Assembly (NCBI GenBank): GCA_030696345.1
Contig: JAUYSK010000028.1
Coordinates: 62,001-126,000 of the forward strand
Length of the DNA: 64,000 nucleotides
Source of the DNA: Azonexus sp.
GTDB lineage: Bacteria; Pseudomonadota; Gammaproteobacteria; Burkholderiales; Rhodocyclaceae
Direction of reading: 5' to 3'
Part shown: in pieces, positions 1 through 64,000 of the stretch
Layout of the letters: each line of letters opens with the position of its first letter
Position numbering within the stretch: the stretch's first letter is position 1
Translations under genes and position numbers: made by a program
Notes under the pieces: generated by a model
Told to the model about the DNA's origin: nothing
Database searches by the model: none
Seen by the model: the letters and a program-made list of their open reading frames with translations, nothing else

Positions 1-1
1 C

Positions 2-1141
2 GGCCCGCGCATGGCGACCGAGGCATTGGCGGCCCACCAGCAACCGAACATCGCGGTTCATTTCATCGCCAACGTTGATGGTGCCGACATTGCACCCTTG
101 CTCGCCCGACTCAACCCGCGCACTACCCTGTTCATCGTCGCCAGCAAGACCTTCACAACGCAGGAAACCCTGACCAACGCGCAAACGGCACGCACCTGGC
201 TACTCGCCGCCTCGGGCAAGGAAAGTTCAATTGCCGAACATTTCGTCGCCATTTCGACCAACCTGGAACTGACCCAAGCCTTCGGCATTGCTCCCGATAA
301 CGTCTTTGAATTCTGGAACTGGGTCGGCGGCCGCTTCTCGCTGTGGTCAGCGATTGGCCTTTCTCTGGCACTGGCCATCGGCTGGCAGCAGTTCGCCAAA
401 CTGCTGGCTGGCGCGCATGCCATGGACCAGCACTTCATCAATGCCCCGGCCAGCAATAACCTGCCGCTGACACTGGCCCTGCTCAGCCTGTGGAATATTG
501 ACTTCCTGGGGGCCTCCACCGCAGCAATGCTGCCCTACAGCCAGTCGCTCGCGCTATTGCCGGCCTATTTGCAGCAACTGGAAATGGAAAGCAACGGCAA
601 GCAGACCGACCGCGACGGCGACCCGTTAAAGCTTGCGAGCTGCCCCATTCTCTGGGGCGAAGCCGGCACCAATGGCCAGCACTCGTTCTATCAGTTGCTG
701 CATCAGGGCGGCAGAATCATCCCCTGTGATTTCATCGCCCTGCGCGAAGCTGATTTCCCGTTGCCCGGCCACCATGTCGCATTGCTGGCCAACTGCCTCG
801 CCCAATCGGCGGCACTCGCTTTCGGCCAAACCGCCGATGAAGTCCAGGCTGCCGGCGTACCGGAAGCACTCGCTCCCTACAAAGTTTTCCCCGGCAACCA
901 GCCCTCCACCACGCTGGTCATGCCGGCACTGACCCCTTACACGCTCGGCCAGTTGCTCGCCTTGTACGAACACAAGGTCTTCTGCTTGGGCGTCCTCTGG
1001 AACATCAATTCCTTCGACCAATGGGGCGTCGAACTCGGCAAGCAACTGGCGACACAATTGACGCCCCTGCTTGAAGGCGAGGCCGACACCACCGCCTTCG
1101 ACAGTTCGACCCAAGGGCTGATTGCCGCACTGAGACACTGA
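2..1141 (+). CDS. pgi: Glucose-6-phosphate isomerase, 3' part (5' end outside window)
   Basis: Interconverts glucose-6-phosphate and fructose-6-phosphate in the cytoplasm. The frame is open from base 2, and the residues before the first Met (GPR) continue the family motif LGPRM, so the true start lies upstream and the Met at 11 is internal. The visible part is about 380 residues of a protein usually near 550. Seen: the ASKTFTTQET sugar-phosphate segment, the PGI signature GGRFSLWSAIGL (about 326-361), GEAGTNGQHSF with the catalytic Glu and His region (about 657), and the C-terminal GVELGK segment with the catalytic Lys (1024-1041). The stop overlaps the glgA start by one base (TGATG), so the two are probably co-translated and link hexose phosphate to glycogen synthesis. 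Confidence 0.97.
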   Translation, partial: GPRMATEALAAHQQPNIAVHFIANVDGADIAPLLARLNPRTTLFIVASKTFTTQETLTNAQTARTWLLAASGKESSIAEHFVAISTNLELTQAFGIAPDNVFEFWNWVGGRFSLWSAIGLSLALAIGWQQFAKLLAGAHAMDQHFINAPASNNLPLTLALLSLWNIDFLGASTAAMLPYSQSLALLPAYLQQLEMESNGKQTDRDGDPLKLASCPILWGEAGTNGQHSFYQLLHQGGRIIPCDFIALREADFPLPGHHVALLANCLAQSAALAFGQTADEVQAAGVPEALAPYKVFPGNQPSTTLVMPALTPYTLGQLLALYEHKVFCLGVLWNINSFDQWGVELGKQLATQLTPLLEGEADTTAFDSSTQGLIAALRH

Positions 1142-2598
1142 TGAACCCGCTTTCGATACTCTTCGCCACCTCGGAAATGGCCCCCTGGGTCAAGACCGGT
1201 GGCCTCGGCGATGTCGCCGCGGCCCTGCCGGCCGCCCTGCAGGCCGCCGGCCACGATATTCGCGTTCTTATCCCGGCTTATCCGGCTTTGCTTCGCGCCT
1301 TTCCTGAAGCTCAAGTCATCGCCACCATTCCGGCTTTGACGCCAGCTTTGCCGACGGCTCGCCTGCTGGCGGCAGAAAGCGCCGGCTTGCCCATTCTGCT
1401 GCTTGACTGCCCGGAATTGTACGAGCGCTCAGGCAACCCGTATCTCGATGCGCAAGGCCACGACTGGCCGGACAACGGCCTTCGCTTCGGCCTGCTGTCA
1501 CGGGTCGCCGCCCTGCTCGGCCAGGCCAGCTCGCCGCTCGACTGGCGCCCCGATGTCGTTCACACCAACGACTGGCAAACCGCCCTCGCTCCCGCCTGGC
1601 TGCATTACGAAGGCGGAGCGGCGAGTGTCGTTACTGTGCACAACATCGCCTTTCAAGGCTGCTTCGAAAAGACGCTGCTGACCGATCTGGGATTGCCGGA
1701 AACCGCGTGGCGTTTCGACGGTGTCGAATACCACGACCAGCTCTCCTTCCTGAAAGCCGGACTGCAACTCGCCTCGCAAATTTCCACAGTCAGCCCGACC
1801 TATGCCCGCGAAATCCAGGACGAACTCTTCGGCTACGCTCTGGCGCCGCTGTTACAACATCGCAGTGACGACCTGCGCGGCATCTTGAACGGCGTCGATA
1901 CCGACATCTGGAACCCAGCCACTGATCCAGCACTGGCCCAAGGCTATGCCGCCAACCGCCTCGCCGCCAAGCGCACCAACAAGGCCGCCCTGCAGCGCGA
2001 GATGGGGCTGGAAGAAGCAACGGATCGCCCCTTGTTTGGCGTCATCAGCCGCCTGACCGAACAAAAGGGCCTCGACCTGCTGCTCACCATCGCCGACGGC
2101 ATTCCCCACCTGCCCGCCCAGCTTGCACTGCTCGGCAGCGGCGACAAACTGATGGAAGCCGGCTTTGCCGCGCTGGCCAAACGTTTCCCCGGCCAGGTTG
2201 CCGTTCGCCTTGGCTTCGACGAAGGCCTTGCCCATCGCATCGAAGCCGGCGCCGACTGCTTCCTGATGCCCTCCCGTTTCGAGCCCTGCGGCCTGAACCA
2301 GATGTACAGCCTGCGCTACGGTACGCCGCCGCTGATCCGCGCCACCGGCGGCCTGGCCGACACCGTGATTGACGTCACCGAAGCCACACTGGCCGACAAG
2401 ACTGCTAACGGTTTTGTTCTGCCCGACACAACACCGCATGGCCTCTGGCAAACCATGGAACGCGTTTGCCAAACATGGCAGGACAAGAAACTTTGGCAAC
2501 GTATCCAGCAAAATGGCATGCGCTGCGACTTCTCGTGGAAGCACGCCGCCAGGGAATACATCGCCCTCTATCGCGACGCTATCGCCGCCCAGCACTGA
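1141..2598 (+). CDS. glgA: Glycogen (starch) synthase, ADP-glucose type
   Basis: GT5 glycosyltransferase that adds glucose from ADP-glucose to the growing alpha-1,4-glucan. At 485 aa it has the normal length for bacterial GlgA. The N-terminal ADP-glucose-binding motif KTGGLGD lies at about residues 18-24. The C-terminal Rossmann half carries GVISRLTEQKG, and the catalytic loop is SRFEPCGLNQMYSLRYG followed by ATGGLADTV. It starts one base inside the pgi stop. No glgB, glgC or glgP is in the window, so the rest of the glycogen pathway must lie elsewhere or upstream. folA follows after 11 bases. Confidence 0.97.
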   Translation: MNPLSILFATSEMAPWVKTGGLGDVAAALPAALQAAGHDIRVLIPAYPALLRAFPEAQVIATIPALTPALPTARLLAAESAGLPILLLDCPELYERSGNPYLDAQGHDWPDNGLRFGLLSRVAALLGQASSPLDWRPDVVHTNDWQTALAPAWLHYEGGAASVVTVHNIAFQGCFEKTLLTDLGLPETAWRFDGVEYHDQLSFLKAGLQLASQISTVSPTYAREIQDELFGYALAPLLQHRSDDLRGILNGVDTDIWNPATDPALAQGYAANRLAAKRTNKAALQREMGLEEATDRPLFGVISRLTEQKGLDLLLTIADGIPHLPAQLALLGSGDKLMEAGFAALAKRFPGQVAVRLGFDEGLAHRIEAGADCFLMPSRFEPCGLNQMYSLRYGTPPLIRATGGLADTVIDVTEATLADKTANGFVLPDTTPHGLWQTMERVCQTWQDKKLWQRIQQNGMRCDFSWKHAAREYIALYRDAIAAQH

Positions 2599-2609
2599 AA
2601 GCCCAAGGC

Positions 2610-3098
2610 ATGCCCGAAATCGTCATCATCGCTGCCGTCGCCAAGAACGGAGTCATCGGCAAGGACAACCAACTGCTCTGGAACATTCCGGAAGACATGG
2701 CGCACTTCAAGGCGCTGACGCAGGGGCACACCGTGCTGATGGGCCGCAAAACCTGGGAATCCCTGCCAGCGCGATTTCGCCCGCTGCCTGGGCGACGAAA
2801 TATTGTGATCAGCCGACAGAAAGATTATTCGGCACCCGGGGCACAGCTGGCCCACTCACTGGAAGCAGGAATTGCCCTAGCGTCCACTGGCGATACGGTT
2901 TTCGTCATCGGCGGTGCGGAAATATACGAGCAAGCCATGGCAGTAGCGGACCGCCTCGAATTGACGGAAATCGAACAATCGCCAGAGGGAGACGCCTGGT
3001 TCCCCAAATTTTCGCCCGAAAAGTGGCGGAAGAGCACTTCCGATGAACTGGTCAGCCGGGATGCCCGCGGCCATTTCGTGACCTACCGAGCTGCCTGA
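2610..3098 (+). CDS. folA: Dihydrofolate reductase
   Basis: Reduces dihydrofolate to tetrahydrofolate with NADPH. At 162 aa it is the normal length for chromosomal DHFR. The start is set at MPEIVIIAAVAKNGVIG, because the family begins with a hydrophobic strand and the A-x-N-x-x-I-G loop; upstream in-frame codons overlap glgA and look non-coding. Seen: LLWNIPEDMAHFK with the acidic substrate-binding residue, the NADPH-binding segment GRKTWESLP, and VIGGAEIY near the C-terminus. It closes the pgi-glgA-folA run and converges on the FecR gene 31 bases downstream. I see no clear terminator between them. Confidence 0.97.
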   Translation: MPEIVIIAAVAKNGVIGKDNQLLWNIPEDMAHFKALTQGHTVLMGRKTWESLPARFRPLPGRRNIVISRQKDYSAPGAQLAHSLEAGIALASTGDTVFVIGGAEIYEQAMAVADRLELTEIEQSPEGDAWFPKFSPEKWRKSTSDELVSRDARGHFVTYRAA

Positions 3099-3129
3099 AC
3101 ACCGCCTGCAGACGAGGCCGATCCCAAGC

Positions 3130-4443
3130 TCAGCGCTTGAATGCAGCCGCCCCGCTCACCCAGTCATACATTGATGTTTCGAATTTGTAACTGACCCCAG
3201 CATGCGAGGCACCCACTCCGTAGAAAGCGCCTTTCGCATCCCCGCCGTACACATTCACTCCGTTCAGACTGGCAAACGAGAAACTGGCCGTGCTCGTCGA
3301 GGAGGAACCTTGGACGTTGTAGACGGTGGCGTTGATAGGCACATTCATCGACAATTGCAGACTGGTCAATCCGCCATTCAGGGTTGCGACCAAACTGCCG
3401 GTCAGTGCGGAGCCCACGTTGCCATTGGTTGAGGTTGGATTGGTCGATCCAATCAGATTATAGGTTGCAGTAATTCCTGCAAAACCTACTGTTTCCCGTC
3501 CAATCACATAGTGAAAATTATTCAGATTTGAACCCAGTTGATCAGTCGCAGTAACCCAGCGCCCCCAGCCGATTACCCCGTCGCTGACACCAGATTCGCC
3601 AAGAACACCACCCTTAAAGTAGCCACTTGCATTGCTGGCATAGAGCAACTGGCTAGAATCACCGAATTCGGCAGTTCCGTCGGTCGCCGAACCAGTTAAC
3701 GAATCACGAGCCCATGAAAGCGAATACCCACCACCAGAAACCAACTGCCCAGCATTTAGTTGCACCGAACCATCGGCATTTCTGGATTCTGATGTGGAAA
3801 AGTTTGCCAGGAGAAGATCATTTGGCTGAGCCGGCGACAACAACGGCCTGAAGTCGGTACGTTGCAGCGAACCCGCAGCACCTTTTACCTCGCCAGACTC
3901 ACCGCCAGCAAGTACGCCACAGCCGGACTGACTGCACACTTCAATCGCACCCTCGCCGGTAGCAATGGCGACACTGTCCGCCCCCGTATAGGCAATGGTG
4001 TACTCAGTCCCCCGAATACCAATCGTCGCGACCGTAGTCGTAACTTTGTAGGCGTCCCGATTGTTTCGCCCGATCAAGCCAGTAATTGTCCGCAACCCCC
4101 CTTTGAGCAAGCTGAAGAAACCACGCTCCTGGCCATCCTGTTTGCCTGAAAAATGATAGTTGTCGAGACGAAACTCGGTCCCTGGCTGCAGCGAAACCAT
4201 GGCGCCATCATCGAAACGTAGCTGGGCACGACCATCCGCGGCGGTTCGTATGGTTTCCCCACTGACCACCTCGGCGCCCTTGGCCAGCGTACGCTGGCTA
4301 CCCGTCGCGGTCGAAGCCACGACGCCGCCAATCGCAAAATCGATGCGGGCGCTGCCTGCCGCCTGCACTGCCAAGGGATAGAAGAGTGTTACCGACAGGG
4401 CCAGCCAAGCAGCTTTCAGTTTCACTGGATATTGATGAGTCAT
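3130..4443 (-). CDS. FecR-domain exported protein with TbpB-like C-terminus (candidate cargo)
   Basis: A 437-residue exported protein. The ATG start at 4443 has a GGGG ribosome site and gives a clean Sec signal peptide ending near AVQA; an upstream TTG at 4461 is less likely. Residues about 45-150 form a FecR domain (SGETIRTAADGRAQLRF, then TVATIGIRGTEY). The second half is glycine/serine-rich with beta-strand periodicity and ends with GAFYGVGASHAGVSYKF, which resembles the conserved end of TbpB/hemophilin-type eight-strand barrels. The signal peptide has no lipobox, so it is probably soluble or surface-released. It lies 14 bases behind a DUF560/Slam-type exporter. The cargo role is inferred from that neighbour and from the C-terminal motif. 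Confidence 0.8.
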   Translation of the reverse strand: MTHQYPVKLKAAWLALSVTLFYPLAVQAAGSARIDFAIGGVVASTATGSQRTLAKGAEVVSGETIRTAADGRAQLRFDDGAMVSLQPGTEFRLDNYHFSGKQDGQERGFFSLLKGGLRTITGLIGRNNRDAYKVTTTVATIGIRGTEYTIAYTGADSVAIATGEGAIEVCSQSGCGVLAGGESGEVKGAAGSLQRTDFRPLLSPAQPNDLLLANFSTSESRNADGSVQLNAGQLVSGGGYSLSWARDSLTGSATDGTAEFGDSSQLLYASNASGYFKGGVLGESGVSDGVIGWGRWVTATDQLGSNLNNFHYVIGRETVGFAGITATYNLIGSTNPTSTNGNVGSALTGSLVATLNGGLTSLQLSMNVPINATVYNVQGSSSTSTASFSFASLNGVNVYGGDAKGAFYGVGASHAGVSYKFETSMYDWVSGAAAFKR

Positions 4444-4457
4444 CGCTTGCCCCGGCT

Positions 4458-5783
4458 TCAAAATTCGCGACGAATGGCCACAGAGACCACTTCGCGGTGA
4501 TATTCGTTGAGTTCGGTATTGGACTGGTTACGCGTCAGGGACACCTGCGGCGTCAAGGTCCAATCCTTAGCGAAGGCGTAGGTCGCTCCTAGCAGCAATC
4601 CGTATTGATGGTCCGTCCTTTCGGTGAGAAAAGAGGGGTCCACCGCAGCATAGCTACGAAACTCGTAGGAAAGACCACCAAAGAGGGTTGTGCTGGTATT
4701 CAAATTGGCTCGTCCGCCGAAGCGCACACCGGCACCGTCAAAACCGATGAAATCAACGCCGTCCGCCTGCGGTTTCTCCTTGACCAGATAGATACTGCCA
4801 AAACCGACCACGCCATCGCGCCACATGTGAGCGTAGGCCGCACCGCCGACCCAGCGGTCGGCATCACGGATGGTTTGCACCACATAATGTAGATTGTTGT
4901 ACTGCAGGAAGGCGCTGACCTGATTGCGCGCATCCAGATTGTATTGCCACTGGCCGGTTACGCCGGCCGCCGTGCGATAGCGCGCATCATCAATGCTGAC
5001 CGAACCAAACTGCCCCATCAGCGTGAACACGTTCTTGTCGGCAGTGACGACGACGCCGGCATTGGCATCGTAATTGCCCATGTCGAACTGGCTTACATCC
5101 TGATTCCATCGTTGCGCCCCGGAAAATCCGGCGAGCAAGGCAACATCCTTTGAAACAGGTACACGCGCATTGACGCCAGCACCCAACTGTCCATACATGT
5201 CCTTGTTGGCCCGGCTGTCGTTCGAAAGCGTGGCCGGGGTCGAGCTGATTCCGGGAATGATGACCGATGTGCGATTCGGGCCAACATTAACGTTGGTGTC
5301 GTAGCCAAGCACTCCTTCAACGTAGCCATTTACCTTCGGCCTGGACTGGCTCTCCATGCGCCGGGCGGCAGCAATATAACGGTCAAGTGTCAGCGATACG
5401 TCGGCTGGCACGCCTTGCCGTTGAACCGTTTCGAATTCCTGACGAGCTGTTTCAACCTCGCCGAGTGCAAGATAAGCTCGTGCTATTTCGGCACGCGCCC
5501 GAACATGGTTGGGCTCCATGGCAAGTACGCGCTCCAGAGCGAATACGGCACGGGTGTTTTGCCCAACCTCAAGCGCCGCCAAGCCAAGGAGAAAATCATA
5601 GCTGGTGTCGCCGGCCCGTGCGCTTTCCTGCGGTTCGAGCAAGGCATAGGCTGCGCTGCCTTTGCCGGCGTTCAACAAAGCTGCCGCTTCATCCGTCATC
5701 TGATCAGCCCAGGCTGACAACGGCTGGCAACAAATCAGACAGGCCGCAGCCAATCCAAGCATCCGATTACTTTTGTTAAACAT
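4458..5783 (-). CDS. DUF560/Slam-type outer-membrane exporter (TPR plus beta-barrel)
   Basis: A 441-residue protein with a signal peptide (cleavage near AWA-DQ), a TPR-like helical region at about residues 30-145 (FALERVLAMEPNHVRAR, then ARAYLALGEVETARQEFE), and a C-terminal half of amphipathic strands ending RREF, as expected of an outer-membrane barrel. The segment GYVEGVLGYDTNVNVGPN at the junction and the final SNTELNEYHREVVSV match the surface lipoprotein assembly modulator (Slam, type XI secretion) architecture. Such proteins move surface or soluble cargo with TbpB-like barrels across the outer membrane. The ATG is preceded by AAGGGGG. It lies between two FecR genes on the same strand. 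The family call is good; its substrate is inferred. Confidence 0.82.
   Translation of the reverse strand: MFNKSNRMLGLAAACLICCQPLSAWADQMTDEAAALLNAGKGSAAYALLEPQESARAGDTSYDFLLGLAALEVGQNTRAVFALERVLAMEPNHVRARAEIARAYLALGEVETARQEFETVQRQGVPADVSLTLDRYIAAARRMESQSRPKVNGYVEGVLGYDTNVNVGPNRTSVIIPGISSTPATLSNDSRANKDMYGQLGAGVNARVPVSKDVALLAGFSGAQRWNQDVSQFDMGNYDANAGVVVTADKNVFTLMGQFGSVSIDDARYRTAAGVTGQWQYNLDARNQVSAFLQYNNLHYVVQTIRDADRWVGGAAYAHMWRDGVVGFGSIYLVKEKPQADGVDFIGFDGAGVRFGGRANLNTSTTLFGGLSYEFRSYAAVDPSFLTERTDHQYGLLLGATYAFAKDWTLTPQVSLTRNQSNTELNEYHREVVSVAIRREF
4638..4650 (-). repeat. Dispersed 13-mer, GGAC form
   Basis: TGCTGCGGTGGAC on the minus strand, exact, inside the DUF560 gene. Confidence 0.85.
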
Positions 5784-5817
5784 GCATCCCCCTTACACAA
5801 TCAAACAACACTTTAAC

Positions 5818-6567
5818 TCAAGGACTCGTCGGTGGCGAATGCATGGGCGGCATGTTGTACGGCGGCGCCGCATTCGGCATGGGTTGCACCGGCTGAGTCG
5901 GTTGTTGCAGGGGCATTGCCTCGCGATTGACCGGGGTCGCGGGCATCATTCCCTCTGTTTTCAAGCCACCACTCTCCAAGCCTGATCGCAGTTCCGGCTT
6001 CACCCCCGGCGAACGCACCCAGACCGTTTCGGCCGGCGCCACGTCGACACAGCCCACCTCGCTGCATACTTCGACCAAGCCAACATAAGTCGTCACCGTC
6101 AGGCCGGAGCCGTCCATCGATGCCCCGAACTCGGTACCACGAATACCTATCGTCGCCACCGTCGTCCCGATCCGGTATTGCTTGCGATCCTGCTTGCCCA
6201 GCCAGCCGGTAACGGTGCGCAAGGAGCCCTTGATCAGCGACATGATGACGCCGTCGCCGGCGGCAGCTTGAGCACCATTCCCGGAATAACGATAGCTATC
6301 CACCCTGAACTGGGTTCCGGGCTGCAGTGACATGCTCGCGCCGTCACGGAAACGCAACTGAACGCGGCCATCCACGGTATCGATGGTTTCACCGGAGGCC
6401 ACGCTGTCCCCCTTGCGTAACGGACGAACAGCTCCGCTTTCTGCGGTCAACAACGGATTTCCCGAGAAAAAGACCAGCGCCGCTGCCTCGTCGGCGAAAG
6501 CCGGAGCACTCAGTAGGAAACCAAGGAGAATCCCGAGCGACAATCGAAGCGACATTGGCATTCTCAT
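5818..6567 (-). CDS. FecR-domain periplasmic protein
   Basis: About 249 aa, with a signal peptide (LGILLGFLLSAPAFA) and one FecR domain: ASGETIDTVDGRVQLRF, then TVATIGIRGTEFGASMDG. The tail is rich in Pro, Met and Gln (about the last 50 residues) and ends without a barrel. The FecR domain closely parallels that of the protein encoded two genes downstream, so the pair probably arose by duplication. Iron-type FecR proteins are transmembrane anti-sigma regulators; this one has no membrane helix or sigma factor beside it, so ferric-citrate signalling should not be assumed. ATG at 6567 and GTG at 6570 are both possible starts. It begins only about ten bases after the decarboxylase stop. Confidence 0.85.
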   Translation of the reverse strand: MRMPMSLRLSLGILLGFLLSAPAFADEAAALVFFSGNPLLTAESGAVRPLRKGDSVASGETIDTVDGRVQLRFRDGASMSLQPGTQFRVDSYRYSGNGAQAAAGDGVIMSLIKGSLRTVTGWLGKQDRKQYRIGTTVATIGIRGTEFGASMDGSGLTVTTYVGLVEVCSEVGCVDVAPAETVWVRSPGVKPELRSGLESGGLKTEGMMPATPVNREAMPLQQPTQPVQPMPNAAPPYNMPPMHSPPTSP

Positions 6568-6576
6568 CACCCTGGG

Positions 6577-8805
6577 TTAAAGAACGCAATCGACGTAATA
6601 CCGGCCATCCCCGCCCTTGACGAGGCCGTGCACATCGGTTTCAAAGCCAGGGAAAGCGGCATTGAATTCGCGGGCGAACTTAAGGTAGCTACAGATCGTG
6701 GCATTAAAACGCTCACCCGGAATCAGGAGTGGAATACCCGGCGGATAGGGCGTCAGCAGCACCGCCGTGACGCGCCCTTCCAGTTCATCGACGGGGACGC
6801 GCTCGATATCGCGGTGCGCCATCTTGGCGAAAGCATCGGCAGGACGCATGGCCGGCACCATGTCCGACAGATACATCTCGGTGGTCAGGCGGGCGACGTC
6901 GTTCTGCTTGTAAACGCTGTGGATCTGCGTACACAGGTCGCGCAGGCCGACGCGCTCGTAGCGCGGGTTCTTCTGCACGAACTCGGGCAGCACCTTCCAC
7001 AACGGATGATTCTTGTCGTAATCGTCCTTGAACTGCTGCAGCGCGGTGACCAGCGTGTTCCAGCGGCCCTTGGTGATGCCGATGGTGAACATGATGAAGA
7101 AGCTGTACAGGCCGCACTTTTCGACGATGACGCCGTGCTCGGCCAGGTATTTGGTGACGATGGCAGCCGGGATGCCAAATTCGTCGGCGAAATCGCCATC
7201 GACGTCGAGGCCCGGCGTGATGATCGTCGCCTTGATCGGGTCGAGCATGTTGAAGCCGTCAGCCAGATTGTTGAAGCCGTGCCAGCGTTCGCCAGGCTTG
7301 AGCATCCACGCTTCGCGTTCCTCAATGCCCTCTTCGGACAAATCGTCCGGACCCCAGACCTGGAACCACCAGTCAGCGCCCCACTCCTCGTCCACCTTGC
7401 GCATGGCGCGACGAAAATCGAGGGCTTCGGTGATCGACTCCTCGACCAGCGCGGTACCGGCCGGCTCTTCCATCATCGCCGCCGCAACATCGCAGGAAGC
7501 GATGATCGAGTACTGCGGCGAGGTCGAGGTGTGCATCAAATAGGCTTCGTTGAAGATGTCGCGGTCGAGCTTCTGGTTCTCGGCATCCTGCACGAGAATC
7601 TGCGAGGCCTGCGACAGGCCGGCCAGCAACTTGTGCGTCGATTGCGTCGAGAAAATCATTGACTCCTTGCAGCGCGGACGGTCGGCGCCGATGGCGTGGT
7701 AATCGCCATAAAAGTCGTGGAAAGCAGCGTGCGGTAGCCAGGCTTCATCGAAATGCAGGGTGTCGATCTTGCCGTCGAGTTCTTCCTTGATGTCCTCGAC
7801 GTTGTAGAGGATGCCGTCGTAGGTCGACTGGGTGATGGTCAGGACGCGCGGCTTGGCGGTCTTGTCGGTGATGAACGGGTTGGCGGCGATCTTCTTCTGG
7901 ATGTTCTCCCAGAGAAATTCAGACTTCGGGATTGGCCCGATGATGCCGAAGTTGTTGCGCGTCGGCATCAGGAAGACCGGAATCGCCCCGGTCATCATGA
8001 TGGCGTGCAGGATGGACTTGTGGCAGTTGCGGTCGACGACAACGATGTCGTTCGGCGCCACGGTCGAGTGCCAGACGATCTTGTTCGAGGTCGAGGTCCC
8101 GTTGGTCACAAAATACAGGTGATCAGCATTGAAGATACGCGCCGCGTTCCGCTCGGAAGCGGCGACCGGGCCGGTGTGGTCAAGCAGTTGGCCAAGTTCC
8201 TCAACGGCATTGCAGACGTCGGCACGTAGCATGTTTTCACCGAAGAACTGGTGGAACATCTGGCCAACCGGCGACTTCAGGAAGGCGACGCCGCCCGAGT
8301 GCCCGGGGCAGTGCCAGGAATAGGAGCCATCAGCCGCGTAGTGGACCAGCGCCCGGAAAAACGGCGGCGGCAACGAGGCTAGATAGGCATTGGCTTCGCG
8401 CTTGACGTTGCGGGCGATGAATTCCGGCGTGTCCTCGAACATGTGGATGAAGCCATGCAATTCGCGTAGCACATCATTCGGAATGTGGCGCGAGGTGCGC
8501 GTTTCACCGTGCAGGAAGATGGGTATCTCGGCATTGCGGTTACGAATTTCGCTGACGAAGGCACGCAAATCAGCCAGCGTTTCTTCGGGTTCCAGCGCCA
8601 GTTCCTCGTCGTCGATCGACAGAATGAAGGCACTGGCGCGCGATTGCTGCTGGGCAAAAGAAGTCAGGTCGCCATAACTGGTGACGCCCAGCACATCCAG
8701 ACCTTCCTTCTCGATAGCGTCAGCCAAGGCTCTGATGCCAAGGCCAGAGGTATTCTCCGAGCGGAAATCTTCGTCGATGATGATGACGGGGAAGTGAAAG
8801 CGCAT
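6577..8805 (-). CDS. Arginine/lysine/ornithine decarboxylase, inducible type
   Basis: A 742-residue PLP-dependent basic amino acid decarboxylase of the AdiA/LdcI/SpeC fold-type I family. Order: N-terminal wing (response-regulator-like, about 1-130); core with WHCPGHSGG, VVVDRNCHKSI and HFDEAW (PLP-binding Asp353); the Schiff-base lysine K392 in STQSTHKLLAGLSQAS; and a C-terminal domain with YPPGIPLLIPGE. Stretches such as PGERWHGFNNLADGFNMLDP resemble AdiA most, so arginine is the likeliest substrate, but lysine or ornithine cannot be excluded. Its role would be polyamine synthesis or acid resistance. No antiporter gene (adiC, cadB) adjoins it. Ribosome site AAGGA precedes the ATG. The FecR/DUF560 genes follow on the same strand with almost no gap. 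Confidence 0.93.
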   Translation of the reverse strand: MRFHFPVIIIDEDFRSENTSGLGIRALADAIEKEGLDVLGVTSYGDLTSFAQQQSRASAFILSIDDEELALEPEETLADLRAFVSEIRNRNAEIPIFLHGETRTSRHIPNDVLRELHGFIHMFEDTPEFIARNVKREANAYLASLPPPFFRALVHYAADGSYSWHCPGHSGGVAFLKSPVGQMFHQFFGENMLRADVCNAVEELGQLLDHTGPVAASERNAARIFNADHLYFVTNGTSTSNKIVWHSTVAPNDIVVVDRNCHKSILHAIMMTGAIPVFLMPTRNNFGIIGPIPKSEFLWENIQKKIAANPFITDKTAKPRVLTITQSTYDGILYNVEDIKEELDGKIDTLHFDEAWLPHAAFHDFYGDYHAIGADRPRCKESMIFSTQSTHKLLAGLSQASQILVQDAENQKLDRDIFNEAYLMHTSTSPQYSIIASCDVAAAMMEEPAGTALVEESITEALDFRRAMRKVDEEWGADWWFQVWGPDDLSEEGIEEREAWMLKPGERWHGFNNLADGFNMLDPIKATIITPGLDVDGDFADEFGIPAAIVTKYLAEHGVIVEKCGLYSFFIMFTIGITKGRWNTLVTALQQFKDDYDKNHPLWKVLPEFVQKNPRYERVGLRDLCTQIHSVYKQNDVARLTTEMYLSDMVPAMRPADAFAKMAHRDIERVPVDELEGRVTAVLLTPYPPGIPLLIPGERFNATICSYLKFAREFNAAFPGFETDVHGLVKGGDGRYYVDCVL

Positions 8806-8814
8806 GCTGAATCC

Positions 8815-8844
8815 TTAAAAAGCGGCGACCCGCCGCAGCGGGTC
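8815..8844 (-). terminator. Rho-independent terminator of dcd
   Basis: Read on the minus strand: GACCCGC-TGCG-GCGGGTC (8838-8844 paired with 8827-8833), then GCCGC and TTTTT (8816-8820). It lies between the dcd stop and the decarboxylase start, so it separates the two units. Confidence 0.75.
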
Positions 8845-8876
8845 ACAGAATAAGACGTTTTGATTACCGAAAAGCG

Positions 8877-9443
8877 TCAGATTTTGGGCAGGGTGACACC
8901 AACTTGCCCCTGATACTTGCCACCCCGATCCTTGTATGAAGTTTCGCAAACTTCGTCAGCCTCGAAGAACAATACCTGGGCGCAGCCTTCGCCAGCATAG
9001 ATCTTGGCAGGCAGCGGCGTGGTATTGGAGAACTCCAGCGTCACATACCCTTCCCATTCCGGCTCAAACGGCGTCACATTGACGATAATGCCGCAGCGGG
9101 CATAGGTGCTCTTGCCCAGACAAACGGTCAGCACCGAGCGCGGAATCCGGAAATACTCCATGGTCCGGGCCAGCGCAAAGGAGTTCGGCGGGATGATGCA
9201 AACGTCGGATTCGATCTCGACGAAAGACTTCGGATCAAAGTTCTTCGGATCAACCACGGTCGAGTTGATGTTCGTGAACACCTTGAATTCGCGGGCACAA
9301 CGAATGTCGTAGCCGTAGCTGGAGGTGCCGTAGGAGACAATTTTCTGGCCATTGGCCTCACGCACGAGTTCAGGCGAAAACGGCTCGATCATGCCGTGCT
9401 CTGCCGCCATGCGGCGTATCCATTTGTCTGATTTGATGGTCAT
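8877..9443 (-). CDS. dcd: dCTP deaminase
   Basis: Deaminates dCTP to dUTP, the first step of dTMP supply in Gram-negative bacteria. At 188 aa it matches the family length. Seen: [18 protein letters not shown] at the start, [14 protein letters not shown], the nucleotide-binding [10 protein letters not shown], the [15 protein letters not shown] segment with the catalytic Glu, and the C-terminal [13 protein letters not shown] tail. The ATG follows a GCAGGAAAAA ribosome site. It is transcribed in the same direction as apbC, but a strong terminator lies between them, so it probably has its own promoter in the 70-base gap. That gap also carries one copy of the dispersed 13-mer. Confidence 0.97.
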
Positions 9444-9450
9444 TTTTTCC

Positions 9451-9463
9451 TGCTGCGGTGGAC
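9451..9463 (+). repeat. Dispersed 13-mer, GGAC form
   Basis: TGCTGCGGTGGAC, exact, in the apbC-dcd gap beside the terminator. Confidence 0.85.
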
Positions 9464-9495
9464 AAAAATAAAGGCGGGATTTTACCCGCCTTTAT
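9463..9495 (-). terminator. Rho-independent terminator of apbC
   Basis: A perfect 11-bp stem, ATAAAGGCGGG (9468-9478) with CCCGCCTTTAT (9485-9495), and a six-base loop. On the minus strand it is followed by a T-rich run (ATTTTTG), so it acts on apbC transcripts. The plus side lacks a T tract. Confidence 0.85.
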
Positions 9496-9514
9496 GCAGG
9501 GACTTGGCAAAAAC

Positions 9515-10606
9515 TTAAGTGTTCTGCACCACGATGTTCGGGAACTTCGAGGTCATGTCCTTGGCCTTCTCGGCAATCTTGACGGCGACACGGCGGGCGA
9601 TGCTGCGGTAAATCTCTGCCGTGCGTGAATCCGGGGCGCCGACCACGGTCGGCTTGCCGCCATCGGCCATCTGGCGAATCGCCATTTCAAGCGGCAGGCT
9701 ACCGAGGAATTCGACATCGTAATCCTTGCCCATCCGCTCACCGCCACCCTCCCCAAAGATATGCTCTTCGTGGCCGCACTTCGAGCAGATGTGAATGCTC
9801 ATATTTTCGACAATGCCTAGAATCGGGATGTTAACCTTCTCGAACATTTTCAGGCCCTTGCGCGCGTCGATCAGCGCGATATCCTGCGGCGTCGTGACAA
9901 TCACCGCCCCGGTCACCGGCACCTTCTGGGCCAGCGACAACTGGATGTCGCCAGTACCCGGCGGCATGTCGACGATCAGGTAATCAAGCTCATGCCAGTT
10001 GGTCTGGCCAAGCATTTGATCAAGCGCCTGCGCCACCATCGGACCACGCCAGACCATCGGCGTCTCGACATCGACCATGAAGCCGATCGACATCGCCTGC
10101 AGGCCATAGGCCTTTAGTGGCTCCATGCTGCTGCCGTCCTTCGACTCCGGCTGCTGACCACCCAGGCCGAGCATTTGCGGCTGTGATGGGCCATAGATAT
10201 CAGCGTCGAGGATGCCGACAGAAGCACCTTCCTGAACCAATGCCAGCGCCAGATTGACCGCTGTCGTACTCTTGCCGACACCGCCCTTGCCGGAGGCAAT
10301 GGCGATGATGTTTTTGACGCCAGGCAACAGCTTGACGCCCATCTGCACCGAGTGGGCAACGACTTTGGTAAAAACATTGGCCGAAACATTGCCAACGCCG
10401 GGCAGGGTGCGCACGGCAGCAATCACCTGTTTGCGGATGGCGTCGATCTGGGTCTTGGCGGGGTAGCCAAGCTCAAGGTCGAAAGCGACGTCATCGCCAT
10501 CAATCTTGATATTCTTGACCGCCTTGCCGGCAACGAAATCCTTGCCAGTATTGGGGTCGACCGCAGCACTGAGGGCGGTCTTGATCTGCTGCTCTGAAAG
10601 ACTCAT
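9515..10606 (-). CDS. apbC: Iron-sulfur cluster carrier protein ApbC/Mrp
   Basis: P-loop ATPase of the Mrp/NBP35 family that carries Fe-S clusters to apo-proteins in the cytoplasm. 363 aa. Residues about 1-85 are a MIP18/DUF59 domain. The deviant Walker A, GKGGVGKST, is at 106-114; DADIYGPSQP is at about 134-143; VDMPPGTGD is at about 212-220; and the C-x2-C cluster ligand pair is C274/C277 in ICSKCG. The ATG has a GGAG site. It stands alone, with its own terminator downstream and a response regulator upstream on the same strand. Confidence 0.96.
   Translation of the reverse strand: MSLSEQQIKTALSAAVDPNTGKDFVAGKAVKNIKIDGDDVAFDLELGYPAKTQIDAIRKQVIAAVRTLPGVGNVSANVFTKVVAHSVQMGVKLLPGVKNIIAIASGKGGVGKSTTAVNLALALVQEGASVGILDADIYGPSQPQMLGLGGQQPESKDGSSMEPLKAYGLQAMSIGFMVDVETPMVWRGPMVAQALDQMLGQTNWHELDYLIVDMPPGTGDIQLSLAQKVPVTGAVIVTTPQDIALIDARKGLKMFEKVNIPILGIVENMSIHICSKCGHEEHIFGEGGGERMGKDYDVEFLGSLPLEMAIRQMADGGKPTVVGAPDSRTAEIYRSIARRVAVKIAEKAKDMTSKFPNIVVQNT
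10556..10568 (-). repeat. Dispersed 13-mer, CGAC form
   Basis: TGCTGCGGTCGAC on the minus strand, inside the apbC 5' end. Confidence 0.7.
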
Positions 10607-10685
10607 GGAAACTCCGGTTTGGGGTGGAACAGTCGGGAATACCCGAGCGATTTTGTCCAGTATACCGCAAACCGCCTAGAGGCGT

Positions 10686-11372
10686 TCAGGCTGTCTGGAC
10701 GGTATCCAGACGATAACCCTGACCGTAGACGGAAGTCAGCATCAACCCGCTCTCGCCGCCGAGCCCGAGCTTCTTGCGCAAGCGGCTGGCATGAGTATCG
10801 ACGGTTCTGGAGTCGACATCCGGCTCGCGCACCCAAACCTTGGCCAGCAGTTCTTCGCGCGGCAGAACCCGCCCGACATTGCAGAGAAAGGCCACCGCCA
10901 GATCGAATTCCCGCTGCGTCAGATCGACCTCAAGCCCAGCCTGACTGATGCGCCGTGCTTCCAGATTGATTTCGATGTTCCCGAACCGCAACGCACTTGA
11001 GCGCTTGGCCTGACGCCGCCGCAGCAGCGTCTCGACGCGGGCCATGAACTCCATGTAGCGAATCGGCTTCGGAATGTAGTCATCGGCACCGAGTCGCAGA
11101 ATATCGGCGGCGCTTTCTTCACTGGTACGAGCCGTACAGAAAATCACCGGCACCTCCCAGCCACAATGTTCGCGAACGTGCTTCAGCACTTCGTCGCCAC
11201 CAATATCGGGCAAAGTCCAGTCGATGATGAAAAAGTCAAAGGAACGTGTCTTCAGCGCCTCCAGACAGGCCCGGCCTTCGGCGAACACCTCGACCTGATG
11301 CCCCTCGCTCTTGAGAAGCGCCTTGAGCACTTCTGCCTGGCTGCGGCTGTCTTCCACAATTGCAAAAAGCAT
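10686..11372 (-). CDS. Two-component response regulator, OmpR/PhoB type
   Basis: A 228-aa DNA-binding response regulator. The receiver is at residues 1-120, with the acidic pair in VEDS, the phosphoacceptor D51 in FFIIDWTLPD, a conserved Thr in FCTART, and Lys in YIPKPI. The C-terminal winged helix (about 130-228) shows LTQREFDLAVAFL and SRTVDTHASRLRKKLG. The start is placed at 11372 because a GGAGG ribosome site lies just upstream; a longer frame up to 11456 is open but has no such support. No histidine kinase is adjacent, so it is an orphan regulator whose partner and targets are unknown. Confidence 0.92.
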   Translation of the reverse strand: MLFAIVEDSRSQAEVLKALLKSEGHQVEVFAEGRACLEALKTRSFDFFIIDWTLPDIGGDEVLKHVREHCGWEVPVIFCTARTSEESAADILRLGADDYIPKPIRYMEFMARVETLLRRRQAKRSSALRFGNIEINLEARRISQAGLEVDLTQREFDLAVAFLCNVGRVLPREELLAKVWVREPDVDSRTVDTHASRLRKKLGLGGESGLMLTSVYGQGYRLDTVQTA

Positions 11373-11565
11373 AGATCCTCCGTATTCGGCCCGATTCTGC
11401 CCCACCCGGCGCGCTTCCACAATGACCCCACGAGGCGTTTTACCAAGCCATAACAATTCCCTGCCTCCCGTAACAATTGATGAAATCTGGCAAAGGGCGG
11501 GGAAAAAGCCGTAGCACGGCGGCTCGCGGTAAAATCATGCTTTATTCTTCCAGCCAGCCAAGCCC

Positions 11566-13656
11566 ATGTCGCGCAAAATACTTGTCACTTCCGCCCTGCC
11601 CTATGCCAACGGCGCCATCCACCTTGGGCACCTGGTCGAATATATCCAGACTGACATCTGGGTGCGCTTCCAGAAAATGGCCGGCAACGAATGCTGGTAT
11701 GTCTGCGCCGATGACACGCACGGCACGCCGATCATGCTCCGCGCGGAAAAGGAAGGCATCACGCCGGAACAACTGATCGCCCGCGTCCATGGCGAGCACA
11801 CCCGCGACTTTGCAGGTTTCGGGGTTGGCTTCGACAATTTCTACAGCACGAACTCCGACGAAACCCGCGACTGCGCCAACGACATCTACCTGAAGCTGCG
11901 CGCCGCCGGCCTGATCGAGACACGGACCATCGAGCAGTACTACGACCCGGTCAAGCAACTGTTCCTGCCCGACCGCTTTATCAAGGGAGAATGCCCGAAG
12001 TGCGGCGCCAAGGACCAGTACGGCGACAACTGCGAGTCCTGTGGCGCTGCCTATGCCCCGACCGACCTTAAGGAACCATACTCCGCCATCTCCGGTGCCA
12101 AGCCGGAACTCCGCACGTCCGAACATTATTTTTTCAAGCTTTCCGATCCGCGCTGCGAATCCTTCCTGCGCCAGTACACCAGCCGCGACAGCGGTGTTTT
12201 GCAACCGGAAGCCGCCAACAAGATGCAGGAATGGCTGGGCGCGCCCGGCGAAAACAAGCTGACCGACTGGGATATTTCGCGCGACGCCCCCTATTTCGGC
12301 TTCGAGATACCCGATGCCCCGGGGAAGTATTTCTACGTCTGGCTCGACGCGCCGATCGGCTATATGGGTTCATTCAAGAATCTTTGCAGCAAGAACGGAC
12401 TCGATTTCAACGAGTATTTCAAGCCGGACTCGACGACAGAGCTCTATCACTTCATCGGCAAGGACATCCTCTATTTCCACGCCCTGTTCTGGCCGGCGGA
12501 ACTGGCTCATGCCGGTTACCGCACACCGACCAAGATCTTTGCCCACGGCTTCCTTACGGTCGACGGCGCAAAAATGTCGAAATCCCGCGGCACCTTCATC
12601 ACCGCACAGAGCTATCTCGACACCGGCCTCAACCCGGAATGGCTGCGCTATTACTACGCCGCCAAGTTGTCGGCGACCATGGAAGATATTGACCTTAACC
12701 TCGAAGATTTTGGCGCCCGCGTCAATTCCGACCTGGTCGGCAAGTACGTCAATATTGCCAGCCGGTCAGCCGGCTTCATCACCAAGCGCTTCAACGGCCA
12801 GCTGGCTCCTGCGGACACCAACCTGCCAGCCCTAAAAGCCATCCAGGAAGCTGCCGGACGTATTGCCGAGCTATATGAGGCCCGCGAATTCGCCAAGGCC
12901 ATGCGTGAAATCATGGCTTTGACCGACGGTGCCAACCAGTACGTCGACAGCGTCAAGCCGTGGGAACTGGCCAAGCAGGAAGGCAAGGAAGTCGAACTTC
13001 ACGCTGCATGCAGCAACGCGCTTAACCTCTTCCGCCTGCTCACCGTGCTGTTGAAGCCCATCCTCCCAGTGCTCGCGGCCAGGGTCGAAAAGTTCCTCAA
13101 CATTGCCCCGCTCGCCTGGACTGATGTGCAGAGCTTGCTGGCAGCCGGTCATGGCATCAATGCCTACGAACACCTGATGACCCGCGTCGACCCGAAGCTG
13201 ATCGAAAAGCTGGTCGAGGCCAACAAGGAATCGCTGGCCCCGACGCAGGAGCAGCAGTCACAACAACGCCACGCCGAGCATCAGCAGCATGAACTGAAGT
13301 CGGAAAGCCCGTGGGAACCGTTCTGCAACATCGACGACTTCATGAAGGTCGATTTGCGCATCGCCCGCATCGCCAATGCCGAGCCCGTTGAAGGCGCCGA
13401 CAAACTGGTGCGGCTGACGCTGGATGTGGGCAACGACGAAACCTTCAACGTCTTTGCCGGCATCAAGTCGGCCTACGACCCGGCGCAGCTGATCGGGCGC
13501 CTGACTGTCATGGTCGCTAACCTGGCGCCACGCAAGATGAAATTTGGCGTTTCCGAGGGCATGGTGCTGGCCGCCTCCGACACGGATGGAAAAACGCCGG
13601 GAATCTTCCTGTTGTCACCCGATCTTGGCGCGCAACCAGGAATGCGCGTTAAATAA
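11566..13656 (+). CDS. metG: Methionyl-tRNA synthetase with C-terminal tRNA-binding domain
   Basis: Charges tRNA-Met. 696 aa, the long dimeric class I form. The HIGH-type motif HLGH is at residues 19-22. A zinc knuckle carries two Cys pairs (CPKCG and CESCG, about residues 143-163). KMSKS lies in [13 protein letters not shown] (about 335). Then come the anticodon-binding helical domain, a Gln-rich linker (about 565-580), and a C-terminal OB-fold tRNA-binding domain from about 590 ([11 protein letters not shown]). It lies divergent from the response regulator, with the shared promoter region at 11373-11565. Downstream is a long structured gap. Confidence 0.98.
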
Positions 13657-14078
13657 TTTGATGAAAACCGCAACGGCCATGCCGAGTGGCCGTTGCCTGC
13701 TGCGCCGCAACAAAAATGTCATAAACCTCATGTAACACTTTAAGTTCATCACCCAATCTAGGCACAGGATTTAGTCTTTTCGAACTATCCACAAAAACTG
13801 TGGATAAGTCTGTGAGTTAATCCTCACCGGAGGCGCTAAGTCACGGTGGCACAAGGGTTTTTCTTACGCAGCCTGAAACTTGAGCTAAACCCTAAGCTGT
13901 TGATTTTTAATGAAATATCAAATTAAAAACCGATTTGTCAAATCCATCAATGCGCCAGCGGACTTTCGTGTCAAGCACTTTCGCTTCTGTGCATAACTGA
14001 AATCTTGACATCCTGCTTGTCAAGTCTTTTGTAAGACTTATTTGAAGATTTGAGCGCCTGCATCGTACTTCCGGCAAA
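13657..14078. other. 422-bp intergenic region with DnaA-box-like sites and hairpins
   Basis: No protein gene is visible. A perfect 9-bp stem follows metG (CAACGGCCA 13671-13679 with TGGCCGTTG 13687-13695) but lacks a T tract. A perfect DnaA box on the minus strand (TGTGGATAA, 13799-13807) faces a one-mismatch box (CTATCCACA, 13785-13793); together they make an 8-bp inverted repeat with a five-base loop. An AT-rich inverted repeat (TTTTTAAT 13904-13911 with ATTAAAAA 13922-13929) follows. Two hairpins that share bases lie at 14004-14039, the first including a TTGACA hexamer. The region could hold regulatory RNA, a DnaA-binding site or a promoter for the next gene. Confidence 0.6.
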
Positions 14079-14444
14079 ATGGTCGCTTCGCCACCCAAAC
14101 CACCTGCATCCATGCTCAATTCATCGATTCGCCCGCCCCGCCCAACCCTGACCGGGCCGATCTTTCTTTACGCCCTGGTCGATGTTTTCGGACTTTCCTG
14201 TGTCGGCATCGGAGCCAGCTGGTTCGCGGCAGGCAAAGGCGCCATTCTGACCAACTTCCCCAATTCTGCGGTAGAGGCGGTTGCCTGTACGGCCGGGGGC
14301 GCAGCCATCATGATCTGGGCGGTGGCAAGAATTTTGCGGGAAATCGCCAAACAGGCGCCGGCCATGCAAGCCAAATACGATGCCTACATTGGCACCCATC
14401 ATCCGGACAAGGTCCGGAAGCCAGATGACGACAAACCAGCCTGA
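14079..14444 (+). CDS. Small membrane protein of unknown function
   Basis: About 121 aa; a start at the second Met (14112, 110 aa) is equally possible because neither has a strong ribosome site. Two hydrophobic stretches, LYALVDVFGLSCVGIGASWF and AVACTAGGAAIMIWAVARIL, are probable membrane helices, followed by a charged cytoplasmic tail ending in KPDDDKPA. I do not recognise a family. It converges on the ribbon-helix-helix gene with one base between the stops, and it is preceded by the structured gap behind metG. Confidence 0.7.
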   Translation: MVASPPKPPASMLNSSIRPPRPTLTGPIFLYALVDVFGLSCVGIGASWFAAGKGAILTNFPNSAVEAVACTAGGAAIMIWAVARILREIAKQAPAMQAKYDAYIGTHHPDKVRKPDDDKPA

Positions 14445-14445
14445 A

Positions 14446-14640
14446 TTATTCGGCGGGCTTGCCAGCTTCATTCAACCATGCCGGCAATTCGCGATTACCG
14501 GCATTGTCGATGATGTATTGACGCACCATGCGGCGCACCACCTGTGACGGCGTTAGATCCTTGGCCGCACAGATTTCTTCAAAAATCTGTTTTTTCTGTG
14601 GATCAATCAGGATCGTCAAGCGGGCCGTGCGTTTCTCCAT
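14446..14640 (-). CDS. Ribbon-helix-helix (CopG/Arc-like) DNA-binding protein
   Basis: A 64-residue protein. The start RTARLTILIDPQKKQIFEEI is a typical beta-strand plus helix A of a ribbon-helix-helix dimer, and the next segment, LTPSQVVRRMVRQYI, is helix B. Such proteins bind DNA with paired strands, often to repress their own promoter. No toxin gene adjoins it: the neighbour behind it is a membrane protein on the other strand. It is divergent from the SulP transporter, and the shared 104-bp region carries 8-bp direct repeats spaced by one helical turn over the sulP promoter. Control of sulP is an inference. Confidence 0.8.
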   Translation of the reverse strand: MEKRTARLTILIDPQKKQIFEEICAAKDLTPSQVVRRMVRQYIIDNAGNRELPAWLNEAGKPAE

Positions 14641-14671
14641 AATCTTCTCTTTTTGACTTTATTCGCATAAT

Positions 14672-14690
14672 ATTAACATACGATTAACAT
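14672..14690. promoter_or_regulatory. Candidate operator: two ATTAACAT direct repeats
   Basis: ATTAACAT at 14672-14679 and again at 14683-14690, with an 11-bp period. The second copy touches the -35 box of the SulP promoter. This spacing suits side-by-side ribbon-helix-helix dimers; the regulator is encoded immediately to the left. The site assignment is inferred. Confidence 0.5.
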
Positions 14691-14717
14691 TGACGAATAA
14701 CCGGATGCTCATATAAT
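14690..14717 (+). promoter_or_regulatory. Sigma-70 promoter for the SulP gene
   Basis: TTGACG (14690-14695), a 16-bp spacer, and a consensus TATAAT (14712-14717). The predicted start of transcription is near 14724, about 20 bases before the ATG. Confidence 0.75.
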
Positions 14718-14744
14718 CCAGCGCTTACCTTTTGAGCGCGCGCC

Positions 14745-16436
14745 ATGAAAATCGCCTTCCATCCCAAGCTGCTGGATTGCCTGCCAACCTACAACCGCGC
14801 GCAATTCGGCAAGGACCTCGCTTCGGGCATTACGGTTGGCGTTCTGGCCCTGCCGCTGGCCATGGCTTTTGCCATCGCCTCGGGCTGCTCACCGACCGCC
14901 GGCATCTGGACCGCCATCGTTGCTGGCCTGATCACCTCGCTATTTGGCGGGTCGCGGGTGCAAATCGGCGGCCCGACCGGCGCCTTCATCCCCATCATCT
15001 ACGGCATCGTCGCCATGCACGGCTATGCCAACCTGATGGGCGCAACCATGCTGGCCGGCGTCTTCCTGCTCGCCATGGGCCTGGCCCGCATGGGGCAACT
15101 GATTCGCTTCATCCCGGTTACCGTTGTCATCGGTTTCACCAACGGCATTGCCGTGGTCATCTTTCTCGCCCAGATCAAGGATTTTTTCGGTCTGCAGATA
15201 GACAACCTGCCCGCCGAATTTTTTGGCCGTATCAAGACCCTGGCCGGGGCAGCCCACACCGTCGACCTACCAACCCTGGCGTTGGCCAGTACTTGTTTCG
15301 CCTTCCTGCTCTCCTACAATTGGCTGGCTCAGCGCTTTTCCCTGCTCCGCCGTGCACCGGGACCGCTCGCCGTTCTGATTGTTGGCACCCTGGTTTCCTT
15401 CCTGTTCGAGTTGCCAGTGGAAACCATCGGCAGCCGTTTCAACGGCATTCCGCAGGAACTGCCCAACATTGGCTTCCCCAGCCTGTCGATTCACGATTTT
15501 GGCAAGCTAATTTCACCGGCTATCACCATTGCCCTGCTTGGCGCCATTGAGTCGCTGCTATCGGCCCGCGTGGCCGATAGCCAGATTGATGACCGCCACG
15601 ACCCCAATCAGGAACTGGTCGCCCAGGGTCTCGCCAACATCGCCGCCCCGCTCTTCGGCGGCTTTGCCGCGACCGGCGCCATCGCCCGCACCACGACCAA
15701 CGTCAAGACCGGTGGCCGGACGCCGATCGCCGGCATCATCCACGCCATTGTGCTACTTGGTATCGTTCTGATTGCCGCGCCACTTGCTTCGTATGTCCCG
15801 CTGGCGACGCTGTCGGCCATCGTCATGGTGGTCGCCATCAACATGGGCGACTGGCACGAATTCCTTGAACTGCGCCGCTATACCTACAATTACCGGATCA
15901 TCCTGCTCGCCACTTTCTTCGTCACGGTACTTTTCGACCTGACCATTGCCGTCGAACTGGGCATGGTGCTCTCCAGCCTGTTCTTCATCTACCGGATGTC
16001 GGAACTGACCCGCATCGAGCGCCTGCCGCTGACCGAAGAGGCCGACGAACCGGCCTTCCTTTATCCTGACGGCACGATGCGCGTGGCTGCCTGGCAATGT
16101 TTCGGCTCGCTGTTCTTCGGTGCGGTCAACAAGCTGGAAGAACTGCTCGATCCGGCCGCTGGGCATCCCGAAGTCGTCATTCTCGACATGACACGGCTGA
16201 TCCAGCTCGACACCACCGGCCTTGAGGGCCTGGAAAACCTGCTCGACAAGCTCAAGAAGCGCGGCTGCACCCTGATTGTCTGCGGCATGAATTCACAGCC
16301 CGGCTCACTGCTCTACCGCTCCGGCTTCATCGATCACCTGGGCGACGATAACGTCTGCCTCGATCTCAGCGCCGCTCTCAAGCGCGCCTACATCCTGCTA
16401 CCCAACCTGATGGGCGGCTTTGAAGAAGATTATTGA
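14745..16436 (+). CDS. SulP family anion transporter with STAS domain
   Basis: 563-aa SLC26/SulP permease. The N-terminal membrane part (about residues 1-420) carries GITVGVLALPLAMAFAIASG, the core anion-binding signature, and GGPTGAFIPIIYG. The C-terminal cytoplasmic STAS domain (about 440-550) carries DMTRLIQLDTTGLEGLENLL. Family members carry sulfate, bicarbonate (BicA type) or other anions into the cell, and sequence alone does not settle which. The inorganic-carbon operon a few kb away makes bicarbonate a reasonable alternative to sulfate. It has its own strong promoter, and yjdM follows 12 bases later behind an AAGGAAA ribosome site. Confidence 0.92.
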   Translation: MKIAFHPKLLDCLPTYNRAQFGKDLASGITVGVLALPLAMAFAIASGCSPTAGIWTAIVAGLITSLFGGSRVQIGGPTGAFIPIIYGIVAMHGYANLMGATMLAGVFLLAMGLARMGQLIRFIPVTVVIGFTNGIAVVIFLAQIKDFFGLQIDNLPAEFFGRIKTLAGAAHTVDLPTLALASTCFAFLLSYNWLAQRFSLLRRAPGPLAVLIVGTLVSFLFELPVETIGSRFNGIPQELPNIGFPSLSIHDFGKLISPAITIALLGAIESLLSARVADSQIDDRHDPNQELVAQGLANIAAPLFGGFAATGAIARTTTNVKTGGRTPIAGIIHAIVLLGIVLIAAPLASYVPLATLSAIVMVVAINMGDWHEFLELRRYTYNYRIILLATFFVTVLFDLTIAVELGMVLSSLFFIYRMSELTRIERLPLTEEADEPAFLYPDGTMRVAAWQCFGSLFFGAVNKLEELLDPAAGHPEVVILDMTRLIQLDTTGLEGLENLLDKLKKRGCTLIVCGMNSQPGSLLYRSGFIDHLGDDNVCLDLSAALKRAYILLPNLMGGFEEDY

Positions 16437-16448
16437 AAAGGAAACACC

Positions 16449-16790
16449 ATGAACGCCTTGCCCAAATGCCCCCAATGCAGTTCGGAGTACACCTACGAGC
16501 AGGGCACCGTGTATGTTTGCCCGGAATGTGCGCACGAATGGAGCATGGATGCCGCCAGCGACAGCGCCGATCAGAAACGGGTCTGGCGTGACGCCAATGG
16601 CAACGAACTTCAGGATGGCGACAGCGTGACCGTCATCAAGGATCTGAAGGTCAAGGGCTCATCGTCGGTGGTCAAGGTTGGCACCAAGGTCAAGAACATC
16701 CGCCTGGTTGATGGCGACCATGACATTGACTGCAAGATCGACGGCATAGGTGCCATGCAGCTGAAATCCGAATTTGTTAAAAAGGCCTGA
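16449..16790 (+). CDS. yjdM: Zinc-ribbon protein YjdM (PhnA family)
   Basis: 113 aa. The N-terminal zinc ribbon has two C-x2-C pairs (CPQC at about residues 8-11 and CPEC at about 25-28). The C-terminal PhnA domain begins [20 protein letters not shown] and continues [19 protein letters not shown]. Despite the old name, the link of this family to alkylphosphonate use is not established; its function is unknown. It is probably co-transcribed with sulP. Its last codons lie inside a hairpin that forms the terminator of the convergent gene. Confidence 0.93.
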
Positions 16791-16800
16791 GTCTCAGGCC
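16779..16800 (-). terminator. Terminator overlapping both convergent stop codons
   Basis: A perfect 7-bp stem, GGCCTGA (16784-16790) with TCAGGCC (16794-16800), and a three-base loop. The stem contains the stop codons of yjdM and of the GGDEF-EAL gene. On the minus strand it runs into TTTTTAAC, so it should terminate the GGDEF-EAL transcript. Confidence 0.7.
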
Positions 16801-19256
16801 GAGCGATCGAGAAACGCCTCGAAAGCTTCAAGCGTCAGCGGACGGCTGAAGAAATACCCCTGATAGTTCAGGCAACCATTGCTGGCCAGGAAATCGCGCT
16901 GCGCCTCGGTCTCGACGCCTTCGGCGATGACCGCCAGCCCGAGGCTCTGGCCTAATGCAACGATGGTACGAGCGATTGCAGCGTCGTTAGGATCGCTCAG
17001 GACATCACGTACGAACGACTGGTCGATTTTCAGCTGATCAAGCGGCAGGCGCTTCAGATAAGACAGCGAAGAATAGCCAGTACCGAAATCGTCCAGCGAA
17101 AAGCTGACGCCCCGCGCCTTCAGTGCAGTCATTTTCGAGATGATGTCGTCCGCATTCTCCAGCAGCAAGCTCTCGGTTAGCTCCAGTTTGAGCCGGTTTG
17201 GCGGGGCGCCGGTGTAGTCGACCAGCGCCATGGTTTCCTCCACCAGATTCGGCAGGCTGAATTGGCGTGCGCTGACGTTGACCGCAACGGTCAGGTGGGC
17301 CCGCTCGGGTCGTTGGGCCCAGGCTGCCAACTGGATGCACGCGGTCTGCAGCACCCAATGGCCCAGCGGAAGGATCAACCCGGTTTCTTCGGCCAACGGA
17401 ATGAACTCGGCCGGCGACACCATTCCGCGGTCGGGATGTTGCCAGCGGACCAGTGCTTCCGCCCCGGTGACATGGCCTGTGGCATCCACCTGCGGCTGAT
17501 AAACCAGCAGGAACTGCTCTTCGACGATGGCATGGCGCAGGTCAATCTCCATCGCGGCGCGGGCGCTGACTGCAGTCTGCATGTCAGGATCGAAAAAGCG
17601 CAGGGTATCCCGGCCGGCAGCTTTCGCCTGGTACATCGCCGTATCGGCCCGCTTCATCAGCTCATCGACCGGCACCGTCTGGCCACCGAACAGAGTGATG
17701 CCAACACTGGAAGTACAGTGGTGCACGCACTTGTTTATTTCGTACCCACCCTGACCGACACTGAGCATGAATGGCTGGCGCAGTTTCGCCAGCAGTTTGA
17801 CGGCAACCCCTTCGGCTTGAACAGCGGCCGGCTCGCCGGCATCAAGGCCCTCCAGAATGACGACGAACTCGTCGCCGCCCAGCCGAGCCACCGTATCACC
17901 ATCCCGGATGCTTGATTTCAGACGTGATGCCACTTCAAGCAAAAGCTGGTCACCGACCGCATGCCCCTGCGTGTCATTGAGCGTCTTGAAATTATCCAGG
18001 TCGATCAGCATCAGTGCCCCATGACGCCCCTGCCTGGCGCTACTGGCCAGAGCCTGCTTGAGACGATCCAGCATCAGTCGGCGATTCGGCAGTTCGGTCA
18101 GATGATCATAAAATGCCAGGTGCGTAATTTCTTCTATGGCCAGCTTGCGCTGAGTAATGTCTTCCTTGACTGCCAGGTAATGCCCGACCCGCCCATCGGC
18201 GCCGCGAACCGGCAGGATCTTTCCCCACTCGACGTATTCACTGCCATCCTTGCGCTTGTTGACCAGTTCGCCTTCCCATATTTCGCCCTGGCTGATCCGT
18301 GCCCACATTTCCTGGAATGCTGCGGCAGGCGTTTTGCCTGAACGCAAGATACGGGGGTTCTTCCCGAGAACATCCTGACGCGAATACCCCGTGTTTTTGA
18401 CGAAGGCCTCGTTCACGTATTCGATATTCGCGTTGAGATCAGTGATCACCGTGGCAATCGGGCTTTGTTCGACCGCCTGCGACAATTTCAACAGTTCGGC
18501 AGTCGTCTGCTCCTGCTGAATGGTCGACCAGCACTGGCGACGATAAGCCAGCAACATCCCCAGCAAGCCGAACACCAGAATAAGCACGTGGGTCAGCGTC
18601 AGTTCGTTGCGCCGCAGGCGTTCGACCTCCAGATAAGGCTCAAGCAGAATCGAAGCGCCGATCCCGCCACGGTTGTCACCGATCTTGTAGCCCTGCTTGG
18701 CGTGGCATTTCATGCAGTTCTCGGTCACCGGCAAAGGCAGCATCAGGCGAAGATAGGGCTTCCCATCGATCGCGCTGATCGAAAGCGCCTCTTTCTTGCC
18801 CTGATCGAAACTGATCAGCGCCTCGGTTTCCCAGGCATCCGGCACGTTGCCCGGATTGAATATTTTCAGGCTGGTCAGATGGCTCTTGATCCCTATATCT
18901 TCGCCGAAACTCTGCTGTACCTCGCGAATGACGTAAGCCGGATTCATCAAGGTCAGCACCTTGCCGTCGGTCGTCACCACATCGCGCTGGGGCACATGCA
19001 GATAGGGATTCGACGGCGTGGTTTCGGTGGGCGGCACATAGACGCCGCCATGGTGGCCAACCCAGTTACGGAATGAAATGTCCTTGGCCAGGGTGGCGCG
19101 CGCCGTCGCGGTGGCCGTCCGCCAGGTATCGGATTCCATCTGACGGATATTCCAGACCAGCGAGCCGACAACCAGAATGGTCCAGCCGATCGCGATCAGG
19201 AGATAGTTTCTCAAGATCCCGTGCGAGCTGCCCGCCAAACTGTTGTCGAATGACAT
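16794..19256 (-). CDS. Membrane PAS-GGDEF-EAL protein with periplasmic DUF3365 (CxxCH) domain
   Basis: 820 aa from the ATG at 19256, chosen over 19310 because AGGAG lies just upstream. Order: TM helix (ILRNYLLIAIGWTILVVGSL); periplasmic DUF3365/Tll0287-like domain with the heme-c motif CMKCH (residues 181-185); second TM (LTHVLILVFGLLGMLLAY); PAS/PAC (VEQSPIATVITDLNANIEYV); GGDEF with an intact RLGGDEF; EAL with EALVRW, and ELTESLLLENADD and DDFGTGYSSLSYL. Both catalytic signatures look intact, so it may make and break c-di-GMP, switched by redox or ligand at the heme and by the PAS domain. It follows the Dab operon on the same strand as a probable separate unit. Confidence 0.92.
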   Translation of the reverse strand: MSFDNSLAGSSHGILRNYLLIAIGWTILVVGSLVWNIRQMESDTWRTATATARATLAKDISFRNWVGHHGGVYVPPTETTPSNPYLHVPQRDVVTTDGKVLTLMNPAYVIREVQQSFGEDIGIKSHLTSLKIFNPGNVPDAWETEALISFDQGKKEALSISAIDGKPYLRLMLPLPVTENCMKCHAKQGYKIGDNRGGIGASILLEPYLEVERLRRNELTLTHVLILVFGLLGMLLAYRRQCWSTIQQEQTTAELLKLSQAVEQSPIATVITDLNANIEYVNEAFVKNTGYSRQDVLGKNPRILRSGKTPAAAFQEMWARISQGEIWEGELVNKRKDGSEYVEWGKILPVRGADGRVGHYLAVKEDITQRKLAIEEITHLAFYDHLTELPNRRLMLDRLKQALASSARQGRHGALMLIDLDNFKTLNDTQGHAVGDQLLLEVASRLKSSIRDGDTVARLGGDEFVVILEGLDAGEPAAVQAEGVAVKLLAKLRQPFMLSVGQGGYEINKCVHHCTSSVGITLFGGQTVPVDELMKRADTAMYQAKAAGRDTLRFFDPDMQTAVSARAAMEIDLRHAIVEEQFLLVYQPQVDATGHVTGAEALVRWQHPDRGMVSPAEFIPLAEETGLILPLGHWVLQTACIQLAAWAQRPERAHLTVAVNVSARQFSLPNLVEETMALVDYTGAPPNRLKLELTESLLLENADDIISKMTALKARGVSFSLDDFGTGYSSLSYLKRLPLDQLKIDQSFVRDVLSDPNDAAIARTIVALGQSLGLAVIAEGVETEAQRDFLASNGCLNYQGYFFSRPLTLEAFEAFLDRSA

Positions 19257-19381
19257 TACCACTCCTGTCGCCACCGGTTTCTCCAAGGCAGCGCCTTGTT
19301 CATGCGTCAATCATACCAAGCGGCGTACGTGGCAAATAGCCTAAATGCTACAAATACTGCATCTCCAGCTGAATCAGGTTA

Positions 19382-20839
19382 TCACCTCACCAAACCGGCA
19401 GCCCAAGCCTCGGCGGCCGGCCGGACGACGTCTATCCAGGGGCCGGGGTAAATGCCGATCAGCACAATCATGGCGATTAGCGCCACCAAAACCAGCCGCT
19501 CGCGCGGGCGCAAGTCTTCCGCCTGTTCCACTTCGGGACGGCTGACCGGCCCGAAGAAAGCTTTGCGATACAACGCGAGGAACGCGCCGGCGGCGACCGA
19601 CAAGCCGAATAGCGCCGCCATGCCAGCCCCAGTGTGACTTTGCAGCGCCGCCAGGATGAGCATGAACTCCCCGGGAAAGCTGCTGGTTCCCGGCATGCCA
19701 ACCCCGGCCAGCCCGCAGATGAGAAAACCCGTAGCGAGCAGCGGCATGGTCTTGGCAGCACCGCCAAGGGAGCCGATGTCCGTGGAGCCGGTACGCTGGC
19801 GAAGAAACTCCAGCAACAGAAAACCGCCCCCGGTCGCCACCGAAAAACTGAGCAGCAAGGAAACCGCACCCTGAACACCCTGCGCCGTCATGGCGGCCAG
19901 GCCGAGCACAGCCAGCCCGACATGGCAGATGCTGGCATAGGCCAGCCCAACGCGCAGATTGGTTTGGCCGAGGATGCCGACTGCGCCGTAAAGCAGCGTC
20001 AGCGTGCCGAAACCGGCCAGCAGCCAGTGCATGTCCTGCGCCGCCCCGGGCGCCAGGGGAATGGCGAAGCGAATCAGGCCGAAGGCTCCGAGCTTCAGGC
20101 CGACCAGCAGTGCCGTCAGCGAACCGGGCGCGGCCAGCGAAAACTGCGGCAGCCAGGTATGTAGCGGCACCAGTGGCACCTTGACGCCAAAGCCGATCAG
20201 GCAGAGCAGGAAAATGGCGGTTTGTGCCGCGCGCGGCAAGGGCATGGCAAGCAGGAGCATCAGATCGAAGGTCGGCACCGCCTGGCTGGCCGCCAGCATG
20301 ACGAAGGCGATCAGCAGCGGAATCCCGCCTGCCAGCATGATCAGGAAGTAGCGCGCCGCCACCTGCGGACTGGCCGGAGTCGCCCCCCAGCGGGCCAGCA
20401 GGAAGTAGAGCGGAACCAGTGTCAGTTCCCAGAAAACGAAAAACAGCAAGGTATCGAGCGCCGCAAATATACCCAGGGTCGCCGTCTGAAGCAGCAACAT
20501 CAGGCTGTAGTGCAGGCGCGGCGCATCATGGATCATGTTCCAGCTGGCGACCAGCGAGCCGAGGAAAAGCAGTGCCGTCGCCGGAAAAAAGAGCACCGAT
20601 AGACCGTCGATCCCGAGCAGGTATTGCACATTCAGACTGGCGATCCACGTCGCCCGCTCAATCAGTTGAAAACGCTCCCCGGCCGGGTCGTAGGAAAACA
20701 GGACCGCAGTCGCCAGCAGCAGCGTCAACAGCATGGTGAAGGCGACGACATAACGGGTTGCCCGGGCCGGCAGCAGCCACAGCGATGCCGCCCCGGCAAG
20801 TGGCAGAAAAACGAGGGCGGAAAGGAGCGGCAGGCTCAT
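19382..20839 (-). CDS. ND4/NuoM-type proton-channel subunit of the Dab operon
   Basis: 485 aa from MSLPLLSALVFLPLAG at 20839; its ATG overlaps the preceding stop by four bases (ATGA). A membrane protein of the complex I/Mrp antiporter fold. It keeps the TM5 glutamate in WELTLVPLYFLLARWG, the TM7 lysine in GVKVPLVPLHTWLPQ, and a further lysine in LLVGLKLGAFGLIRF. It is the last gene of a five-gene run with dabA. No NADH-binding, quinone-pocket or Fe-S subunits are encoded nearby, so it is not part of an ordinary nuo operon; proton flow coupled to inorganic-carbon uptake is the likely job. Confidence 0.88.
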   Translation of the reverse strand: MSLPLLSALVFLPLAGAASLWLLPARATRYVVAFTMLLTLLLATAVLFSYDPAGERFQLIERATWIASLNVQYLLGIDGLSVLFFPATALLFLGSLVASWNMIHDAPRLHYSLMLLLQTATLGIFAALDTLLFFVFWELTLVPLYFLLARWGATPASPQVAARYFLIMLAGGIPLLIAFVMLAASQAVPTFDLMLLLAMPLPRAAQTAIFLLCLIGFGVKVPLVPLHTWLPQFSLAAPGSLTALLVGLKLGAFGLIRFAIPLAPGAAQDMHWLLAGFGTLTLLYGAVGILGQTNLRVGLAYASICHVGLAVLGLAAMTAQGVQGAVSLLLSFSVATGGGFLLLEFLRQRTGSTDIGSLGGAAKTMPLLATGFLICGLAGVGMPGTSSFPGEFMLILAALQSHTGAGMAALFGLSVAAGAFLALYRKAFFGPVSRPEVEQAEDLRPRERLVLVALIAMIVLIGIYPGPWIDVVRPAAEAWAAGLVR

Positions 20840-22341
20840 CGGTGGTACCTCGCCGCCGCCACCTGGCTGGCGGTTTCGGTCAGACGCAACCAAGGTTCGG
20901 TAAAGAAGCCGATGGCCAGTATGGCGGCGAGCGCGATGCCGCAGACCAGGTATTCCATCGGCAGCGTCCGGTCAACATCCTGACCGCCCTTCCCTTGTTT
21001 GTGCGGTGACATGAAGGCCCGCTGGAAGGCCCAGAGCAGGAAGCCGGCGGCCGCGACGTTGCCGAGCGCCGCCGCTACCGTCGACAGCGCGCCGAAAGTA
21101 GCGATCGATGCCTCCAAAACCAGATGCGCCGCATCGAAGCCCGGCGTTCCCGGCATGCCGACGATGGCCAGACCGAAAACGAGGAAGGCGATGGCAAGGA
21201 AGGGAATCCGCTCGAAAAGGCCGGAGAGTTCGTTTAGTTCAGTCGTTCCGGTGCGCCGGAAGACGAAACCGACAATGAACCACATGCCGGTCGCTGCCAG
21301 TCCAAAATTGGCGGCCAGCAACACGGCGCCCTGAATGCCGGATTCGTGCAGGCTGAAGACGCCGATGACCAGCAAGCTGGTGTGACTGACCACGGCAAAG
21401 GCCAGCAGGCGGCGCAGGTTGGTCTGCTGGAAAGCCAGCGCCGCCGTGAAGAAGACGCCAGCCATCGCGAAGCCGACGATATAGGGCTGCCAGTAGGCCA
21501 CAGCCGTCGGGGTCAGTGGCAGTACGAAACGGAACATGCCGTAGATGCCGACCTTGACGCCGACCATCAGCGCCGGCGCCACGGCGATCAGGCCGTGCTG
21601 GGCCATGTTGGGCAGCCAGCCATGCAGCGGGAAAAGCGGGGTACGCACCGCCAGGCCGTAGAACAACAGGTAGAAAGCGGCCGTCTGGAACTTGCCCTGT
21701 GATGGCGTCGCGGCGAGCTCGAACAGGTCGAAACTCCAGTGCCCGCCGGTTGCTTCGGCATGCCCCCAGCCGAGCACCAGGCAGCCGGCGGCGAAGAGCA
21801 GCCAGCCAAATGACTGGTACTGGATGAAGCGCGACAAGGCATGAATCTCGGCCCGCGACGAAGCCCAGCGCCGCAGCAGATAAACCACCGCCCACAATTC
21901 CAGCGCCGAATAGGCAGCGAACCAGGCCACATTGACCGTCGCCAGCATGCCGATCAGCCCGGCCTCGGCGACCAGCAGCACAGCGAAAAGGCGCCCCGGC
22001 GAAATCATGCCGCGGCTCATGCCATACAAGGTCATCAGCAAGGTGAGCAGCGCCGCAACCAGGATCAGCAACAAACTGAGGCCGTCGACCGCAACGTGGT
22101 AGGCGATCAGGTCGAAGCGTTCGGCGAGTTGCAGCGCTGGCAGCGTCGGATTGATCCGGCTGGTGGCGACGATCGCCAGCAGCAGTTCGACCAGCGCCAC
22201 GACCTTGCCGATGATTACTGCGGTGGACCGCTCGCCAAAAGCAAAAACCAGCGCCGCGCCAAGCAGCGGCAGCAGCTGCAGGATGAGCAGCAAGGGCAGA
22301 TTTGATTGTTGCTGCCAGAGGATTTCGGAAAAGCCGCCCAT
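20836..22341 (-). CDS. Antiporter-like (ND4 family) subunit of the Dab operon, divergent
   Basis: 501 aa, many membrane helices, same fold family as its neighbours but more diverged. The TM5 glutamate is kept (YSALELWAVVYLLRRW). At the position where paralogues have a buried TM7 lysine it reads GLAVRTPLFPLHGWLP, so arginine replaces lysine, whereas the later lysine in MVGVKVGIYGMFRF is present. It is joined to dabB by a one-base TGATG overlap and to the next gene by ATGA, which indicates translational coupling and stoichiometric assembly. It carries a near-copy of the dispersed 13-mer at 22216-22228. Confidence 0.85.
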   Translation of the reverse strand: MGGFSEILWQQQSNLPLLLILQLLPLLGAALVFAFGERSTAVIIGKVVALVELLLAIVATSRINPTLPALQLAERFDLIAYHVAVDGLSLLLILVAALLTLLMTLYGMSRGMISPGRLFAVLLVAEAGLIGMLATVNVAWFAAYSALELWAVVYLLRRWASSRAEIHALSRFIQYQSFGWLLFAAGCLVLGWGHAEATGGHWSFDLFELAATPSQGKFQTAAFYLLFYGLAVRTPLFPLHGWLPNMAQHGLIAVAPALMVGVKVGIYGMFRFVLPLTPTAVAYWQPYIVGFAMAGVFFTAALAFQQTNLRRLLAFAVVSHTSLLVIGVFSLHESGIQGAVLLAANFGLAATGMWFIVGFVFRRTGTTELNELSGLFERIPFLAIAFLVFGLAIVGMPGTPGFDAAHLVLEASIATFGALSTVAAALGNVAAAGFLLWAFQRAFMSPHKQGKGGQDVDRTLPMEYLVCGIALAAILAIGFFTEPWLRLTETASQVAAARYHR

Positions 22342-23867
22342 CAGAGAATCACCACGAAAGTCGCCATCACCGCCATCATCAGGTAGCGCGGCTGTTCAAG
22401 CAGGTTTTCCAGTGTCTGCAGGTAGCTGCCGGCCCGCTGCAGCAGTTTCTCGGCAGTGCCGCCACGACCGCGCAGCAACAAGCGGTTTTCGACTCGCTGC
22501 AATACCTCCGAGCTTGCTGCCAGAAGACGGCCCGGGATGCCATCGGCCAATACCAGCGGACGCTCGGGATCAATCGGCCTGCCCCGCCCGACCTGGCCAA
22601 TGGCCGGATCGATGAAGTGTTCTTCCAGCCCCCGCACGTCGCGGGCAAAGGCTTCGGTGGGCTGAACGAACAGCTTCTGGCTCAGGATATCGAGCCAGAA
22701 ACGTTGCAGCGCCATGGTGTAGAGCAGTTGATTGCGCCGCAGCCAGAGCGGTGGTGGTGGCGGACGCTGGCGGGTAATCGCCAGCCAGGATGGCGCCAGC
22801 AGGAATTGCCAGGTGCGCCAGGCGGCGTGCAGGCAGAGATGCACGAGTGCCAGCGTCGTCCAGCCGAGGCCGATTTCGATGAACATCAGCGCCACCTGGA
22901 AAACTGTGGCGAAAATCAGCGCCGATTTCACATCACTCTGGACCAGCCCGCAGAGCCAGGCGTACACCGCCGTCAGCACACCGAGCACGAGCAGCCCGGC
23001 CATCACGTCCGGCAACTGCAGCAATAGTGGCTCGAGGCGGAGCAACAGATAGACGCCGGCATGCACCATCACCGCGCCGTAGAAAATTGCCGACGAGGGC
23101 GTCGGTCCTTCCAGCGCCCGGGCGATCCAGGGCGTAAAGGGCAACTGCGCCGACTTGGCCAGCGCGGCCAGGACAAAACCGAGTGCAACCAGCCGGGCGC
23201 TGGCGACACTGATGTGCGAACCGGCGGCCAGCACCGGCCATTCAAAACTGCCCTGCCAAGCGGCGGCAAAGCCGAGAGCGAGCAGGAAGCCGGCATCGCC
23301 GCCGCGATTGGTGACGAAAACAAACAGCGCGTTGCCGGTTGCCACTGGACGGTGCCAGGCATAGCCAATCAGCAGGAAGGAGGCAACGCCACACATTTCC
23401 CAGCCGACAAAGGCGAGTAGCCCGTTACCGGCCAGCAGCACCAATTGCATGCCGGCCAGGAAGAAACAGAGCACGATGAAGAAGCGATGGAAGCCGGCTT
23501 CACGATGCACGTAATTGGCCGAGAAGCGAATGACCAGCCAGCCGATCAGTGCGGTCAATGTCGACATGGTGAGCGACAGCCCATCCAGCAAAAACGAGAA
23601 CGTGCCTTGCCAGTTGCCGCTGCCGAACCAGACCGCCAGCACGCGATGGCCTGGCACACCCTGAGCCAGCGCCAGAGCGTCGATGGCGAGCAGCAGCAAC
23701 AGGCCACCGAACGCCGCCAGCGAAGACAGGCGAGCCGTCAGCGGTTCGGCGGCATCGCCTTTGGCCAGCCCGAAAAAGACCCGCAGCCCGTTGATGATCA
23801 CCGCGAACATCGGCAACATCGGCACCAGCCAGACCCAGTCAGGCAAGTGCGAAAGGATCTCCATCAT
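22341..23867 (-). CDS. dabB: DabB: NuoL-like membrane subunit of the inorganic-carbon pump
   Basis: 508 aa, ND5/NuoL fold. The DabB-type signature is clear: AKSAQLPFTPWIARALEGPT followed at once by PSSAIFYGAVMVHAGVYLLL. The TM5 Glu is in FVGWEMCGVASFLLIGY. It is shorter than NuoL (about 610 aa) and lacks the long lateral helix of complex I; the C-terminal 130 residues are mostly soluble. Known DabB proteins anchor DabA and supply the proton path that drives net conversion of CO2 to bicarbonate. The start overlaps the dabA stop by four bases. Confidence 0.9.
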   Translation of the reverse strand: MMEILSHLPDWVWLVPMLPMFAVIINGLRVFFGLAKGDAAEPLTARLSSLAAFGGLLLLLAIDALALAQGVPGHRVLAVWFGSGNWQGTFSFLLDGLSLTMSTLTALIGWLVIRFSANYVHREAGFHRFFIVLCFFLAGMQLVLLAGNGLLAFVGWEMCGVASFLLIGYAWHRPVATGNALFVFVTNRGGDAGFLLALGFAAAWQGSFEWPVLAAGSHISVASARLVALGFVLAALAKSAQLPFTPWIARALEGPTPSSAIFYGAVMVHAGVYLLLRLEPLLLQLPDVMAGLLVLGVLTAVYAWLCGLVQSDVKSALIFATVFQVALMFIEIGLGWTTLALVHLCLHAAWRTWQFLLAPSWLAITRQRPPPPPLWLRRNQLLYTMALQRFWLDILSQKLFVQPTEAFARDVRGLEEHFIDPAIGQVGRGRPIDPERPLVLADGIPGRLLAASSEVLQRVENRLLLRGRGGTAEKLLQRAGSYLQTLENLLEQPRYLMMAVMATFVVIL

Positions 23868-26800
23868 CGCGCCGCTCCCAGCAACAGGGCCGGCGCCAGC
23901 GGTTCATGTTCGCCGGCAAACCAGTCGCTCGAACGCGCCACCTGCGGCAGCACGGCCTTGCCGGACCACGGCAGCCAGCCCCGGCGCGGGCAATAAAATT
24001 CGATTGCTGCGGTGGACGGGCTTTTTGCGGCCAAAACGATCCAGGCGTTGTTGATCAGTTGTTGCAAAGGTGGCTGCCGCTTGAGGATGGCAGTCAGGAC
24101 TTCCGGCGTCTGTTCGACGACAACCAGCAAGCGCATCGGCTCATGGATTTCGACCATCTGCCAGGGCAGGCCGGTGCGCAGGTCGGAATCGGCACCTTCC
24201 ATGACACCGAACAGGCCGGTGATGTTGTGGGTGATTTTTGAACCACATCCGAAACGCTCGTTATCGACCGTCGAAAAATAGTATTCGAGGGCAATACCGG
24301 CCCCGACCGGGCCGGCGGCAAGCAGGATGCCTTCGGCGATACCGCCATCGTCATCGCTGAGCGGATCGTAGGAAATCAGGAACACACGCCGGTCGAGGAA
24401 AAGCCCCCGGCTCATCTCGCGCCGCCCGATGAAGGCAGCAGCATTGGTCGCATGGCCGAGTTCCGGTCGCGCCTGCGAGAAGTCACTGGCACGCCCGATC
24501 ACATGCTGTCGGCCCTGCCACGGCGACGGCCGTTCGGGCGCCGAAGCCAGCCGCCGGCAGCGCTCCGCGGCATGCGCCCGGCAGGCTTCGCCGAGCTGGC
24601 TGACCAGGGTATCGAGCGCCGCCTGAAACGGCGCTGGCACACACGGGAGGTCGTACCACTCGATGCCGTCGTCGCAGGTGTTGTGCTCGGCGGCAACAAA
24701 CCAGGTCGTTTCGGGAATATGGATACCGCGCTCGCTCAGCCCCTGGCGCACTGCTGGCCGGTTGGCCATGGCCGCGAAGACCCGAGCATTCGGCCCGCCG
24801 TGCCGGCCGGAACAGGCGCCGCAATCATAGGCAGAGAGATGCGGGTTGTTAAGGCTGCCGGAACCGTGGCCGAACATCAGGACCAGCGGCGCGAAATTCA
24901 CGGTCAGACCGATCATGCGCAGGAAGGCTTCGATGCGGTCGACCTGCTCGGCATCGGCAAAACCGGCTTGCGGCTGCTCTGGCGTAGCCGGGCTGGCCAG
25001 TTCAGCGGTCAGCCGGAGTTCAGTCGCCACGCGGCCATCCAGTTGCTGTCGCCAGCGCTGCCTGGTTTCGCCAAACCAGCCTGGGGCCGCCGTCGCCGCA
25101 ACCAGAGAGGCGAGCGCCGGAGCGCCAGCCAGTGCGGTCAGCAAGGTACCGCCGAGCGGACTGCGCCGGGTTGATTGGTAGAGTCGTTCGCGCCAGCGCA
25201 GGCGCTTTTCCCGCCACGCCGCATGCCCGGCAAAAGCCGCTTCACTGCCGGCTTCCGGCACCTCACGAACGAGGTGCTTCGGTTTTACGACCACCGGGCA
25301 AAGCGCCGTCTTCTCCGCATCGTCCAGGCCCTGCCAATACATCTCGATGCCAAAAAAACCGACCGCGCCATAGGTGACGACTGCAGGCGCAATTTCTTCC
25401 AGATGCCGGCGCGTACCTTCTTCTCGATCATCCATGCACATGACGACCTGGGCCGATGGCGCAGCCACCGTCGCCTGCCGTGGATGGTTGGTGGCAAGCG
25501 CGACAAACAATTGCTCGCGATAACGGCGTTCGTAAGCGAGCAACCAGATTTGCCCACGCTGCAGCGCGGTCAGACTACCGGCACAAGCAAGCAAGGCCTC
25601 GGCATCCGGCGGGGTCAGGGTTGCCAGATCCGCTGGCGTCAGCTCGAGCTGCCGGCTCAGGCAGAGCAGTTGCCAGGCCCGATCGAGCGCGTCGCGCTCG
25701 GTCTGGCGGGAGGCTATGGCGACAGCCAGCGTCGTCCAGGCCTGCTCGCTGGCGATATTCTCGGCATCAAGCAGTGTTGCCGCCTGAGCTTGCAGATCTT
25801 CCGCCAATGACTGACGCCGCGCCGCATCGCGAACAAAGAACTCGGCCGGACTGGCCGCGTAATAGGCGCGCAATTCATCGAAACTCATTGGCGCGCCGGT
25901 CAGCCGACACATCAGGTCTTCGCACAACATGCGTTCGAGCAGGACGCGGACGGCCAGGTAATCGAGCATGGCGACCGGCGTGCCATCGCCACGCGCCGGA
26001 TTGCGGTCGCGCCAAAGGAACATCCCCGACCAGCCCGGCAACTCCAGGCTCAAGCGCTCAAGATAGCCGTACCAGAGGCTTTCATCCGGAATCAGCCGCG
26101 ATAGCTCTTCAACCAGCACATCGAGCGGGCTGTCGACCAGATGAACGATCTCGTCGCGCACATTGGGCAGTTCGTCGAGTTCCCATTGCATGTCGAGGCC
26201 GGCACAGGCCCGCCAGGCGGCAAAAAAACCCAGCTCCAGCCGGGGGTTGCGCCAGGCGGCAATGCCGAGATCGAGGTGGGCTGCAAGGTGGCGCTGCAAA
26301 ACGCTGCGTACCCGCTCCAGCACGTCCTCACCGGTCAGATATTCGAGCAGGCTGCGCAGCGTCCATTCACCACCGACTCGCTGGCAAAGTGCTTCCCAAC
26401 GCGCCCCGGCGAGCCGCCGCCAATCATTTTTTTCAGCCACCTCAGGCAATGCTGCGGTCAACGCCCTGCACAGGGCAAAAACCGGATCGCTATCAACCCC
26501 CCGCTCCCGCGCCAGCCAGTCGAAACGGCTGGCCCCCGGCACCTGACGGTTTTCGAGCAGGCTGGCGAGCAGGACGTCGGATCGCGTCAGGGTGCAGACG
26601 ACGAGCTGATCGAGATCAGCCAAGCCGGCATCGTCCAGCGCCGCTACCAAGTCTTCGCGCCGGATGCGGCCGGCGGCATGGCATTCGTGAAAACGTGAGT
26701 CCGGCCAGTAAACCGCCGCCCCGGTCAGCCCGTGCGCCGCCGCCAGCGCCTCGGGGAATGGCAGGTGCTGAAAACCGTGCAGCGTGTTGTGATGGATAAA

Positions 26801-26896
26801 ATTCCGGATCGGCGCCTGCGCCGGCAAGACATGCGTCAGATGCTCGACCCAATGGGTGAGGCGTTCGCGGATGGGAAGATCGCTCTCGGCGTTCAT
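23864..26896 (-). CDS. dabA: DabA (DUF2309): beta-carbonic-anhydrase-like subunit of the inorganic-carbon pump
   Basis: 1010 aa from the ATG at 26896, which has a near-ideal GGAGGATGAC ribosome site; the frame continues upstream but into the preceding gene. DabA hydrates CO2 vectorially in the cytoplasm on the DabB membrane partner. The four residues of the beta-carbonic-anhydrase-like zinc site are present: C487 and D489 in VVMCMDDREE, H677 in FGHGSGS, and C692 in SAYDCGACSG. The 15-residue spacing between His and the second Cys matches the family. It is the second gene of the operon, one base after the first. It carries two copies of the dispersed 13-mer (24005 and 26450). Confidence 0.95.
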   Translation of the reverse strand: MNAESDLPIRERLTHWVEHLTHVLPAQAPIRNFIHHNTLHGFQHLPFPEALAAAHGLTGAAVYWPDSRFHECHAAGRIRREDLVAALDDAGLADLDQLVVCTLTRSDVLLASLLENRQVPGASRFDWLARERGVDSDPVFALCRALTAALPEVAEKNDWRRLAGARWEALCQRVGGEWTLRSLLEYLTGEDVLERVRSVLQRHLAAHLDLGIAAWRNPRLELGFFAAWRACAGLDMQWELDELPNVRDEIVHLVDSPLDVLVEELSRLIPDESLWYGYLERLSLELPGWSGMFLWRDRNPARGDGTPVAMLDYLAVRVLLERMLCEDLMCRLTGAPMSFDELRAYYAASPAEFFVRDAARRQSLAEDLQAQAATLLDAENIASEQAWTTLAVAIASRQTERDALDRAWQLLCLSRQLELTPADLATLTPPDAEALLACAGSLTALQRGQIWLLAYERRYREQLFVALATNHPRQATVAAPSAQVVMCMDDREEGTRRHLEEIAPAVVTYGAVGFFGIEMYWQGLDDAEKTALCPVVVKPKHLVREVPEAGSEAAFAGHAAWREKRLRWRERLYQSTRRSPLGGTLLTALAGAPALASLVAATAAPGWFGETRQRWRQQLDGRVATELRLTAELASPATPEQPQAGFADAEQVDRIEAFLRMIGLTVNFAPLVLMFGHGSGSLNNPHLSAYDCGACSGRHGGPNARVFAAMANRPAVRQGLSERGIHIPETTWFVAAEHNTCDDGIEWYDLPCVPAPFQAALDTLVSQLGEACRAHAAERCRRLASAPERPSPWQGRQHVIGRASDFSQARPELGHATNAAAFIGRREMSRGLFLDRRVFLISYDPLSDDDGGIAEGILLAAGPVGAGIALEYYFSTVDNERFGCGSKITHNITGLFGVMEGADSDLRTGLPWQMVEIHEPMRLLVVVEQTPEVLTAILKRQPPLQQLINNAWIVLAAKSPSTAAIEFYCPRRGWLPWSGKAVLPQVARSSDWFAGEHEPLAPALLLGAAR
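24005..24017 (+). repeat. Dispersed 13-mer, GGAC form
   Basis: TGCTGCGGTGGAC, exact, inside dabA. Confidence 0.85.
26450..26483 (+). repeat. Dispersed 13-mer, extended form
   Basis: TGCTGCGGTCAAC at 26450-26462, then GCC, an eight-base loop, GGC and AAAAACC. It lies inside dabA. The inner part can pair as GCCCTG with CAGGGC. Confidence 0.85.
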
Positions 26897-26897
26897 G

Positions 26898-28343
26898 TCA
26901 TCCTCCGAACAGGCGACCAACCTGGCCAACGCTGCCCGCCACCAGTGACAGCAGCGGTGCCGGCCAGATGCCGAGAACCACAATGCTCAGACTCAGGATG
27001 CCCGCTGCCGCCGCTTCCGTCCGCGTCATGTCAGCCAGTGTCATGGACGGCCCCTTCAGGCAGAGGCGGCCAATCACGCGCAGTCCGTAGGCTGCGCCGA
27101 CCAGCATGCCGAGGCAGGCAATCATTATCCAGACGCCCCAATGACCATAGCCGCCGACCAGCACATGCAACTCGGCGATAAACCCGGCGCTGCCGGGCAG
27201 GCCAATCGCCGCCAGCAGCGCGAAGGCGGTAAAGAAAGCGAAACGGGGTGCCTTGCCAAGTAGCGAACCGTAATCGGCCAGATCGCGGCTGTGCGTACGC
27301 TGGTAAAGCAGGCCGACAATCAGGAAGAGCAGACCGGCAATCAGGCCGTGCGCCACCATCTGCATCACCGCACCGGTCAGGCCGGTGACATTCAGCGTGG
27401 CAATGCCAAGCAGCACGATGCCCATATGCGAGATTGACGAATAGGCGACCATCGCCTTCAGATCCTGCTGCCGCCATGCCAGGATGCCGCCGTAAAGCAG
27501 ACTGATGAAAGCGAGGATGGCCAGCCAGTCCTGCGCCGCCAGCAGTGCCGCCGGCAGCGTTTCGGCGGCGCGGATCAGGCCGTAGGCGCCCATCTTCAGC
27601 AAGACACCGGAGAGCAGAATGGAAACCGGGCTGGGCGCTTCGACATGGGCCAGCGGCAACCAACCGTGTAGCGGGAAGATCGGCATTTTGACGCCGAAGC
27701 CGATGAAAAATCCGGCGAAGATCAGCAACTGCGTATTGAGCGGCAGGCCGCGTCCACCTTCGGCCATGTCGACCATGGCAAAACTGTGGCCGGGCGCCGC
27801 GTCGTAGAGGAAGAGCAAGGCGACCAGCATGAAGACCGACCCACCCAGCGTGTACATGAAAAAATTGAGCGCCGCCCGCTGCCGGTTCGGCCCACCGAGT
27901 CGGTCGATCAGGAAGAACAACGGCAACAGCGTCGCTTCCCAGAAAACGTAGAACAGCGACCAGTCGCGAGCCGTAAAAACACCAAAAATTGCCGACTCAA
28001 GAAGCAAGACCAGCGTGAAGTAAAGTCGCGCCCCGGCCTCCATGCGCCGCGAGACAAGGACCGCGATCAGTGTCAGCAATGCAGTCAAGAGCAACATCGC
28101 CAAAGAAATACCATCAACGCCGAGCGCAAAATACGACCCCAGGCGGACATTCCAGGCCCTGCTTTCGAACATCTGGATGGCTGGCCCGGCCGGGTCGAAC
28201 TGCATGGCGAGCCACAGCGAATAGCCGAGCGCCGCCAACGCAAACAGCATCGCGACCTGCCATAGCCGAACGGCGAGGCGCGCCGGCAGCACAGCGACCA
28301 GCAAAGCCCCGACAACCGGCATGAAGACCAGCACTTTCAGCAC
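26898..28343 (-). CDS. ND4/NuoM-type proton-channel subunit, first gene of the Dab operon
   Basis: 481 aa with a GTG start at 28343 behind GGAGGGG. Best-conserved ND4-like member of the operon: TM5 glutamate in FWEATLLPLFFLIDRLGG, TM7 lysine in GFGVKMPIFPLHGWLPLAHV, a lysine in LLSGVLLKMGAYGLIR, and SISHMGIVLLGIA. It opens the five-gene run and is divergent from the peroxiredoxin across a 200-bp gap. Classical DAB loci have one such antiporter-like subunit (DabB), so this one and the two ND4-like genes at the other end are extra. Whether all are in one complex cannot be told from sequence. Confidence 0.88.
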   Translation of the reverse strand: MLKVLVFMPVVGALLVAVLPARLAVRLWQVAMLFALAALGYSLWLAMQFDPAGPAIQMFESRAWNVRLGSYFALGVDGISLAMLLLTALLTLIAVLVSRRMEAGARLYFTLVLLLESAIFGVFTARDWSLFYVFWEATLLPLFFLIDRLGGPNRQRAALNFFMYTLGGSVFMLVALLFLYDAAPGHSFAMVDMAEGGRGLPLNTQLLIFAGFFIGFGVKMPIFPLHGWLPLAHVEAPSPVSILLSGVLLKMGAYGLIRAAETLPAALLAAQDWLAILAFISLLYGGILAWRQQDLKAMVAYSSISHMGIVLLGIATLNVTGLTGAVMQMVAHGLIAGLLFLIVGLLYQRTHSRDLADYGSLLGKAPRFAFFTAFALLAAIGLPGSAGFIAELHVLVGGYGHWGVWIMIACLGMLVGAAYGLRVIGRLCLKGPSMTLADMTRTEAAAAGILSLSIVVLGIWPAPLLSLVAGSVGQVGRLFGG

Positions 28344-28467
28344 ATCCCGACCCCTCCGCCGGATTGTCCTGCCTTCTTTATTTTCATGGCGCGATTATGC
28401 CAGCGCCACCGGCAATATTGACAGGCCAAAGCGGAACCAAAGTAGCAGCTCAGCATCAAATGCCCGT

Positions 28468-28496
28468 TTGACATGCCATGCCCGCTTCGTTAAATT
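28468..28496 (+). promoter_or_regulatory. Sigma-70 promoter for the peroxiredoxin gene
   Basis: Consensus TTGACA (28468-28473), a 17-bp spacer and TAAATT (28491-28496), about 40 bases before the ATG. Confidence 0.65.
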
Positions 28497-28543
28497 CGCT
28501 GTTTCCCCCCAACCGAAATACCCATCACGTTAAGGAGTTCCCT

Positions 28544-29143
28544 ATGGCCGTTCTCGTTGGCAAGCAAGCCCCCGACTTCACCGCGACTGCCGTTTATGGC
28601 AACAATGAAATCAAGGATCTGACGCTTTCCCAGTTCAAGGGCAAGGCGGTCGTCCTGTTCTTTTATCCGCTCGACTTCACCTTTGTCTGCCCGTCCGAAC
28701 TGATCGCTTTCGATCACCGCCTGGAAGAATTCAAGCAGCGCGGCGTTGAAGTCATCGGCGTCTCGATCGACTCCCAGTTCACCCACCTGGCGTGGAAAAA
28801 CACCGCCATCAAGGACGGCGGTATCGGCCAGGTCGCTTACCCGCTGGTCGCTGACATCAAGCACGACATCTGCCGCGCTTACGATGTTGAACTCGAAGGC
28901 GCCGGCGTCGCACTGCGCGGCTCCTTCCTGATCGACAAGACCGGTGTCGTCATGCACCAAGTCGTCAATATGCTGCCGCTCGGCCGCAACATCGACGAAA
29001 TGCTGCGCATGGTCGACGCCCTGCAATTCTTCGAAGAACATGGCGAAGTTTGCCCGGCTGGCTGGAGCAAGGGCAAGCCTGGAATGACCGCCTCGACTGA
29101 AGGTGTTGCCGCCTACCTGGCCAAAAACGCCAAAAAGCTGTAA
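28544..29143 (+). CDS. 2-Cys peroxiredoxin (AhpC/Prx1 type)
   Basis: 199 aa from the ATG at 28544, which has AAGGAG upstream. It reduces hydrogen peroxide and organic peroxides using thioredoxin or another thiol donor. The peroxidatic cysteine is C49 in [10 protein letters not shown], and the resolving cysteine is C170 in [11 protein letters not shown]. The C-terminus [11 protein letters not shown] extends past the resolving Cys as in the sensitive typical 2-Cys type. A single-gene unit with its own promoter and a strong terminator. No ahpF or oxyR is adjacent. Confidence 0.95.
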
Positions 29144-29178
29144 CAATGTTTCGCCCGTTTGGCGCGGGCATCCGAATG

Positions 29179-29213
29179 GCCCCGACTTTCTTTTGACTGT
29201 CGGGGCTTTTTCT
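29179..29213 (+). terminator. Rho-independent terminator of the peroxiredoxin gene
   Basis: GCCCCGAC (29179-29186) pairs with GTCGGGGC (29199-29206) over a 12-base loop, followed by TTTTTC. Confidence 0.85.
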
Positions 29214-29274
29214 TCTGTAACTATTGGCCAATACCGGCTAGAATTTGCCGAATTTGCAACTTCCAAGACAAGCC

Positions 29275-29859
29275 ATGGCAGACTCAGAATTCCTCAGCAC
29301 CCGGCAAGCCGCGCTACGACTAGGCGTTTCCCTAGGCACCGTGCAAAACATGGTGGAAAGTGGCGCCCTCGAGGCCTGGAAGACATCAGGCGGTCATCGC
29401 CGCATTCCCGCCGCATCGGTTGAAGTCCTGCTCGCCCGTCGCAGGAATCTGACACCGAGCACCCAGGAACCCGGCTCACCGCTGGACATCCTGATTACCG
29501 AAGACGACCCGACCGTACAGATGCTTTACCAGCTGACCATGGAAGGCTGGAATCTGCCGCTCAAGCTTCGCCTGGTCGACAATGGCTTCGATGGTCTTCT
29601 ACAGGTCGGACAACGTATCCCCGACATCCTGATCGCCGACCTGATGATGCCGGGCATGGATGGTTTCGAGATGATTCGCAACCTGCGAGCCAAGCCGGAA
29701 TTGTCCCGCATGGACATCATCGTGGTCAGCGCCATCGACGCCGATGAAATCAAGGCGCGCGGGCTTCCCCCGGACATCACGATTTTTGGCAAGCCGATCC
29801 CCTTTGCAGAAATCAAGGGCTTCCTGCTTGGCCGGATGGCGGCACGCCAGCGACCGTAA
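29275..29859 (+). CDS. Excisionase-type HTH plus receiver-domain protein
   Basis: 194 aa from MADSEFLSTRQAALRLG. Residues about 5-55 form a MerR/excisionase-like winged helix (LSTRQAALRLGVSLGTVQNM, then KTSGGHRRIPAASVEVLLAR). Residues about 70-190 are a receiver domain, with the acidic pair in TEDDPT, the phosphoacceptor D122 in LIADLMMPGMDG, and Lys in FGKPI. The order, DNA-binding domain first and receiver last, is the reverse of most response regulators. It precedes a chemoreceptor gene by 127 bp on the same strand and may act with it, though no kinase is encoded nearby. The target DNA is unknown. Confidence 0.88.
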   Translation: MADSEFLSTRQAALRLGVSLGTVQNMVESGALEAWKTSGGHRRIPAASVEVLLARRRNLTPSTQEPGSPLDILITEDDPTVQMLYQLTMEGWNLPLKLRLVDNGFDGLLQVGQRIPDILIADLMMPGMDGFEMIRNLRAKPELSRMDIIVVSAIDADEIKARGLPPDITIFGKPIPFAEIKGFLLGRMAARQRP

Positions 29860-29986
29860 CAAATCCGAACGGCCCGCCCAGAACACAAGCGCTGCACAGA
29901 AATATTGTGCAAATGTAAAGCCCATGATTTGAGGCAGGTCTTGGCCATCAATGGTCAGGTATAAAAATTAGAAACTGGAGGGTGAC

Positions 29987-31504
29987 ATGGGTTGGTTCGG
30001 CAATAGCGCTTCGCTCAACAAGATTGACCGTGATATCGCAGCCATCGCCGACGGCAATGCCGACCTTTCGCATGCAGTCGGAACCAGTGGCAGCGATGCG
30101 GTCGGCAGAATCTCGAGCAATATCAACCGATTTTTCAGCCGGGTCCGTGGCCTGATTTCTCATGCCAGGGAGCGCAGTGTCAGCATCGCCGTCGATGCCG
30201 CCCGGATGAACCATCTGGTCCAGCTTACCGGTGATGCCGTGAAACGCCAGGAGGCGCTGGCCAGCGACATTTTCGAATCGAGCAACCGGGTCAATATGGC
30301 GGTTGGTGAAGTGGCGATGAATTCTGATGCCATCCAGTCTTCCACCCAGAACAATCTCGACCTCGCACAGCGCTCGCTGGAACAGATGGAAACCGTCGCC
30401 ACGACCATGCGTTCGACCAATCAGCATATCGAGCACTTTTCATCGACGGTGACCGAACTGCATACCAGTTCGATGAAGATCAACGAAATCGTTTCGCTGA
30501 TCAATGATATTTCCGACCAGACTAATCTGCTGGCGCTCAATGCCGCCATCGAAGCCGCCCGCGCCGGTGAGGCCGGACGAGGGTTCGCCGTGGTCGCCGA
30601 CGAGGTGCGCAAGCTGGCCGAGAAGGTCAAGACTGCCACTCAGGTCATCGGCCAGAACACCCAGTCGATGATCAACCTGGTCTCCGACACCTCGGCCAAG
30701 ACACAGACCATCGTCGGCGAAGTCACCCGGGCCAACGAATACATCGAAACCTCTGCTGCCGACCTGACCACCATGGTCGGCGACTTCAAGCGGACGACCG
30801 AGCAGTTGTCGACCATCTCCGGCGCCATCTACAACCTGCGCGAAAGCAATCAGTCGATTCATCGTGAGGTCGAGGAAATTCGCAATCACTCGGTCGATAT
30901 TTCCGGCCGCATGAAGCAATGCCTCGACTCGGCCAAGACGCTGCGCGAATCGACCGAAGACCTGCAATGCACGCTGGCCGACTTCCGCACCGGCAGCAGT
31001 GCCTTCGACACACTGCACGACAAGTGCATCGTTTTCCGCGACGCGGTCGCCAGCATCCTGCAACAAATGGCTGATCGTGGCGTCAATGTTTTCGATCAGT
31101 CCTACAAGGATATTCCGGGGTCGAACCCGAAGCGCTACACCACGTCCTACGATAACCAGTGCGACGCCGAATTGACCCGTCTTTTCGACGATGTGCTGCG
31201 CAACATGCCGGGCCTGATCTATTCGCTGGCCGTTGATAACAATGGTTATGCTCCGGCTCACAATGGCGTATTTTCGAACGCACCAAGCGGTGATCCGGTA
31301 ATCGACCTCGCCAAGTGCCGTCACAAGCGCATCTTCAACGACCCGGTCGGCCTGAAACTGGCCAAGAATCAGAAGTCGTCGCTGTTCCAGACCTATGTCC
31401 GCGACACCGGCGAAATTCTCAACGACCTGTCGATGCCGATCATGATTGGTGGCCGCCACTGGGGCGCCGTGCGCATCGGCTTCAAGTCGGAGATGGTGGC
31501 CTAG
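29987..31504 (+). CDS. Soluble methyl-accepting chemotaxis protein with C-terminal sensor domain
   Basis: 505 aa with a GGAGGGTGAC ribosome site. No signal peptide or membrane helix, so it is cytoplasmic. The central part is a four-helix-bundle signalling domain with the hairpin tip [20 protein letters not shown] and [17 protein letters not shown]. The C-terminal part (about residues 365-505) begins with a Cys- and His-containing segment ([19 protein letters not shown]) and ends with the Cache-like strand pattern [19 protein letters not shown] sensor at the C-terminus of a receptor is uncommon. It would feed CheA/CheW encoded elsewhere. The ligand is unknown. Confidence 0.92.
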
Positions 31505-31511
31505 GAAGCAC

Positions 31512-31544
31512 TGCTGCGGTCAACGCCGGAAAAAGGCAAAAACC
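31512..31544 (+). repeat. Dispersed 13-mer, extended form
   Basis: TGCTGCGGTCAAC at 31512-31524, then GCC, GGAAAAA, GGC and AAAAACC. It matches the copy at 52528-52560 (other strand) at 32 of 33 positions. It lies between the chemoreceptor and dnaE stops. Confidence 0.9.
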
Positions 31545-31570
31545 GAGGGGCCATCAGGCCCCTCGTTCAT
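31536..31570. terminator. Bidirectional terminator between chemoreceptor and dnaE
   Basis: A perfect 9-bp stem, CGAGGGGCC (31544-31552) with GGCCCCTCG (31557-31565), and loop ATCA. On the minus strand it is followed by GTTTTT, strong for dnaE; on the plus strand TTCATTT follows, weaker for the chemoreceptor. Confidence 0.85.
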
Positions 31571-31575
31571 TTCCG

Positions 31576-34500
31576 CTAGCCGTTATAGACGATCTCGACA
31601 TTTTCCGGCTGCAGCCAGGCGTTTAGCGCTTCGAGCAGCGCATCATCGAGTTTGACCCGCACCGCCTCGCCGAGCACGATTTCGCACTCGGCCGTGTCAT
31701 TCCGATAACGAATCCGCACGGCTGCCGGCCCGGGCGCAAACGGCGTCAGCAGGCTCTTCAGTTTCCGGGCGTCGGAATTGCCGTTCATTTTCAGTAACAG
31801 ATAGCGGGCAAAGCGGGCGCGGGCTTCGCCGATGGTCATCAGCTTGTCGGCGGTGACGCTGTTGCTGCCGGAAAACTCGTCAAACCTGACTTTGCCTTCG
31901 ATGATCAGCACTTCGTCGGTGACAATTTTGGCCCGCTCAGCCTCAAACAATTCGTTGAAGACCGTCACTTCTATCATCCCCGTGCCGTCGTCGAGTTGCA
32001 CGAACAGCATCTTGCCGCGCCGGGTCATCTGGGTGCGCACGCCAACCACGACGCCGGCCAGCGTCGTCAGCTCCTTTGATGGTTCGAGCCGGTTGAGCGG
32101 CCGGCGGACGAAGCGCGACAGCTCTTTCTTGCAAGTATTGTAGGGGTGGCCGGAGAAGAAGAAGCCGAGTGCCGTCTTCTCCTGCATCAACTGTTCCTTC
32201 TCGGCCCAGCGCTTGACCGTCAGGTACTGCGGCGCATGTTCCTCGGCCACGTTGCCGATGTCGAAGAGGCTGGACTGCATGGCATTGCGCTCGGCCTGGT
32301 CGGCGAACTCCATCGCTACACCCACCGAGGCGAGCAGCTTGTGGCGGTCGGCATCGATGCTGTCAAAGCCCCCGGCCTTGATCAGGGCTTCGGTCGTGCG
32401 GCGATTGACCATGCGCTTGTCACAGCGCTTGCAGAAATCGAACAAGTCCTTGAACGGCCCATCCGTCTCGCGGGCTTTGAGAATGACATTGACCGCCTGC
32501 TCGCCGGTACCCTTCACTGCCCCCAGACCATAACGGATAGTGCTGCGGTCAACCGGCTCAAAACGGTAATTTGAGGAATTGACGTCCGGCCCGAGCACCT
32601 TCACCTTGTTGGCGATGGTGTCTTCGTAAAAAATCTTGATGGTGTCGGTGTTGTCCATGTCCGAAGACATGGTCGCCGCCATGAAGGCGGCGCAGTGGTG
32701 CGCCTTGAGCCAGGCGGTGTGATAGGTGACGACGGCGTAGGCGGCGGTGTGCGACTTGTTGAAGCCGTATTCCGCGAACTTGGTCATCAGGTCGAACAGC
32801 TGTTCGGCGAGCGCCGGGTCGTAGCCCTTTTCCTTGGCACCGGCGGCAATCGTCTCGCGGTGCTTGGCCATTTCCTCAGGCTTCTTTTTGCCCATCGCCC
32901 GGCGCAGCATGTCGGCGCCACCTAGCGTGTAGCCGCCGATGATCTGCGAGATCTGCATGACCTGCTCTTGATACACGATGACGCCATAGGTCGGCGACAG
33001 ACAGGCGGTCAGGTCGGGGTGGAAATAGTCGATCTTCTGCTGGCCCTTCTTGCGCAGGATGAAGTCGTCGACCATCCCGGAACCGAGCGGGCCGGGACGA
33101 TAGAGCGCGAGCACAGCGATGATGTCTTCGAAACGGTCGGGTGCCAGCTTCTTGAGCAGCTTCTTCATGCCCTCCGATTCCACCTGGAAGATCGCCGTCG
33201 TATTGGCGTCTTTCAGGATCTGGTAGGCGGCCGGATCGGTGAAGCCGAGGCTCATCAGACCGAGCTTCTCACCGGTCATCCGGCGGATGTACTCGACAGC
33301 CAGCTCGATAATGGTCAGGTTGCGCAGACCCAAAAAGTCGAACTTAACCAGGCCGACCTTCTCGACGTCGTCCTTGTCGAACTGCGACACCGTGGACGCA
33401 TCGCTGCCGGTCGCCTGGTAGATCGGGCAGAACTCGGTGATCTTGCCGGGCGCGATCAGCACGCCGCCAGCGTGCATGCCGACATTTCGCGTCAAATCCT
33501 CGAGTCGACCGGCCAGGTCGAACAGTTCGCGAATTGTTTCACCATCGCCGTCGCCCTGCATCATTTCCTTGAGCTGCGGCTCCTGCTCCAGCGCCTCGGC
33601 CAGCGACACCGGCTTGTTCTGGACGATGGGAATCAGCTTGGAAATTCGGTCGCACATTGAATAAGGCAGGCCGAATACGCGGCCGACGTCGCGGATCACC
33701 GCTTTTGAGGACATCGTACCGAAGGTGGCAATCTGGCTGACCGCATCCTCGCCGTAGTGCTGGCGCACGTATTCGATGACGCGCCAGCGGTTGTCCTGGC
33801 AGAAGTCGACGTCGAAGGCGGGCATCGACACCCGTTCGGGGTTCAGGAAGCGCTCGAAGAGCAGCGCATAGGCCAGCGGATCGAGGTCGGTAATCCCCAT
33901 CGAATAAGCGACCAGCGACCCCGCGCCCGAGCCCCGGCCCGGCCCGACCGGCACGCCATTGTTCTTGGCCCAGTTGATGAAGTCGGCCACGATCAGGAAG
34001 TAACCGGGGAAGCCCATCTGGACGATGGTATTGCACTCGAAAACCAGGCGATCGTCGTATTCCGGCCGGCGCTTCAGGCGCTCTTCCGGGTCCGGGTAAA
34101 GTTGCGCCAGACGGATTTCCAGGCCTTTCCGGGCTTCGGCAACGAGAAATTCATCGATGGTCATGCCCGGCGGAATCGGAAAATTGGGCAGGAAGTTCTT
34201 GCCCAGCGTCAGTTCGATATTGCAACGCCGGGCAATTTCCAGCGAGTTTTCCAGCGCTTCCGGCAGGTCGGCAAACAGCTCGACCATCTCGGCTTGCGTC
34301 TTGAAATACTGTTCTTCGGTATAAATCTTCGGCCGACGCGTATCGCCCAGCACATAGCCCTCGGCAATACAGACCCGGGCTTCGTGCGCCCGGAAGTCGT
34401 CGCGATTCATGAACTGGATCGGATGCGTTGCGACCAGCGGCAGGCCAAGTTCTCCAGCCAGATCGGCCGTCTGCTGAACAATTGCTTCCTGCTGCTGTTG

Positions 34501-35025
34501 ACCGTAGCGCTGGACTTCAAGATAGAAGGCGCCGGGGAAAATCGCCTCCCAGGCCTTGGCCCGCTCGCCGGCCAGATCGAAATTGCCGTTGATCAAAGCC
34601 TCGCCGATGTCACCCAGATGCGCCCCGGAGAGCGCGATCAAGCCATCGCAGCCGATTTCCCCAAACCACTCGCGGCGAATCTCGGCCCGATCACGCCGGC
34701 CTTCGACCAAGTAGGCCTTGCTCAACAGCTCGCACAATTGCTGGTAGCCGGCCCGGTTGCGGGCGAGCAGCAGCAGGCGATAGGCATCGTCGGGCGACTC
34801 CGGATTGGTGATCCAGACATCCGCCCCGGCGATCGGCTTGACCCCCTTGCCGCGCGCTCCGGTGTAGAACTTGACCAAGCCAAAGAGGTTGCCGAGATCA
34901 GTCAGGGCCAGCGCCGGCATACCATCGCCGGCAGCGCGTTTGACGGCATCACCGACGCGGACAATGCCATCGGTCACGGAATATTCGGAATGGATGCGGA
35001 GGTGGACGTAGCTCGGGGGATTCAT
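31576..35025 (-). CDS. dnaE: DNA polymerase III alpha subunit
   Basis: Replicative polymerase, 1149 aa from MNPPSYVHLRIHSEYSVTDG at 35025; the frame is open further upstream but has no homology there. Order: PHP domain (about 5-280), palm and fingers with VGPGRGSGAGSLVAY and ISKLIP, the catalytic pair in FDVDFC, RPGPLGSGMVDDFI, GGADMLRRAMGKKKPEEMAK, a helix-hairpin-helix region, and an OB-fold (TRRGKMLFVQLDDGTGMIEV). The motif usually written PDFDxDF reads PAFDVDF here, so the first Asp is Ala while both metal-binding Asp remain. Single-gene unit ending in a strong terminator. Confidence 0.97.
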   Translation of the reverse strand: MNPPSYVHLRIHSEYSVTDGIVRVGDAVKRAAGDGMPALALTDLGNLFGLVKFYTGARGKGVKPIAGADVWITNPESPDDAYRLLLLARNRAGYQQLCELLSKAYLVEGRRDRAEIRREWFGEIGCDGLIALSGAHLGDIGEALINGNFDLAGERAKAWEAIFPGAFYLEVQRYGQQQQEAIVQQTADLAGELGLPLVATHPIQFMNRDDFRAHEARVCIAEGYVLGDTRRPKIYTEEQYFKTQAEMVELFADLPEALENSLEIARRCNIELTLGKNFLPNFPIPPGMTIDEFLVAEARKGLEIRLAQLYPDPEERLKRRPEYDDRLVFECNTIVQMGFPGYFLIVADFINWAKNNGVPVGPGRGSGAGSLVAYSMGITDLDPLAYALLFERFLNPERVSMPAFDVDFCQDNRWRVIEYVRQHYGEDAVSQIATFGTMSSKAVIRDVGRVFGLPYSMCDRISKLIPIVQNKPVSLAEALEQEPQLKEMMQGDGDGETIRELFDLAGRLEDLTRNVGMHAGGVLIAPGKITEFCPIYQATGSDASTVSQFDKDDVEKVGLVKFDFLGLRNLTIIELAVEYIRRMTGEKLGLMSLGFTDPAAYQILKDANTTAIFQVESEGMKKLLKKLAPDRFEDIIAVLALYRPGPLGSGMVDDFILRKKGQQKIDYFHPDLTACLSPTYGVIVYQEQVMQISQIIGGYTLGGADMLRRAMGKKKPEEMAKHRETIAAGAKEKGYDPALAEQLFDLMTKFAEYGFNKSHTAAYAVVTYHTAWLKAHHCAAFMAATMSSDMDNTDTIKIFYEDTIANKVKVLGPDVNSSNYRFEPVDRSTIRYGLGAVKGTGEQAVNVILKARETDGPFKDLFDFCKRCDKRMVNRRTTEALIKAGGFDSIDADRHKLLASVGVAMEFADQAERNAMQSSLFDIGNVAEEHAPQYLTVKRWAEKEQLMQEKTALGFFFSGHPYNTCKKELSRFVRRPLNRLEPSKELTTLAGVVVGVRTQMTRRGKMLFVQLDDGTGMIEVTVFNELFEAERAKIVTDEVLIIEGKVRFDEFSGSNSVTADKLMTIGEARARFARYLLLKMNGNSDARKLKSLLTPFAPGPAAVRIRYRNDTAECEIVLGEAVRVKLDDALLEALNAWLQPENVEIVYNG
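32541..32553 (+). repeat. Dispersed 13-mer
   Basis: TGCTGCGGTCAAC, exact, inside dnaE. Confidence 0.85.
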
Positions 35026-35132
35026 GGCGCCAATTTTACCGCGAGCCGGCAGAACCACCGGTTGCCGATTACATTTTGCCGCGGCATCGGCTAGATTAGC
35101 GCCTTGCAATAATTCCAAACGGGAGACAGAAA

Positions 35133-35921
35133 ATGACCATCGAAGAACCCCTCGTCCTGCGCACTGACCGTGCCGACGGCCTGACCACGCTGACACTGAA
35201 CCGTCCCGGCCAGTTCAATTCCCTCTCAAAAGACATGTTGACCGCAGTCAAGGCCGAGCTGGATGCCATCGCTGCCAGCGAAACCGTGCGTGTCGTCGTC
35301 ATCGCCGGGGCCGGCAAGGCCTTTTGTGCCGGCCACGACCTCAAGGAAATGCGCGCCAACCACAGCAAGGAATTCATGCAGGCGCTGTTCAAACTCTGCG
35401 CCGACCTGATGCTGACCATCACCCGCATGCCGCAACCGGTCATTGCCCGCGTCCACGGCATTGCCACCGCCGCCGGCTGCCAGCTGGTTTCGATGTGCGA
35501 TCTGGCGGTTGCCGCCGATGTCGCAAAATTTGCTGTTTCCGGCATCAATGTCGGACTGTTCTGTTCGACACCGGCCGTCGGCCTCGCCCGCAATCTTGGC
35601 CGCAAGGCGGCGCTGGAAATGCTGCTTACCGGTGAGTTCATCGATGCCCTGGAAGCCAAGGCCAAGGGCCTGGTCAATCGCGTCGTCCCGGCCGATGCAC
35701 TGGATGCCGAAATCGAACGACTGGCCGGCAGCATCCTCGGCAAGAGCGCCATCGCAGTCCGCATGGGCAAAGGCATGTTCTACAAGCAGCTGGAAATGGG
35801 CCTCAGCGAAGCCTACGACTACGCCGGCGAAGTGATGGCCTGCAACATGATGAGCGATGACGCCGGCGAAGGCATCGACGCCTTCATGCAGAAGCGCAAG
35901 CCGGAATACAAGGGGCGCTGA
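35133..35921 (+). CDS. Enoyl-CoA hydratase/isomerase homologue, ECHDC3-like
   Basis: 262 aa crotonase-fold protein with a GGGAGA ribosome site. The oxyanion-hole loops are present (AFCAGHDLKEM and GIATAAGCQLVSMCDLAVAA). The two glutamates that hydrate the double bond in classical hydratases are missing: the first position is Gln (GCQL instead of GCEL), and the second lies in SGINVGLFCSTPAVGLAR, which matches the ECHDC3 branch. The reaction is therefore uncertain: some other crotonase chemistry on an acyl-CoA, or a non-hydratase role. It stands alone, divergent from dnaE. Confidence 0.9.
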   Translation: MTIEEPLVLRTDRADGLTTLTLNRPGQFNSLSKDMLTAVKAELDAIAASETVRVVVIAGAGKAFCAGHDLKEMRANHSKEFMQALFKLCADLMLTITRMPQPVIARVHGIATAAGCQLVSMCDLAVAADVAKFAVSGINVGLFCSTPAVGLARNLGRKAALEMLLTGEFIDALEAKAKGLVNRVVPADALDAEIERLAGSILGKSAIAVRMGKGMFYKQLEMGLSEAYDYAGEVMACNMMSDDAGEGIDAFMQKRKPEYKGR

Positions 35922-36047
35922 ACTTCAAATAGGAGGCCGGTTGGCTTGGGGACTGATCGAACATCTACCCAAGCCCGCCAAAGCAACGCCGTCCACAATG
36001 CCTCCTGAGGCAACAACCTATCCCGCCCTTTTGCCGAATCATTGCCC

Positions 36048-37607
36048 ATGCTGCTGCTTGAACTTGTCCTGTTATTGATGATTTGCGCGGTTGGCCTAGG
36101 CTGGCTGGCACGGCATTTCAAATTCCCTTACCCGATTGCGCTGGTGGCCGGCGGGGCGCTGCTGGGGCTGATTCCAAAGCTGCCTCAGTTTCCGTTTGAC
36201 CCACAGCTGATCCTGGTCATCGTTCTGCCGCCTATCCTTTACCAAGCGGCGCTCCTGACATCCTGGAGTGATTTCAAGGCCAACATCCGCCCGATCAGTT
36301 TATTGGCGATTGGCCTGGTGATTGCCACCACGCTGGCAGTAGGGGCAGCGCTCAAGCTGATGGTGCCATCGGTGCCGTGGGCGGCTGCTTTCGTTCTGGG
36401 CGCCATCGTTTCGCCGCCGGATGCGGTGGCGGCAACGACCATTTTGTCGCGTTTGAACATCCCCCGGCATCTCGTCACCATCCTCGAAGGTGAAAGCCTG
36501 GTCAATGATGCCTCCGGGCTGGTGATCTACAAGCTGGCGATCGTCGCCGTGCTGACCGGCGCCTTCTCGTTCGGGGATGCGGCGGCGCAGTTTGCGCTGG
36601 TGTCCGTGGGTGGCATCGCGATCGGCATTATCCTGGCCCTGATTTTCATCGCCATCCACCGTCGGCTGGGCGACCCGTTCATCGAGGTCATTACGTCGCT
36701 GACGATTCCCTACACTGCCTATATCGCGGCTGAATCGCTGCATGTTTCCGGGGTACTGGCGGTCGTGGCGGCGGGGCTGGTACGCGGTCGTTATTCGCCG
36801 GAAATCGTTTCGGCGGAAATGCGGATCATGGCCCGTTCCGTCTGGAATGTGCTCGTTTTCATGCTGAACAGCCTGATTTTCATCCTGATCGGCATCCAGA
36901 TGTCGGATGTCATGGACAATCTGGGTCGTTACCGCTTGTCAGACCTGCTGTTGCTGGGCGCTACCATCAGCGCGGTGGCCATCGCCGTTCGCTTCCTCTG
37001 GGTATTTCCGGTGGCCTATCTGCCGCGCTGGCTCAGTGGCAGCCTCCACGAGCCCGCCCCGGAACCGCGCAGTCGCGAACTGCTGATCATCAGTTGGTGC
37101 GGCATGCGCGGCATTGTCTCGCTGGCCGCCGCCCTCGCCCTCCCGACCGTCCTGCCCAATGGCGAGCCGTTCCCGGCGCGCGACCTGATCATCTTCCTGA
37201 CCTTCTTCGTCATTGCCACGACACTGATCGGACAAGGCCTGACGCTGACGCCGCTGATCCGAAAACTCAAGGTGGGTTCTGACTGGAGCATGCTTGAAGA
37301 ACAAAAGCAGGTTCGCGCCGCGATGAGTAGCGCAGCGATTGCCGCCATCGACTCCCACCTGGCGGCGGCAAGCGCGCCGTCGGAATGGGCCGATCAGCTA
37401 CGCGCAGAAATCGCCGACCGCGTTGCCCTGGCCGCGCCGGAAGGACTGGCGCAGACGGCGAAGGACGAACTGTTATTGCAGCTACGCCGCGTCGCCATCA
37501 AGGCCGAACGCAAGGAACTGATTCGCCTGTGGCGCGAGAACGAAATTGGCGATGAAGTCATGCGCCATCAGGAAGAAATACTGGATTACCAGGAGGCGCA
37601 GCTGTAA
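36048..37607 (+). CDS. Na+/H+ antiporter, CPA1 family
   Basis: 520-codon frame from the ATG at 36048 (519 aa); a TTG two codons earlier is also open. About 12 membrane helices fill residues 1-410. The ion-binding core of CPA1 exchangers is clear: GAIVSPPDAVAATTILSRL followed by ILEGESLVNDASGLVIYKLA. Then come SWCGMRGIVSLAAALALP and a charged cytoplasmic tail of about 110 residues. It exchanges Na+ (or K+) for H+ at the inner membrane, for pH and salt homeostasis. Single-gene unit; a mobile-type inverted-repeat element lies directly behind the stop. Confidence 0.93.
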   Translation: MLLLELVLLLMICAVGLGWLARHFKFPYPIALVAGGALLGLIPKLPQFPFDPQLILVIVLPPILYQAALLTSWSDFKANIRPISLLAIGLVIATTLAVGAALKLMVPSVPWAAAFVLGAIVSPPDAVAATTILSRLNIPRHLVTILEGESLVNDASGLVIYKLAIVAVLTGAFSFGDAAAQFALVSVGGIAIGIILALIFIAIHRRLGDPFIEVITSLTIPYTAYIAAESLHVSGVLAVVAAGLVRGRYSPEIVSAEMRIMARSVWNVLVFMLNSLIFILIGIQMSDVMDNLGRYRLSDLLLLGATISAVAIAVRFLWVFPVAYLPRWLSGSLHEPAPEPRSRELLIISWCGMRGIVSLAAALALPTVLPNGEPFPARDLIIFLTFFVIATTLIGQGLTLTPLIRKLKVGSDWSMLEEQKQVRAAMSSAAIAAIDSHLAAASAPSEWADQLRAEIADRVALAAPEGLAQTAKDELLLQLRRVAIKAERKELIRLWRENEIGDEVMRHQEEILDYQEAQL

Positions 37608-37616
37608 GCCCCAAAC

Positions 37617-37685
37617 TGTCATTCGGGCGAAAGTCGGAATCAAGAAAAACCGGGGCACAGGACACCGGCTTTCGCCGGTGTGACG
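37617..37685. repeat. Short inverted-repeat element (MITE/REP-like)
   Basis: The left end GTCATTCGGGCGAAAG and, reading inward from the right, GTCACACCGGCGAAAG form imperfect terminal inverted repeats about 69 bp apart. Same style as the element at 45047-45113. Confidence 0.6.
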
Positions 37686-37702
37686 AACCAATCAGCGTCC
37701 CC

Positions 37703-37954
37703 TTAGATAACCTTCTCCCGGCTCAGCCAGGCATCCAGATCCGAACGCTCGATGAAGGTTTCAAGCCGGTTGATATTCCCTGGCAGTTGTTTGCCTTCCC
37801 ATTGCTCGGTGGCCCAGCGTTTGACGTTGGCGGGCAGGTCGCCGTGTTCGATCGCACGGGCCAGCATGATTTCTGCGTCGTGCTCCGAGACCACGCCAGT
37901 CACCAGAAGCTGTACCGCATCGAGAAGGCTCAATGACGATATCGAGTGGTCCAT
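37703..37954 (-). CDS. Small protein of unknown function
   Basis: 83 aa from the ATG at 37954, which has GGGAGGTGGGT directly upstream; a GTG at 37960 is also open. Acidic and soluble, with no signal peptide or membrane helix. Features visible: LLDAVQLLVTGVVSEHDAEI, then WATEQWEGKQLPGNINRLET and a closing IERSDLDAWLSREKVI. The predicted mostly helical layout could suit a protein-binding or DNA-binding role, but I recognise no family. It lies between the inverted-repeat element and the oppositely oriented GT39 operon. Confidence 0.7.
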   Translation of the reverse strand: MDHSISSLSLLDAVQLLVTGVVSEHDAEIMLARAIEHGDLPANVKRWATEQWEGKQLPGNINRLETFIERSDLDAWLSREKVI

Positions 37955-38102
37955 ACCCACCTCCCATCCTGTAACGCTGCAACTTTACGCTGCGTTGCCG
38001 CCCATGGATAGCCTCGTTTAGTCCCCAAAACCACACACCAGACCCGATGCAATCACATGGAACCAAAGGGGCTGAAAGCGAAGCAGGGTAAAATCCGGCC
38101 CC

Positions 38103-39710
38103 ATGCCTTCGCTCTCCCCCGCCCGCCAATCCCTGCTGTTGTTTCTGCTTGCCCTTGCGGTGCTGCTGCCCGGCATCTGGGAAGCAACCGGGCTGACCGG
38201 CAAGGACGAATTTTTCCTCGGCCTGCGCACACCGATGGAGATGATCGAAGGCAATCACTGGCTGGTGCCTTTCCTCGACGGCGCGCCGCGCATCCGCAAG
38301 CCGCCGATGCTCTACTGGGTTGGTCGCGCCAGCTTTGAAAGCTTCGGCATTTCACTGGTCAATGCCCGCGTAATTGGCGTACTTTTTGCGGCCCTGCTGA
38401 TCGTCTCTACAGCCGGCGTTGCCCGCCGCCTCTCCGGCAATGCGCAGACCGGCTGGGTGGCCGGTTGCATTCTGCTCGGCTGCCTGGGCATGGCGACAGA
38501 GGGCCGGCGCTTCATGCTCGATGTGCCGGTAGCAGCCTTGTCGACGGCGGCTTTCTGGGCCTTTCTGACCTGGCTGGATTTACGCCGTATTCGGTGGTTG
38601 ACCGCAGCAACCCTGCTACTTGCCGCCGGCTTCCTGACCAAGGGGCCGATTGTCGCGCTGGTCTTTGGCGGCGGCTTTCTGGCTTTGCTCTTTGGCCGCA
38701 AGCTGACGCTGCGCGAATTGCGCCCGCAGTTGCCGGCCCTGCTTGGCCATGCCCTGCTCTGGGCGACGCTCTCCCTGCCGTGGTTCTTCATCGTCCGCAC
38801 CCTCTACCCGGAAGCGACAAATCTGGTGCTGGCTGACGAACTGGAATCACGCCAGTTCTTCAACCTGTCGCCCGGCATCCTGCTCGGCCTGCTCAACATT
38901 GCGCTGCCCTGGGTTTTCGTCTTTGCCGTCGCCGCCTGGCAGCAACGTCGTGGTTCGGCGCTGACGCGGCTGGCGCTGGTCTGGTTCCTCGCCACCTTCA
39001 TCCCCTTCCTCTTCATCAAGAGTTTCGACCGCTACCTGATCGGTTCGCTGGCGCCCTTCGCCGTCTTCCTCGCAATGGCCCTACCGCAGGTGCGAGTTCG
39101 CTGGCCCTACCGCCTGGGCGCGCTGCTGGCACTGCTGCTCGGCGGCGCGCTAGCCGGCTTTACCGCATGGTTCAATCTGGGCGGCTGGTACTGGCTGATT
39201 CTGCCAAGCATCTATCTGGCCTGGGCCTGGTGGCGAGAGCGGGCGCTCGCTCACACCTTGACGGCACCGGCCATTTTCTGGATGGCGCTGCTCTGGGGCG
39301 TATTTCCGGCACTCGGCGTCAATGCCGTGCCGACTGCCGTCATCGAACTTGGCCGCAGCGAGCCGGTCGCCATGTTCGATGGACCGCAACCAGCCATGCT
39401 GCCAATTCTTTCGGCCCAGACCCACCGGCACTACGGCCAGCTCGACAAGTTCGACCTGGCTGAAATCGCCGCCGGCAAGACCCCGGTTTTCCTCGAAGAC
39501 AAGGACGCTTTTCGCTTCCAGGGCATGTTGACCGCAGCAGGCTACGTCGCCACCGAAAGCGGCAGTTACCAGACGCTGGCCTCGCATGGCTCCGGCCTGC
39601 GTTTTGCCCGGGTTGGCGCCACAGCCGCCGACTGGAAAGCGGCCTTTGCCAGCCGCTCACTCGCACCATTGCAGACCACGGTGCGCTGGTACACGGTGAC
39701 CAAACCATGA
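38103..39710 (+). CDS. GT39-type membrane glycosyltransferase (ArnT-like)
   Basis: 535 aa GT-C enzyme. N-terminal membrane helix, then the first periplasmic loop with the acidic catalytic motif in GLTGKDEFFLGLRTPMEM and RKPPMLYWVG, followed by about ten further helices and a soluble C-terminal region of about 120 residues. This family moves a sugar from an undecaprenyl carrier to an acceptor such as lipid A or protein on the periplasmic side. The sugar is not known; true ArnT would need arnBC genes, which are absent here. Its stop overlaps the next start by four bases (ATGA), and that gene overlaps a third the same way. Two 13-mer copies lie inside. Confidence 0.88.
   Translation: MPSLSPARQSLLLFLLALAVLLPGIWEATGLTGKDEFFLGLRTPMEMIEGNHWLVPFLDGAPRIRKPPMLYWVGRASFESFGISLVNARVIGVLFAALLIVSTAGVARRLSGNAQTGWVAGCILLGCLGMATEGRRFMLDVPVAALSTAAFWAFLTWLDLRRIRWLTAATLLLAAGFLTKGPIVALVFGGGFLALLFGRKLTLRELRPQLPALLGHALLWATLSLPWFFIVRTLYPEATNLVLADELESRQFFNLSPGILLGLLNIALPWVFVFAVAAWQQRRGSALTRLALVWFLATFIPFLFIKSFDRYLIGSLAPFAVFLAMALPQVRVRWPYRLGALLALLLGGALAGFTAWFNLGGWYWLILPSIYLAWAWWRERALAHTLTAPAIFWMALLWGVFPALGVNAVPTAVIELGRSEPVAMFDGPQPAMLPILSAQTHRHYGQLDKFDLAEIAAGKTPVFLEDKDAFRFQGMLTAAGYVATESGSYQTLASHGSGLRFARVGATAADWKAAFASRSLAPLQTTVRWYTVTKP
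38597..38609 (-). repeat. Dispersed 13-mer
   Basis: TGCTGCGGTCAAC on the minus strand, exact, inside the GT39 gene. Confidence 0.85.
39527..39539 (-). repeat. Dispersed 13-mer
   Basis: TGCTGCGGTCAAC on the minus strand, exact, inside the GT39 gene. Confidence 0.85.
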
Positions 39711-40840
39711 TGAAATTGCCGACCAGACTACCGCGCTGGTTGCCCCCGGCGCTCTTTATCGCTGCGCTGGGCGCCGCCTTCTGGCGCATTCCGACGCCTG
39801 CCGCACCGGCCTTTGTGTCACCACCCGCCCCCACTGCTTCCACATTGCCCGCCACATTCAGCGCCCGGATGCTGCCCAAGGTGGCCGAGTCAGCCCATGC
39901 CGCAACCTTGGCCCAGCTACCGGATGGCCGCATCGCGGCGGCCTGGTTTGCCGGCAGCCGCGAGGGCGCCGACGATGTCGCCATCTGGTTCAGCATTCTC
40001 GGCAAGGAAGGCTGGAACCAGCCGGCGCCGATCGCCAATCGCGAAAGCACGGCCGGCGGAACCTTTGCCCACGTGCGCAAGCTTGGCAACCCGGTGCTCC
40101 ATGTCGAAGGCAGCTGGCTGCACCTCTGGTATGTCAGCGTCGGTATCGGCGGCTGGGCGGGCAGTTCGATCAATCACAGCGTCTCGACCGATGCCGGCAA
40201 GAGCTGGTTCAAGCCGACCAAACTGCAGACCTCACCCTTCGCCAACATCAGCACACTGGTCCGCTCGCCACCGTTACCGCTGGCCGATGGCGGGCTGGGC
40301 CTGCCGGTGTATCACGAATTCATTGCCAAGCATGGCGAGTGGCTGCGCCTGTCGCCGACAGGACAGATTCTCGACAAAGTGCGGATGACGCATGCTGTCC
40401 GCACACTGCAGCCGGCCGTCGTCGCGCTTGACGAACAACGGGCCATCGGCCTGCTCCGCGATGCCGGCCCCTGGCCGGGCCGGGTACAGGTTTCCGCCAG
40501 CCAGAATGGCGGTCTGAGCTGGGAGGCCGGCGAGGCATTGCCTATCCCCAACCCGAATTCTTCGGTCGCCCTGCTCCGGCTGAAGAGTGGCCGCCTGCTC
40601 CTGGCCGGCAACCCACCCAACGGGCGGGAAGCGCTGCTCTTGTGGATTTCGGCCGATGAAGGCAAGACCTGGCAGCCGACCCGCACCATTGAGTCCGCCG
40701 CCGACGGCGGTGCCGAATTTTCTTACCCGAGCCTTTTGCTCGGCCGCGATGGGCGCATTCACGTCGCCTACACCTGGCGGCGGCAAGGCATCAAGCACGC
40801 CGAGTTCAGCGAAGCCTGGCTGGATGGAGGGCAGCCATGA
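39707..40840 (+). CDS. BNR/Asp-box (sialidase-fold) membrane-anchored protein
   Basis: 377 aa. An N-terminal hydrophobic helix (WLPPALFIAALGAAFW) places the rest in the periplasm, either anchored or secreted. Three Asp-box repeats mark a six-blade propeller: VSTDAGKSW, ASQNGGLSW and ISADEGKTW. WFAGSREGADDVAIWF near the start and the closing SYPSLLLGRDGRIHVAYTW are as in the exo-alpha-sialidase-like family. Catalytic identity as a sialidase is not shown; many such proteins act on other glycans. Translation is coupled to the GT39 gene upstream and to a membrane protein downstream, suggesting glycan trimming or recognition in one pathway. Confidence 0.85.
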   Translation: MMKLPTRLPRWLPPALFIAALGAAFWRIPTPAAPAFVSPPAPTASTLPATFSARMLPKVAESAHAATLAQLPDGRIAAAWFAGSREGADDVAIWFSILGKEGWNQPAPIANRESTAGGTFAHVRKLGNPVLHVEGSWLHLWYVSVGIGGWAGSSINHSVSTDAGKSWFKPTKLQTSPFANISTLVRSPPLPLADGGLGLPVYHEFIAKHGEWLRLSPTGQILDKVRMTHAVRTLQPAVVALDEQRAIGLLRDAGPWPGRVQVSASQNGGLSWEAGEALPIPNPNSSVALLRLKSGRLLLAGNPPNGREALLLWISADEGKTWQPTRTIESAADGGAEFSYPSLLLGRDGRIHVAYTWRRQGIKHAEFSEAWLDGGQP

Positions 40841-41385
40841 ACGCACTGGCTGCCTACGGGCTACTCGCCCACGCGCTGATTTTCGGTGCCCTCGCCGCTC
40901 TGCTGCCGCTCGGCCAGTTGCGCGCCCGAGCCGCCATGATGGCGACGGCCCTCGCGTTGCTCGCCGGCATTGCACCGATGATGCACGGGGTATTTGGTAC
41001 GCCTTCGCTGACCCTGCTCCAGCTCGCCATCCTGCAACTGGCGAACCGGACACCCTCACCGTTTTCCTTCAAGCCGGCACTGGGCCTGCTGCTTTTCGTC
41101 AGCCTGTTTTACCCGGCGGCGCTCGGCTGGGGACCATTCGACCCCTATGCGCTCGGTTATCAGCCGTGGGCACTGCTCGCCGGGCTGATTCCGGTGGCTG
41201 GCGTGCTCTGGTGGAAGCGTCAGGATGCCTGGCTGATCATCCTTGCCGTCGATCTCGCCGGCTACGCCAGTGGCGTATTTGCCAATCTGTGGGATGTCCT
41301 GTTCGATCCGCTGCTCTTCCTGCTGGCCCTTGTCATGGTCGGCCGCCAGGGAGTGATCCGCTTTATCGCGTCAAGGACTCGCTGA
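40837..41385 (+). CDS. Membrane protein of unknown function, third gene of the GT39 operon
   Basis: 182 aa, with most of its length hydrophobic. About five membrane helices are visible, for example LIFGALAALLPLGQL, ALGLLLFVSLFYPAALGWG and PWALLAGLIPVAGVLWW. I recognise no catalytic motif. The ATGA overlap with the Asp-box protein gene implies co-translation, so it probably works with the glycosyltransferase and the propeller protein, perhaps as a membrane partner. Its last 23 bases overlap the end of the convergent double-receiver gene. Confidence 0.8.
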   Translation: MNALAAYGLLAHALIFGALAALLPLGQLRARAAMMATALALLAGIAPMMHGVFGTPSLTLLQLAILQLANRTPSPFSFKPALGLLLFVSLFYPAALGWGPFDPYALGYQPWALLAGLIPVAGVLWWKRQDAWLIILAVDLAGYASGVFANLWDVLFDPLLFLLALVMVGRQGVIRFIASRTR

Positions 41386-42166
41386 TCAGCTTGCGGATGC
41401 TGCCGGCCTCGAACGGCTTGTCGCAGATCGCCGAAACCCCGGCCCGTTCGACCGCAGCCAGCCGGCCCATGTTCTGCTCGCTGGTCACCATCAGCACCGG
41501 CACGCTGCTCTGCCAGCTTTGCGTGCGAATGTATTCGGTCAGCTCCCGACCATCCATTTCCGGCATGTTGTAGTCGGTGATCACCAGATCAACCGTGGTG
41601 TCCTGCAGCAAGTCAACCGCCTGCTTGCCATTCACCGCTTCGGTAATACGCTTGATGCCAAGCTCGACCAGTAGCCGACGCAGGTGATTGCGCGAAGCAA
41701 GGCTATCGTCGACGAGCAGGACGCGCAGCCCCTCGATTTCCGAGGCATCGACATCTTCCGGCGGATTCAGGTAATCGGCGGCGGCATACAAGGCGCGCGA
41801 AAGTTGCTGCTCGTTGAAAGGCTTGGTGACAATGCTGCAAGCCCCCGATTGCCGCACCGGTTCGAGCACCTGCGGCCGGGTTTCGCTGGAAATCAGGATG
41901 AACGGCACGGCCTCAAGCCGCTCGTCGGCGCGCATCGCCGCTACCAGCTCGGTGCCCACCATATCCGGCAGATACAGGCTGCTGATGACAACCAGCCCAT
42001 CAGTCTTGCCTTCGCTCATCGCAAAAAGGGCCAAGCTGGCATTTTCCACCACCTTGATCTGCCGCGCCCCCTGATGCTGCAACATGCGACTGACCAGCCC
42101 CGCCTGCATGTTCGAAGGCTCGACGAGCAACACCGAAATATCGGCCAGAGAAGTGGTGAGAGCCAT
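41363..42166 (-). CDS. Double-receiver response regulator (pseudo-receiver plus receiver)
   Basis: 267 aa with two receiver domains and no output domain. Receiver 1 (about 10-135): the expected phosphoacceptor position is Ser63 (VVISSLYLPDM) and the acidic pair is reduced to VEPS, so it should not take phosphate; it keeps the switch Ser in LISSETRP and Lys in VTKPF. Receiver 2 (about 145-267): VDDS, D198 in LVITDYNMPEMDG, the Thr position in MVTSEQ, and CDKPF are intact. A GGAG site precedes the ATG. It likely acts by protein contact, for example with a kinase, chemotaxis or cyclase partner; none is adjacent. Confidence 0.92.
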   Translation of the reverse strand: MALTTSLADISVLLVEPSNMQAGLVSRMLQHQGARQIKVVENASLALFAMSEGKTDGLVVISSLYLPDMVGTELVAAMRADERLEAVPFILISSETRPQVLEPVRQSGACSIVTKPFNEQQLSRALYAAADYLNPPEDVDASEIEGLRVLLVDDSLASRNHLRRLLVELGIKRITEAVNGKQAVDLLQDTTVDLVITDYNMPEMDGRELTEYIRTQSWQSSVPVLMVTSEQNMGRLAAVERAGVSAICDKPFEAGSIRKLISESLTR

Positions 42167-42308
42167 GCTGTCGCTCCGAATTCAGGGAATGATTTCACTA
42201 TAGCAGCGCTTGCAGTATCTCAGGAAGTCGCCGATCAAACCCGTGCCCACTGAATGCGATCGCGCTACCATCCAGCCATTCGGACATATCCGGCAGAACG
42301 CATCATTG

Positions 42309-43163
42309 ATGAACATCACCCCATTTCAGGCGCTGGCCTGCCCGCTTGACGGCGCCAAATTAAAGCGCAGCGGCCCGAGCTGGCGCTGCCCCAACGGCCA
42401 CAGCTTCGACATCGCCAGCCAGGGCTACACCCATTTGCTGCCGGTCCAGAACAAGCGCTCGCTCGACCCCGGCGACAGCAAGGAAATGGTCGCAGCCCGC
42501 CGCCGCTTCCTCAATACTGGCCACTACCAGCCGATCGCCGCTGCAACCAGCCGGGCGGCGCTGGCCGACCTGGCTTCAGGGAGAACGGCCACTTGCCTCG
42601 ATGCCGGCTGTGGCGAAGGCTATTACCTGCGCCAACTCGCCGCTGCCGCCAGTGATGAAGGCAAGAAACTGGCAGTGCTCGGGCTGGATATTTCCAAGTG
42701 GGCCGTGCTGTCAGCAGCCAAACAGGACAAGCGCCCGAACTGGCTGGTCGGCAGCAATGCCAACCTGCCCGTGCAATCGGGCACGCTTGACCGGGTGCTG
42801 TGCATGTTCGGCTTCCCGGTCTATCCCGAATTCGCCCGCGTCCTGAAAGCGACCGGCGAACTGCTGCAAGTCGACACCGGACCGGACCATCTGCGGGAAC
42901 TGCGCGAAATCATTTACCCCAGCCTGAAGCCGGAAAAATCCGCCGAGATGCCGACGCCGGAGGGCTTTACTCACCTGGCGACGGAAGCCGTCCGCTATTC
43001 GCTCGACCTCAACACACCCGAGCAACTCGCCGACCTGCTGGCCATGACGCCGCACCTCTACCGCGCCAGCGCCGAAGGCCGGGCCAAAGCCGCAGCACTG
43101 ACAGCGCTGAGCCTGACCGTGGATGTTCGCCTGACACGTTTCGGCCGAGCTTCCTTTCGCTGA
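42309..43163 (+). CDS. rlmA: 23S rRNA (guanine-N1)-methyltransferase, RlmA type
   Basis: 284 aa from MNITPFQALACPLDG at 42309; upstream in-frame codons overlap the gap and lack homology. The N-terminal zinc site has Cys and His spaced as ACPLDG and WRCPNGHSFD, then SQGYTHLLP. The Rossmann SAM-binding motif is LDAGCGEGYYL at about residues 96-106, and the post-I segment GLDISKWAV follows. RlmA methylates G745 of 23S rRNA in enterobacteria; a sister type acts on G748, and sequence alone does not fix the base here. Single gene, divergent from the double-receiver gene. Confidence 0.9.
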   Translation: MNITPFQALACPLDGAKLKRSGPSWRCPNGHSFDIASQGYTHLLPVQNKRSLDPGDSKEMVAARRRFLNTGHYQPIAAATSRAALADLASGRTATCLDAGCGEGYYLRQLAAAASDEGKKLAVLGLDISKWAVLSAAKQDKRPNWLVGSNANLPVQSGTLDRVLCMFGFPVYPEFARVLKATGELLQVDTGPDHLRELREIIYPSLKPEKSAEMPTPEGFTHLATEAVRYSLDLNTPEQLADLLAMTPHLYRASAEGRAKAAALTALSLTVDVRLTRFGRASFR

Positions 43164-43378
43164 ACGCCAAGAGAAGCCTTGCCGGGTGACTGGCGAAAAT
43201 TGCCGTTACGGCAGTTAATCCATTGCCGCTATCGAATCCGTCATTATCAGCGAATCCCTGCTGTTCATTGCCATCAGGCCACCCCAAGACAGCGCCAACC
43301 GGCAGGCGTGTATGTTGCTTTTAACCACACATGAAACAACAGGAAGGTCAGCGACCTTCTTCATTTGCCGGAGGCAAT

Positions 43379-44314
43379 ATGTCAATCAATGAAATCAGGG
43401 GCGCGAATTCGGATTTTTCCCTGCTCAAGAGCACAGGCAAATCAGCAAGCGCACCGGCGGAGGGCGCCGATTTTCTCTCTACCCTGAAGTTGCTTCTGGC
43501 TGATTCCAAGACGCAGTCAATCGTTACGCTAGCTTCGACTGCATCCCCTTTCAATGCTGATCAGAGCATAGCGAGCCTCACGGAGCTGCTTGGCGCCAGC
43601 GCCACCCCTGCACTTTCTGCGATCGGCCGCAATACCGCCTTGTTCGATCCCGAATCTGCCTACCGGATGATGACGAGCATCAACGCCAAGGAGGTGACCT
43701 ACAAGGCGGAGCTGGCCGAAATAAATGACATGAAATCCAGCCTGGCGACCATGCAGCAGGAAGCTCTGAAGCTGGGGAGCATCGACAGCACCACCGGCAA
43801 GTCCGACATTCAGGGCCGATTGCAGGCGTTTGCCAACGCCTACAACGGTTGGATCAATCGCTTCAACGATGAACTGCAGGCGGGCGGTTTGCTGGCTGGC
43901 ACGCAGGCCGCCACCGTGTCGCAATGGGAACTGGAACAGAGCGTCGAGAATATTTTCAACGGTGCGAAGGATGGGGTGCGTGGCATGAGCGCTCTCGGCC
44001 TGACCATAGATCCCGTGACCAATCTGGCGAGCCTCGACACGACGCGCCTGAACGCGATCATGGCGAGCAACCCGGCGGGCGTGACCAGTAGCATTCAGGA
44101 ATTCAGCGCCAATTTCGCCAAGTCGGCCGAACTGCTCAATTCGCCCGGCAATTTCATTCCCAACCGGATGGCTAATCTGGCCCGTGCCATCGATTACATC
44201 GGCGACAACAAACAGTCGCTGCAGGCCGAATTTGGCCTGGGCGACGTCGCCCAGCCAACCGGGCAAGTTGCCAGGGCGCTGGCCAAATACCAGGCGTCTT
44301 TCGGCTTGACCTGA
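43379..44314 (+). CDS. FliD-like (flagellar cap C-terminal) protein
   Basis: 311 aa from the ATG at 43379, which has GCCGGAGG upstream; another ATG at 43331 is weaker. Serine/alanine-rich and soluble, with no signal peptide. The C-terminal half resembles the FliD C-terminal region: ALGLTIDPVTNLASLDTTRL and NAIMASNPAGVTSSI, with the preceding AFANAYNGWINRFNDEL. It lacks the N-terminal FliD domain and is shorter than FliD (about 450 aa or more). No flagellar gene adjoins it. It could be a stand-alone filament- or hook-associated protein or a regulator derived from one. Function uncertain. Confidence 0.72.
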   Translation: MSINEIRGANSDFSLLKSTGKSASAPAEGADFLSTLKLLLADSKTQSIVTLASTASPFNADQSIASLTELLGASATPALSAIGRNTALFDPESAYRMMTSINAKEVTYKAELAEINDMKSSLATMQQEALKLGSIDSTTGKSDIQGRLQAFANAYNGWINRFNDELQAGGLLAGTQAATVSQWELEQSVENIFNGAKDGVRGMSALGLTIDPVTNLASLDTTRLNAIMASNPAGVTSSIQEFSANFAKSAELLNSPGNFIPNRMANLARAIDYIGDNKQSLQAEFGLGDVAQPTGQVARALAKYQASFGLT

Positions 44315-44323
44315 GCCATTCTG

Positions 44324-44356
44324 AAAATTGCCTGAAAAAGGCCGTTGACCGCAGCA
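44324..44356 (-). repeat. Dispersed 13-mer, extended form with flipped loop
   Basis: TGCTGCGGTCAAC on the minus strand (44344-44356), continued by GGCC, TTTTTCA, GGC and AATTTT. The inner hairpin segment is the reverse complement of that in the copies at 31512 and 52528. Confidence 0.85.
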
Positions 44357-44389
44357 TTCCGGTGCTGGCCTAGCAATTTGACCTGCAAT

Positions 44390-44421
44390 GAAAATGCCGC
44401 ACGCGGTTTCCCAGGTGCGGC
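44390..44421 (-). terminator. Probable terminator of the flavodoxin-like gene
   Basis: GCCGCAC (44396-44402) pairs with GTGCGGC (44415-44421) over a 12-base loop; on the minus strand ATTTTC follows. Confidence 0.55.
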
Positions 44422-44443
44422 CTTCGGTGCAGCGGGGAAAAGA

Positions 44444-44998
44444 TCAACCGCGCAGCTTTGCCGCCACTTCGGCCACCCGCTTGCCGTAGAGCTTGGCGGT
44501 ATCGAGGTCACCCTGCGGAATTTCCTCAATGCTTGCGTCGGACGGCGAGCGAACGAGCAGGCCGACCGAGCCACCCAGATGATTCACGTCAGCGTGGGTA
44601 GCGGCCTTTGTGTTGGCCGGGAGCAAGCCCAGGCTGACCCAGATGCCGCCGTGCTGCGAGGCCAGCGTCTGCAACTGGACGAGGGTTGCGCCCTTGTCGC
44701 CGACCGGGCTGGCACTGTTGGTAAAGCCACCGAACACCTTGTCCTGCCAGACGCGGCCGTACCAGGCCTTGGATGAGGCATCGGCAAATTTCTTGAACTG
44801 CCAGCTCGGGCCGCCCATGTAGGTCGGGGTACCGAAGATGATGGCATCGGCTGCGGCCAGCTTTTCCCAGCCGCCTTCCGGCAGGTTGCCTTCGGCATCG
44901 ATGGCGAGCAGTTCACCGCCAGCGCCTTCGGCGACTTGCTGGGCGACGCGCTGGGTGTGGCCGTAGCCTGAGTGATAAACAACAACGGTTTTGGTCAT
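44444..44998 (-). CDS. Flavodoxin-fold NAD(P)H:quinone oxidoreductase, WrbA-like
   Basis: 184 aa from MTKTVVVYHSGYGHTQRVAQ at 44998; the frame is open upstream through an inverted-repeat element but without homology. The FMN phosphate-binding loop is HSGYGHTQR (residues about 8-16). The flavin ring loops are GTPTYMGGPSWQFK (about 76-89) and GGFTNSASPVGDKG. The family transfers two electrons to quinones to avoid radical formation. It is close to WrbA but not identical in the signature loop, so I do not assign the symbol. A terminator follows. Confidence 0.88.
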   Translation of the reverse strand: MTKTVVVYHSGYGHTQRVAQQVAEGAGGELLAIDAEGNLPEGGWEKLAAADAIIFGTPTYMGGPSWQFKKFADASSKAWYGRVWQDKVFGGFTNSASPVGDKGATLVQLQTLASQHGGIWVSLGLLPANTKAATHADVNHLGGSVGLLVRSPSDASIEEIPQGDLDTAKLYGKRVAEVAAKLRG

Positions 44999-45046
44999 GA
45001 TGATTTCCTTGAGTAGTGAGTAAAACAATGGCTCTGCATTAATTGC

Positions 45047-45113
45047 CGTCATTCCGGGCTTGACCCGGAATCCAGTTGCCAACCTCTGGATGCCCGCCTA
45101 CGCGGGCATGACG
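45047..45113. repeat. Short inverted-repeat element (MITE/REP-like)
   Basis: CGTCATTCCGGGCTTGACC on the left and, read inward from the right, CGTCATGCCCGCGTAGGC form terminal inverted repeats of a 67-bp element. It lies between pirin and the flavodoxin-like gene. The ends match a widespread betaproteobacterial element style (CGTCATTCC...). Confidence 0.7.
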
Positions 45114-45147
45114 AAATATTTGGGTGCGTGAATAGGCAAATCTGAAC

Positions 45148-45852
45148 TCAGCGTGGCGGCAGATCGAAGAGGAGGAATTCCGTCTCTTCATCAGCCAGAA
45201 ATTGCAGGGCGGTTTCGTCGGCGATCTTGGCGCCATCGCCAGCAGCGAGGTTCTGGCCATTCAGCGACAGGCGACCGCGAACCATCTGCACATAGGCCAG
45301 ACGGCCTGCCGCCAGAGCGTAATTGATAGCCTTGCCGGGACTCAGTACGCTGGCCCACAGCCGGGCATCCTGACCGATGGTGGTGCTGCCTTCAGCGCCA
45401 TCGGGCGAGGCGACCAGCCGCCAACGGTCGCGCATTGCCTCGACCGGCAGCGGCTGCTGTTCGTAGCTGGCATGGGTGCCGCGCTCGGCCGGCTCGATCC
45501 AGATTTGCAGCAGGTGCGTTTCCTGATCGGGCAGCGGGTTGAATTCGCTGTGCATGATGCCCTTGCCGGCCGACATGCGCTGCACTTCGCCGCGCCGGAT
45601 GACGTCACCGTTGCCCAGGTTGTCCTTGTGCTCCAGTGCGCCGGAGAGAATGTAGGTAACGATCTCCATGTCGCGGTGGCCGTGTGTGCCAAAGCCCTGA
45701 CCAGCAGCAACGCGGTCCTCGTTGATGACGCGCAGCACGCCCCAGCCCATTTCGGCCGGGTCGTAGTACTCGGCAAAGGAGAAACTGTGGCGGGCCTTGA
45801 GCCAGCCGTGGTCGGCGTAGCCGCGCTCGCCGGAAGGACGCAGGGTGATCAT
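45148..45852 (-). CDS. Pirin family protein (cupin, quercetinase-like)
   Basis: 234 aa, bicupin. The metal ligands of the N-terminal cupin are in GTHGHRDMEIV and MHSEFNPLP, with the fold motif ARHSFSFAEYYDPAEMGWG at the start. The C-terminal cupin is degenerate. Pirins bind Fe or Cu; some show quercetin 2,3-dioxygenase activity, others are redox-sensing regulators. An AAGGAAAAA ribosome site precedes the ATG. It is divergent from a LysR gene across 104 bp, the classic arrangement in which the LysR protein controls the pirin gene. Confidence 0.93.
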   Translation of the reverse strand: MITLRPSGERGYADHGWLKARHSFSFAEYYDPAEMGWGVLRVINEDRVAAGQGFGTHGHRDMEIVTYILSGALEHKDNLGNGDVIRRGEVQRMSAGKGIMHSEFNPLPDQETHLLQIWIEPAERGTHASYEQQPLPVEAMRDRWRLVASPDGAEGSTTIGQDARLWASVLSPGKAINYALAAGRLAYVQMVRGRLSLNGQNLAAGDGAKIADETALQFLADEETEFLLFDLPPR

Positions 45853-45956
45853 GATTTTTCCTTGTGAATTATCGATATAGCTTAGTAGCCATGGTAGGCG
45901 TAGAGTTCAGCCATAACCAGCGAATAATTTAGGCCTTATCGTTCAATTTAATTCAC

Positions 45957-46868
45957 ATGAAAATCTCACTCGACCTGCTGCAAATGCTCGATGCCATCGA
46001 GCACCATGGCAGCTTCACCGCTGCCGCCGAAGCGCTACACCGCGTGCCATCAGCCTTGTCACATGCCATCGCCAAACTGGAAGATGAACTCGACATCCAG
46101 CTCTTCACCCGCGAAGGTCGCAAGGCAACGCTCAACGAAGCAGGGCGCGCCCTGCTCGATGACGGACGTCACCTGCTCCGCGCCGCCGACGAACTGGAAC
46201 GCCGCGTGCTGCGCATCGCCAAGGGCTGGGAAACCGAGCTGCGCATCGCCATCGACACCATCATCCCGGTCGAGCGGCTCTATCCATTACTTCAACGATT
46301 CTTTGCCGTCGGCTGCGGCACGCAGATCCGCATCAATCAGGAAGTTCTCGGTGGCACCTGGGACGCCATCGCCACCGGCCGGGCTGATCTCGTCATCGGC
46401 GCCCCGGGCGATCCGCCATCGCGCAGTGGCATCGCCACCCGCCGCCTGTGCGACCACGAGAGCTTCGTTTTCGCGATTGCACCGAGCCATCCGCTGGCCA
46501 GTTGGGAAGGAACGATCCCCGGCAGCGAATTGCTGCTCCATCGCGCCATCGTCATTGCCGACACCTCGCAGGAGTTGATCGCCCGCACCATCGGCGTTCT
46601 CGAAGGGCAGGAAGTGCTGCGTGTTCCCGATATCCGCGCCAAGGCCAGCGCTCAGGTCGCCGGACTCGGCATCGGCCATCTGCCATGCTGGATCGCCGAT
46701 CCGGAAATTGCGGCTGGCCGTTTGGTTGCCATGAAACTCGCCGACCCGCGCGCCGCCATGCCGCTCCACTTGGCCTGGCGCACCCGGCAAATCGGCAAGG
46801 CGCTGGAATGGTTTCTGGCCGAACTGACGAAAAACGATGAAATTGAGGCGTTGACCGCAGGACTTTGA
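45957..46868 (+). CDS. LysR family transcriptional regulator
   Basis: 303 aa. N-terminal winged HTH at residues 1-60 (LDAIEHHGSFTAAAEALHRV, then ALSHAIAKLEDELDIQLFTR). The C-terminal two-lobe effector domain is periplasmic-binding-protein-like from about 90 (ELRIAIDTIIPVERLYPLLQ). It probably regulates the divergent pirin gene and itself. The 45853-45956 gap has dyads usable as LysR sites, such as TATCGATA (45881-45888 region) and AAGGCCT; I cannot fix the exact box. The gene's last codons carry a one-mismatch 13-mer copy (46850-46862). Confidence 0.93.
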   Translation: MKISLDLLQMLDAIEHHGSFTAAAEALHRVPSALSHAIAKLEDELDIQLFTREGRKATLNEAGRALLDDGRHLLRAADELERRVLRIAKGWETELRIAIDTIIPVERLYPLLQRFFAVGCGTQIRINQEVLGGTWDAIATGRADLVIGAPGDPPSRSGIATRRLCDHESFVFAIAPSHPLASWEGTIPGSELLLHRAIVIADTSQELIARTIGVLEGQEVLRVPDIRAKASAQVAGLGIGHLPCWIADPEIAAGRLVAMKLADPRAAMPLHLAWRTRQIGKALEWFLAELTKNDEIEALTAGL

Positions 46869-46921
46869 GCAAATGAAGCCCGAAGGAAAATCCATTTTGA
46901 TTATACTGCTTGAACATTTTT

Positions 46922-46933
46922 AACAAATTTGTT
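46922..46933. promoter_or_regulatory. 12-bp palindrome upstream of the porin gene
   Basis: AACAAATTTGTT is a perfect palindrome, just downstream of a TTATACT-like -10 sequence (46900-46906 region). Candidate operator. Confidence 0.35.
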
Positions 46934-46988
46934 CGCCCTGGAAAACGTCGTGCAGCCAACAACAAACGGTTCGAACCCAACGAGAGAT

Positions 46989-48236
46989 TTGAATAAAAGC
47001 TTGTTCCGGCGCAAACGGCCGATCATTGCCATTTGGCTGGCTGCGCTTTTCTGCCCCCCGCCACCGGCCATCGCCGAACCGGAACTGACGCCAAGCCGTT
47101 TCGAGCTGAGCGGATTCGGCACCCTCGGCGGCGTCCGGACCAACTCTGACGATGTTGAGTTCACCCGCGACCAGTCTCAGCACGAGGGTGCGAAAAAAAG
47201 TTGGACCGCCAAGCAGGATTCGTTGCTTGGTCTGCAGGCTTATTTCAAAGCCACCGAATCGCTGGAGTTCGTCGCCCAGGCTGTCAGCCGCTACGGACCG
47301 AACGCCAATTACCGCCCGGAACTAATGGCGGCCTACGCCAGATTCGCAGCCACGCCCAACCTGAGTATCCGGGCCGGCCGGATGGGTGTGGAGTTCTACA
47401 TGCTGTCCGACTCTCGTCTGGTTGGTTACTCCTACCTGACTGTTCGTCCGCCAGTCGATTTTTTTGGCACGCTGCCATTTCAATATGTCAACGGCGCTGA
47501 TTTCACGGTGACCGCTCCCCTTGGTGATGGCGTTCTGAAAGGCAAGGCTTTTTTTGGAAAGTCTGGTGAGAAAGCACCGATTCAAGACGAATTTCTTAAC
47601 CTGCAAGGCAACCCGATGGCTGGCGGTTATCTCGACTACCAGTCGGGGAACTGGCAATGGCGGGTTACTGCTGCTCAAACGAAGTTCAAGCACGAACTCC
47701 CGCCGCCAGTATCTACACTCAGGGATTCACTGGACCAGGCAAGTCAGCTGGGTTTCCCGACGGCGGCAGAAGCTGCCAATCAAATATCCCTGACCGATAC
47801 CACCTCAAGGTTTTACTCCGTCGGCGGGGTCTATGACCAGGGACCGCTGCAGATACAGGCAATGCTCAGTGAGACTCGTCACGAAAGCTCGATCTACCAG
47901 AACAGCAGAGCGGGCTATGTCATCGCTGGCTACCGCCTCGGCCAATTCACGCCATTTGTCGGTTACTCACGCAACCGTTCCAAGGCCAAATCGGTTTCCA
48001 GTGGGCTGCCTGATGCCTTCCCGCCGTTTGCCCAGATCAATGCTGGCTTGGCTGGCGCCTTGGCCCGGACCCACATCGACCAGAACACATGGTCCCTGGG
48101 TGCCCGCTGGGATTTTCGGCGTGACATGGCTTTGAAGACGCAGATAGACCTGATTCGCGGTGAGCCGGACTCGGTATTTCTTTACCCCCTCAGCAACTTG
48201 AACGTATTTAGCCTGGCACTCGATTTCGTGTTCTGA
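46989..48236 (+). CDS. Porin-like outer-membrane beta-barrel protein
   Basis: 415 aa if translation begins at the TTG at 46989 (GAGAG upstream), which gives a standard signal peptide, RRKRPIIAIWLAALF and then PPPPAIA. A TTG at 46929 is also open, and there is no ATG near the start. The mature protein opens with RFELSGFGTLGGVRTNSDDV, a strand-rich porin start. Repeated aromatic-alternating strands follow, such as SLEFVAQAVSRYG and NLSIRAGRMGVEFYMLSD, and it ends NVFSLALDFVF with a terminal Phe for BAM. The substrate is not known. The next gene encodes a PstS-like protein two bases downstream, so they form a pair. Confidence 0.82.
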   Translation: MNKSLFRRKRPIIAIWLAALFCPPPPAIAEPELTPSRFELSGFGTLGGVRTNSDDVEFTRDQSQHEGAKKSWTAKQDSLLGLQAYFKATESLEFVAQAVSRYGPNANYRPELMAAYARFAATPNLSIRAGRMGVEFYMLSDSRLVGYSYLTVRPPVDFFGTLPFQYVNGADFTVTAPLGDGVLKGKAFFGKSGEKAPIQDEFLNLQGNPMAGGYLDYQSGNWQWRVTAAQTKFKHELPPPVSTLRDSLDQASQLGFPTAAEAANQISLTDTTSRFYSVGGVYDQGPLQIQAMLSETRHESSIYQNSRAGYVIAGYRLGQFTPFVGYSRNRSKAKSVSSGLPDAFPPFAQINAGLAGALARTHIDQNTWSLGARWDFRRDMALKTQIDLIRGEPDSVFLYPLSNLNVFSLALDFVF

Positions 48237-48238
48237 CC

Positions 48239-48676
48239 ATGGGCAAGAACCGACTCTTTCTTGCTGTGCTACTGGCAATCTGGCCGGCGGCGGCCGTCTG
48301 GGCCGACCTGGTCGTGGTGACCAGCCCAAAAAGTGGGATCGAACGGATGACCCGCGAAGAAGTTGTTTACGTATTCATGGGTCGCTGGCGCCAGCTGCCT
48401 TCCGGCATCCCTGCCCAGCCGATCGATTCGCCGCTCGACAGTGCCGAGCGGGCGCAGTTCTATCGGCAGCTGGTCAACAAAGAACCGTCTGATATCAGAG
48501 CCTATTGGGCAAGGCTCGTTTTCTCGGGTGGCGCCCGCCCTCCCGTCTCGGCTCAAAGCCGTGAAGAGCAGATGAGGCTTCTGGCGTCGCAGCCGGGAGC
48601 TGTTGCCTATATGGAGCGCTCGGTGGTGGATAGCCGGGTCAGAATCGTTTTCGAGTTCTCCGCCTCAGCACCCTAG
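48239..48676 (+). CDS. Small PstS-like periplasmic substrate-binding protein
   Basis: 145 aa with a signal peptide (FLAVLLAIWPAAAVWA). The mature part is one lobe of the phosphate-binding-protein-like family: VVVTSPKSGIERMTREEVVY, VFMGRWRQLPSG, SAERAQFYRQLV and QPGAVAYME. At about 125 mature residues it is half the size of a full PstS, so it is a single-lobe family member often found beside sensor kinases, and the ligand may not be phosphate. It is paired with the porin gene. Its stop shares bases with the stop of the convergent hybrid kinase gene (CTAG at 48673-48676). Confidence 0.85.
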   Translation: MGKNRLFLAVLLAIWPAAAVWADLVVVTSPKSGIERMTREEVVYVFMGRWRQLPSGIPAQPIDSPLDSAERAQFYRQLVNKEPSDIRAYWARLVFSGGARPPVSAQSREEQMRLLASQPGAVAYMERSVVDSRVRIVFEFSASAP

Positions 48677-50958
48677 GCCGAGACCTCAGCGCGGGCAAGC
48701 AGGTCCAGCTCTTTCTCGATTTCTGCCCACTCGGCGCCAAGAAGTTCGACGTTCGTCGTGACCTGATCGATATCCTCGTCCGCAGCGCCTGTTTCAATAC
48801 GATCCAGCAAGTCACCCAGATGCTGCGCCCCCATGGATCTCGATGATGACTTGAGACGATGTCCCACCTGGACAAGCGCAGCGAAATCGCCTGATTGGCA
48901 GGCCAGCCGAATATCCACCAAGCCCTGGCGTCCCGAGTCGGCAAAACGCTGGACGAGGCCGAGTATTCGCCCGGAATCATTCTTGAAAACCTTGCTGATT
49001 TCCCGGAGGTCAAGGTGCGGTTTGGCTTCGCACTTTGCTGAAGGCTCAGCCGGAATATCGGGCAGCCCCGGACTGGATTGCATCGGGGCGACAGACGAAG
49101 CAGATATCCAGCGTTCAAGGATCAGGAGCAACTGCTCCGGATTCACCGGCTTGGAAATAAAGTCATTCATGCCAACCCGCAGGCATTCCTCCCGGTCCTC
49201 AACCATCGCGTTGGCCGTCATTGCAATAATCGGGATTCCCTGGGTGGCAGGAATCGCGCGCAGCGCCTGAGTTGCCTGGAGGCCATCCATGATGGGCATG
49301 CGGACATCCATCAGAATGCAATCGAAAATGCCGGCCGTGGCCTGCTCAAGCGCCTCACGGCCGTCGTTGGCAATAACGATGGTGGCGCCGGTCTCTTCCA
49401 GCAACTCTTTGGCAATCTGCTGATTCAACGGATTATCTTCCGCCAGCAGGATGCGCGCGCCATCGAACCGGATCTGCCGGTTCGGCAACTCATTTACGCC
49501 CACTGCCAGTTGCGCCGCATCCCCGGCCAGGCTCGGCAAAGCAACGCGAACACTGGCCCAGAACGTACTCCCCACCCCTGGGGTGCTACGGACGCCAACC
49601 TCGCCGCCCATCAACTCAGCCAACTGCTTGGAAATGGCCAGCCCGAGGCCCGTGCCACCGTATTGCCGGGTGGTGGAAGCGTCAGCTTGCTCGAACATAC
49701 GGAAAAGCTGGGATATCTGTTCTTCCGTAAGACCAATGCCGCAATCGGTAACTTCGAACAATAGCTTGCATTCAGTGTCGGCTCGCTCCAGTAGCTGGGC
49801 ATGGACCGTAATGCCCCCCGTGCTGCTGAACTTGATCGCATTATTGACGTAGTTCAGCAGAATCTGGCCGATGCGAAGACTGTCACCCTGGAGATTTCGG
49901 GGAATATCCGGATCGAGCAGAAAATCCAGACTCAGTCCCTTTTGCCGGGCCTTCACCCCGGCGATTGATTCAACCTTGTCGATCATTTGATCGAGACTGA
50001 ATACCGACTTCTCCAGCTCAAGCTTTTCCGATTCGATCTTGGCAAAATCAAGCAGATCATTGACCAGATCAAGCAGATGCGCTCCGGAATCGCGAATCTT
50101 TTCAACATAATCACGCTGCTTGGCCGACAGGTCTGTTTTCAGGGCGAGATATGCCATCCCGACCACGGCGTTGATCGGCGTACGGATTTCGTGGCTCATG
50201 GTGGCGAGAAAATCGCCTTTGCTGCGACTGGCCTTTTCCGCGACATCCTTGGCGTGCGCCAGACTGGCGCTCAAATCATTGATGTCCGCAACCAGGCGAC
50301 CCAGCTCGGACTCGGTATGCCCTGCGGGCACAGCCAGCGCATTCCTCTCACCATCCCGCATATGATGCAGGCGATCCGACATGCTCTTGATGGGCAGGAT
50401 AATCCACTTGAACACCGCATAAATCGTCGCCAGAACGATGGCACCGAGCTGCAAGACAAGAATGGAAGCGGTAAAGAGCATCGATTCGCGCCCCAAGCGG
50501 CTGAGTTCATCCTGATTGGGCACCAGCACGATCTCGCCGATCTGTGAGGTTTCATCAAAGGGTGAGTAGATCCTGCGGGTGATGCTGCCTTCCTGTTGCA
50601 GCAAGGATGCATTGGCAGGAGTTTTTGCACGGGAAACATTGGCAGGAGTTTTTGCACGGGAAACATTGGCCAACTCGCCACTGATGGATCGGATCACCAC
50701 CGCCGTCACGACCGAATTTTTTAGCAGGCCATTGGCGACATCCTTGGCCAGAACCTTGTCTTCAACGAAACAGGCCGCGCTGGTCGTCGTCGCCACGGTG
50801 TCAATCAGGCTTTCGAGACCGGATTCCATGTCAGCGCGGTTACGCTCGTTGGCAATCGGGCCAATCAAGGCAAGCGAAATGACTCCGGCAAAGAGAGCAA
50901 CACTCGCCACGATGAAGGCAGTTCGGTAGGCGATGCCGTTACGGGAAGGGAATTTCAT
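48673..50958 (-). CDS. Hybrid sensor histidine kinase with receiver and HPt domains
   Basis: 761 aa, BarA-like layout. TM1 at about 15-33, a periplasmic sensor at 36-160, TM2 at about 161-185, and HAMP at about 185-240. The HisKA phospho-His is H254 in MSHEIRTPINAVVG. HATPase: NAIKFSSTGG, VTDCGIGLTEEQ and YGGTGLGLAISKQLAE. Receiver D549 is in ILMDVRMPIMDG. A C-terminal HPt with H698 (VGHRLKSSSRSMG) completes the relay, so phosphate should pass on to a separate response regulator, not seen next to it. The sensor domain contains a tandem nine-residue duplication, NVSRAKTPA (98-106 and 107-115), encoded by a perfect 27-bp repeat. Confidence 0.95.
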   Translation of the reverse strand: MKFPSRNGIAYRTAFIVASVALFAGVISLALIGPIANERNRADMESGLESLIDTVATTTSAACFVEDKVLAKDVANGLLKNSVVTAVVIRSISGELANVSRAKTPANVSRAKTPANASLLQQEGSITRRIYSPFDETSQIGEIVLVPNQDELSRLGRESMLFTASILVLQLGAIVLATIYAVFKWIILPIKSMSDRLHHMRDGERNALAVPAGHTESELGRLVADINDLSASLAHAKDVAEKASRSKGDFLATMSHEIRTPINAVVGMAYLALKTDLSAKQRDYVEKIRDSGAHLLDLVNDLLDFAKIESEKLELEKSVFSLDQMIDKVESIAGVKARQKGLSLDFLLDPDIPRNLQGDSLRIGQILLNYVNNAIKFSSTGGITVHAQLLERADTECKLLFEVTDCGIGLTEEQISQLFRMFEQADASTTRQYGGTGLGLAISKQLAELMGGEVGVRSTPGVGSTFWASVRVALPSLAGDAAQLAVGVNELPNRQIRFDGARILLAEDNPLNQQIAKELLEETGATIVIANDGREALEQATAGIFDCILMDVRMPIMDGLQATQALRAIPATQGIPIIAMTANAMVEDREECLRVGMNDFISKPVNPEQLLLILERWISASSVAPMQSSPGLPDIPAEPSAKCEAKPHLDLREISKVFKNDSGRILGLVQRFADSGRQGLVDIRLACQSGDFAALVQVGHRLKSSSRSMGAQHLGDLLDRIETGAADEDIDQVTTNVELLGAEWAEIEKELDLLARAEVSA
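50612..50665. repeat. Perfect tandem 27-bp duplication inside the hybrid kinase gene
   Basis: Two identical 27-base units, 50612-50638 and 50639-50665, beginning TTGGCAGGAG. In frame, each adds nine residues to the periplasmic sensor. Absence of any base difference indicates a recent slippage event. Confidence 0.95.
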
Positions 50959-51303
50959 GGTTTCATCTTATTGCAAAGTCATGAACTACCAATTTCTGCT
51001 GACGTTCAACGGTAGCCTTTTCTCAGCTCACTGAGACTCATTCTAGTCCTCAGAGGACAAAAAAGCAGGAGTCATTATCAATCCTGGATAAGTCTGCAAG
51101 TTATCAGACAACGACCATATAAATTACCGGGCCAGCGGAATGGATCACGGGCCATAGAGCTCCGTCGCAGAGTGCATTGCCGGGTATCATCAAATTCAGC
51201 CGGTTGTTCGGACAGAACGGCGTCACTGGCAGGCGCAGCACCAAACTTGCTCAGTCAGCCAGGCCCGGCTATCGTTCCATCATCAAACCAAAAGGAGCTC
51301 TCC
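50959..51303. other. 345-bp divergent intergenic region
   Basis: No convincing gene. It holds promoters for the hybrid kinase (left) and MFS gene (right). Small dyads: TCTCAG-CTCA-CTGAGA (51021-51036) and GTCCT-CAG-AGGAC (51046-51058). The 12-mer TGGATAAGTCTG at 51085-51096 repeats exactly the sequence at 13801-13812. An in-frame extension of the MFS gene to 51172 is open but lacks a ribosome site. Confidence 0.5.
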
Positions 51304-52506
51304 ATGAGCCAACAGAGAGAGCGTTTCAAGGTGCTCAGCGCCGGTATCTTCAGCCTGATCCTGGTGCTCGGCGTCGCCCGGTTTGCCTATACCCCGCTGC
51401 TGCCACTGATGCAGCAACAAGCCGGACTGGGCATCGCCGAAGCCGGCTGGCTGGCCGCGCTCAACTACGCCGGTTACCTGAGCGGCGCCCTGATTGCCTC
51501 GCTGATCAGCGATCTGGTGCTGAAAGACAAGCTTTACCGGATCGGCCTGGTGGTGGCCGTGCTAAGTACCGTTGTCATGGGCCTGACCACCGACGTCACG
51601 ATATGGGCATTGTCACGCTTCATCGCCGGCCTGAGCAGCGCCGCCGGTATGCTGCTGGGCACCGGCCTGATCCTCAACTGGTTGATTCGCCATAACCACC
51701 GCAGCGAATTGGGCATCCACTTTGCCGGCATCGGTATCGGCATTGCCGGCTGCGCTGCCGCGGTCGGCATCATGAGCCACTGGCTGGACTGGCGTGAGCA
51801 GTGGTTCGCCTTCACCGCCATCGGCTGCCTACTCCTGATTCCCGCCCTTAGCTGGCTGCCGGCACCGGACACCAGCGGCGTCACCAAAACCGGCCAAGTC
51901 ATGCAGGACAAGCCGCCCAGCCCGCTCTTCATGCGCCTTTTCATGGCGGCCTATTTCTGCGCCGGCTTTGGCTACGTAATCAGTGCCACCTTCATCGTCG
52001 CCATCGTCAATCAGCTACCCGGCCTCGCCGGCCAGGGCAACCTGGCGTTTCTGGCGATCGGCATCGGTGCCGCGCCGGCCTGTTTCAACTGGGATCTGAT
52101 CGCCCGCAAAACCGGCGACCTCAACGCGCTGATCCTCGCCGCCATCCTGCAGATCATCGGCATCCTGCTCCCCTTCATGATCGGCGGACTGTTCGCCACG
52201 CTGCTCGGCGCCCTGCTTTTCGGCGGCACCTTCATCGGCATGGTGAGTCTGGTGCTGACCATGGCTGGCCGCTACTACCCGACCCGTCCGGCCAAGATGA
52301 TGGGGAAGATGACGCTTTCCTATGGCGCAGCGCAGATCATCGGCCCTGCCGTCACCGGCTGGATCGGCGCCCGCAGCGGCAGCTATGCCGCAGGGCTGTA
52401 CATGGCGGCGGCAGTTATGGTGGTTGGCACGCTATTGCTGATGGTACTGAAAGTGGTCGAGAAGCGGGACGCGAGTGCAGCTCTGCAGGCCAGTGCGCCG
52501 CACTGA
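51304..52506 (+). CDS. YbfB/YjiJ family MFS transporter
   Basis: 400 aa from the ATG at 51304, which has AAAGGAG upstream; the open frame before it is not supported. Twelve membrane helices. The first carries the family signature GVARFAYTPLLPLMQQ, followed by AGWLAALNYAGYLSGALIA, and helix 5 has FAGIGIGIAGCAAAVG. The substrate is unknown; the family belongs to the major facilitator superfamily and is usually annotated only as a putative transporter. Single gene. Behind the stop are two T-runs and an extended copy of the dispersed 13-mer. Confidence 0.9.
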   Translation: MSQQRERFKVLSAGIFSLILVLGVARFAYTPLLPLMQQQAGLGIAEAGWLAALNYAGYLSGALIASLISDLVLKDKLYRIGLVVAVLSTVVMGLTTDVTIWALSRFIAGLSSAAGMLLGTGLILNWLIRHNHRSELGIHFAGIGIGIAGCAAAVGIMSHWLDWREQWFAFTAIGCLLLIPALSWLPAPDTSGVTKTGQVMQDKPPSPLFMRLFMAAYFCAGFGYVISATFIVAIVNQLPGLAGQGNLAFLAIGIGAAPACFNWDLIARKTGDLNALILAAILQIIGILLPFMIGGLFATLLGALLFGGTFIGMVSLVLTMAGRYYPTRPAKMMGKMTLSYGAAQIIGPAVTGWIGARSGSYAAGLYMAAAVMVVGTLLLMVLKVVEKRDASAALQASAPH

Positions 52507-52527
52507 ATCTCGGCCGGCCACGACTTT

Positions 52528-52560
52528 GGTTTTTGCCTTTTTCAGGCGTTGACCGCAGCA
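52528..52560 (-). repeat. Dispersed 13-mer, extended form
   Basis: Read on the minus strand: TGCTGCGGTCAAC (52548-52560), then GCC, TGAAAAA, GGC and AAAAACC. 32 of 33 positions match the copy at 31512-31544. It lies between the MFS and parA stops. Confidence 0.9.
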
Positions 52561-52566
52561 ATCAGC

Positions 52567-53193
52567 TTATTCGGACTCCGCCCACTCGATAATCGCCCGC
52601 CACTGCTCCAGATCACGCTCGGCGCGCGAGGGCGGCAGGTCGAAGATGGTCATGCCGGCACCGGTGGCCTGCACATAGGTTTGCGTGTCGCGCAGATAGG
52701 TCAGCACCGGCAGGTCGAAGGTCGCGAAGAAGCGCTCCAGCTCGCCGGCGGCGCGAGTCCGTGCATCGACGCGCATGCCGATCACGGCAACGTCGGCCCG
52801 GCCCTTGCGCACGGCCTTTTCGGACAGCAGTGCCTCAAGGAAATGGCGCGTCGCCAGCATGTCGAACATCGACGGCTGTACCGGCACGATGACCCGCGTC
52901 GACAGCTTGAGTACCTTGTCCAGCATCTTGCCGTGCAGGCCGGCCGGCGTATCGAGCACGACGTGGCTGGTCCCCTTGGGCGGCCGGGAAACGTTGTCGG
53001 CGCCGATATCCCAAGTGTCAATGCTGGGCAACTCGAAGGGGCGAATAGCCAGCCATTCGCGCGAGGATTGCTGGCGATCAATGTCGCCAAGCATCACCTC
53101 ATGCCGTTTTGAAGCGAAGTAGCCGGCCAGATTGGTCGCCAGCGTGCTCTTGCCAGAACCCCCCTTGGGGTTGGCGACAAGAAAGGCTTTCAT
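52567..53193 (-). CDS. ParA/MinD-like P-loop ATPase (orphan)
   Basis: 208 aa. The deviant Walker A is VANPKGGSGKSTLATNLA (residues about 7-24), the Walker A' region is LGDIDRQQSSREW, and Walker B is HVVLDTPAGLHG. Proteins of this size form nucleotide-dependent sandwich dimers on DNA or membrane and position cargo. No parB or parS partner is adjacent, so it is not the chromosome-partition ParA. It is the last of a three-gene run (quinone reductase, TAXI protein, ParA) with four-base overlaps at both joints, suggesting a shared function, though its nature is unclear. Confidence 0.88.
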   Translation of the reverse strand: MKAFLVANPKGGSGKSTLATNLAGYFASKRHEVMLGDIDRQQSSREWLAIRPFELPSIDTWDIGADNVSRPPKGTSHVVLDTPAGLHGKMLDKVLKLSTRVIVPVQPSMFDMLATRHFLEALLSEKAVRKGRADVAVIGMRVDARTRAAGELERFFATFDLPVLTYLRDTQTYVQATGAGMTIFDLPPSRAERDLEQWRAIIEWAESE

Positions 53194-54512
53194 CCCTGCA
53201 TCTCCCGTTTGTCGAGAATTCGCCGCACCAGATTGACGTGTTCGCGCAGCGTGTAAACCAGATCCGTGAAACCGAGCGGCACATGCAGCTGGCTGGCTTC
53301 TTCATCCAGCGTATCGAGGCGGTTGCGGTAATCGGTCAGCTTGGCAGCATCAAAATGATGCTTCAGATCTTCTTCAAGAAATTTCAGTTCACCGTAGCAG
53401 CGGAAAACCTTGGAACGGACTCGCCAAGTATAAATCGCCGGGGCAATCTTCAGCAGCGGGATCAGCAAGGCAATGATCGGCACCAGCAGCACGATCAGGC
53501 GATCAATCAGCACCGCCAGCCAGAATGGCAAATAACGTTGCAGGAAAGGTGAGCCCGACTTGAAGTAGCGCGCCGCCTCCGCCGACAACGGCAGCATCTG
53601 GTCCTTGTAAGCCGGAAATTCGCCGGCATCCTGGAAGAAACCGGATTTGCCATGCACCTCACTGGCGGCCTGCAGCAACAGGGTTTGCAGCGCCGGATGC
53701 AGGTCATCGCGGACGATCAGATTGGCCGTCGGCGCCAGCACCTTAATGTCTTCCGGCGGAAAATCGCGAACCAGATCTGCCACACCGTGCGGCAAGGTCA
53801 GCTTGGTCAGGAAGGGAAAGCGACGCTGGTAAGCCCCGGCCTGAGCAAAGCTCATCACCTTGATGCCGGGCGAGCGCAACAAAACCTGCACCACTGGCGC
53901 CTTTTCAGCCGCGATGATGAAAGCCGCATCAATGCGGCCCTGCTGCAACTCTTCAGCCGCCTTCAGGCCGGACAGTGGTACCAGGTGCCCCCCGGCCGGA
54001 ATCTCGTTGGCAGCCAGCAATTGCTGCGCCAGTTGGCGCACACCGGAGCCTTCCTGGCCGATGGCGATGCGTTTGCCGCGCAGTTCGGTCAGCCGGGTCA
54101 GCGGCTTGTCACCGCGATAGAAAACCCAGACCGGCTCGTAAAACACGCTGCCGAGCGAAAGCAGGCCGCTATCCTCTTCCTCGCCATCGTCAGCAGGCGC
54201 GATAACGCCGCCCTGAACGAAGCCGATCTGCGCCTCGTCTTTTTTCAGGCGATCAATATTCTCCAGCGAACCGGCCGATGTCCTGACCTCCAGCGTCACA
54301 CCGTCGCGGGCCAGAATCGTCGCGTAGCGCTGGGCGAATTGGTAATAAGCACCACTTTCGCCACCGGTGGTGATGACGATCCGGCTTGGCGGCGCCGGCT
54401 GGACGAACTGGTAGGCAACCACGAAGCCGATGCCGACGATCAGGATAATCCACCAGGCAGTGGCGAACAGGTCGCGCAGCGAGAGCAGCCCGGCTTTGAA
54501 CTTGGCCATCAT
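53190..54512 (-). CDS. Membrane-anchored TAXI-family (TRAP-type) binding protein
   Basis: 440 aa. One N-terminal helix (LFATAWWIILIVGIGFVVAY); a periplasmic TAXI domain at about residues 40-320 (VITTGGESGAYYQFAQRYAT, GGVIAPADDG, KRIAIGQEGSGVRQLAQQLL); then a second hydrophobic segment (LIVLLVPIIALLIPLLKIAP) and a cytoplasmic helical tail of about 90 residues. Free TAXI proteins deliver ligands to TRAP permeases; this one is tethered on both sides and no TRAP permease gene is nearby, so it may act as a sensor or scaffold. It is translationally coupled to parA and to the quinone reductase. Confidence 0.88.
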   Translation of the reverse strand: MMAKFKAGLLSLRDLFATAWWIILIVGIGFVVAYQFVQPAPPSRIVITTGGESGAYYQFAQRYATILARDGVTLEVRTSAGSLENIDRLKKDEAQIGFVQGGVIAPADDGEEEDSGLLSLGSVFYEPVWVFYRGDKPLTRLTELRGKRIAIGQEGSGVRQLAQQLLAANEIPAGGHLVPLSGLKAAEELQQGRIDAAFIIAAEKAPVVQVLLRSPGIKVMSFAQAGAYQRRFPFLTKLTLPHGVADLVRDFPPEDIKVLAPTANLIVRDDLHPALQTLLLQAASEVHGKSGFFQDAGEFPAYKDQMLPLSAEAARYFKSGSPFLQRYLPFWLAVLIDRLIVLLVPIIALLIPLLKIAPAIYTWRVRSKVFRCYGELKFLEEDLKHHFDAAKLTDYRNRLDTLDEEASQLHVPLGFTDLVYTLREHVNLVRRILDKREMQG

Positions 54513-55483
54513 GGCAACAGAATGGTTGAACCAGTAGTCTTGCGCGCCTCCAGATCACGATGCGCCTGGGCGGCTTCGGCCAGCGGGTAGGTCTGATTGA
54601 CTTCGATGCGCACCTTGCCGGAAGCGACGACATCGAACAGTTCGGCCCCGAGCGCCTCAAGATCGGCGCGCTTGGCGGTGTAACTCATGATGGTCGGGCG
54701 GGTGACGAAGAGCGAGCCTTTTTGTGACAGCAGAATCAGGTCAAGCGGTGGCACCGGGCCGGAGGCATTGCCATAGCTGACCATCATGCCGAGCGGCCGG
54801 AGGCTGTCGAGCGAGCCCATGAAGGTGTCCTTGCCAACGCCGTCATAGACCACCGGCACACCTTCGCCGCCGGTGATGTCGCGAACGCGCTGGGTGAAAT
54901 TTTCGCTGCTGTAATTGATTACGTGGTCACAGCCGTGCGCCTTTGCCAGCTCCGCCTTGGCCGGCGATCCGACCGTGCCAATCACCGTCGCCCCCAGCGC
55001 CTTGGCCCACTGGCAGGCAATCAGGCCGACGCCACCGGCAGCAGCGTGGATCAGGACGGCATCGCCGGGCTGCACACGGTAGGTCTTGCGCAACAGGTAG
55101 GCCGCTGTCAGGCCCTGCAACATCATCGCCGCAGCGGTGTTGAAGCTGATGCTATCCGGCAGTTTGAGCAGGCGATGCGCCGGAATATTGCGCACTTCGG
55201 CATAGGCACCAATCGGCCCGCCGGCATAGGCGACACGATCACCGACCTTGACCTCAGTGACGCCCGCGCCAACCGCTTCGACAACCCCCGCTCCTTCCAG
55301 GCCAATGCCGGAAGGCAGCGGCAGCGGATAGAGGCCGGTGCGATGATAGACGTCGATGAAATTCAGACCGACGGCATGGTGACGGACTGTGGCTTCACCG
55401 GCAGCGGGAGCGGGAACATCGACCATCTCCCAGCGCAGGACTTCGGGTCCGCCGACCTGATGCAGGCGAATGGCTTGGCGCAT
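54509..55483 (-). CDS. NADPH:quinone reductase, zeta-crystallin type
   Basis: 324 aa from MRQAIRLHQVGGPEVLRWEM at 55483, with GGAGACTCCC upstream. Medium-chain dehydrogenase fold without the zinc ligands, as in QorA. GLNFIDVYHRTGLYPLPLP, GIGLEGAGVVEAVG and the Rossmann NADPH motif HAAAGGVGLIACQWAKALGA are visible. It performs one-electron or two-electron reduction of quinones with NADPH. First gene of the qor-TAXI-parA run. It is separated from uvrD by 117 bases. Confidence 0.93.
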   Translation of the reverse strand: MRQAIRLHQVGGPEVLRWEMVDVPAPAAGEATVRHHAVGLNFIDVYHRTGLYPLPLPSGIGLEGAGVVEAVGAGVTEVKVGDRVAYAGGPIGAYAEVRNIPAHRLLKLPDSISFNTAAAMMLQGLTAAYLLRKTYRVQPGDAVLIHAAAGGVGLIACQWAKALGATVIGTVGSPAKAELAKAHGCDHVINYSSENFTQRVRDITGGEGVPVVYDGVGKDTFMGSLDSLRPLGMMVSYGNASGPVPPLDLILLSQKGSLFVTRPTIMSYTAKRADLEALGAELFDVVASGKVRIEVNQTYPLAEAAQAHRDLEARKTTGSTILLP

Positions 55484-55600
55484 GGGAGTCTCCTCATTGT
55501 ATTTTTGGCAGGACATAGAGGTTATCACCGCGCAGGCCTTCGATCTAGCACGCTCAGCGCTGAAAATTGAGCGTTTTTCGTGCTCGATTTCAGTTTCTGA

Positions 55601-57742
55601 TCAAACCGGTTTCAGCTTGGCGTACTCCAGTGCCAGCCATTTCATGCCACTGCCGCCGAAATTAACCTGAACACGGGCATCAGCGCCACGCCCCTCAGTC
55701 GAAACGATGACGCCGAGGCCGAACTTGGCATGCTCCACCGACTGACCGATGCGCATCCCACTCGCCGAAGGTTCGGCGTAACCGCCACCAAACGAGCCAA
55801 AGGCCGGCACGCTCGATGCTGACTCGGCCTTCTTGTTCAGTTTGAGCAGCAGGTGTTCCGGAATTTCATCAAGGAAACTCGACGGCACGCAGTAACGCGT
55901 CTGGCCGTGCAACATCCGCGTCTGCGCGCAGGAGACGTAAAGACGCTGGCGAGCGCGAGTCACCGCCACGTACATCAGGCGACGTTCTTCCTCCAGCCCT
56001 TCGCGCCCCTGATTCACCGAATTTTCATGCGGGAACAAGCCTTGTTCGAGGCCGGTAATGAAGACCACATCGAATTCCAGGCCCTTGGCGGCATGCACCG
56101 ACATCAGCTGCACCGCTTCCTGACCTTCGCCAGCCTGATGCTCACCGGCCTCCAGCGAGGCATGGGCGAGGAATGACGCCAGGGCACCGCCTTCGCCGAT
56201 GGCACCTTCGTCGTCGACAAAGGTGGCGGCAGCGTTGATCAGTTCGTCCAGATTTTCCAGCCGTTCCTGGCCTTCCTTCTCGACCCGGTAATGCTGGGCT
56301 AGCCCGGATTTCTCAACGATGTGCTCGACCATTTCCGGCAGCGGCAGATTCTGCGTTTCAACCCGCAGACTTTCGATCAGCCGAACGAAGGCGCCGACCG
56401 TCTGGCCAGCCTTGCCGGTCAAAGAGGCCGCAGCGTTGTAGAGACTGGAATTCATCTGGTGCGCTGTGGCCTGAAGATTTTCCAGCGAGCGGGCACCGAT
56501 GCCGCGGGTCGGGAAATTGACGACGCGCAGAAAAGCCGTGTCGTCATCCGGGTTACCCAGCAGGCGCAAATAGGCCATTGCATGCTTGACCTCCTGTCGC
56601 TCGAAAAAGCGCAGGCCGCCATAGACCTTGTAGGGCACGCCCTTGGCAAACAAATCATGCTCAAGCACCCGCGACTGCGCATTGGAGCGATAGAGGATGG
56701 CGCACTGCGTCGCCGCGACGCCTTCACGCACCAGTTCTCGTATTTCATCAACGACGTAACGCGCTTCATCGAGATCGGAATAGGCTTCGAAAGCCCGAAT
56801 CGGCTCGCCGTCGCCGGCTTCGGTCCACAGGTTCTTGCCGAGGCGTTCCCGGTTGTTCTTGATCAGCGCGTTCGCTGCGGCCAGGATATTGCCGTGCGAA
56901 CGGTAGTTCTGTTCCAGCCGGATGACGTTGTCGCCGGCGTAGTCACGCTCGAAATCGCGCATGTTACCGACTTCGGCCCCCCGGAAGGCGTAGATGCTCT
57001 GGTCGTCATCACCAACGGCAAAGACTTTCGCCCCGCCACCGGCGAGCAGTTGCAGCCAGGCGTATTGCAGCTTGTTGGTATCCTGAAATTCATCAACCAG
57101 GATGTAGCGAAAGCGCTCCTGATAGTGCTTGCGTAGCGGCTCGTGACGCTGCAGCAACTCATGGCAGCGCAGCAACAATTCGGCGAAATCGACCACACCT
57201 TCGCGATTGCACTGCGTTTCGTATTCCCCGTATAGCTCGACGCGCTTCTGCGTGTAGTTGTCGTAAGCCTCGGCCTGGGCGGCACGCACGCCTTGTTCCT
57301 TGTGCGCATTTATAAAATGGCAGAGCTCGCGCGGCGGGTATTTTTCGTCGTCGACATTCAGATTTTTCAGCAGCCGTTTGATCATTGCCAGCTGATCGGC
57401 TGAATCAAGAATTTGAAAGGTCTGGGGCAGCCCTGCTTCACGGTAATGCGCCCGGAGCAACCGGTTGCACAACCCGTGAAAAGTCCCGATCCACATGCCG
57501 CGCACATTGACCGGAACCAGCGCCGACAGTCGCGCCGTCATTTCCTTGGCCGCCTTGTTGGTAAAAGTCACGGCCAGAATGCCGTGCGGCTCGACCTGAC
57601 TGGTAGACATCAGCCAGGCAATGCGCGTCGTCAGCACCCGCGTCTTGCCGCTACCAGCGCCGGCGAGAATCAGTGCATGCACCGGCGGCAAGGTTACCGC
57701 CTGCAACTGGGGAGAATTCAAATGGGCAAGTAGATCAGACAT
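55601..57742 (-). CDS. uvrD: DNA helicase II
   Basis: 713 aa SF1A 3'-5' helicase for nucleotide-excision and mismatch repair. Walker A: LAGAGSGKTRVLTTRIAWL (about residues 27-45). Motif Ia: TFTNKAAKEM. Motif II: VDEFQDTNKLQYAWL. Motif III: AVGDDDQSIYAFRGAE. Motif IV: EQNYRSHGNIL. Motif V: VMSVHAAKGLEFDVVFITG (with LMSVH in this protein). Motif VI: VAVTRARQRLY. The C-terminal VEHAKFGLGVIVSTEGRGAD segment is the UvrD/PcrA Tudor-like domain. Single gene; the upstream gap is shared with a divergent small gene. Confidence 0.96.
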   Translation of the reverse strand: MSDLLAHLNSPQLQAVTLPPVHALILAGAGSGKTRVLTTRIAWLMSTSQVEPHGILAVTFTNKAAKEMTARLSALVPVNVRGMWIGTFHGLCNRLLRAHYREAGLPQTFQILDSADQLAMIKRLLKNLNVDDEKYPPRELCHFINAHKEQGVRAAQAEAYDNYTQKRVELYGEYETQCNREGVVDFAELLLRCHELLQRHEPLRKHYQERFRYILVDEFQDTNKLQYAWLQLLAGGGAKVFAVGDDDQSIYAFRGAEVGNMRDFERDYAGDNVIRLEQNYRSHGNILAAANALIKNNRERLGKNLWTEAGDGEPIRAFEAYSDLDEARYVVDEIRELVREGVAATQCAILYRSNAQSRVLEHDLFAKGVPYKVYGGLRFFERQEVKHAMAYLRLLGNPDDDTAFLRVVNFPTRGIGARSLENLQATAHQMNSSLYNAAASLTGKAGQTVGAFVRLIESLRVETQNLPLPEMVEHIVEKSGLAQHYRVEKEGQERLENLDELINAAATFVDDEGAIGEGGALASFLAHASLEAGEHQAGEGQEAVQLMSVHAAKGLEFDVVFITGLEQGLFPHENSVNQGREGLEEERRLMYVAVTRARQRLYVSCAQTRMLHGQTRYCVPSSFLDEIPEHLLLKLNKKAESASSVPAFGSFGGGYAEPSASGMRIGQSVEHAKFGLGVIVSTEGRGADARVQVNFGGSGMKWLALEYAKLKPV

Positions 57743-57989
57743 GAATTAATTCACAGAAAAATTATTGCTAACGGCGTAGGATTTACACCCATAAAAGCAG
57801 AAGGGCAATTGGTCAGGCCAATTTGTTGTAATTGTGCAACGCAACATACGCAGCGCAACAATTCGTTACACACGTTGGAAACGCCCCAAGTATACTTGCT
57901 CAACAATATATTGCAGTGCACCAAACTTTTTGCTCACAAGGCTTTCCAAGTTATGAGTGGACGCACAACGTAGTACAAGGAGTAACAGC
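57743..57989. promoter_or_regulatory. 247-bp divergent promoter region, uvrD / unknown small gene
   Basis: AT-rich against its surroundings. It contains the 12-bp palindrome CAAGTATACTTG (57887-57898) and several TGC/GCA-rich boxes, such as TGTGCAACGCAAC (57835-57847 region) and TTGCAGTGCACC near 57911. The latter are in the style of sites bound by PhaR-type regulators, but that link is only a guess. The ribosome site of the right-hand gene is AAGGAG at 57977-57982. Confidence 0.45.
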
Positions 57990-58343
57990 ATGAACAACAG
58001 CATGAACGCCCCCAAGATCCTTCCCTGGATCGCCAGAAAAGCCGGCATCAGTGACGAGCTTGCGCTCAAACTCTGGCGCCGCGCCCTGTCGGAATCCGAA
58101 TACCTGACCGGCACAGCCGAAGGTTCCCAGTACTGGGGCCTGACCGTCGAACGCTTCCTCGCCATTGTCGAAGACGAAGTCGGCCATACCCCCGAGTACA
58201 GCCTGAACCCCGCCCCGCGCCTGTCCTGGATGTGGCATCACCAGAGCCGCATGTCCCTGCTCTCGCTGATGGCTGCCCAGAATACCTATCGTTACTGGCA
58301 AAACACCTGGGAAAACATGGCCGCCGAAAAAAAAGCCGCGTGA
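57990..58343 (+). CDS. Small soluble protein of unknown function
   Basis: 117 aa from the ATG at 57990, placed by AAGGAG seven bases upstream. Mostly helical and soluble, with a high tryptophan content (WIARKAG, LKLWRRAL, YWGLTVERFL, LSWMWHHQSRM, YRYWQNTWENM). No signal peptide, membrane helix or Cys. I recognise no family. The elaborate promoter region and strong ribosome site suggest substantial expression. It converges on the FecR-SPOR gene with ten bases between the stops. Confidence 0.8.
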   Translation: MNNSMNAPKILPWIARKAGISDELALKLWRRALSESEYLTGTAEGSQYWGLTVERFLAIVEDEVGHTPEYSLNPAPRLSWMWHHQSRMSLLSLMAAQNTYRYWQNTWENMAAEKKAA

Positions 58344-58353
58344 CCGGGAAACG

Positions 58354-61919
<3,566 letters not shown>

Positions 61920-61929
61920 GGAAATCGCC

Positions 61930-62442
61930 ATGCGTCTCCTGTTCGCCCTGATCCTTGCCGCCGCCCTCACCGGCTGCGGCTTCCAACTGCGCGGGACGCT
62001 CAGCGGCAACCTGCCGTACAAGAGCATGTACATCGCGCTGCCGGAAACAGCCGATGTCCGGATCTGGCTGGAGCGCTACATCAACGCTGCCGGCAGTACC
62101 GAGATCGTCGACGACGCCAAACTCGCCGATGGCACTTTCCAGCAACTTTCTGACAGTCGCCTGAAGACAATTCTCAGCGTCAATGCCCAGGGCCGCGTGC
62201 GCGAATATCGCCTGCAGCTCAATTACCGCTTCCAGGTGGTCAATGCCAAGGGCCAGGTCGTGATGCCGGCCAACGAAATCAACCTGAGTCGCGACATTAC
62301 TTTCGATGACTCCAACATCCTGGCCAAGGATCTGGAAGAAGGCCTGCTCTGGCGCGACATGAATAACGATCTGGTCAACCAGATCATGCGTCGTCTTTCC
62401 ATCGTCAAGCCGAAGAACCCCGACCTCGAAGAAGACGAATAA
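61930..62442 (+). CDS. lptE: LPS-assembly lipoprotein LptE
   Basis: 170 aa from MRLLFALILAAALTGCGFQL. A lipoprotein signal with lipobox LTGC places the lipidated Cys at residue 16, and GFQLRG directly after it is the LptE hallmark. The outer-membrane lipoprotein plugs the LptD barrel and helps place LPS at the cell surface. The later part shows YRLQLNYRFQVVNAKGQVVM and LLWRDMNNDLVNQIMRRLS. It is sandwiched between leuS and holA (TAATG overlap), the order common in proteobacteria. Confidence 0.96.
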   Translation: MRLLFALILAAALTGCGFQLRGTLSGNLPYKSMYIALPETADVRIWLERYINAAGSTEIVDDAKLADGTFQQLSDSRLKTILSVNAQGRVREYRLQLNYRFQVVNAKGQVVMPANEINLSRDITFDDSNILAKDLEEGLLWRDMNNDLVNQIMRRLSIVKPKNPDLEEDE

Positions 62443-63449
62443 TGCTGCTCAAGGGCGAGCAACTGGCGGCGCACCTCGAACGGGAACTGCGCCCGCTCTA
62501 CGTTCTTTACGGCGACGACCCGTTGCTGGTCATCGAAGCGGCCGACGCCATCCGTGCCAAATCGCGCCAGCAGGGCTATAGCGAACGCGAAGTTCTCACC
62601 GTGCTGCCGCAATTCGACTGGGGATCGTTGCTTGCCGCTGGCGGCAACATGTCCCTGTTCGGCGACAAGAAGCTGATCGACCTGCGCATTCCGACCGGCA
62701 AGGTGGGCAAGGAGGGCAGCGCCGCGCTTCAGCAGTGGTGCCAGAATCTCTCGCTCGATAACCTGCTGCTGATCACCTTGCCCGAACTCGACTGGCGCGA
62801 GGAAAAGGCCGTCTGGTTCACCGCGCTGGTCAATGCCGGCGTCGCCATCAAGCTGATCGCACCGCCGCTTGCCGAATTGCCCGGCTGGATCGCTGGTCGT
62901 CTGCGTCGGCAACAGCAAAGCGCTGACCTGGAAAGCCTGAAGTTCATCGCTGAGCGCGTCGAAGGCAATCTGCTGGCGGCCCATCAGGAAATCCAGAAAC
63001 TCGGCCTGCTCTATCCGACCGGTCAGCTAAGCATGGCCCAGGTGCGCGATGCCGTGCTCAACGTTGCCCGTTACGACATCGAAGGCCTGCGCGAAGCCCT
63101 GCTCTCCGGCGACGTCGCCCGCCTGACCCGGACACTGGACGGACTGATGCAGGAAGGTGAGGCGCCACCGCTGGTTCTGTGGGCGATGAGTGAGGAAATC
63201 CGCGCCCTGACGATCATTCGGGCCGGCATGGACGCCGGCAAACCGGTCGACATGCTGCTCAAGGATGCCAAAGTCTGGGGGCCGCGGGCCAATCCGGTGA
63301 AAAAAGCCCTGCAGAGGGTGTCCACCGCAGCACTCGAAAGCGCGCTGCAACACGCCGGAAAAATCGACCGACTGGCCAAGGGCATCGGTCACGGCAATAT
63401 CTGGGAAGAGTTCTTGCGGCTCGGCCTGCGCCTTACCGCAGCGAAATAA
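62442..63449 (+). CDS. holA: DNA polymerase III delta subunit
   Basis: 335 aa clamp-loader subunit that opens the beta clamp. Seen: RELRPLYVLYGDDPLLVIEA near the N-terminus, MSLFGDKKLIDLRIPTGK (the clamp-contact region), ESLKFIAERVEGNLLAAHQE, and the C-terminal collar segment LWAMSEEIRALTIIRAG with KIDRLAKGIGHGNIWEEFLR. It starts on the last base of the lptE stop. The stop lies directly against the stop of the convergent Cys-rich gene. It carries one GGAC-type 13-mer. Confidence 0.96.
   Translation: MLLKGEQLAAHLERELRPLYVLYGDDPLLVIEAADAIRAKSRQQGYSEREVLTVLPQFDWGSLLAAGGNMSLFGDKKLIDLRIPTGKVGKEGSAALQQWCQNLSLDNLLLITLPELDWREEKAVWFTALVNAGVAIKLIAPPLAELPGWIAGRLRRQQQSADLESLKFIAERVEGNLLAAHQEIQKLGLLYPTGQLSMAQVRDAVLNVARYDIEGLREALLSGDVARLTRTLDGLMQEGEAPPLVLWAMSEEIRALTIIRAGMDAGKPVDMLLKDAKVWGPRANPVKKALQRVSTAALESALQHAGKIDRLAKGIGHGNIWEEFLRLGLRLTAAK
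63320..63332 (-). repeat. Dispersed 13-mer, GGAC form
   Basis: TGCTGCGGTGGAC on the minus strand, exact, inside holA; the flanking bases GCCCTGCAGAGGG resemble the hairpin of the dabA copy. Confidence 0.85.
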
Positions 63450-63689
63450 TCAGGGGGCGGCGTCGTTCGCCGGCGCGTCGGGTTCCAGATCTTCCCATAG
63501 GCAGGGAGACTCCTTGCGCACGTCGTGCAGCCCCGGTTTGGCTTCCCCCTGAACCAGGCATTCGCCCCGGCATTCTTCGGAAACCACCACCAATTTCATT
63601 TCTGCATCCACCTGACGTTCTCCGTCCCAGTAGCTACAAGTTGCGCAAACCTTGACTTCGGCCGGCAGTATCAATTTTTCAGCCATCAT
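63450..63689 (-). CDS. Small Cys-rich protein of unknown function
   Basis: 79 aa from the ATG at 63689 (a second ATG follows directly; GGGGAC upstream). It has five cysteines, in VCATCSYW (C-x2-C), EECRGECLV (C-x3-C) and SPCLWEDL. The layout suggests metal or Fe-S binding, but I recognise no family. Acidic C-terminus (EPDAPANDAAP). The frame is open further upstream across the proA promoter, but that part looks non-coding. It lies between holA (convergent, adjacent stops) and proA (divergent). Confidence 0.65.
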   Translation of the reverse strand: MMAEKLILPAEVKVCATCSYWDGERQVDAEMKLVVVSEECRGECLVQGEAKPGLHDVRKESPCLWEDLEPDAPANDAAP

Positions 63690-63766
63690 GTCCCCGATGG
63701 AAAGCCCTGTTATCGTAGCGGATAAGAGTTTAGCCGCTTCCAGAAGTTCCCAGTAATTTAGCTGGC

Positions 63767-63772
63767 TATAAT
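63767..63772 (+). promoter_or_regulatory. Probable -10 box of proA
   Basis: TATAAT at 63767-63772, about 30 bases before the proA ATG; the -35 region is weak. Confidence 0.5.
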
Positions 63773-63803
63773 GTTTGTTCTTTTGCGCTGAACCCGGAAC
63801 ATC

Positions 63804-64000
63804 ATGGATATCAAGGACTACATGCAGACCGTCGGCCGCCAGGCCCGTGCTGCCTCGCGCCGCCTGGCGACGGCCTCGACGGCTGAAAAGAACGCAGCCC
63901 TGCAGCATATCGCCGCCGCCATCCGCCGCGAAAAGGCCGCACTGGTCGCCGCCAATCAGGAAGATCTGGCTGCCGCTCGTGCCAGCGGCCTCGAAACCGC
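63804..64000 (+). CDS. proA: Gamma-glutamyl phosphate reductase, 5' part (runs past window end)
   Basis: The first 65 or so codons of ProA, second enzyme of proline synthesis, which reduces gamma-glutamyl phosphate to the semialdehyde with NADPH. The visible start [20 protein letters not shown] and the following [17 protein letters not shown] and [15 protein letters not shown] are characteristic of the N-terminal helix of this aldehyde dehydrogenase-like family. The ATG is at 63804, with a CCGGAA sequence upstream. The frame is open to the last base. No proB is seen; in many betaproteobacteria it lies elsewhere. Confidence 0.93.

Follow-up and report, generated by a model that had tools for sequence, protein, structure and literature searches.

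A composite iterated element of Dechloromonas/Azonexus genomes, probably a third kind of DNA-uptake sequence

The window, meaning the whole stretch of 64,000 nucleotides analysed here, comes from a host that we place within Dechloromonas/Azonexus, and a 13-mer recurs in it on both strands, inside genes (dnaE among them) and in the gaps between them. There are seven exact copies of TGCTGCGGTCAAC (shuffle mean 0.00, none of 100 dinucleotide-preserving shuffles being comparable) and four of TGCTGCGGTGGAC (mean 0.01 over 100 such shuffles). A preliminary description of this DNA had listed 20 places, all of which lie within two mismatches of one of three core forms; the exact copies of TGCTGCGGTCAAC and TGCTGCGGTGGAC have precisely the coordinates and strands that it gave, and its CGAC variant at 10556 (minus strand) and its one- and two-mismatch copies were all located as well. 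The copies are given below, tract 1 and tract 2 being the A/T tracts that follow the core on its 3' side.

4617–4652, minus strand: putative uptake-sequence copy, exact core TGCTGCGGTGGAC at 4638–4650, A or T at 4/5 positions of tract 1 and 3/4 of tract 2, within gene 4458–5699 (minus)
9449–9484, plus strand: putative uptake-sequence copy, exact core TGCTGCGGTGGAC at 9451–9463, intergenic, tracts 5/5 and 4/4
10535–10570, minus strand: putative uptake-sequence copy, exact core TGCTGCGGTCGAC at 10556–10568, tracts 4/5 and 3/4
24003–24038, plus strand: putative uptake-sequence copy, exact core TGCTGCGGTGGAC at 24005–24017, antisense in a gene; core retained by 4/4 relatives rich in copies and by 0/4 poor in them
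26448–26483, plus strand: putative uptake-sequence copy, exact core TGCTGCGGTCAAC at 26450–26462, close to the start of predicted gene 23864–26896 (minus), many indels in the alignments of relatives; core retained by 6/6 relatives rich in copies and by 0/5 poor in them
31510–31545, plus strand: putative uptake-sequence copy, exact core at 31512–31524, convergent genes on either side
32539–32574, plus strand: putative uptake-sequence copy, exact core at 32541–32553, antisense within dnaE
38576–38611, minus strand: putative uptake-sequence copy, exact core at 38597–38609, retained by 3/3 relatives rich in copies and by 0/2 poor in them
39506–39541, minus strand: putative uptake-sequence copy, exact core at 39527–39539; kept in 0/3 copy-rich relatives tested, present in relative S06.Bin117
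44323–44358, minus strand: putative uptake-sequence copy, exact core at 44344–44356, convergent genes on either side
52527–52562, minus strand: putative uptake-sequence copy, exact core at 52548–52560, convergent genes on either side
63299–63334, minus strand: putative uptake-sequence copy, exact core TGCTGCGGTGGAC at 63320–63332
493–528, minus strand: core at 514–526 with one mismatch, tract 2 present, tract 1 weak
6437–6472, plus strand: core at 6439–6451 with one mismatch, both tracts
22214–22249, plus strand: core at 22216–22228 with one mismatch, tract 2
46829–46864, minus strand: core at 46850–46862 with one mismatch, both tracts
59165–59200, plus strand: core at 59167–59179 with one mismatch, both tracts
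60498–60533, plus strand: core at 60500–60512 with one mismatch, tract 2
35216–35251, minus strand: core at 35237–35249 with two mismatches, both tracts; core retained by 6/9 relatives rich in copies and by 0/5 poor in them
53366–53401, minus strand: core at 53387–53399 with two mismatches, both tracts, possible member
41447–41459, minus strand: two mismatches, A/T tract absent, probably no member

Within the window the second A/T tract accompanies all 12 exact cores, all six one-mismatch cores and five of the 14 two-mismatch cores (17277 minus, 24931 plus, 34497 minus, 35237 minus and 53387 minus). At 41447 (minus strand) the two-mismatch core reported earlier is indeed present, but the second tract is absent and the site is probably no real member. 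The 3' extension of the core, about 20 bases with the two A/T tracts, had been overlooked in the preliminary description. No Rfam family was matched in the window at gathering thresholds.

The iteration anticipated from the window extends to the whole host genome (3.96 Mb), which holds 227 copies of TGCTGCGGTCAAC (102 on the forward and 125 on the reverse strand) and 524 of TGCTGCGGTSRAC (246 and 278), reversed-pattern controls yielding 0 in both cases. The 13-mer serves as core to a longer composite element of about 34 bp, with the layout A-n-TGCTGCGGT(CA|GG|CG)AC, an A/T tract at +17 to +21, and a second A/T tract 10 bp further on at +27 to +31; no similarity was found past about 34 bp. The first tract is present in 94 of 126 strict copies versus 21 of 66 controls, the second in 122 of 126 versus 8 of 66, and positions +29 and +30 are A or T with a frequency of 0.98 or more, alike in intergenic, sense and antisense copies. 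In 860 kb of the host's own genome, perfect copies outnumber one-mismatch copies whether the second tract is required (120 versus 53) or not (124 versus 62), and none of the 53 one-mismatch copies with the second tract has its mismatch at C5, G6 or T8.

Among the genomes searched, the element is restricted to one genus, and within that genus its presence is patchy. Of the 76 genomes of this genus, 40 are enriched in a generic pattern, CGGTCRAC-N16-WWW, with 429–2410 copies each against 18–67 in controls; 13 further genomes are intermediate and 23 stand near the control level. Outside the genus, 297 genomes of the order hold at most 71 copies, and the few that exceed very small controls (e.g. 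G202 with 20 versus 3, and G241 with 33 versus 5) are taken to do so by composition. The bases preceding CGGT vary by species (GCTG, GCCA, CA, CG, TGA), which defines core dialects, and because the second tract is partly contained in the generic pattern, the genus-wide, outside-genus and dialect counts are no independent test of that tract. It was read without forcing at the same offset in G029 and G030, whose motifs are among those listed by motif discovery in 10 species sampled at 80 kb.

Polar signals of the chromosome, Chi and KOPS among them, are likewise iterated short motifs, and this element is both highly iterated and non-palindromic, as such signals are. The preliminary description had named a strict strand skew as one of the observations that would speak against an uptake sequence; none is seen, the 40 copy-rich genomes summing to 24,595 forward and 24,551 reverse copies, and neighbouring copies lie on the same strand in 61 of 122 cases. 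Since many sister species also stand near the control level, a polar signal is a highly unlikely reading of the element.

Both orientations occur, in genes and gaps alike, as had been noted from the window. Thirty of the 126 strict copies are intergenic, although only 11.2% of the sequence is (2.1-fold enrichment, p = 6e-5), and the remainder, 76%, lie in genes, 46 sense and 50 antisense. The reading frame is biased: of the 46 sense copies, 43 have nnT-GCT-GCG-GTC-AAC, or the corresponding GG/CG variants, as codons, which would suit a by-product of restriction-modification, of repair or mutation bias, or of codon preference. We regard such an origin as very improbable, however, because the second tract is alike in intergenic, sense and antisense copies, the element is long and composite with no reversed-pattern copies, and its dialects are species-specific.

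A somewhat less improbable alternative, to which we nevertheless give little credence, is that a chromosome-structuring or regulatory protein (a nucleoid protein or global regulator) binds the element inside the cell and that selection for this role maintains it. A long composite site with A/T tracts, the intergenic enrichment and a copy spacing slightly more regular than random (CV 0.84) would all suit a binding site. Against it stand the predominance of copies within genes in either orientation, the 23 of 76 genus genomes near the control level, the core dialects that differ by species, and a 38-kb region that contains a foreign insert and has one generic copy where about eight are expected. 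The excess of perfect over one-mismatch copies is, moreover, anomalous for the binding sites of regulatory proteins according to Redfield et al. (2006; PMC1626085). Low-GC 10-kb windows are also poorer in copies (8 in 14 windows versus 117 in 71); because the core itself is GC-rich, we do not count this shortage as evidence that foreign DNA lacks copies.

Conservation between sister species, another line of evidence suggested by the preliminary description, follows the copy number of the relative. Of the 80 loci in relatives, 34 were taken into site alignments and 15 of these (9 copy-rich, 6 copy-poor) were used for the comparison, a core being accepted at up to 8 bases from its aligned place; by this measure the core is kept in 30 of 39 copy-rich versus 4 of 27 copy-poor cases, the figures for random 8-mers being 23% versus 20%. 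Inside genes, the alignments of most relatives run without gaps across the core, relatives that lack it included (27/27 rows at 35237, 9/9 at 22216 and 31/34 at 32541), showing that at alignable sites within genes the copies arise by substitution. This bears on the idea that the copies are a small mobile or palindromic repeat (MITE, REP) that spread through transposition, an idea that the strong consensus would suit. At 26450 and 31512, which lie at a gene end or close to one, the alignments have many gaps, as they might with such a repeat, and these two sites are uninformative on substitution versus insertion. With ungapped alignments at the gene sites, no similarity beyond the element and no pairs closer than 100 bp, transposition is scarcely credible as the source of the copies.

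The host genome encodes comEC, comEA, dprA and minor pilins of the ComP/FimT type; comEA, comEC and pilins of the ComP type are competence genes that the preliminary description had suggested looking for. Across the genus, ComP_DUS pilins were found in 56 of 60 genomes and FimT-like matches in at least 74 of 76. The minor-pilin locus has, among the matches listed, three layouts, as read from match positions. A receptor was sought by presence or absence and this approach was rejected, both kinds of pilin being shared by copy-rich and copy-poor species; since loci and layouts, too, are common to species with many and with few copies, no receptor can be named.

The state of comEC shows a weak association with copy number. 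Sixty genomes were classed by hand and eight were omitted from the comparison, including the copy-rich G008, G018, G020 and G054, in which comEC is fragmentary or missing; with comEC intact, 26 of 44 genomes are copy-rich (18 are not), versus 1 of 8 with comEC split (p = 0.02, kinship not corrected for). In addition, the copy-rich G018 has no dprA match and G042 no strong comEA match.

According to PMC1626085, PMC7811141 and PMC12616744, the uptake signal sequences (USS) of Pasteurellaceae have GCGGT in the core, which is followed by two 3' A/T-rich tracts. They number hundreds to thousands per genome, lie on both strands with an excess in non-coding sequence, originate by substitution, form subclade dialects and decay upon loss of competence. 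The element described here resembles them (Hin AAGTGCGGT, Apl ACAAGCGGT) in GCGGT, the two 3' tracts and the copy numbers, and likewise in lying on both strands, being commoner in non-coding sequence, arising by substitution and having dialects. Its own core (TGCTGCGGT-SR-AC) is, however, longer and otherwise unlike theirs: neither AAGTGCGGT nor ACAAGCGGT is its core, and GCGGT is the sole part shared, missing even here from the ACGGT dialects. The tracts lie about 9–13 and 19–23 bases past GGT and 10 apart, whereas in the Hin-type USS they come directly after the core and 12 apart. The bacterial order is a different one, and presence varies among many species of one genus. The likeness of GCGGT to the Pasteurellaceae core had been described as probably convergent, and the recurrence of GCGGT and two A/T tracts in a different register supports this.

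For the DNA-uptake sequences (DUS) of Neisseriaceae, PMC3630211 and PMC12616744 describe dialects with a fixed inner core. Genome-wide enrichment, dialects and type IV pilus machinery are common to these (GCCGTCTGAA and its dialects) and to our element, but the cores are unrelated (the DUS inner core being CTG) and the DUS lack flanking tracts. DUS often form inverted pairs at terminators, and close inverted pairs as in both known systems were not found here; no two of the 126 copies lie less than 100 bp apart, so a role in termination through such pairs was rejected.

Taken together, our data indicate that the element, some 34 bp long, is very probably a composite uptake signal sequence, read via type IV pilus competence and spread by molecular drive. 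The preliminary description had proposed a signal like an uptake sequence; the counts far above chance, the strand symmetry and the competence genes all support that proposal. Biased uptake, the receptor, molecular drive and the direction of the changes (gain or loss) are our inferences. A receptor of the competence pilus, most likely a FimT-type or ComP-type minor pilin, would recognise the core and A/T tracts on outside DNA, labelled fragments would be drawn in by the pilus, and ComEA, ComEC and DprA would conduct the strand to recombination. Labelled alleles, being taken up and recombined more often, would build up copies by molecular drive wherever point mutation reaches, whether in the gaps between genes or in codons that tolerate them, and on either strand. 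A change of receptor in a lineage could then give rise to a new core dialect, and loss of competence could let the copies decay.

The best reading is that of a third, convergent DNA-uptake-sequence system, which the element probably represents. We know of no uptake experiment on it, and a literature search with bioRxiv outside its scope gave, among the papers listed, no report of a third uptake-sequence family by title, and none on competence in Dechloromonas/Azonexus or on uptake sequences in Rhodocyclales. We consider it likely that, jointly, Dechloromonas/Azonexus hold a third independent system whose GCGG core and two A/T tracts are convergent with Pasteurellaceae, that several dialects exist in one genus, that the label has repeatedly been gained and lost, and that mobile elements inserting near two comEC codons mark lineages in which it decays.

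Dechloromonas and Azonexus are environmental bacteria. A third origin among them, if true, would mean that the trait is not bound to a life on animal mucosa, and the shared layout of a core with two A/T tracts hints at a physical requirement of pilus-driven uptake. Only two families with motif-based discrimination of own DNA are known according to a 2025 paper (PMC12616744). A single genus with 40 rich, 13 intermediate and 23 poor genomes and several dialects offers many natural contrasts for receptor identity, dialect switching and molecular drive, and the element may also aid the genetic tractability of these bacteria. One genome of the genus, G038, holds 2299 copies by the generic pattern.

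The preliminary description had reported a highly iterated 13-mer across the window and likened it to a DNA-uptake sequence. Its seven TGCTGCGGTCAAC and four TGCTGCGGTGGAC copies occur exactly where it placed them, and all 20 places it listed lie within two mismatches of the CAAC, GGAC or CGAC form. The iteration that it suspected extends to the whole genome of the window (3.96 Mb, 28 contigs), far above chance, with 227 copies of TGCTGCGGTCAAC compared to none of the backwards-read control pattern, and 524 copies of TGCTGCGGTSRAC, again with none in the control. The window spans C16:62001-126000 of that assembly. Alignment of the copies found in 860 kb of this genome, window included, showed that the element exceeds 13 bases:

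Anatomy of the element
Two bases 5' of the core: A
Core: TGCTGCGGT, then CA, GG or CG as alternatives, then AC
+15: C
+17 to +21: first A/T tract
+24: G
+27 to +31: second A/T tract

When scored as present with at least three of four A/T at +28 to +31, the second tract accompanies 122 of the 126 strict copies, as opposed to 8 of 66 controls (copies of TGCTGCGG without the following T); the first tract, scored at three of five A/T, accompanies 94/126 and 21/66, respectively. Because the second tract is as strong in genic copies, whether sense or antisense, as in intergenic ones, and the first tract is no more than somewhat weaker within genes, the tracts belong to the DNA and not to codons. Copies with a second tract are more often perfect (120) than single-mismatch (53), and no mismatch of the latter falls on C5, G6 or T8, which together with G7 form the inner core CGGT.

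Using a simple custom gene caller (769 genes, 88.8% coding), we found an intergenic excess (30 of 126 strict copies, versus 11.2% of the sequence; p = 6e-5). Copies do lie in both orientations, in genes and in gaps, and strand skew is absent: of the genic copies, 46 run sense and 50 antisense, and adjacent copies agree in strand in 61 of 122 cases. Frame usage shows a strong bias, with 43 of the 46 sense copies encoding Ala-Ala-Val-Asn, or Ala-Ala-Val-Asp (GG and CG forms); since genic copies are nearly limited to a few frames, the label slightly shapes proteins. No pairs less than 100 bp apart occur among the 126 strict copies, and therefore no inverted-pair terminators.

The simplest account of the element, which goes by inference from its anatomy to uptake, is an uptake signal sequence: a putative pilus receptor would favour DNA bearing the core and both A/T tracts, labelled DNA would recombine more often, and labels would build up wherever mutation creates them. 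According to PMC7811141, GCGG is the crucial core in Haemophilus influenzae, and prediction makes the A/T tracts there stiff, with a slight bend. For the Pasteurellaceae USS, Redfield et al. 2006 (PMC1626085) describe the set of properties seen in the present element, namely A/T segments, dialects and a mutational origin, together with competence losses, which may have a counterpart here. A 2025 paper (PMC12616744) counts just two families as known to tell their own DNA apart by such motifs. GCGGT and two 3' tracts are common to both, but our element has a longer and different core, a different tract register, no inverted pairs, and a host in another order, so that, as the preliminary description suspected for the core, it looks as if it were a third, convergent system working like the USS. 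Membership in the Pasteurellaceae USS family itself is ruled out, because the defining core was tested for and is absent. No report of such an element in this order was found in the literature searched, which covered neither bioRxiv nor most subscription journals.

The closest relatives form part of the Azonexaceae (Rhodocyclales), and by DnaE include Dechloromonas hortensis and D. denitrificans, which reach 93% over the best segment. TGCTGCGGTSRAC was counted in 23 genomes:

Copies of TGCTGCGGTSRAC in relatives
D. hortensis MA-1: 258
D. denitrificans ATCC BAA-841: 255
Azonexus hydrophilus ZS02: 213
Dechloromonas sp. H13: 187
A. hydrophilus DSM 23864: 6
D. hankyongensis: 5
Dechloromonas sp. 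CZR5: 4
Azospira, Propionivibrio, Rhodocyclus, Accumulibacter: 0-2

By the generic pattern CGGTCRAC-N16-WWW, the 76 Dechloromonas/Azonexus genomes fall into three groups: 40 are rich, with 429-2410 copies against 18-67 for the controls; 13 are intermediate; and 23 stay close to the control level. Species G125, G038 and G050 are among those with 2200-2400 copies. An order-wide search of 300 genomes, 297 of them outside the genus (6 in the same family), gave at most 71 copies in any outsider; a few exceed very small controls (20 versus 3 in G202, 33 versus 5 in G241), which we take as a composition effect.

Species differ 5' of CGGT. In 80-kb samples, the top motif of G030 is a different one, TGACGGTCGAC, followed equally far on by A/T. 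In the dialect samples drawn with the generic pattern, most of which hold 12-23 copies, the A/T triplet is demanded by that pattern, so that only the remaining positions of the logos are free evidence.

Bases preceding CGGT
Window's genome: GCTG
G002: GCCA
G011: CA
G053: CG
G030: TGA

These bases are weakly fixed in G125 and G038. The GG-AC form (in the window at 4638, 24005 and 63320, for example) is common solely in the window's genome, where it stands beside CA-AC and CG-AC (57 of 213 copies, versus 0-3 per species in 13 others sampled; GA-AC is rare, 10/213), perhaps a dialect undergoing change.

We aligned the window with the dnaE region of 34 relatives. Within genes the core is mostly gap-free (27/27 rows at 35237, 9/9 at 22216, 31/34 at 32541), core-less relatives included, so these copies arose by substitution; 24005, 38597 and 39527 show more gaps than other genic sites, and 26450 and 31512, at or near gene ends, have many and are uninformative on origin. 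At nine places, eight with aligned relatives, the core is retained in 30 of 39 cases in rich relatives versus 4 of 27 in poor ones (Fisher 8e-7, the cells not being independent); for random 8-mers from this region the rates are 23% and 20%. All four retained cases in poor relatives are at 32541, inside dnaE, where the protein restricts change. A dnaE tree with 41 rows requires 9 changes of the trait, gains and losses taken together and at least 7 of them backed by well-supported branches, versus 13.8 with shuffled labels; states derive from at most 23 kb per relative, so some may be wrong.

The competence genes whose presence had been in question all occur in the window's genome, which has 18 type IV pilin-like genes:

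comEC: contig C3 (L044:16785-19103), intact
comEA: C16, outside the window
dprA: C13
Pilin cluster: C12 (379.8-387.7 kb), with a GspH-domain pilin (called FimT), PilW, a further pilin and a pilin matching Pfam ComP_DUS (E = 3.5e-18)

comEC is split in eight species. Seven (G043, G002, G017, G005, G056, G028, G035; L251-L264) carry inserts near residue 237 (four species) or 255 (three), one with a second near residue 480; in the eighth, G034, the break at about residue 330 comes with no large insert. comEC is thus a recurrent landing site of mobile DNA in the genus. Inserts measure 2-41 kb; one starts with a large serine recombinase and another has a TniB gene. Of the species with split comEC 1 of 8 is copy-rich, compared with 26 of the 44 in which the gene is intact (Fisher p = 0.02, uncorrected for kinship and leaving out 8 genomes with ambiguous comEC, 4 of them rich). 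The single rich species with an insert, G002, has one generic copy in the 38 kb around it, versus about 8 predicted from the genome mean. Yet 18 of the 44 intact species are not copy-rich, and G018 and G042 are copy-rich but without a dprA match and a strong comEA match, respectively. The FimT-like minor pilin (L217, L221-L250, and C12 in the window's genome) evolves very fast, its best matches within the genus falling from 61% to about 30% or less, in contrast to DnaE (mostly >80%), and its locus apparently has three layouts, one of which leaves a gap that pilY1 could fill.
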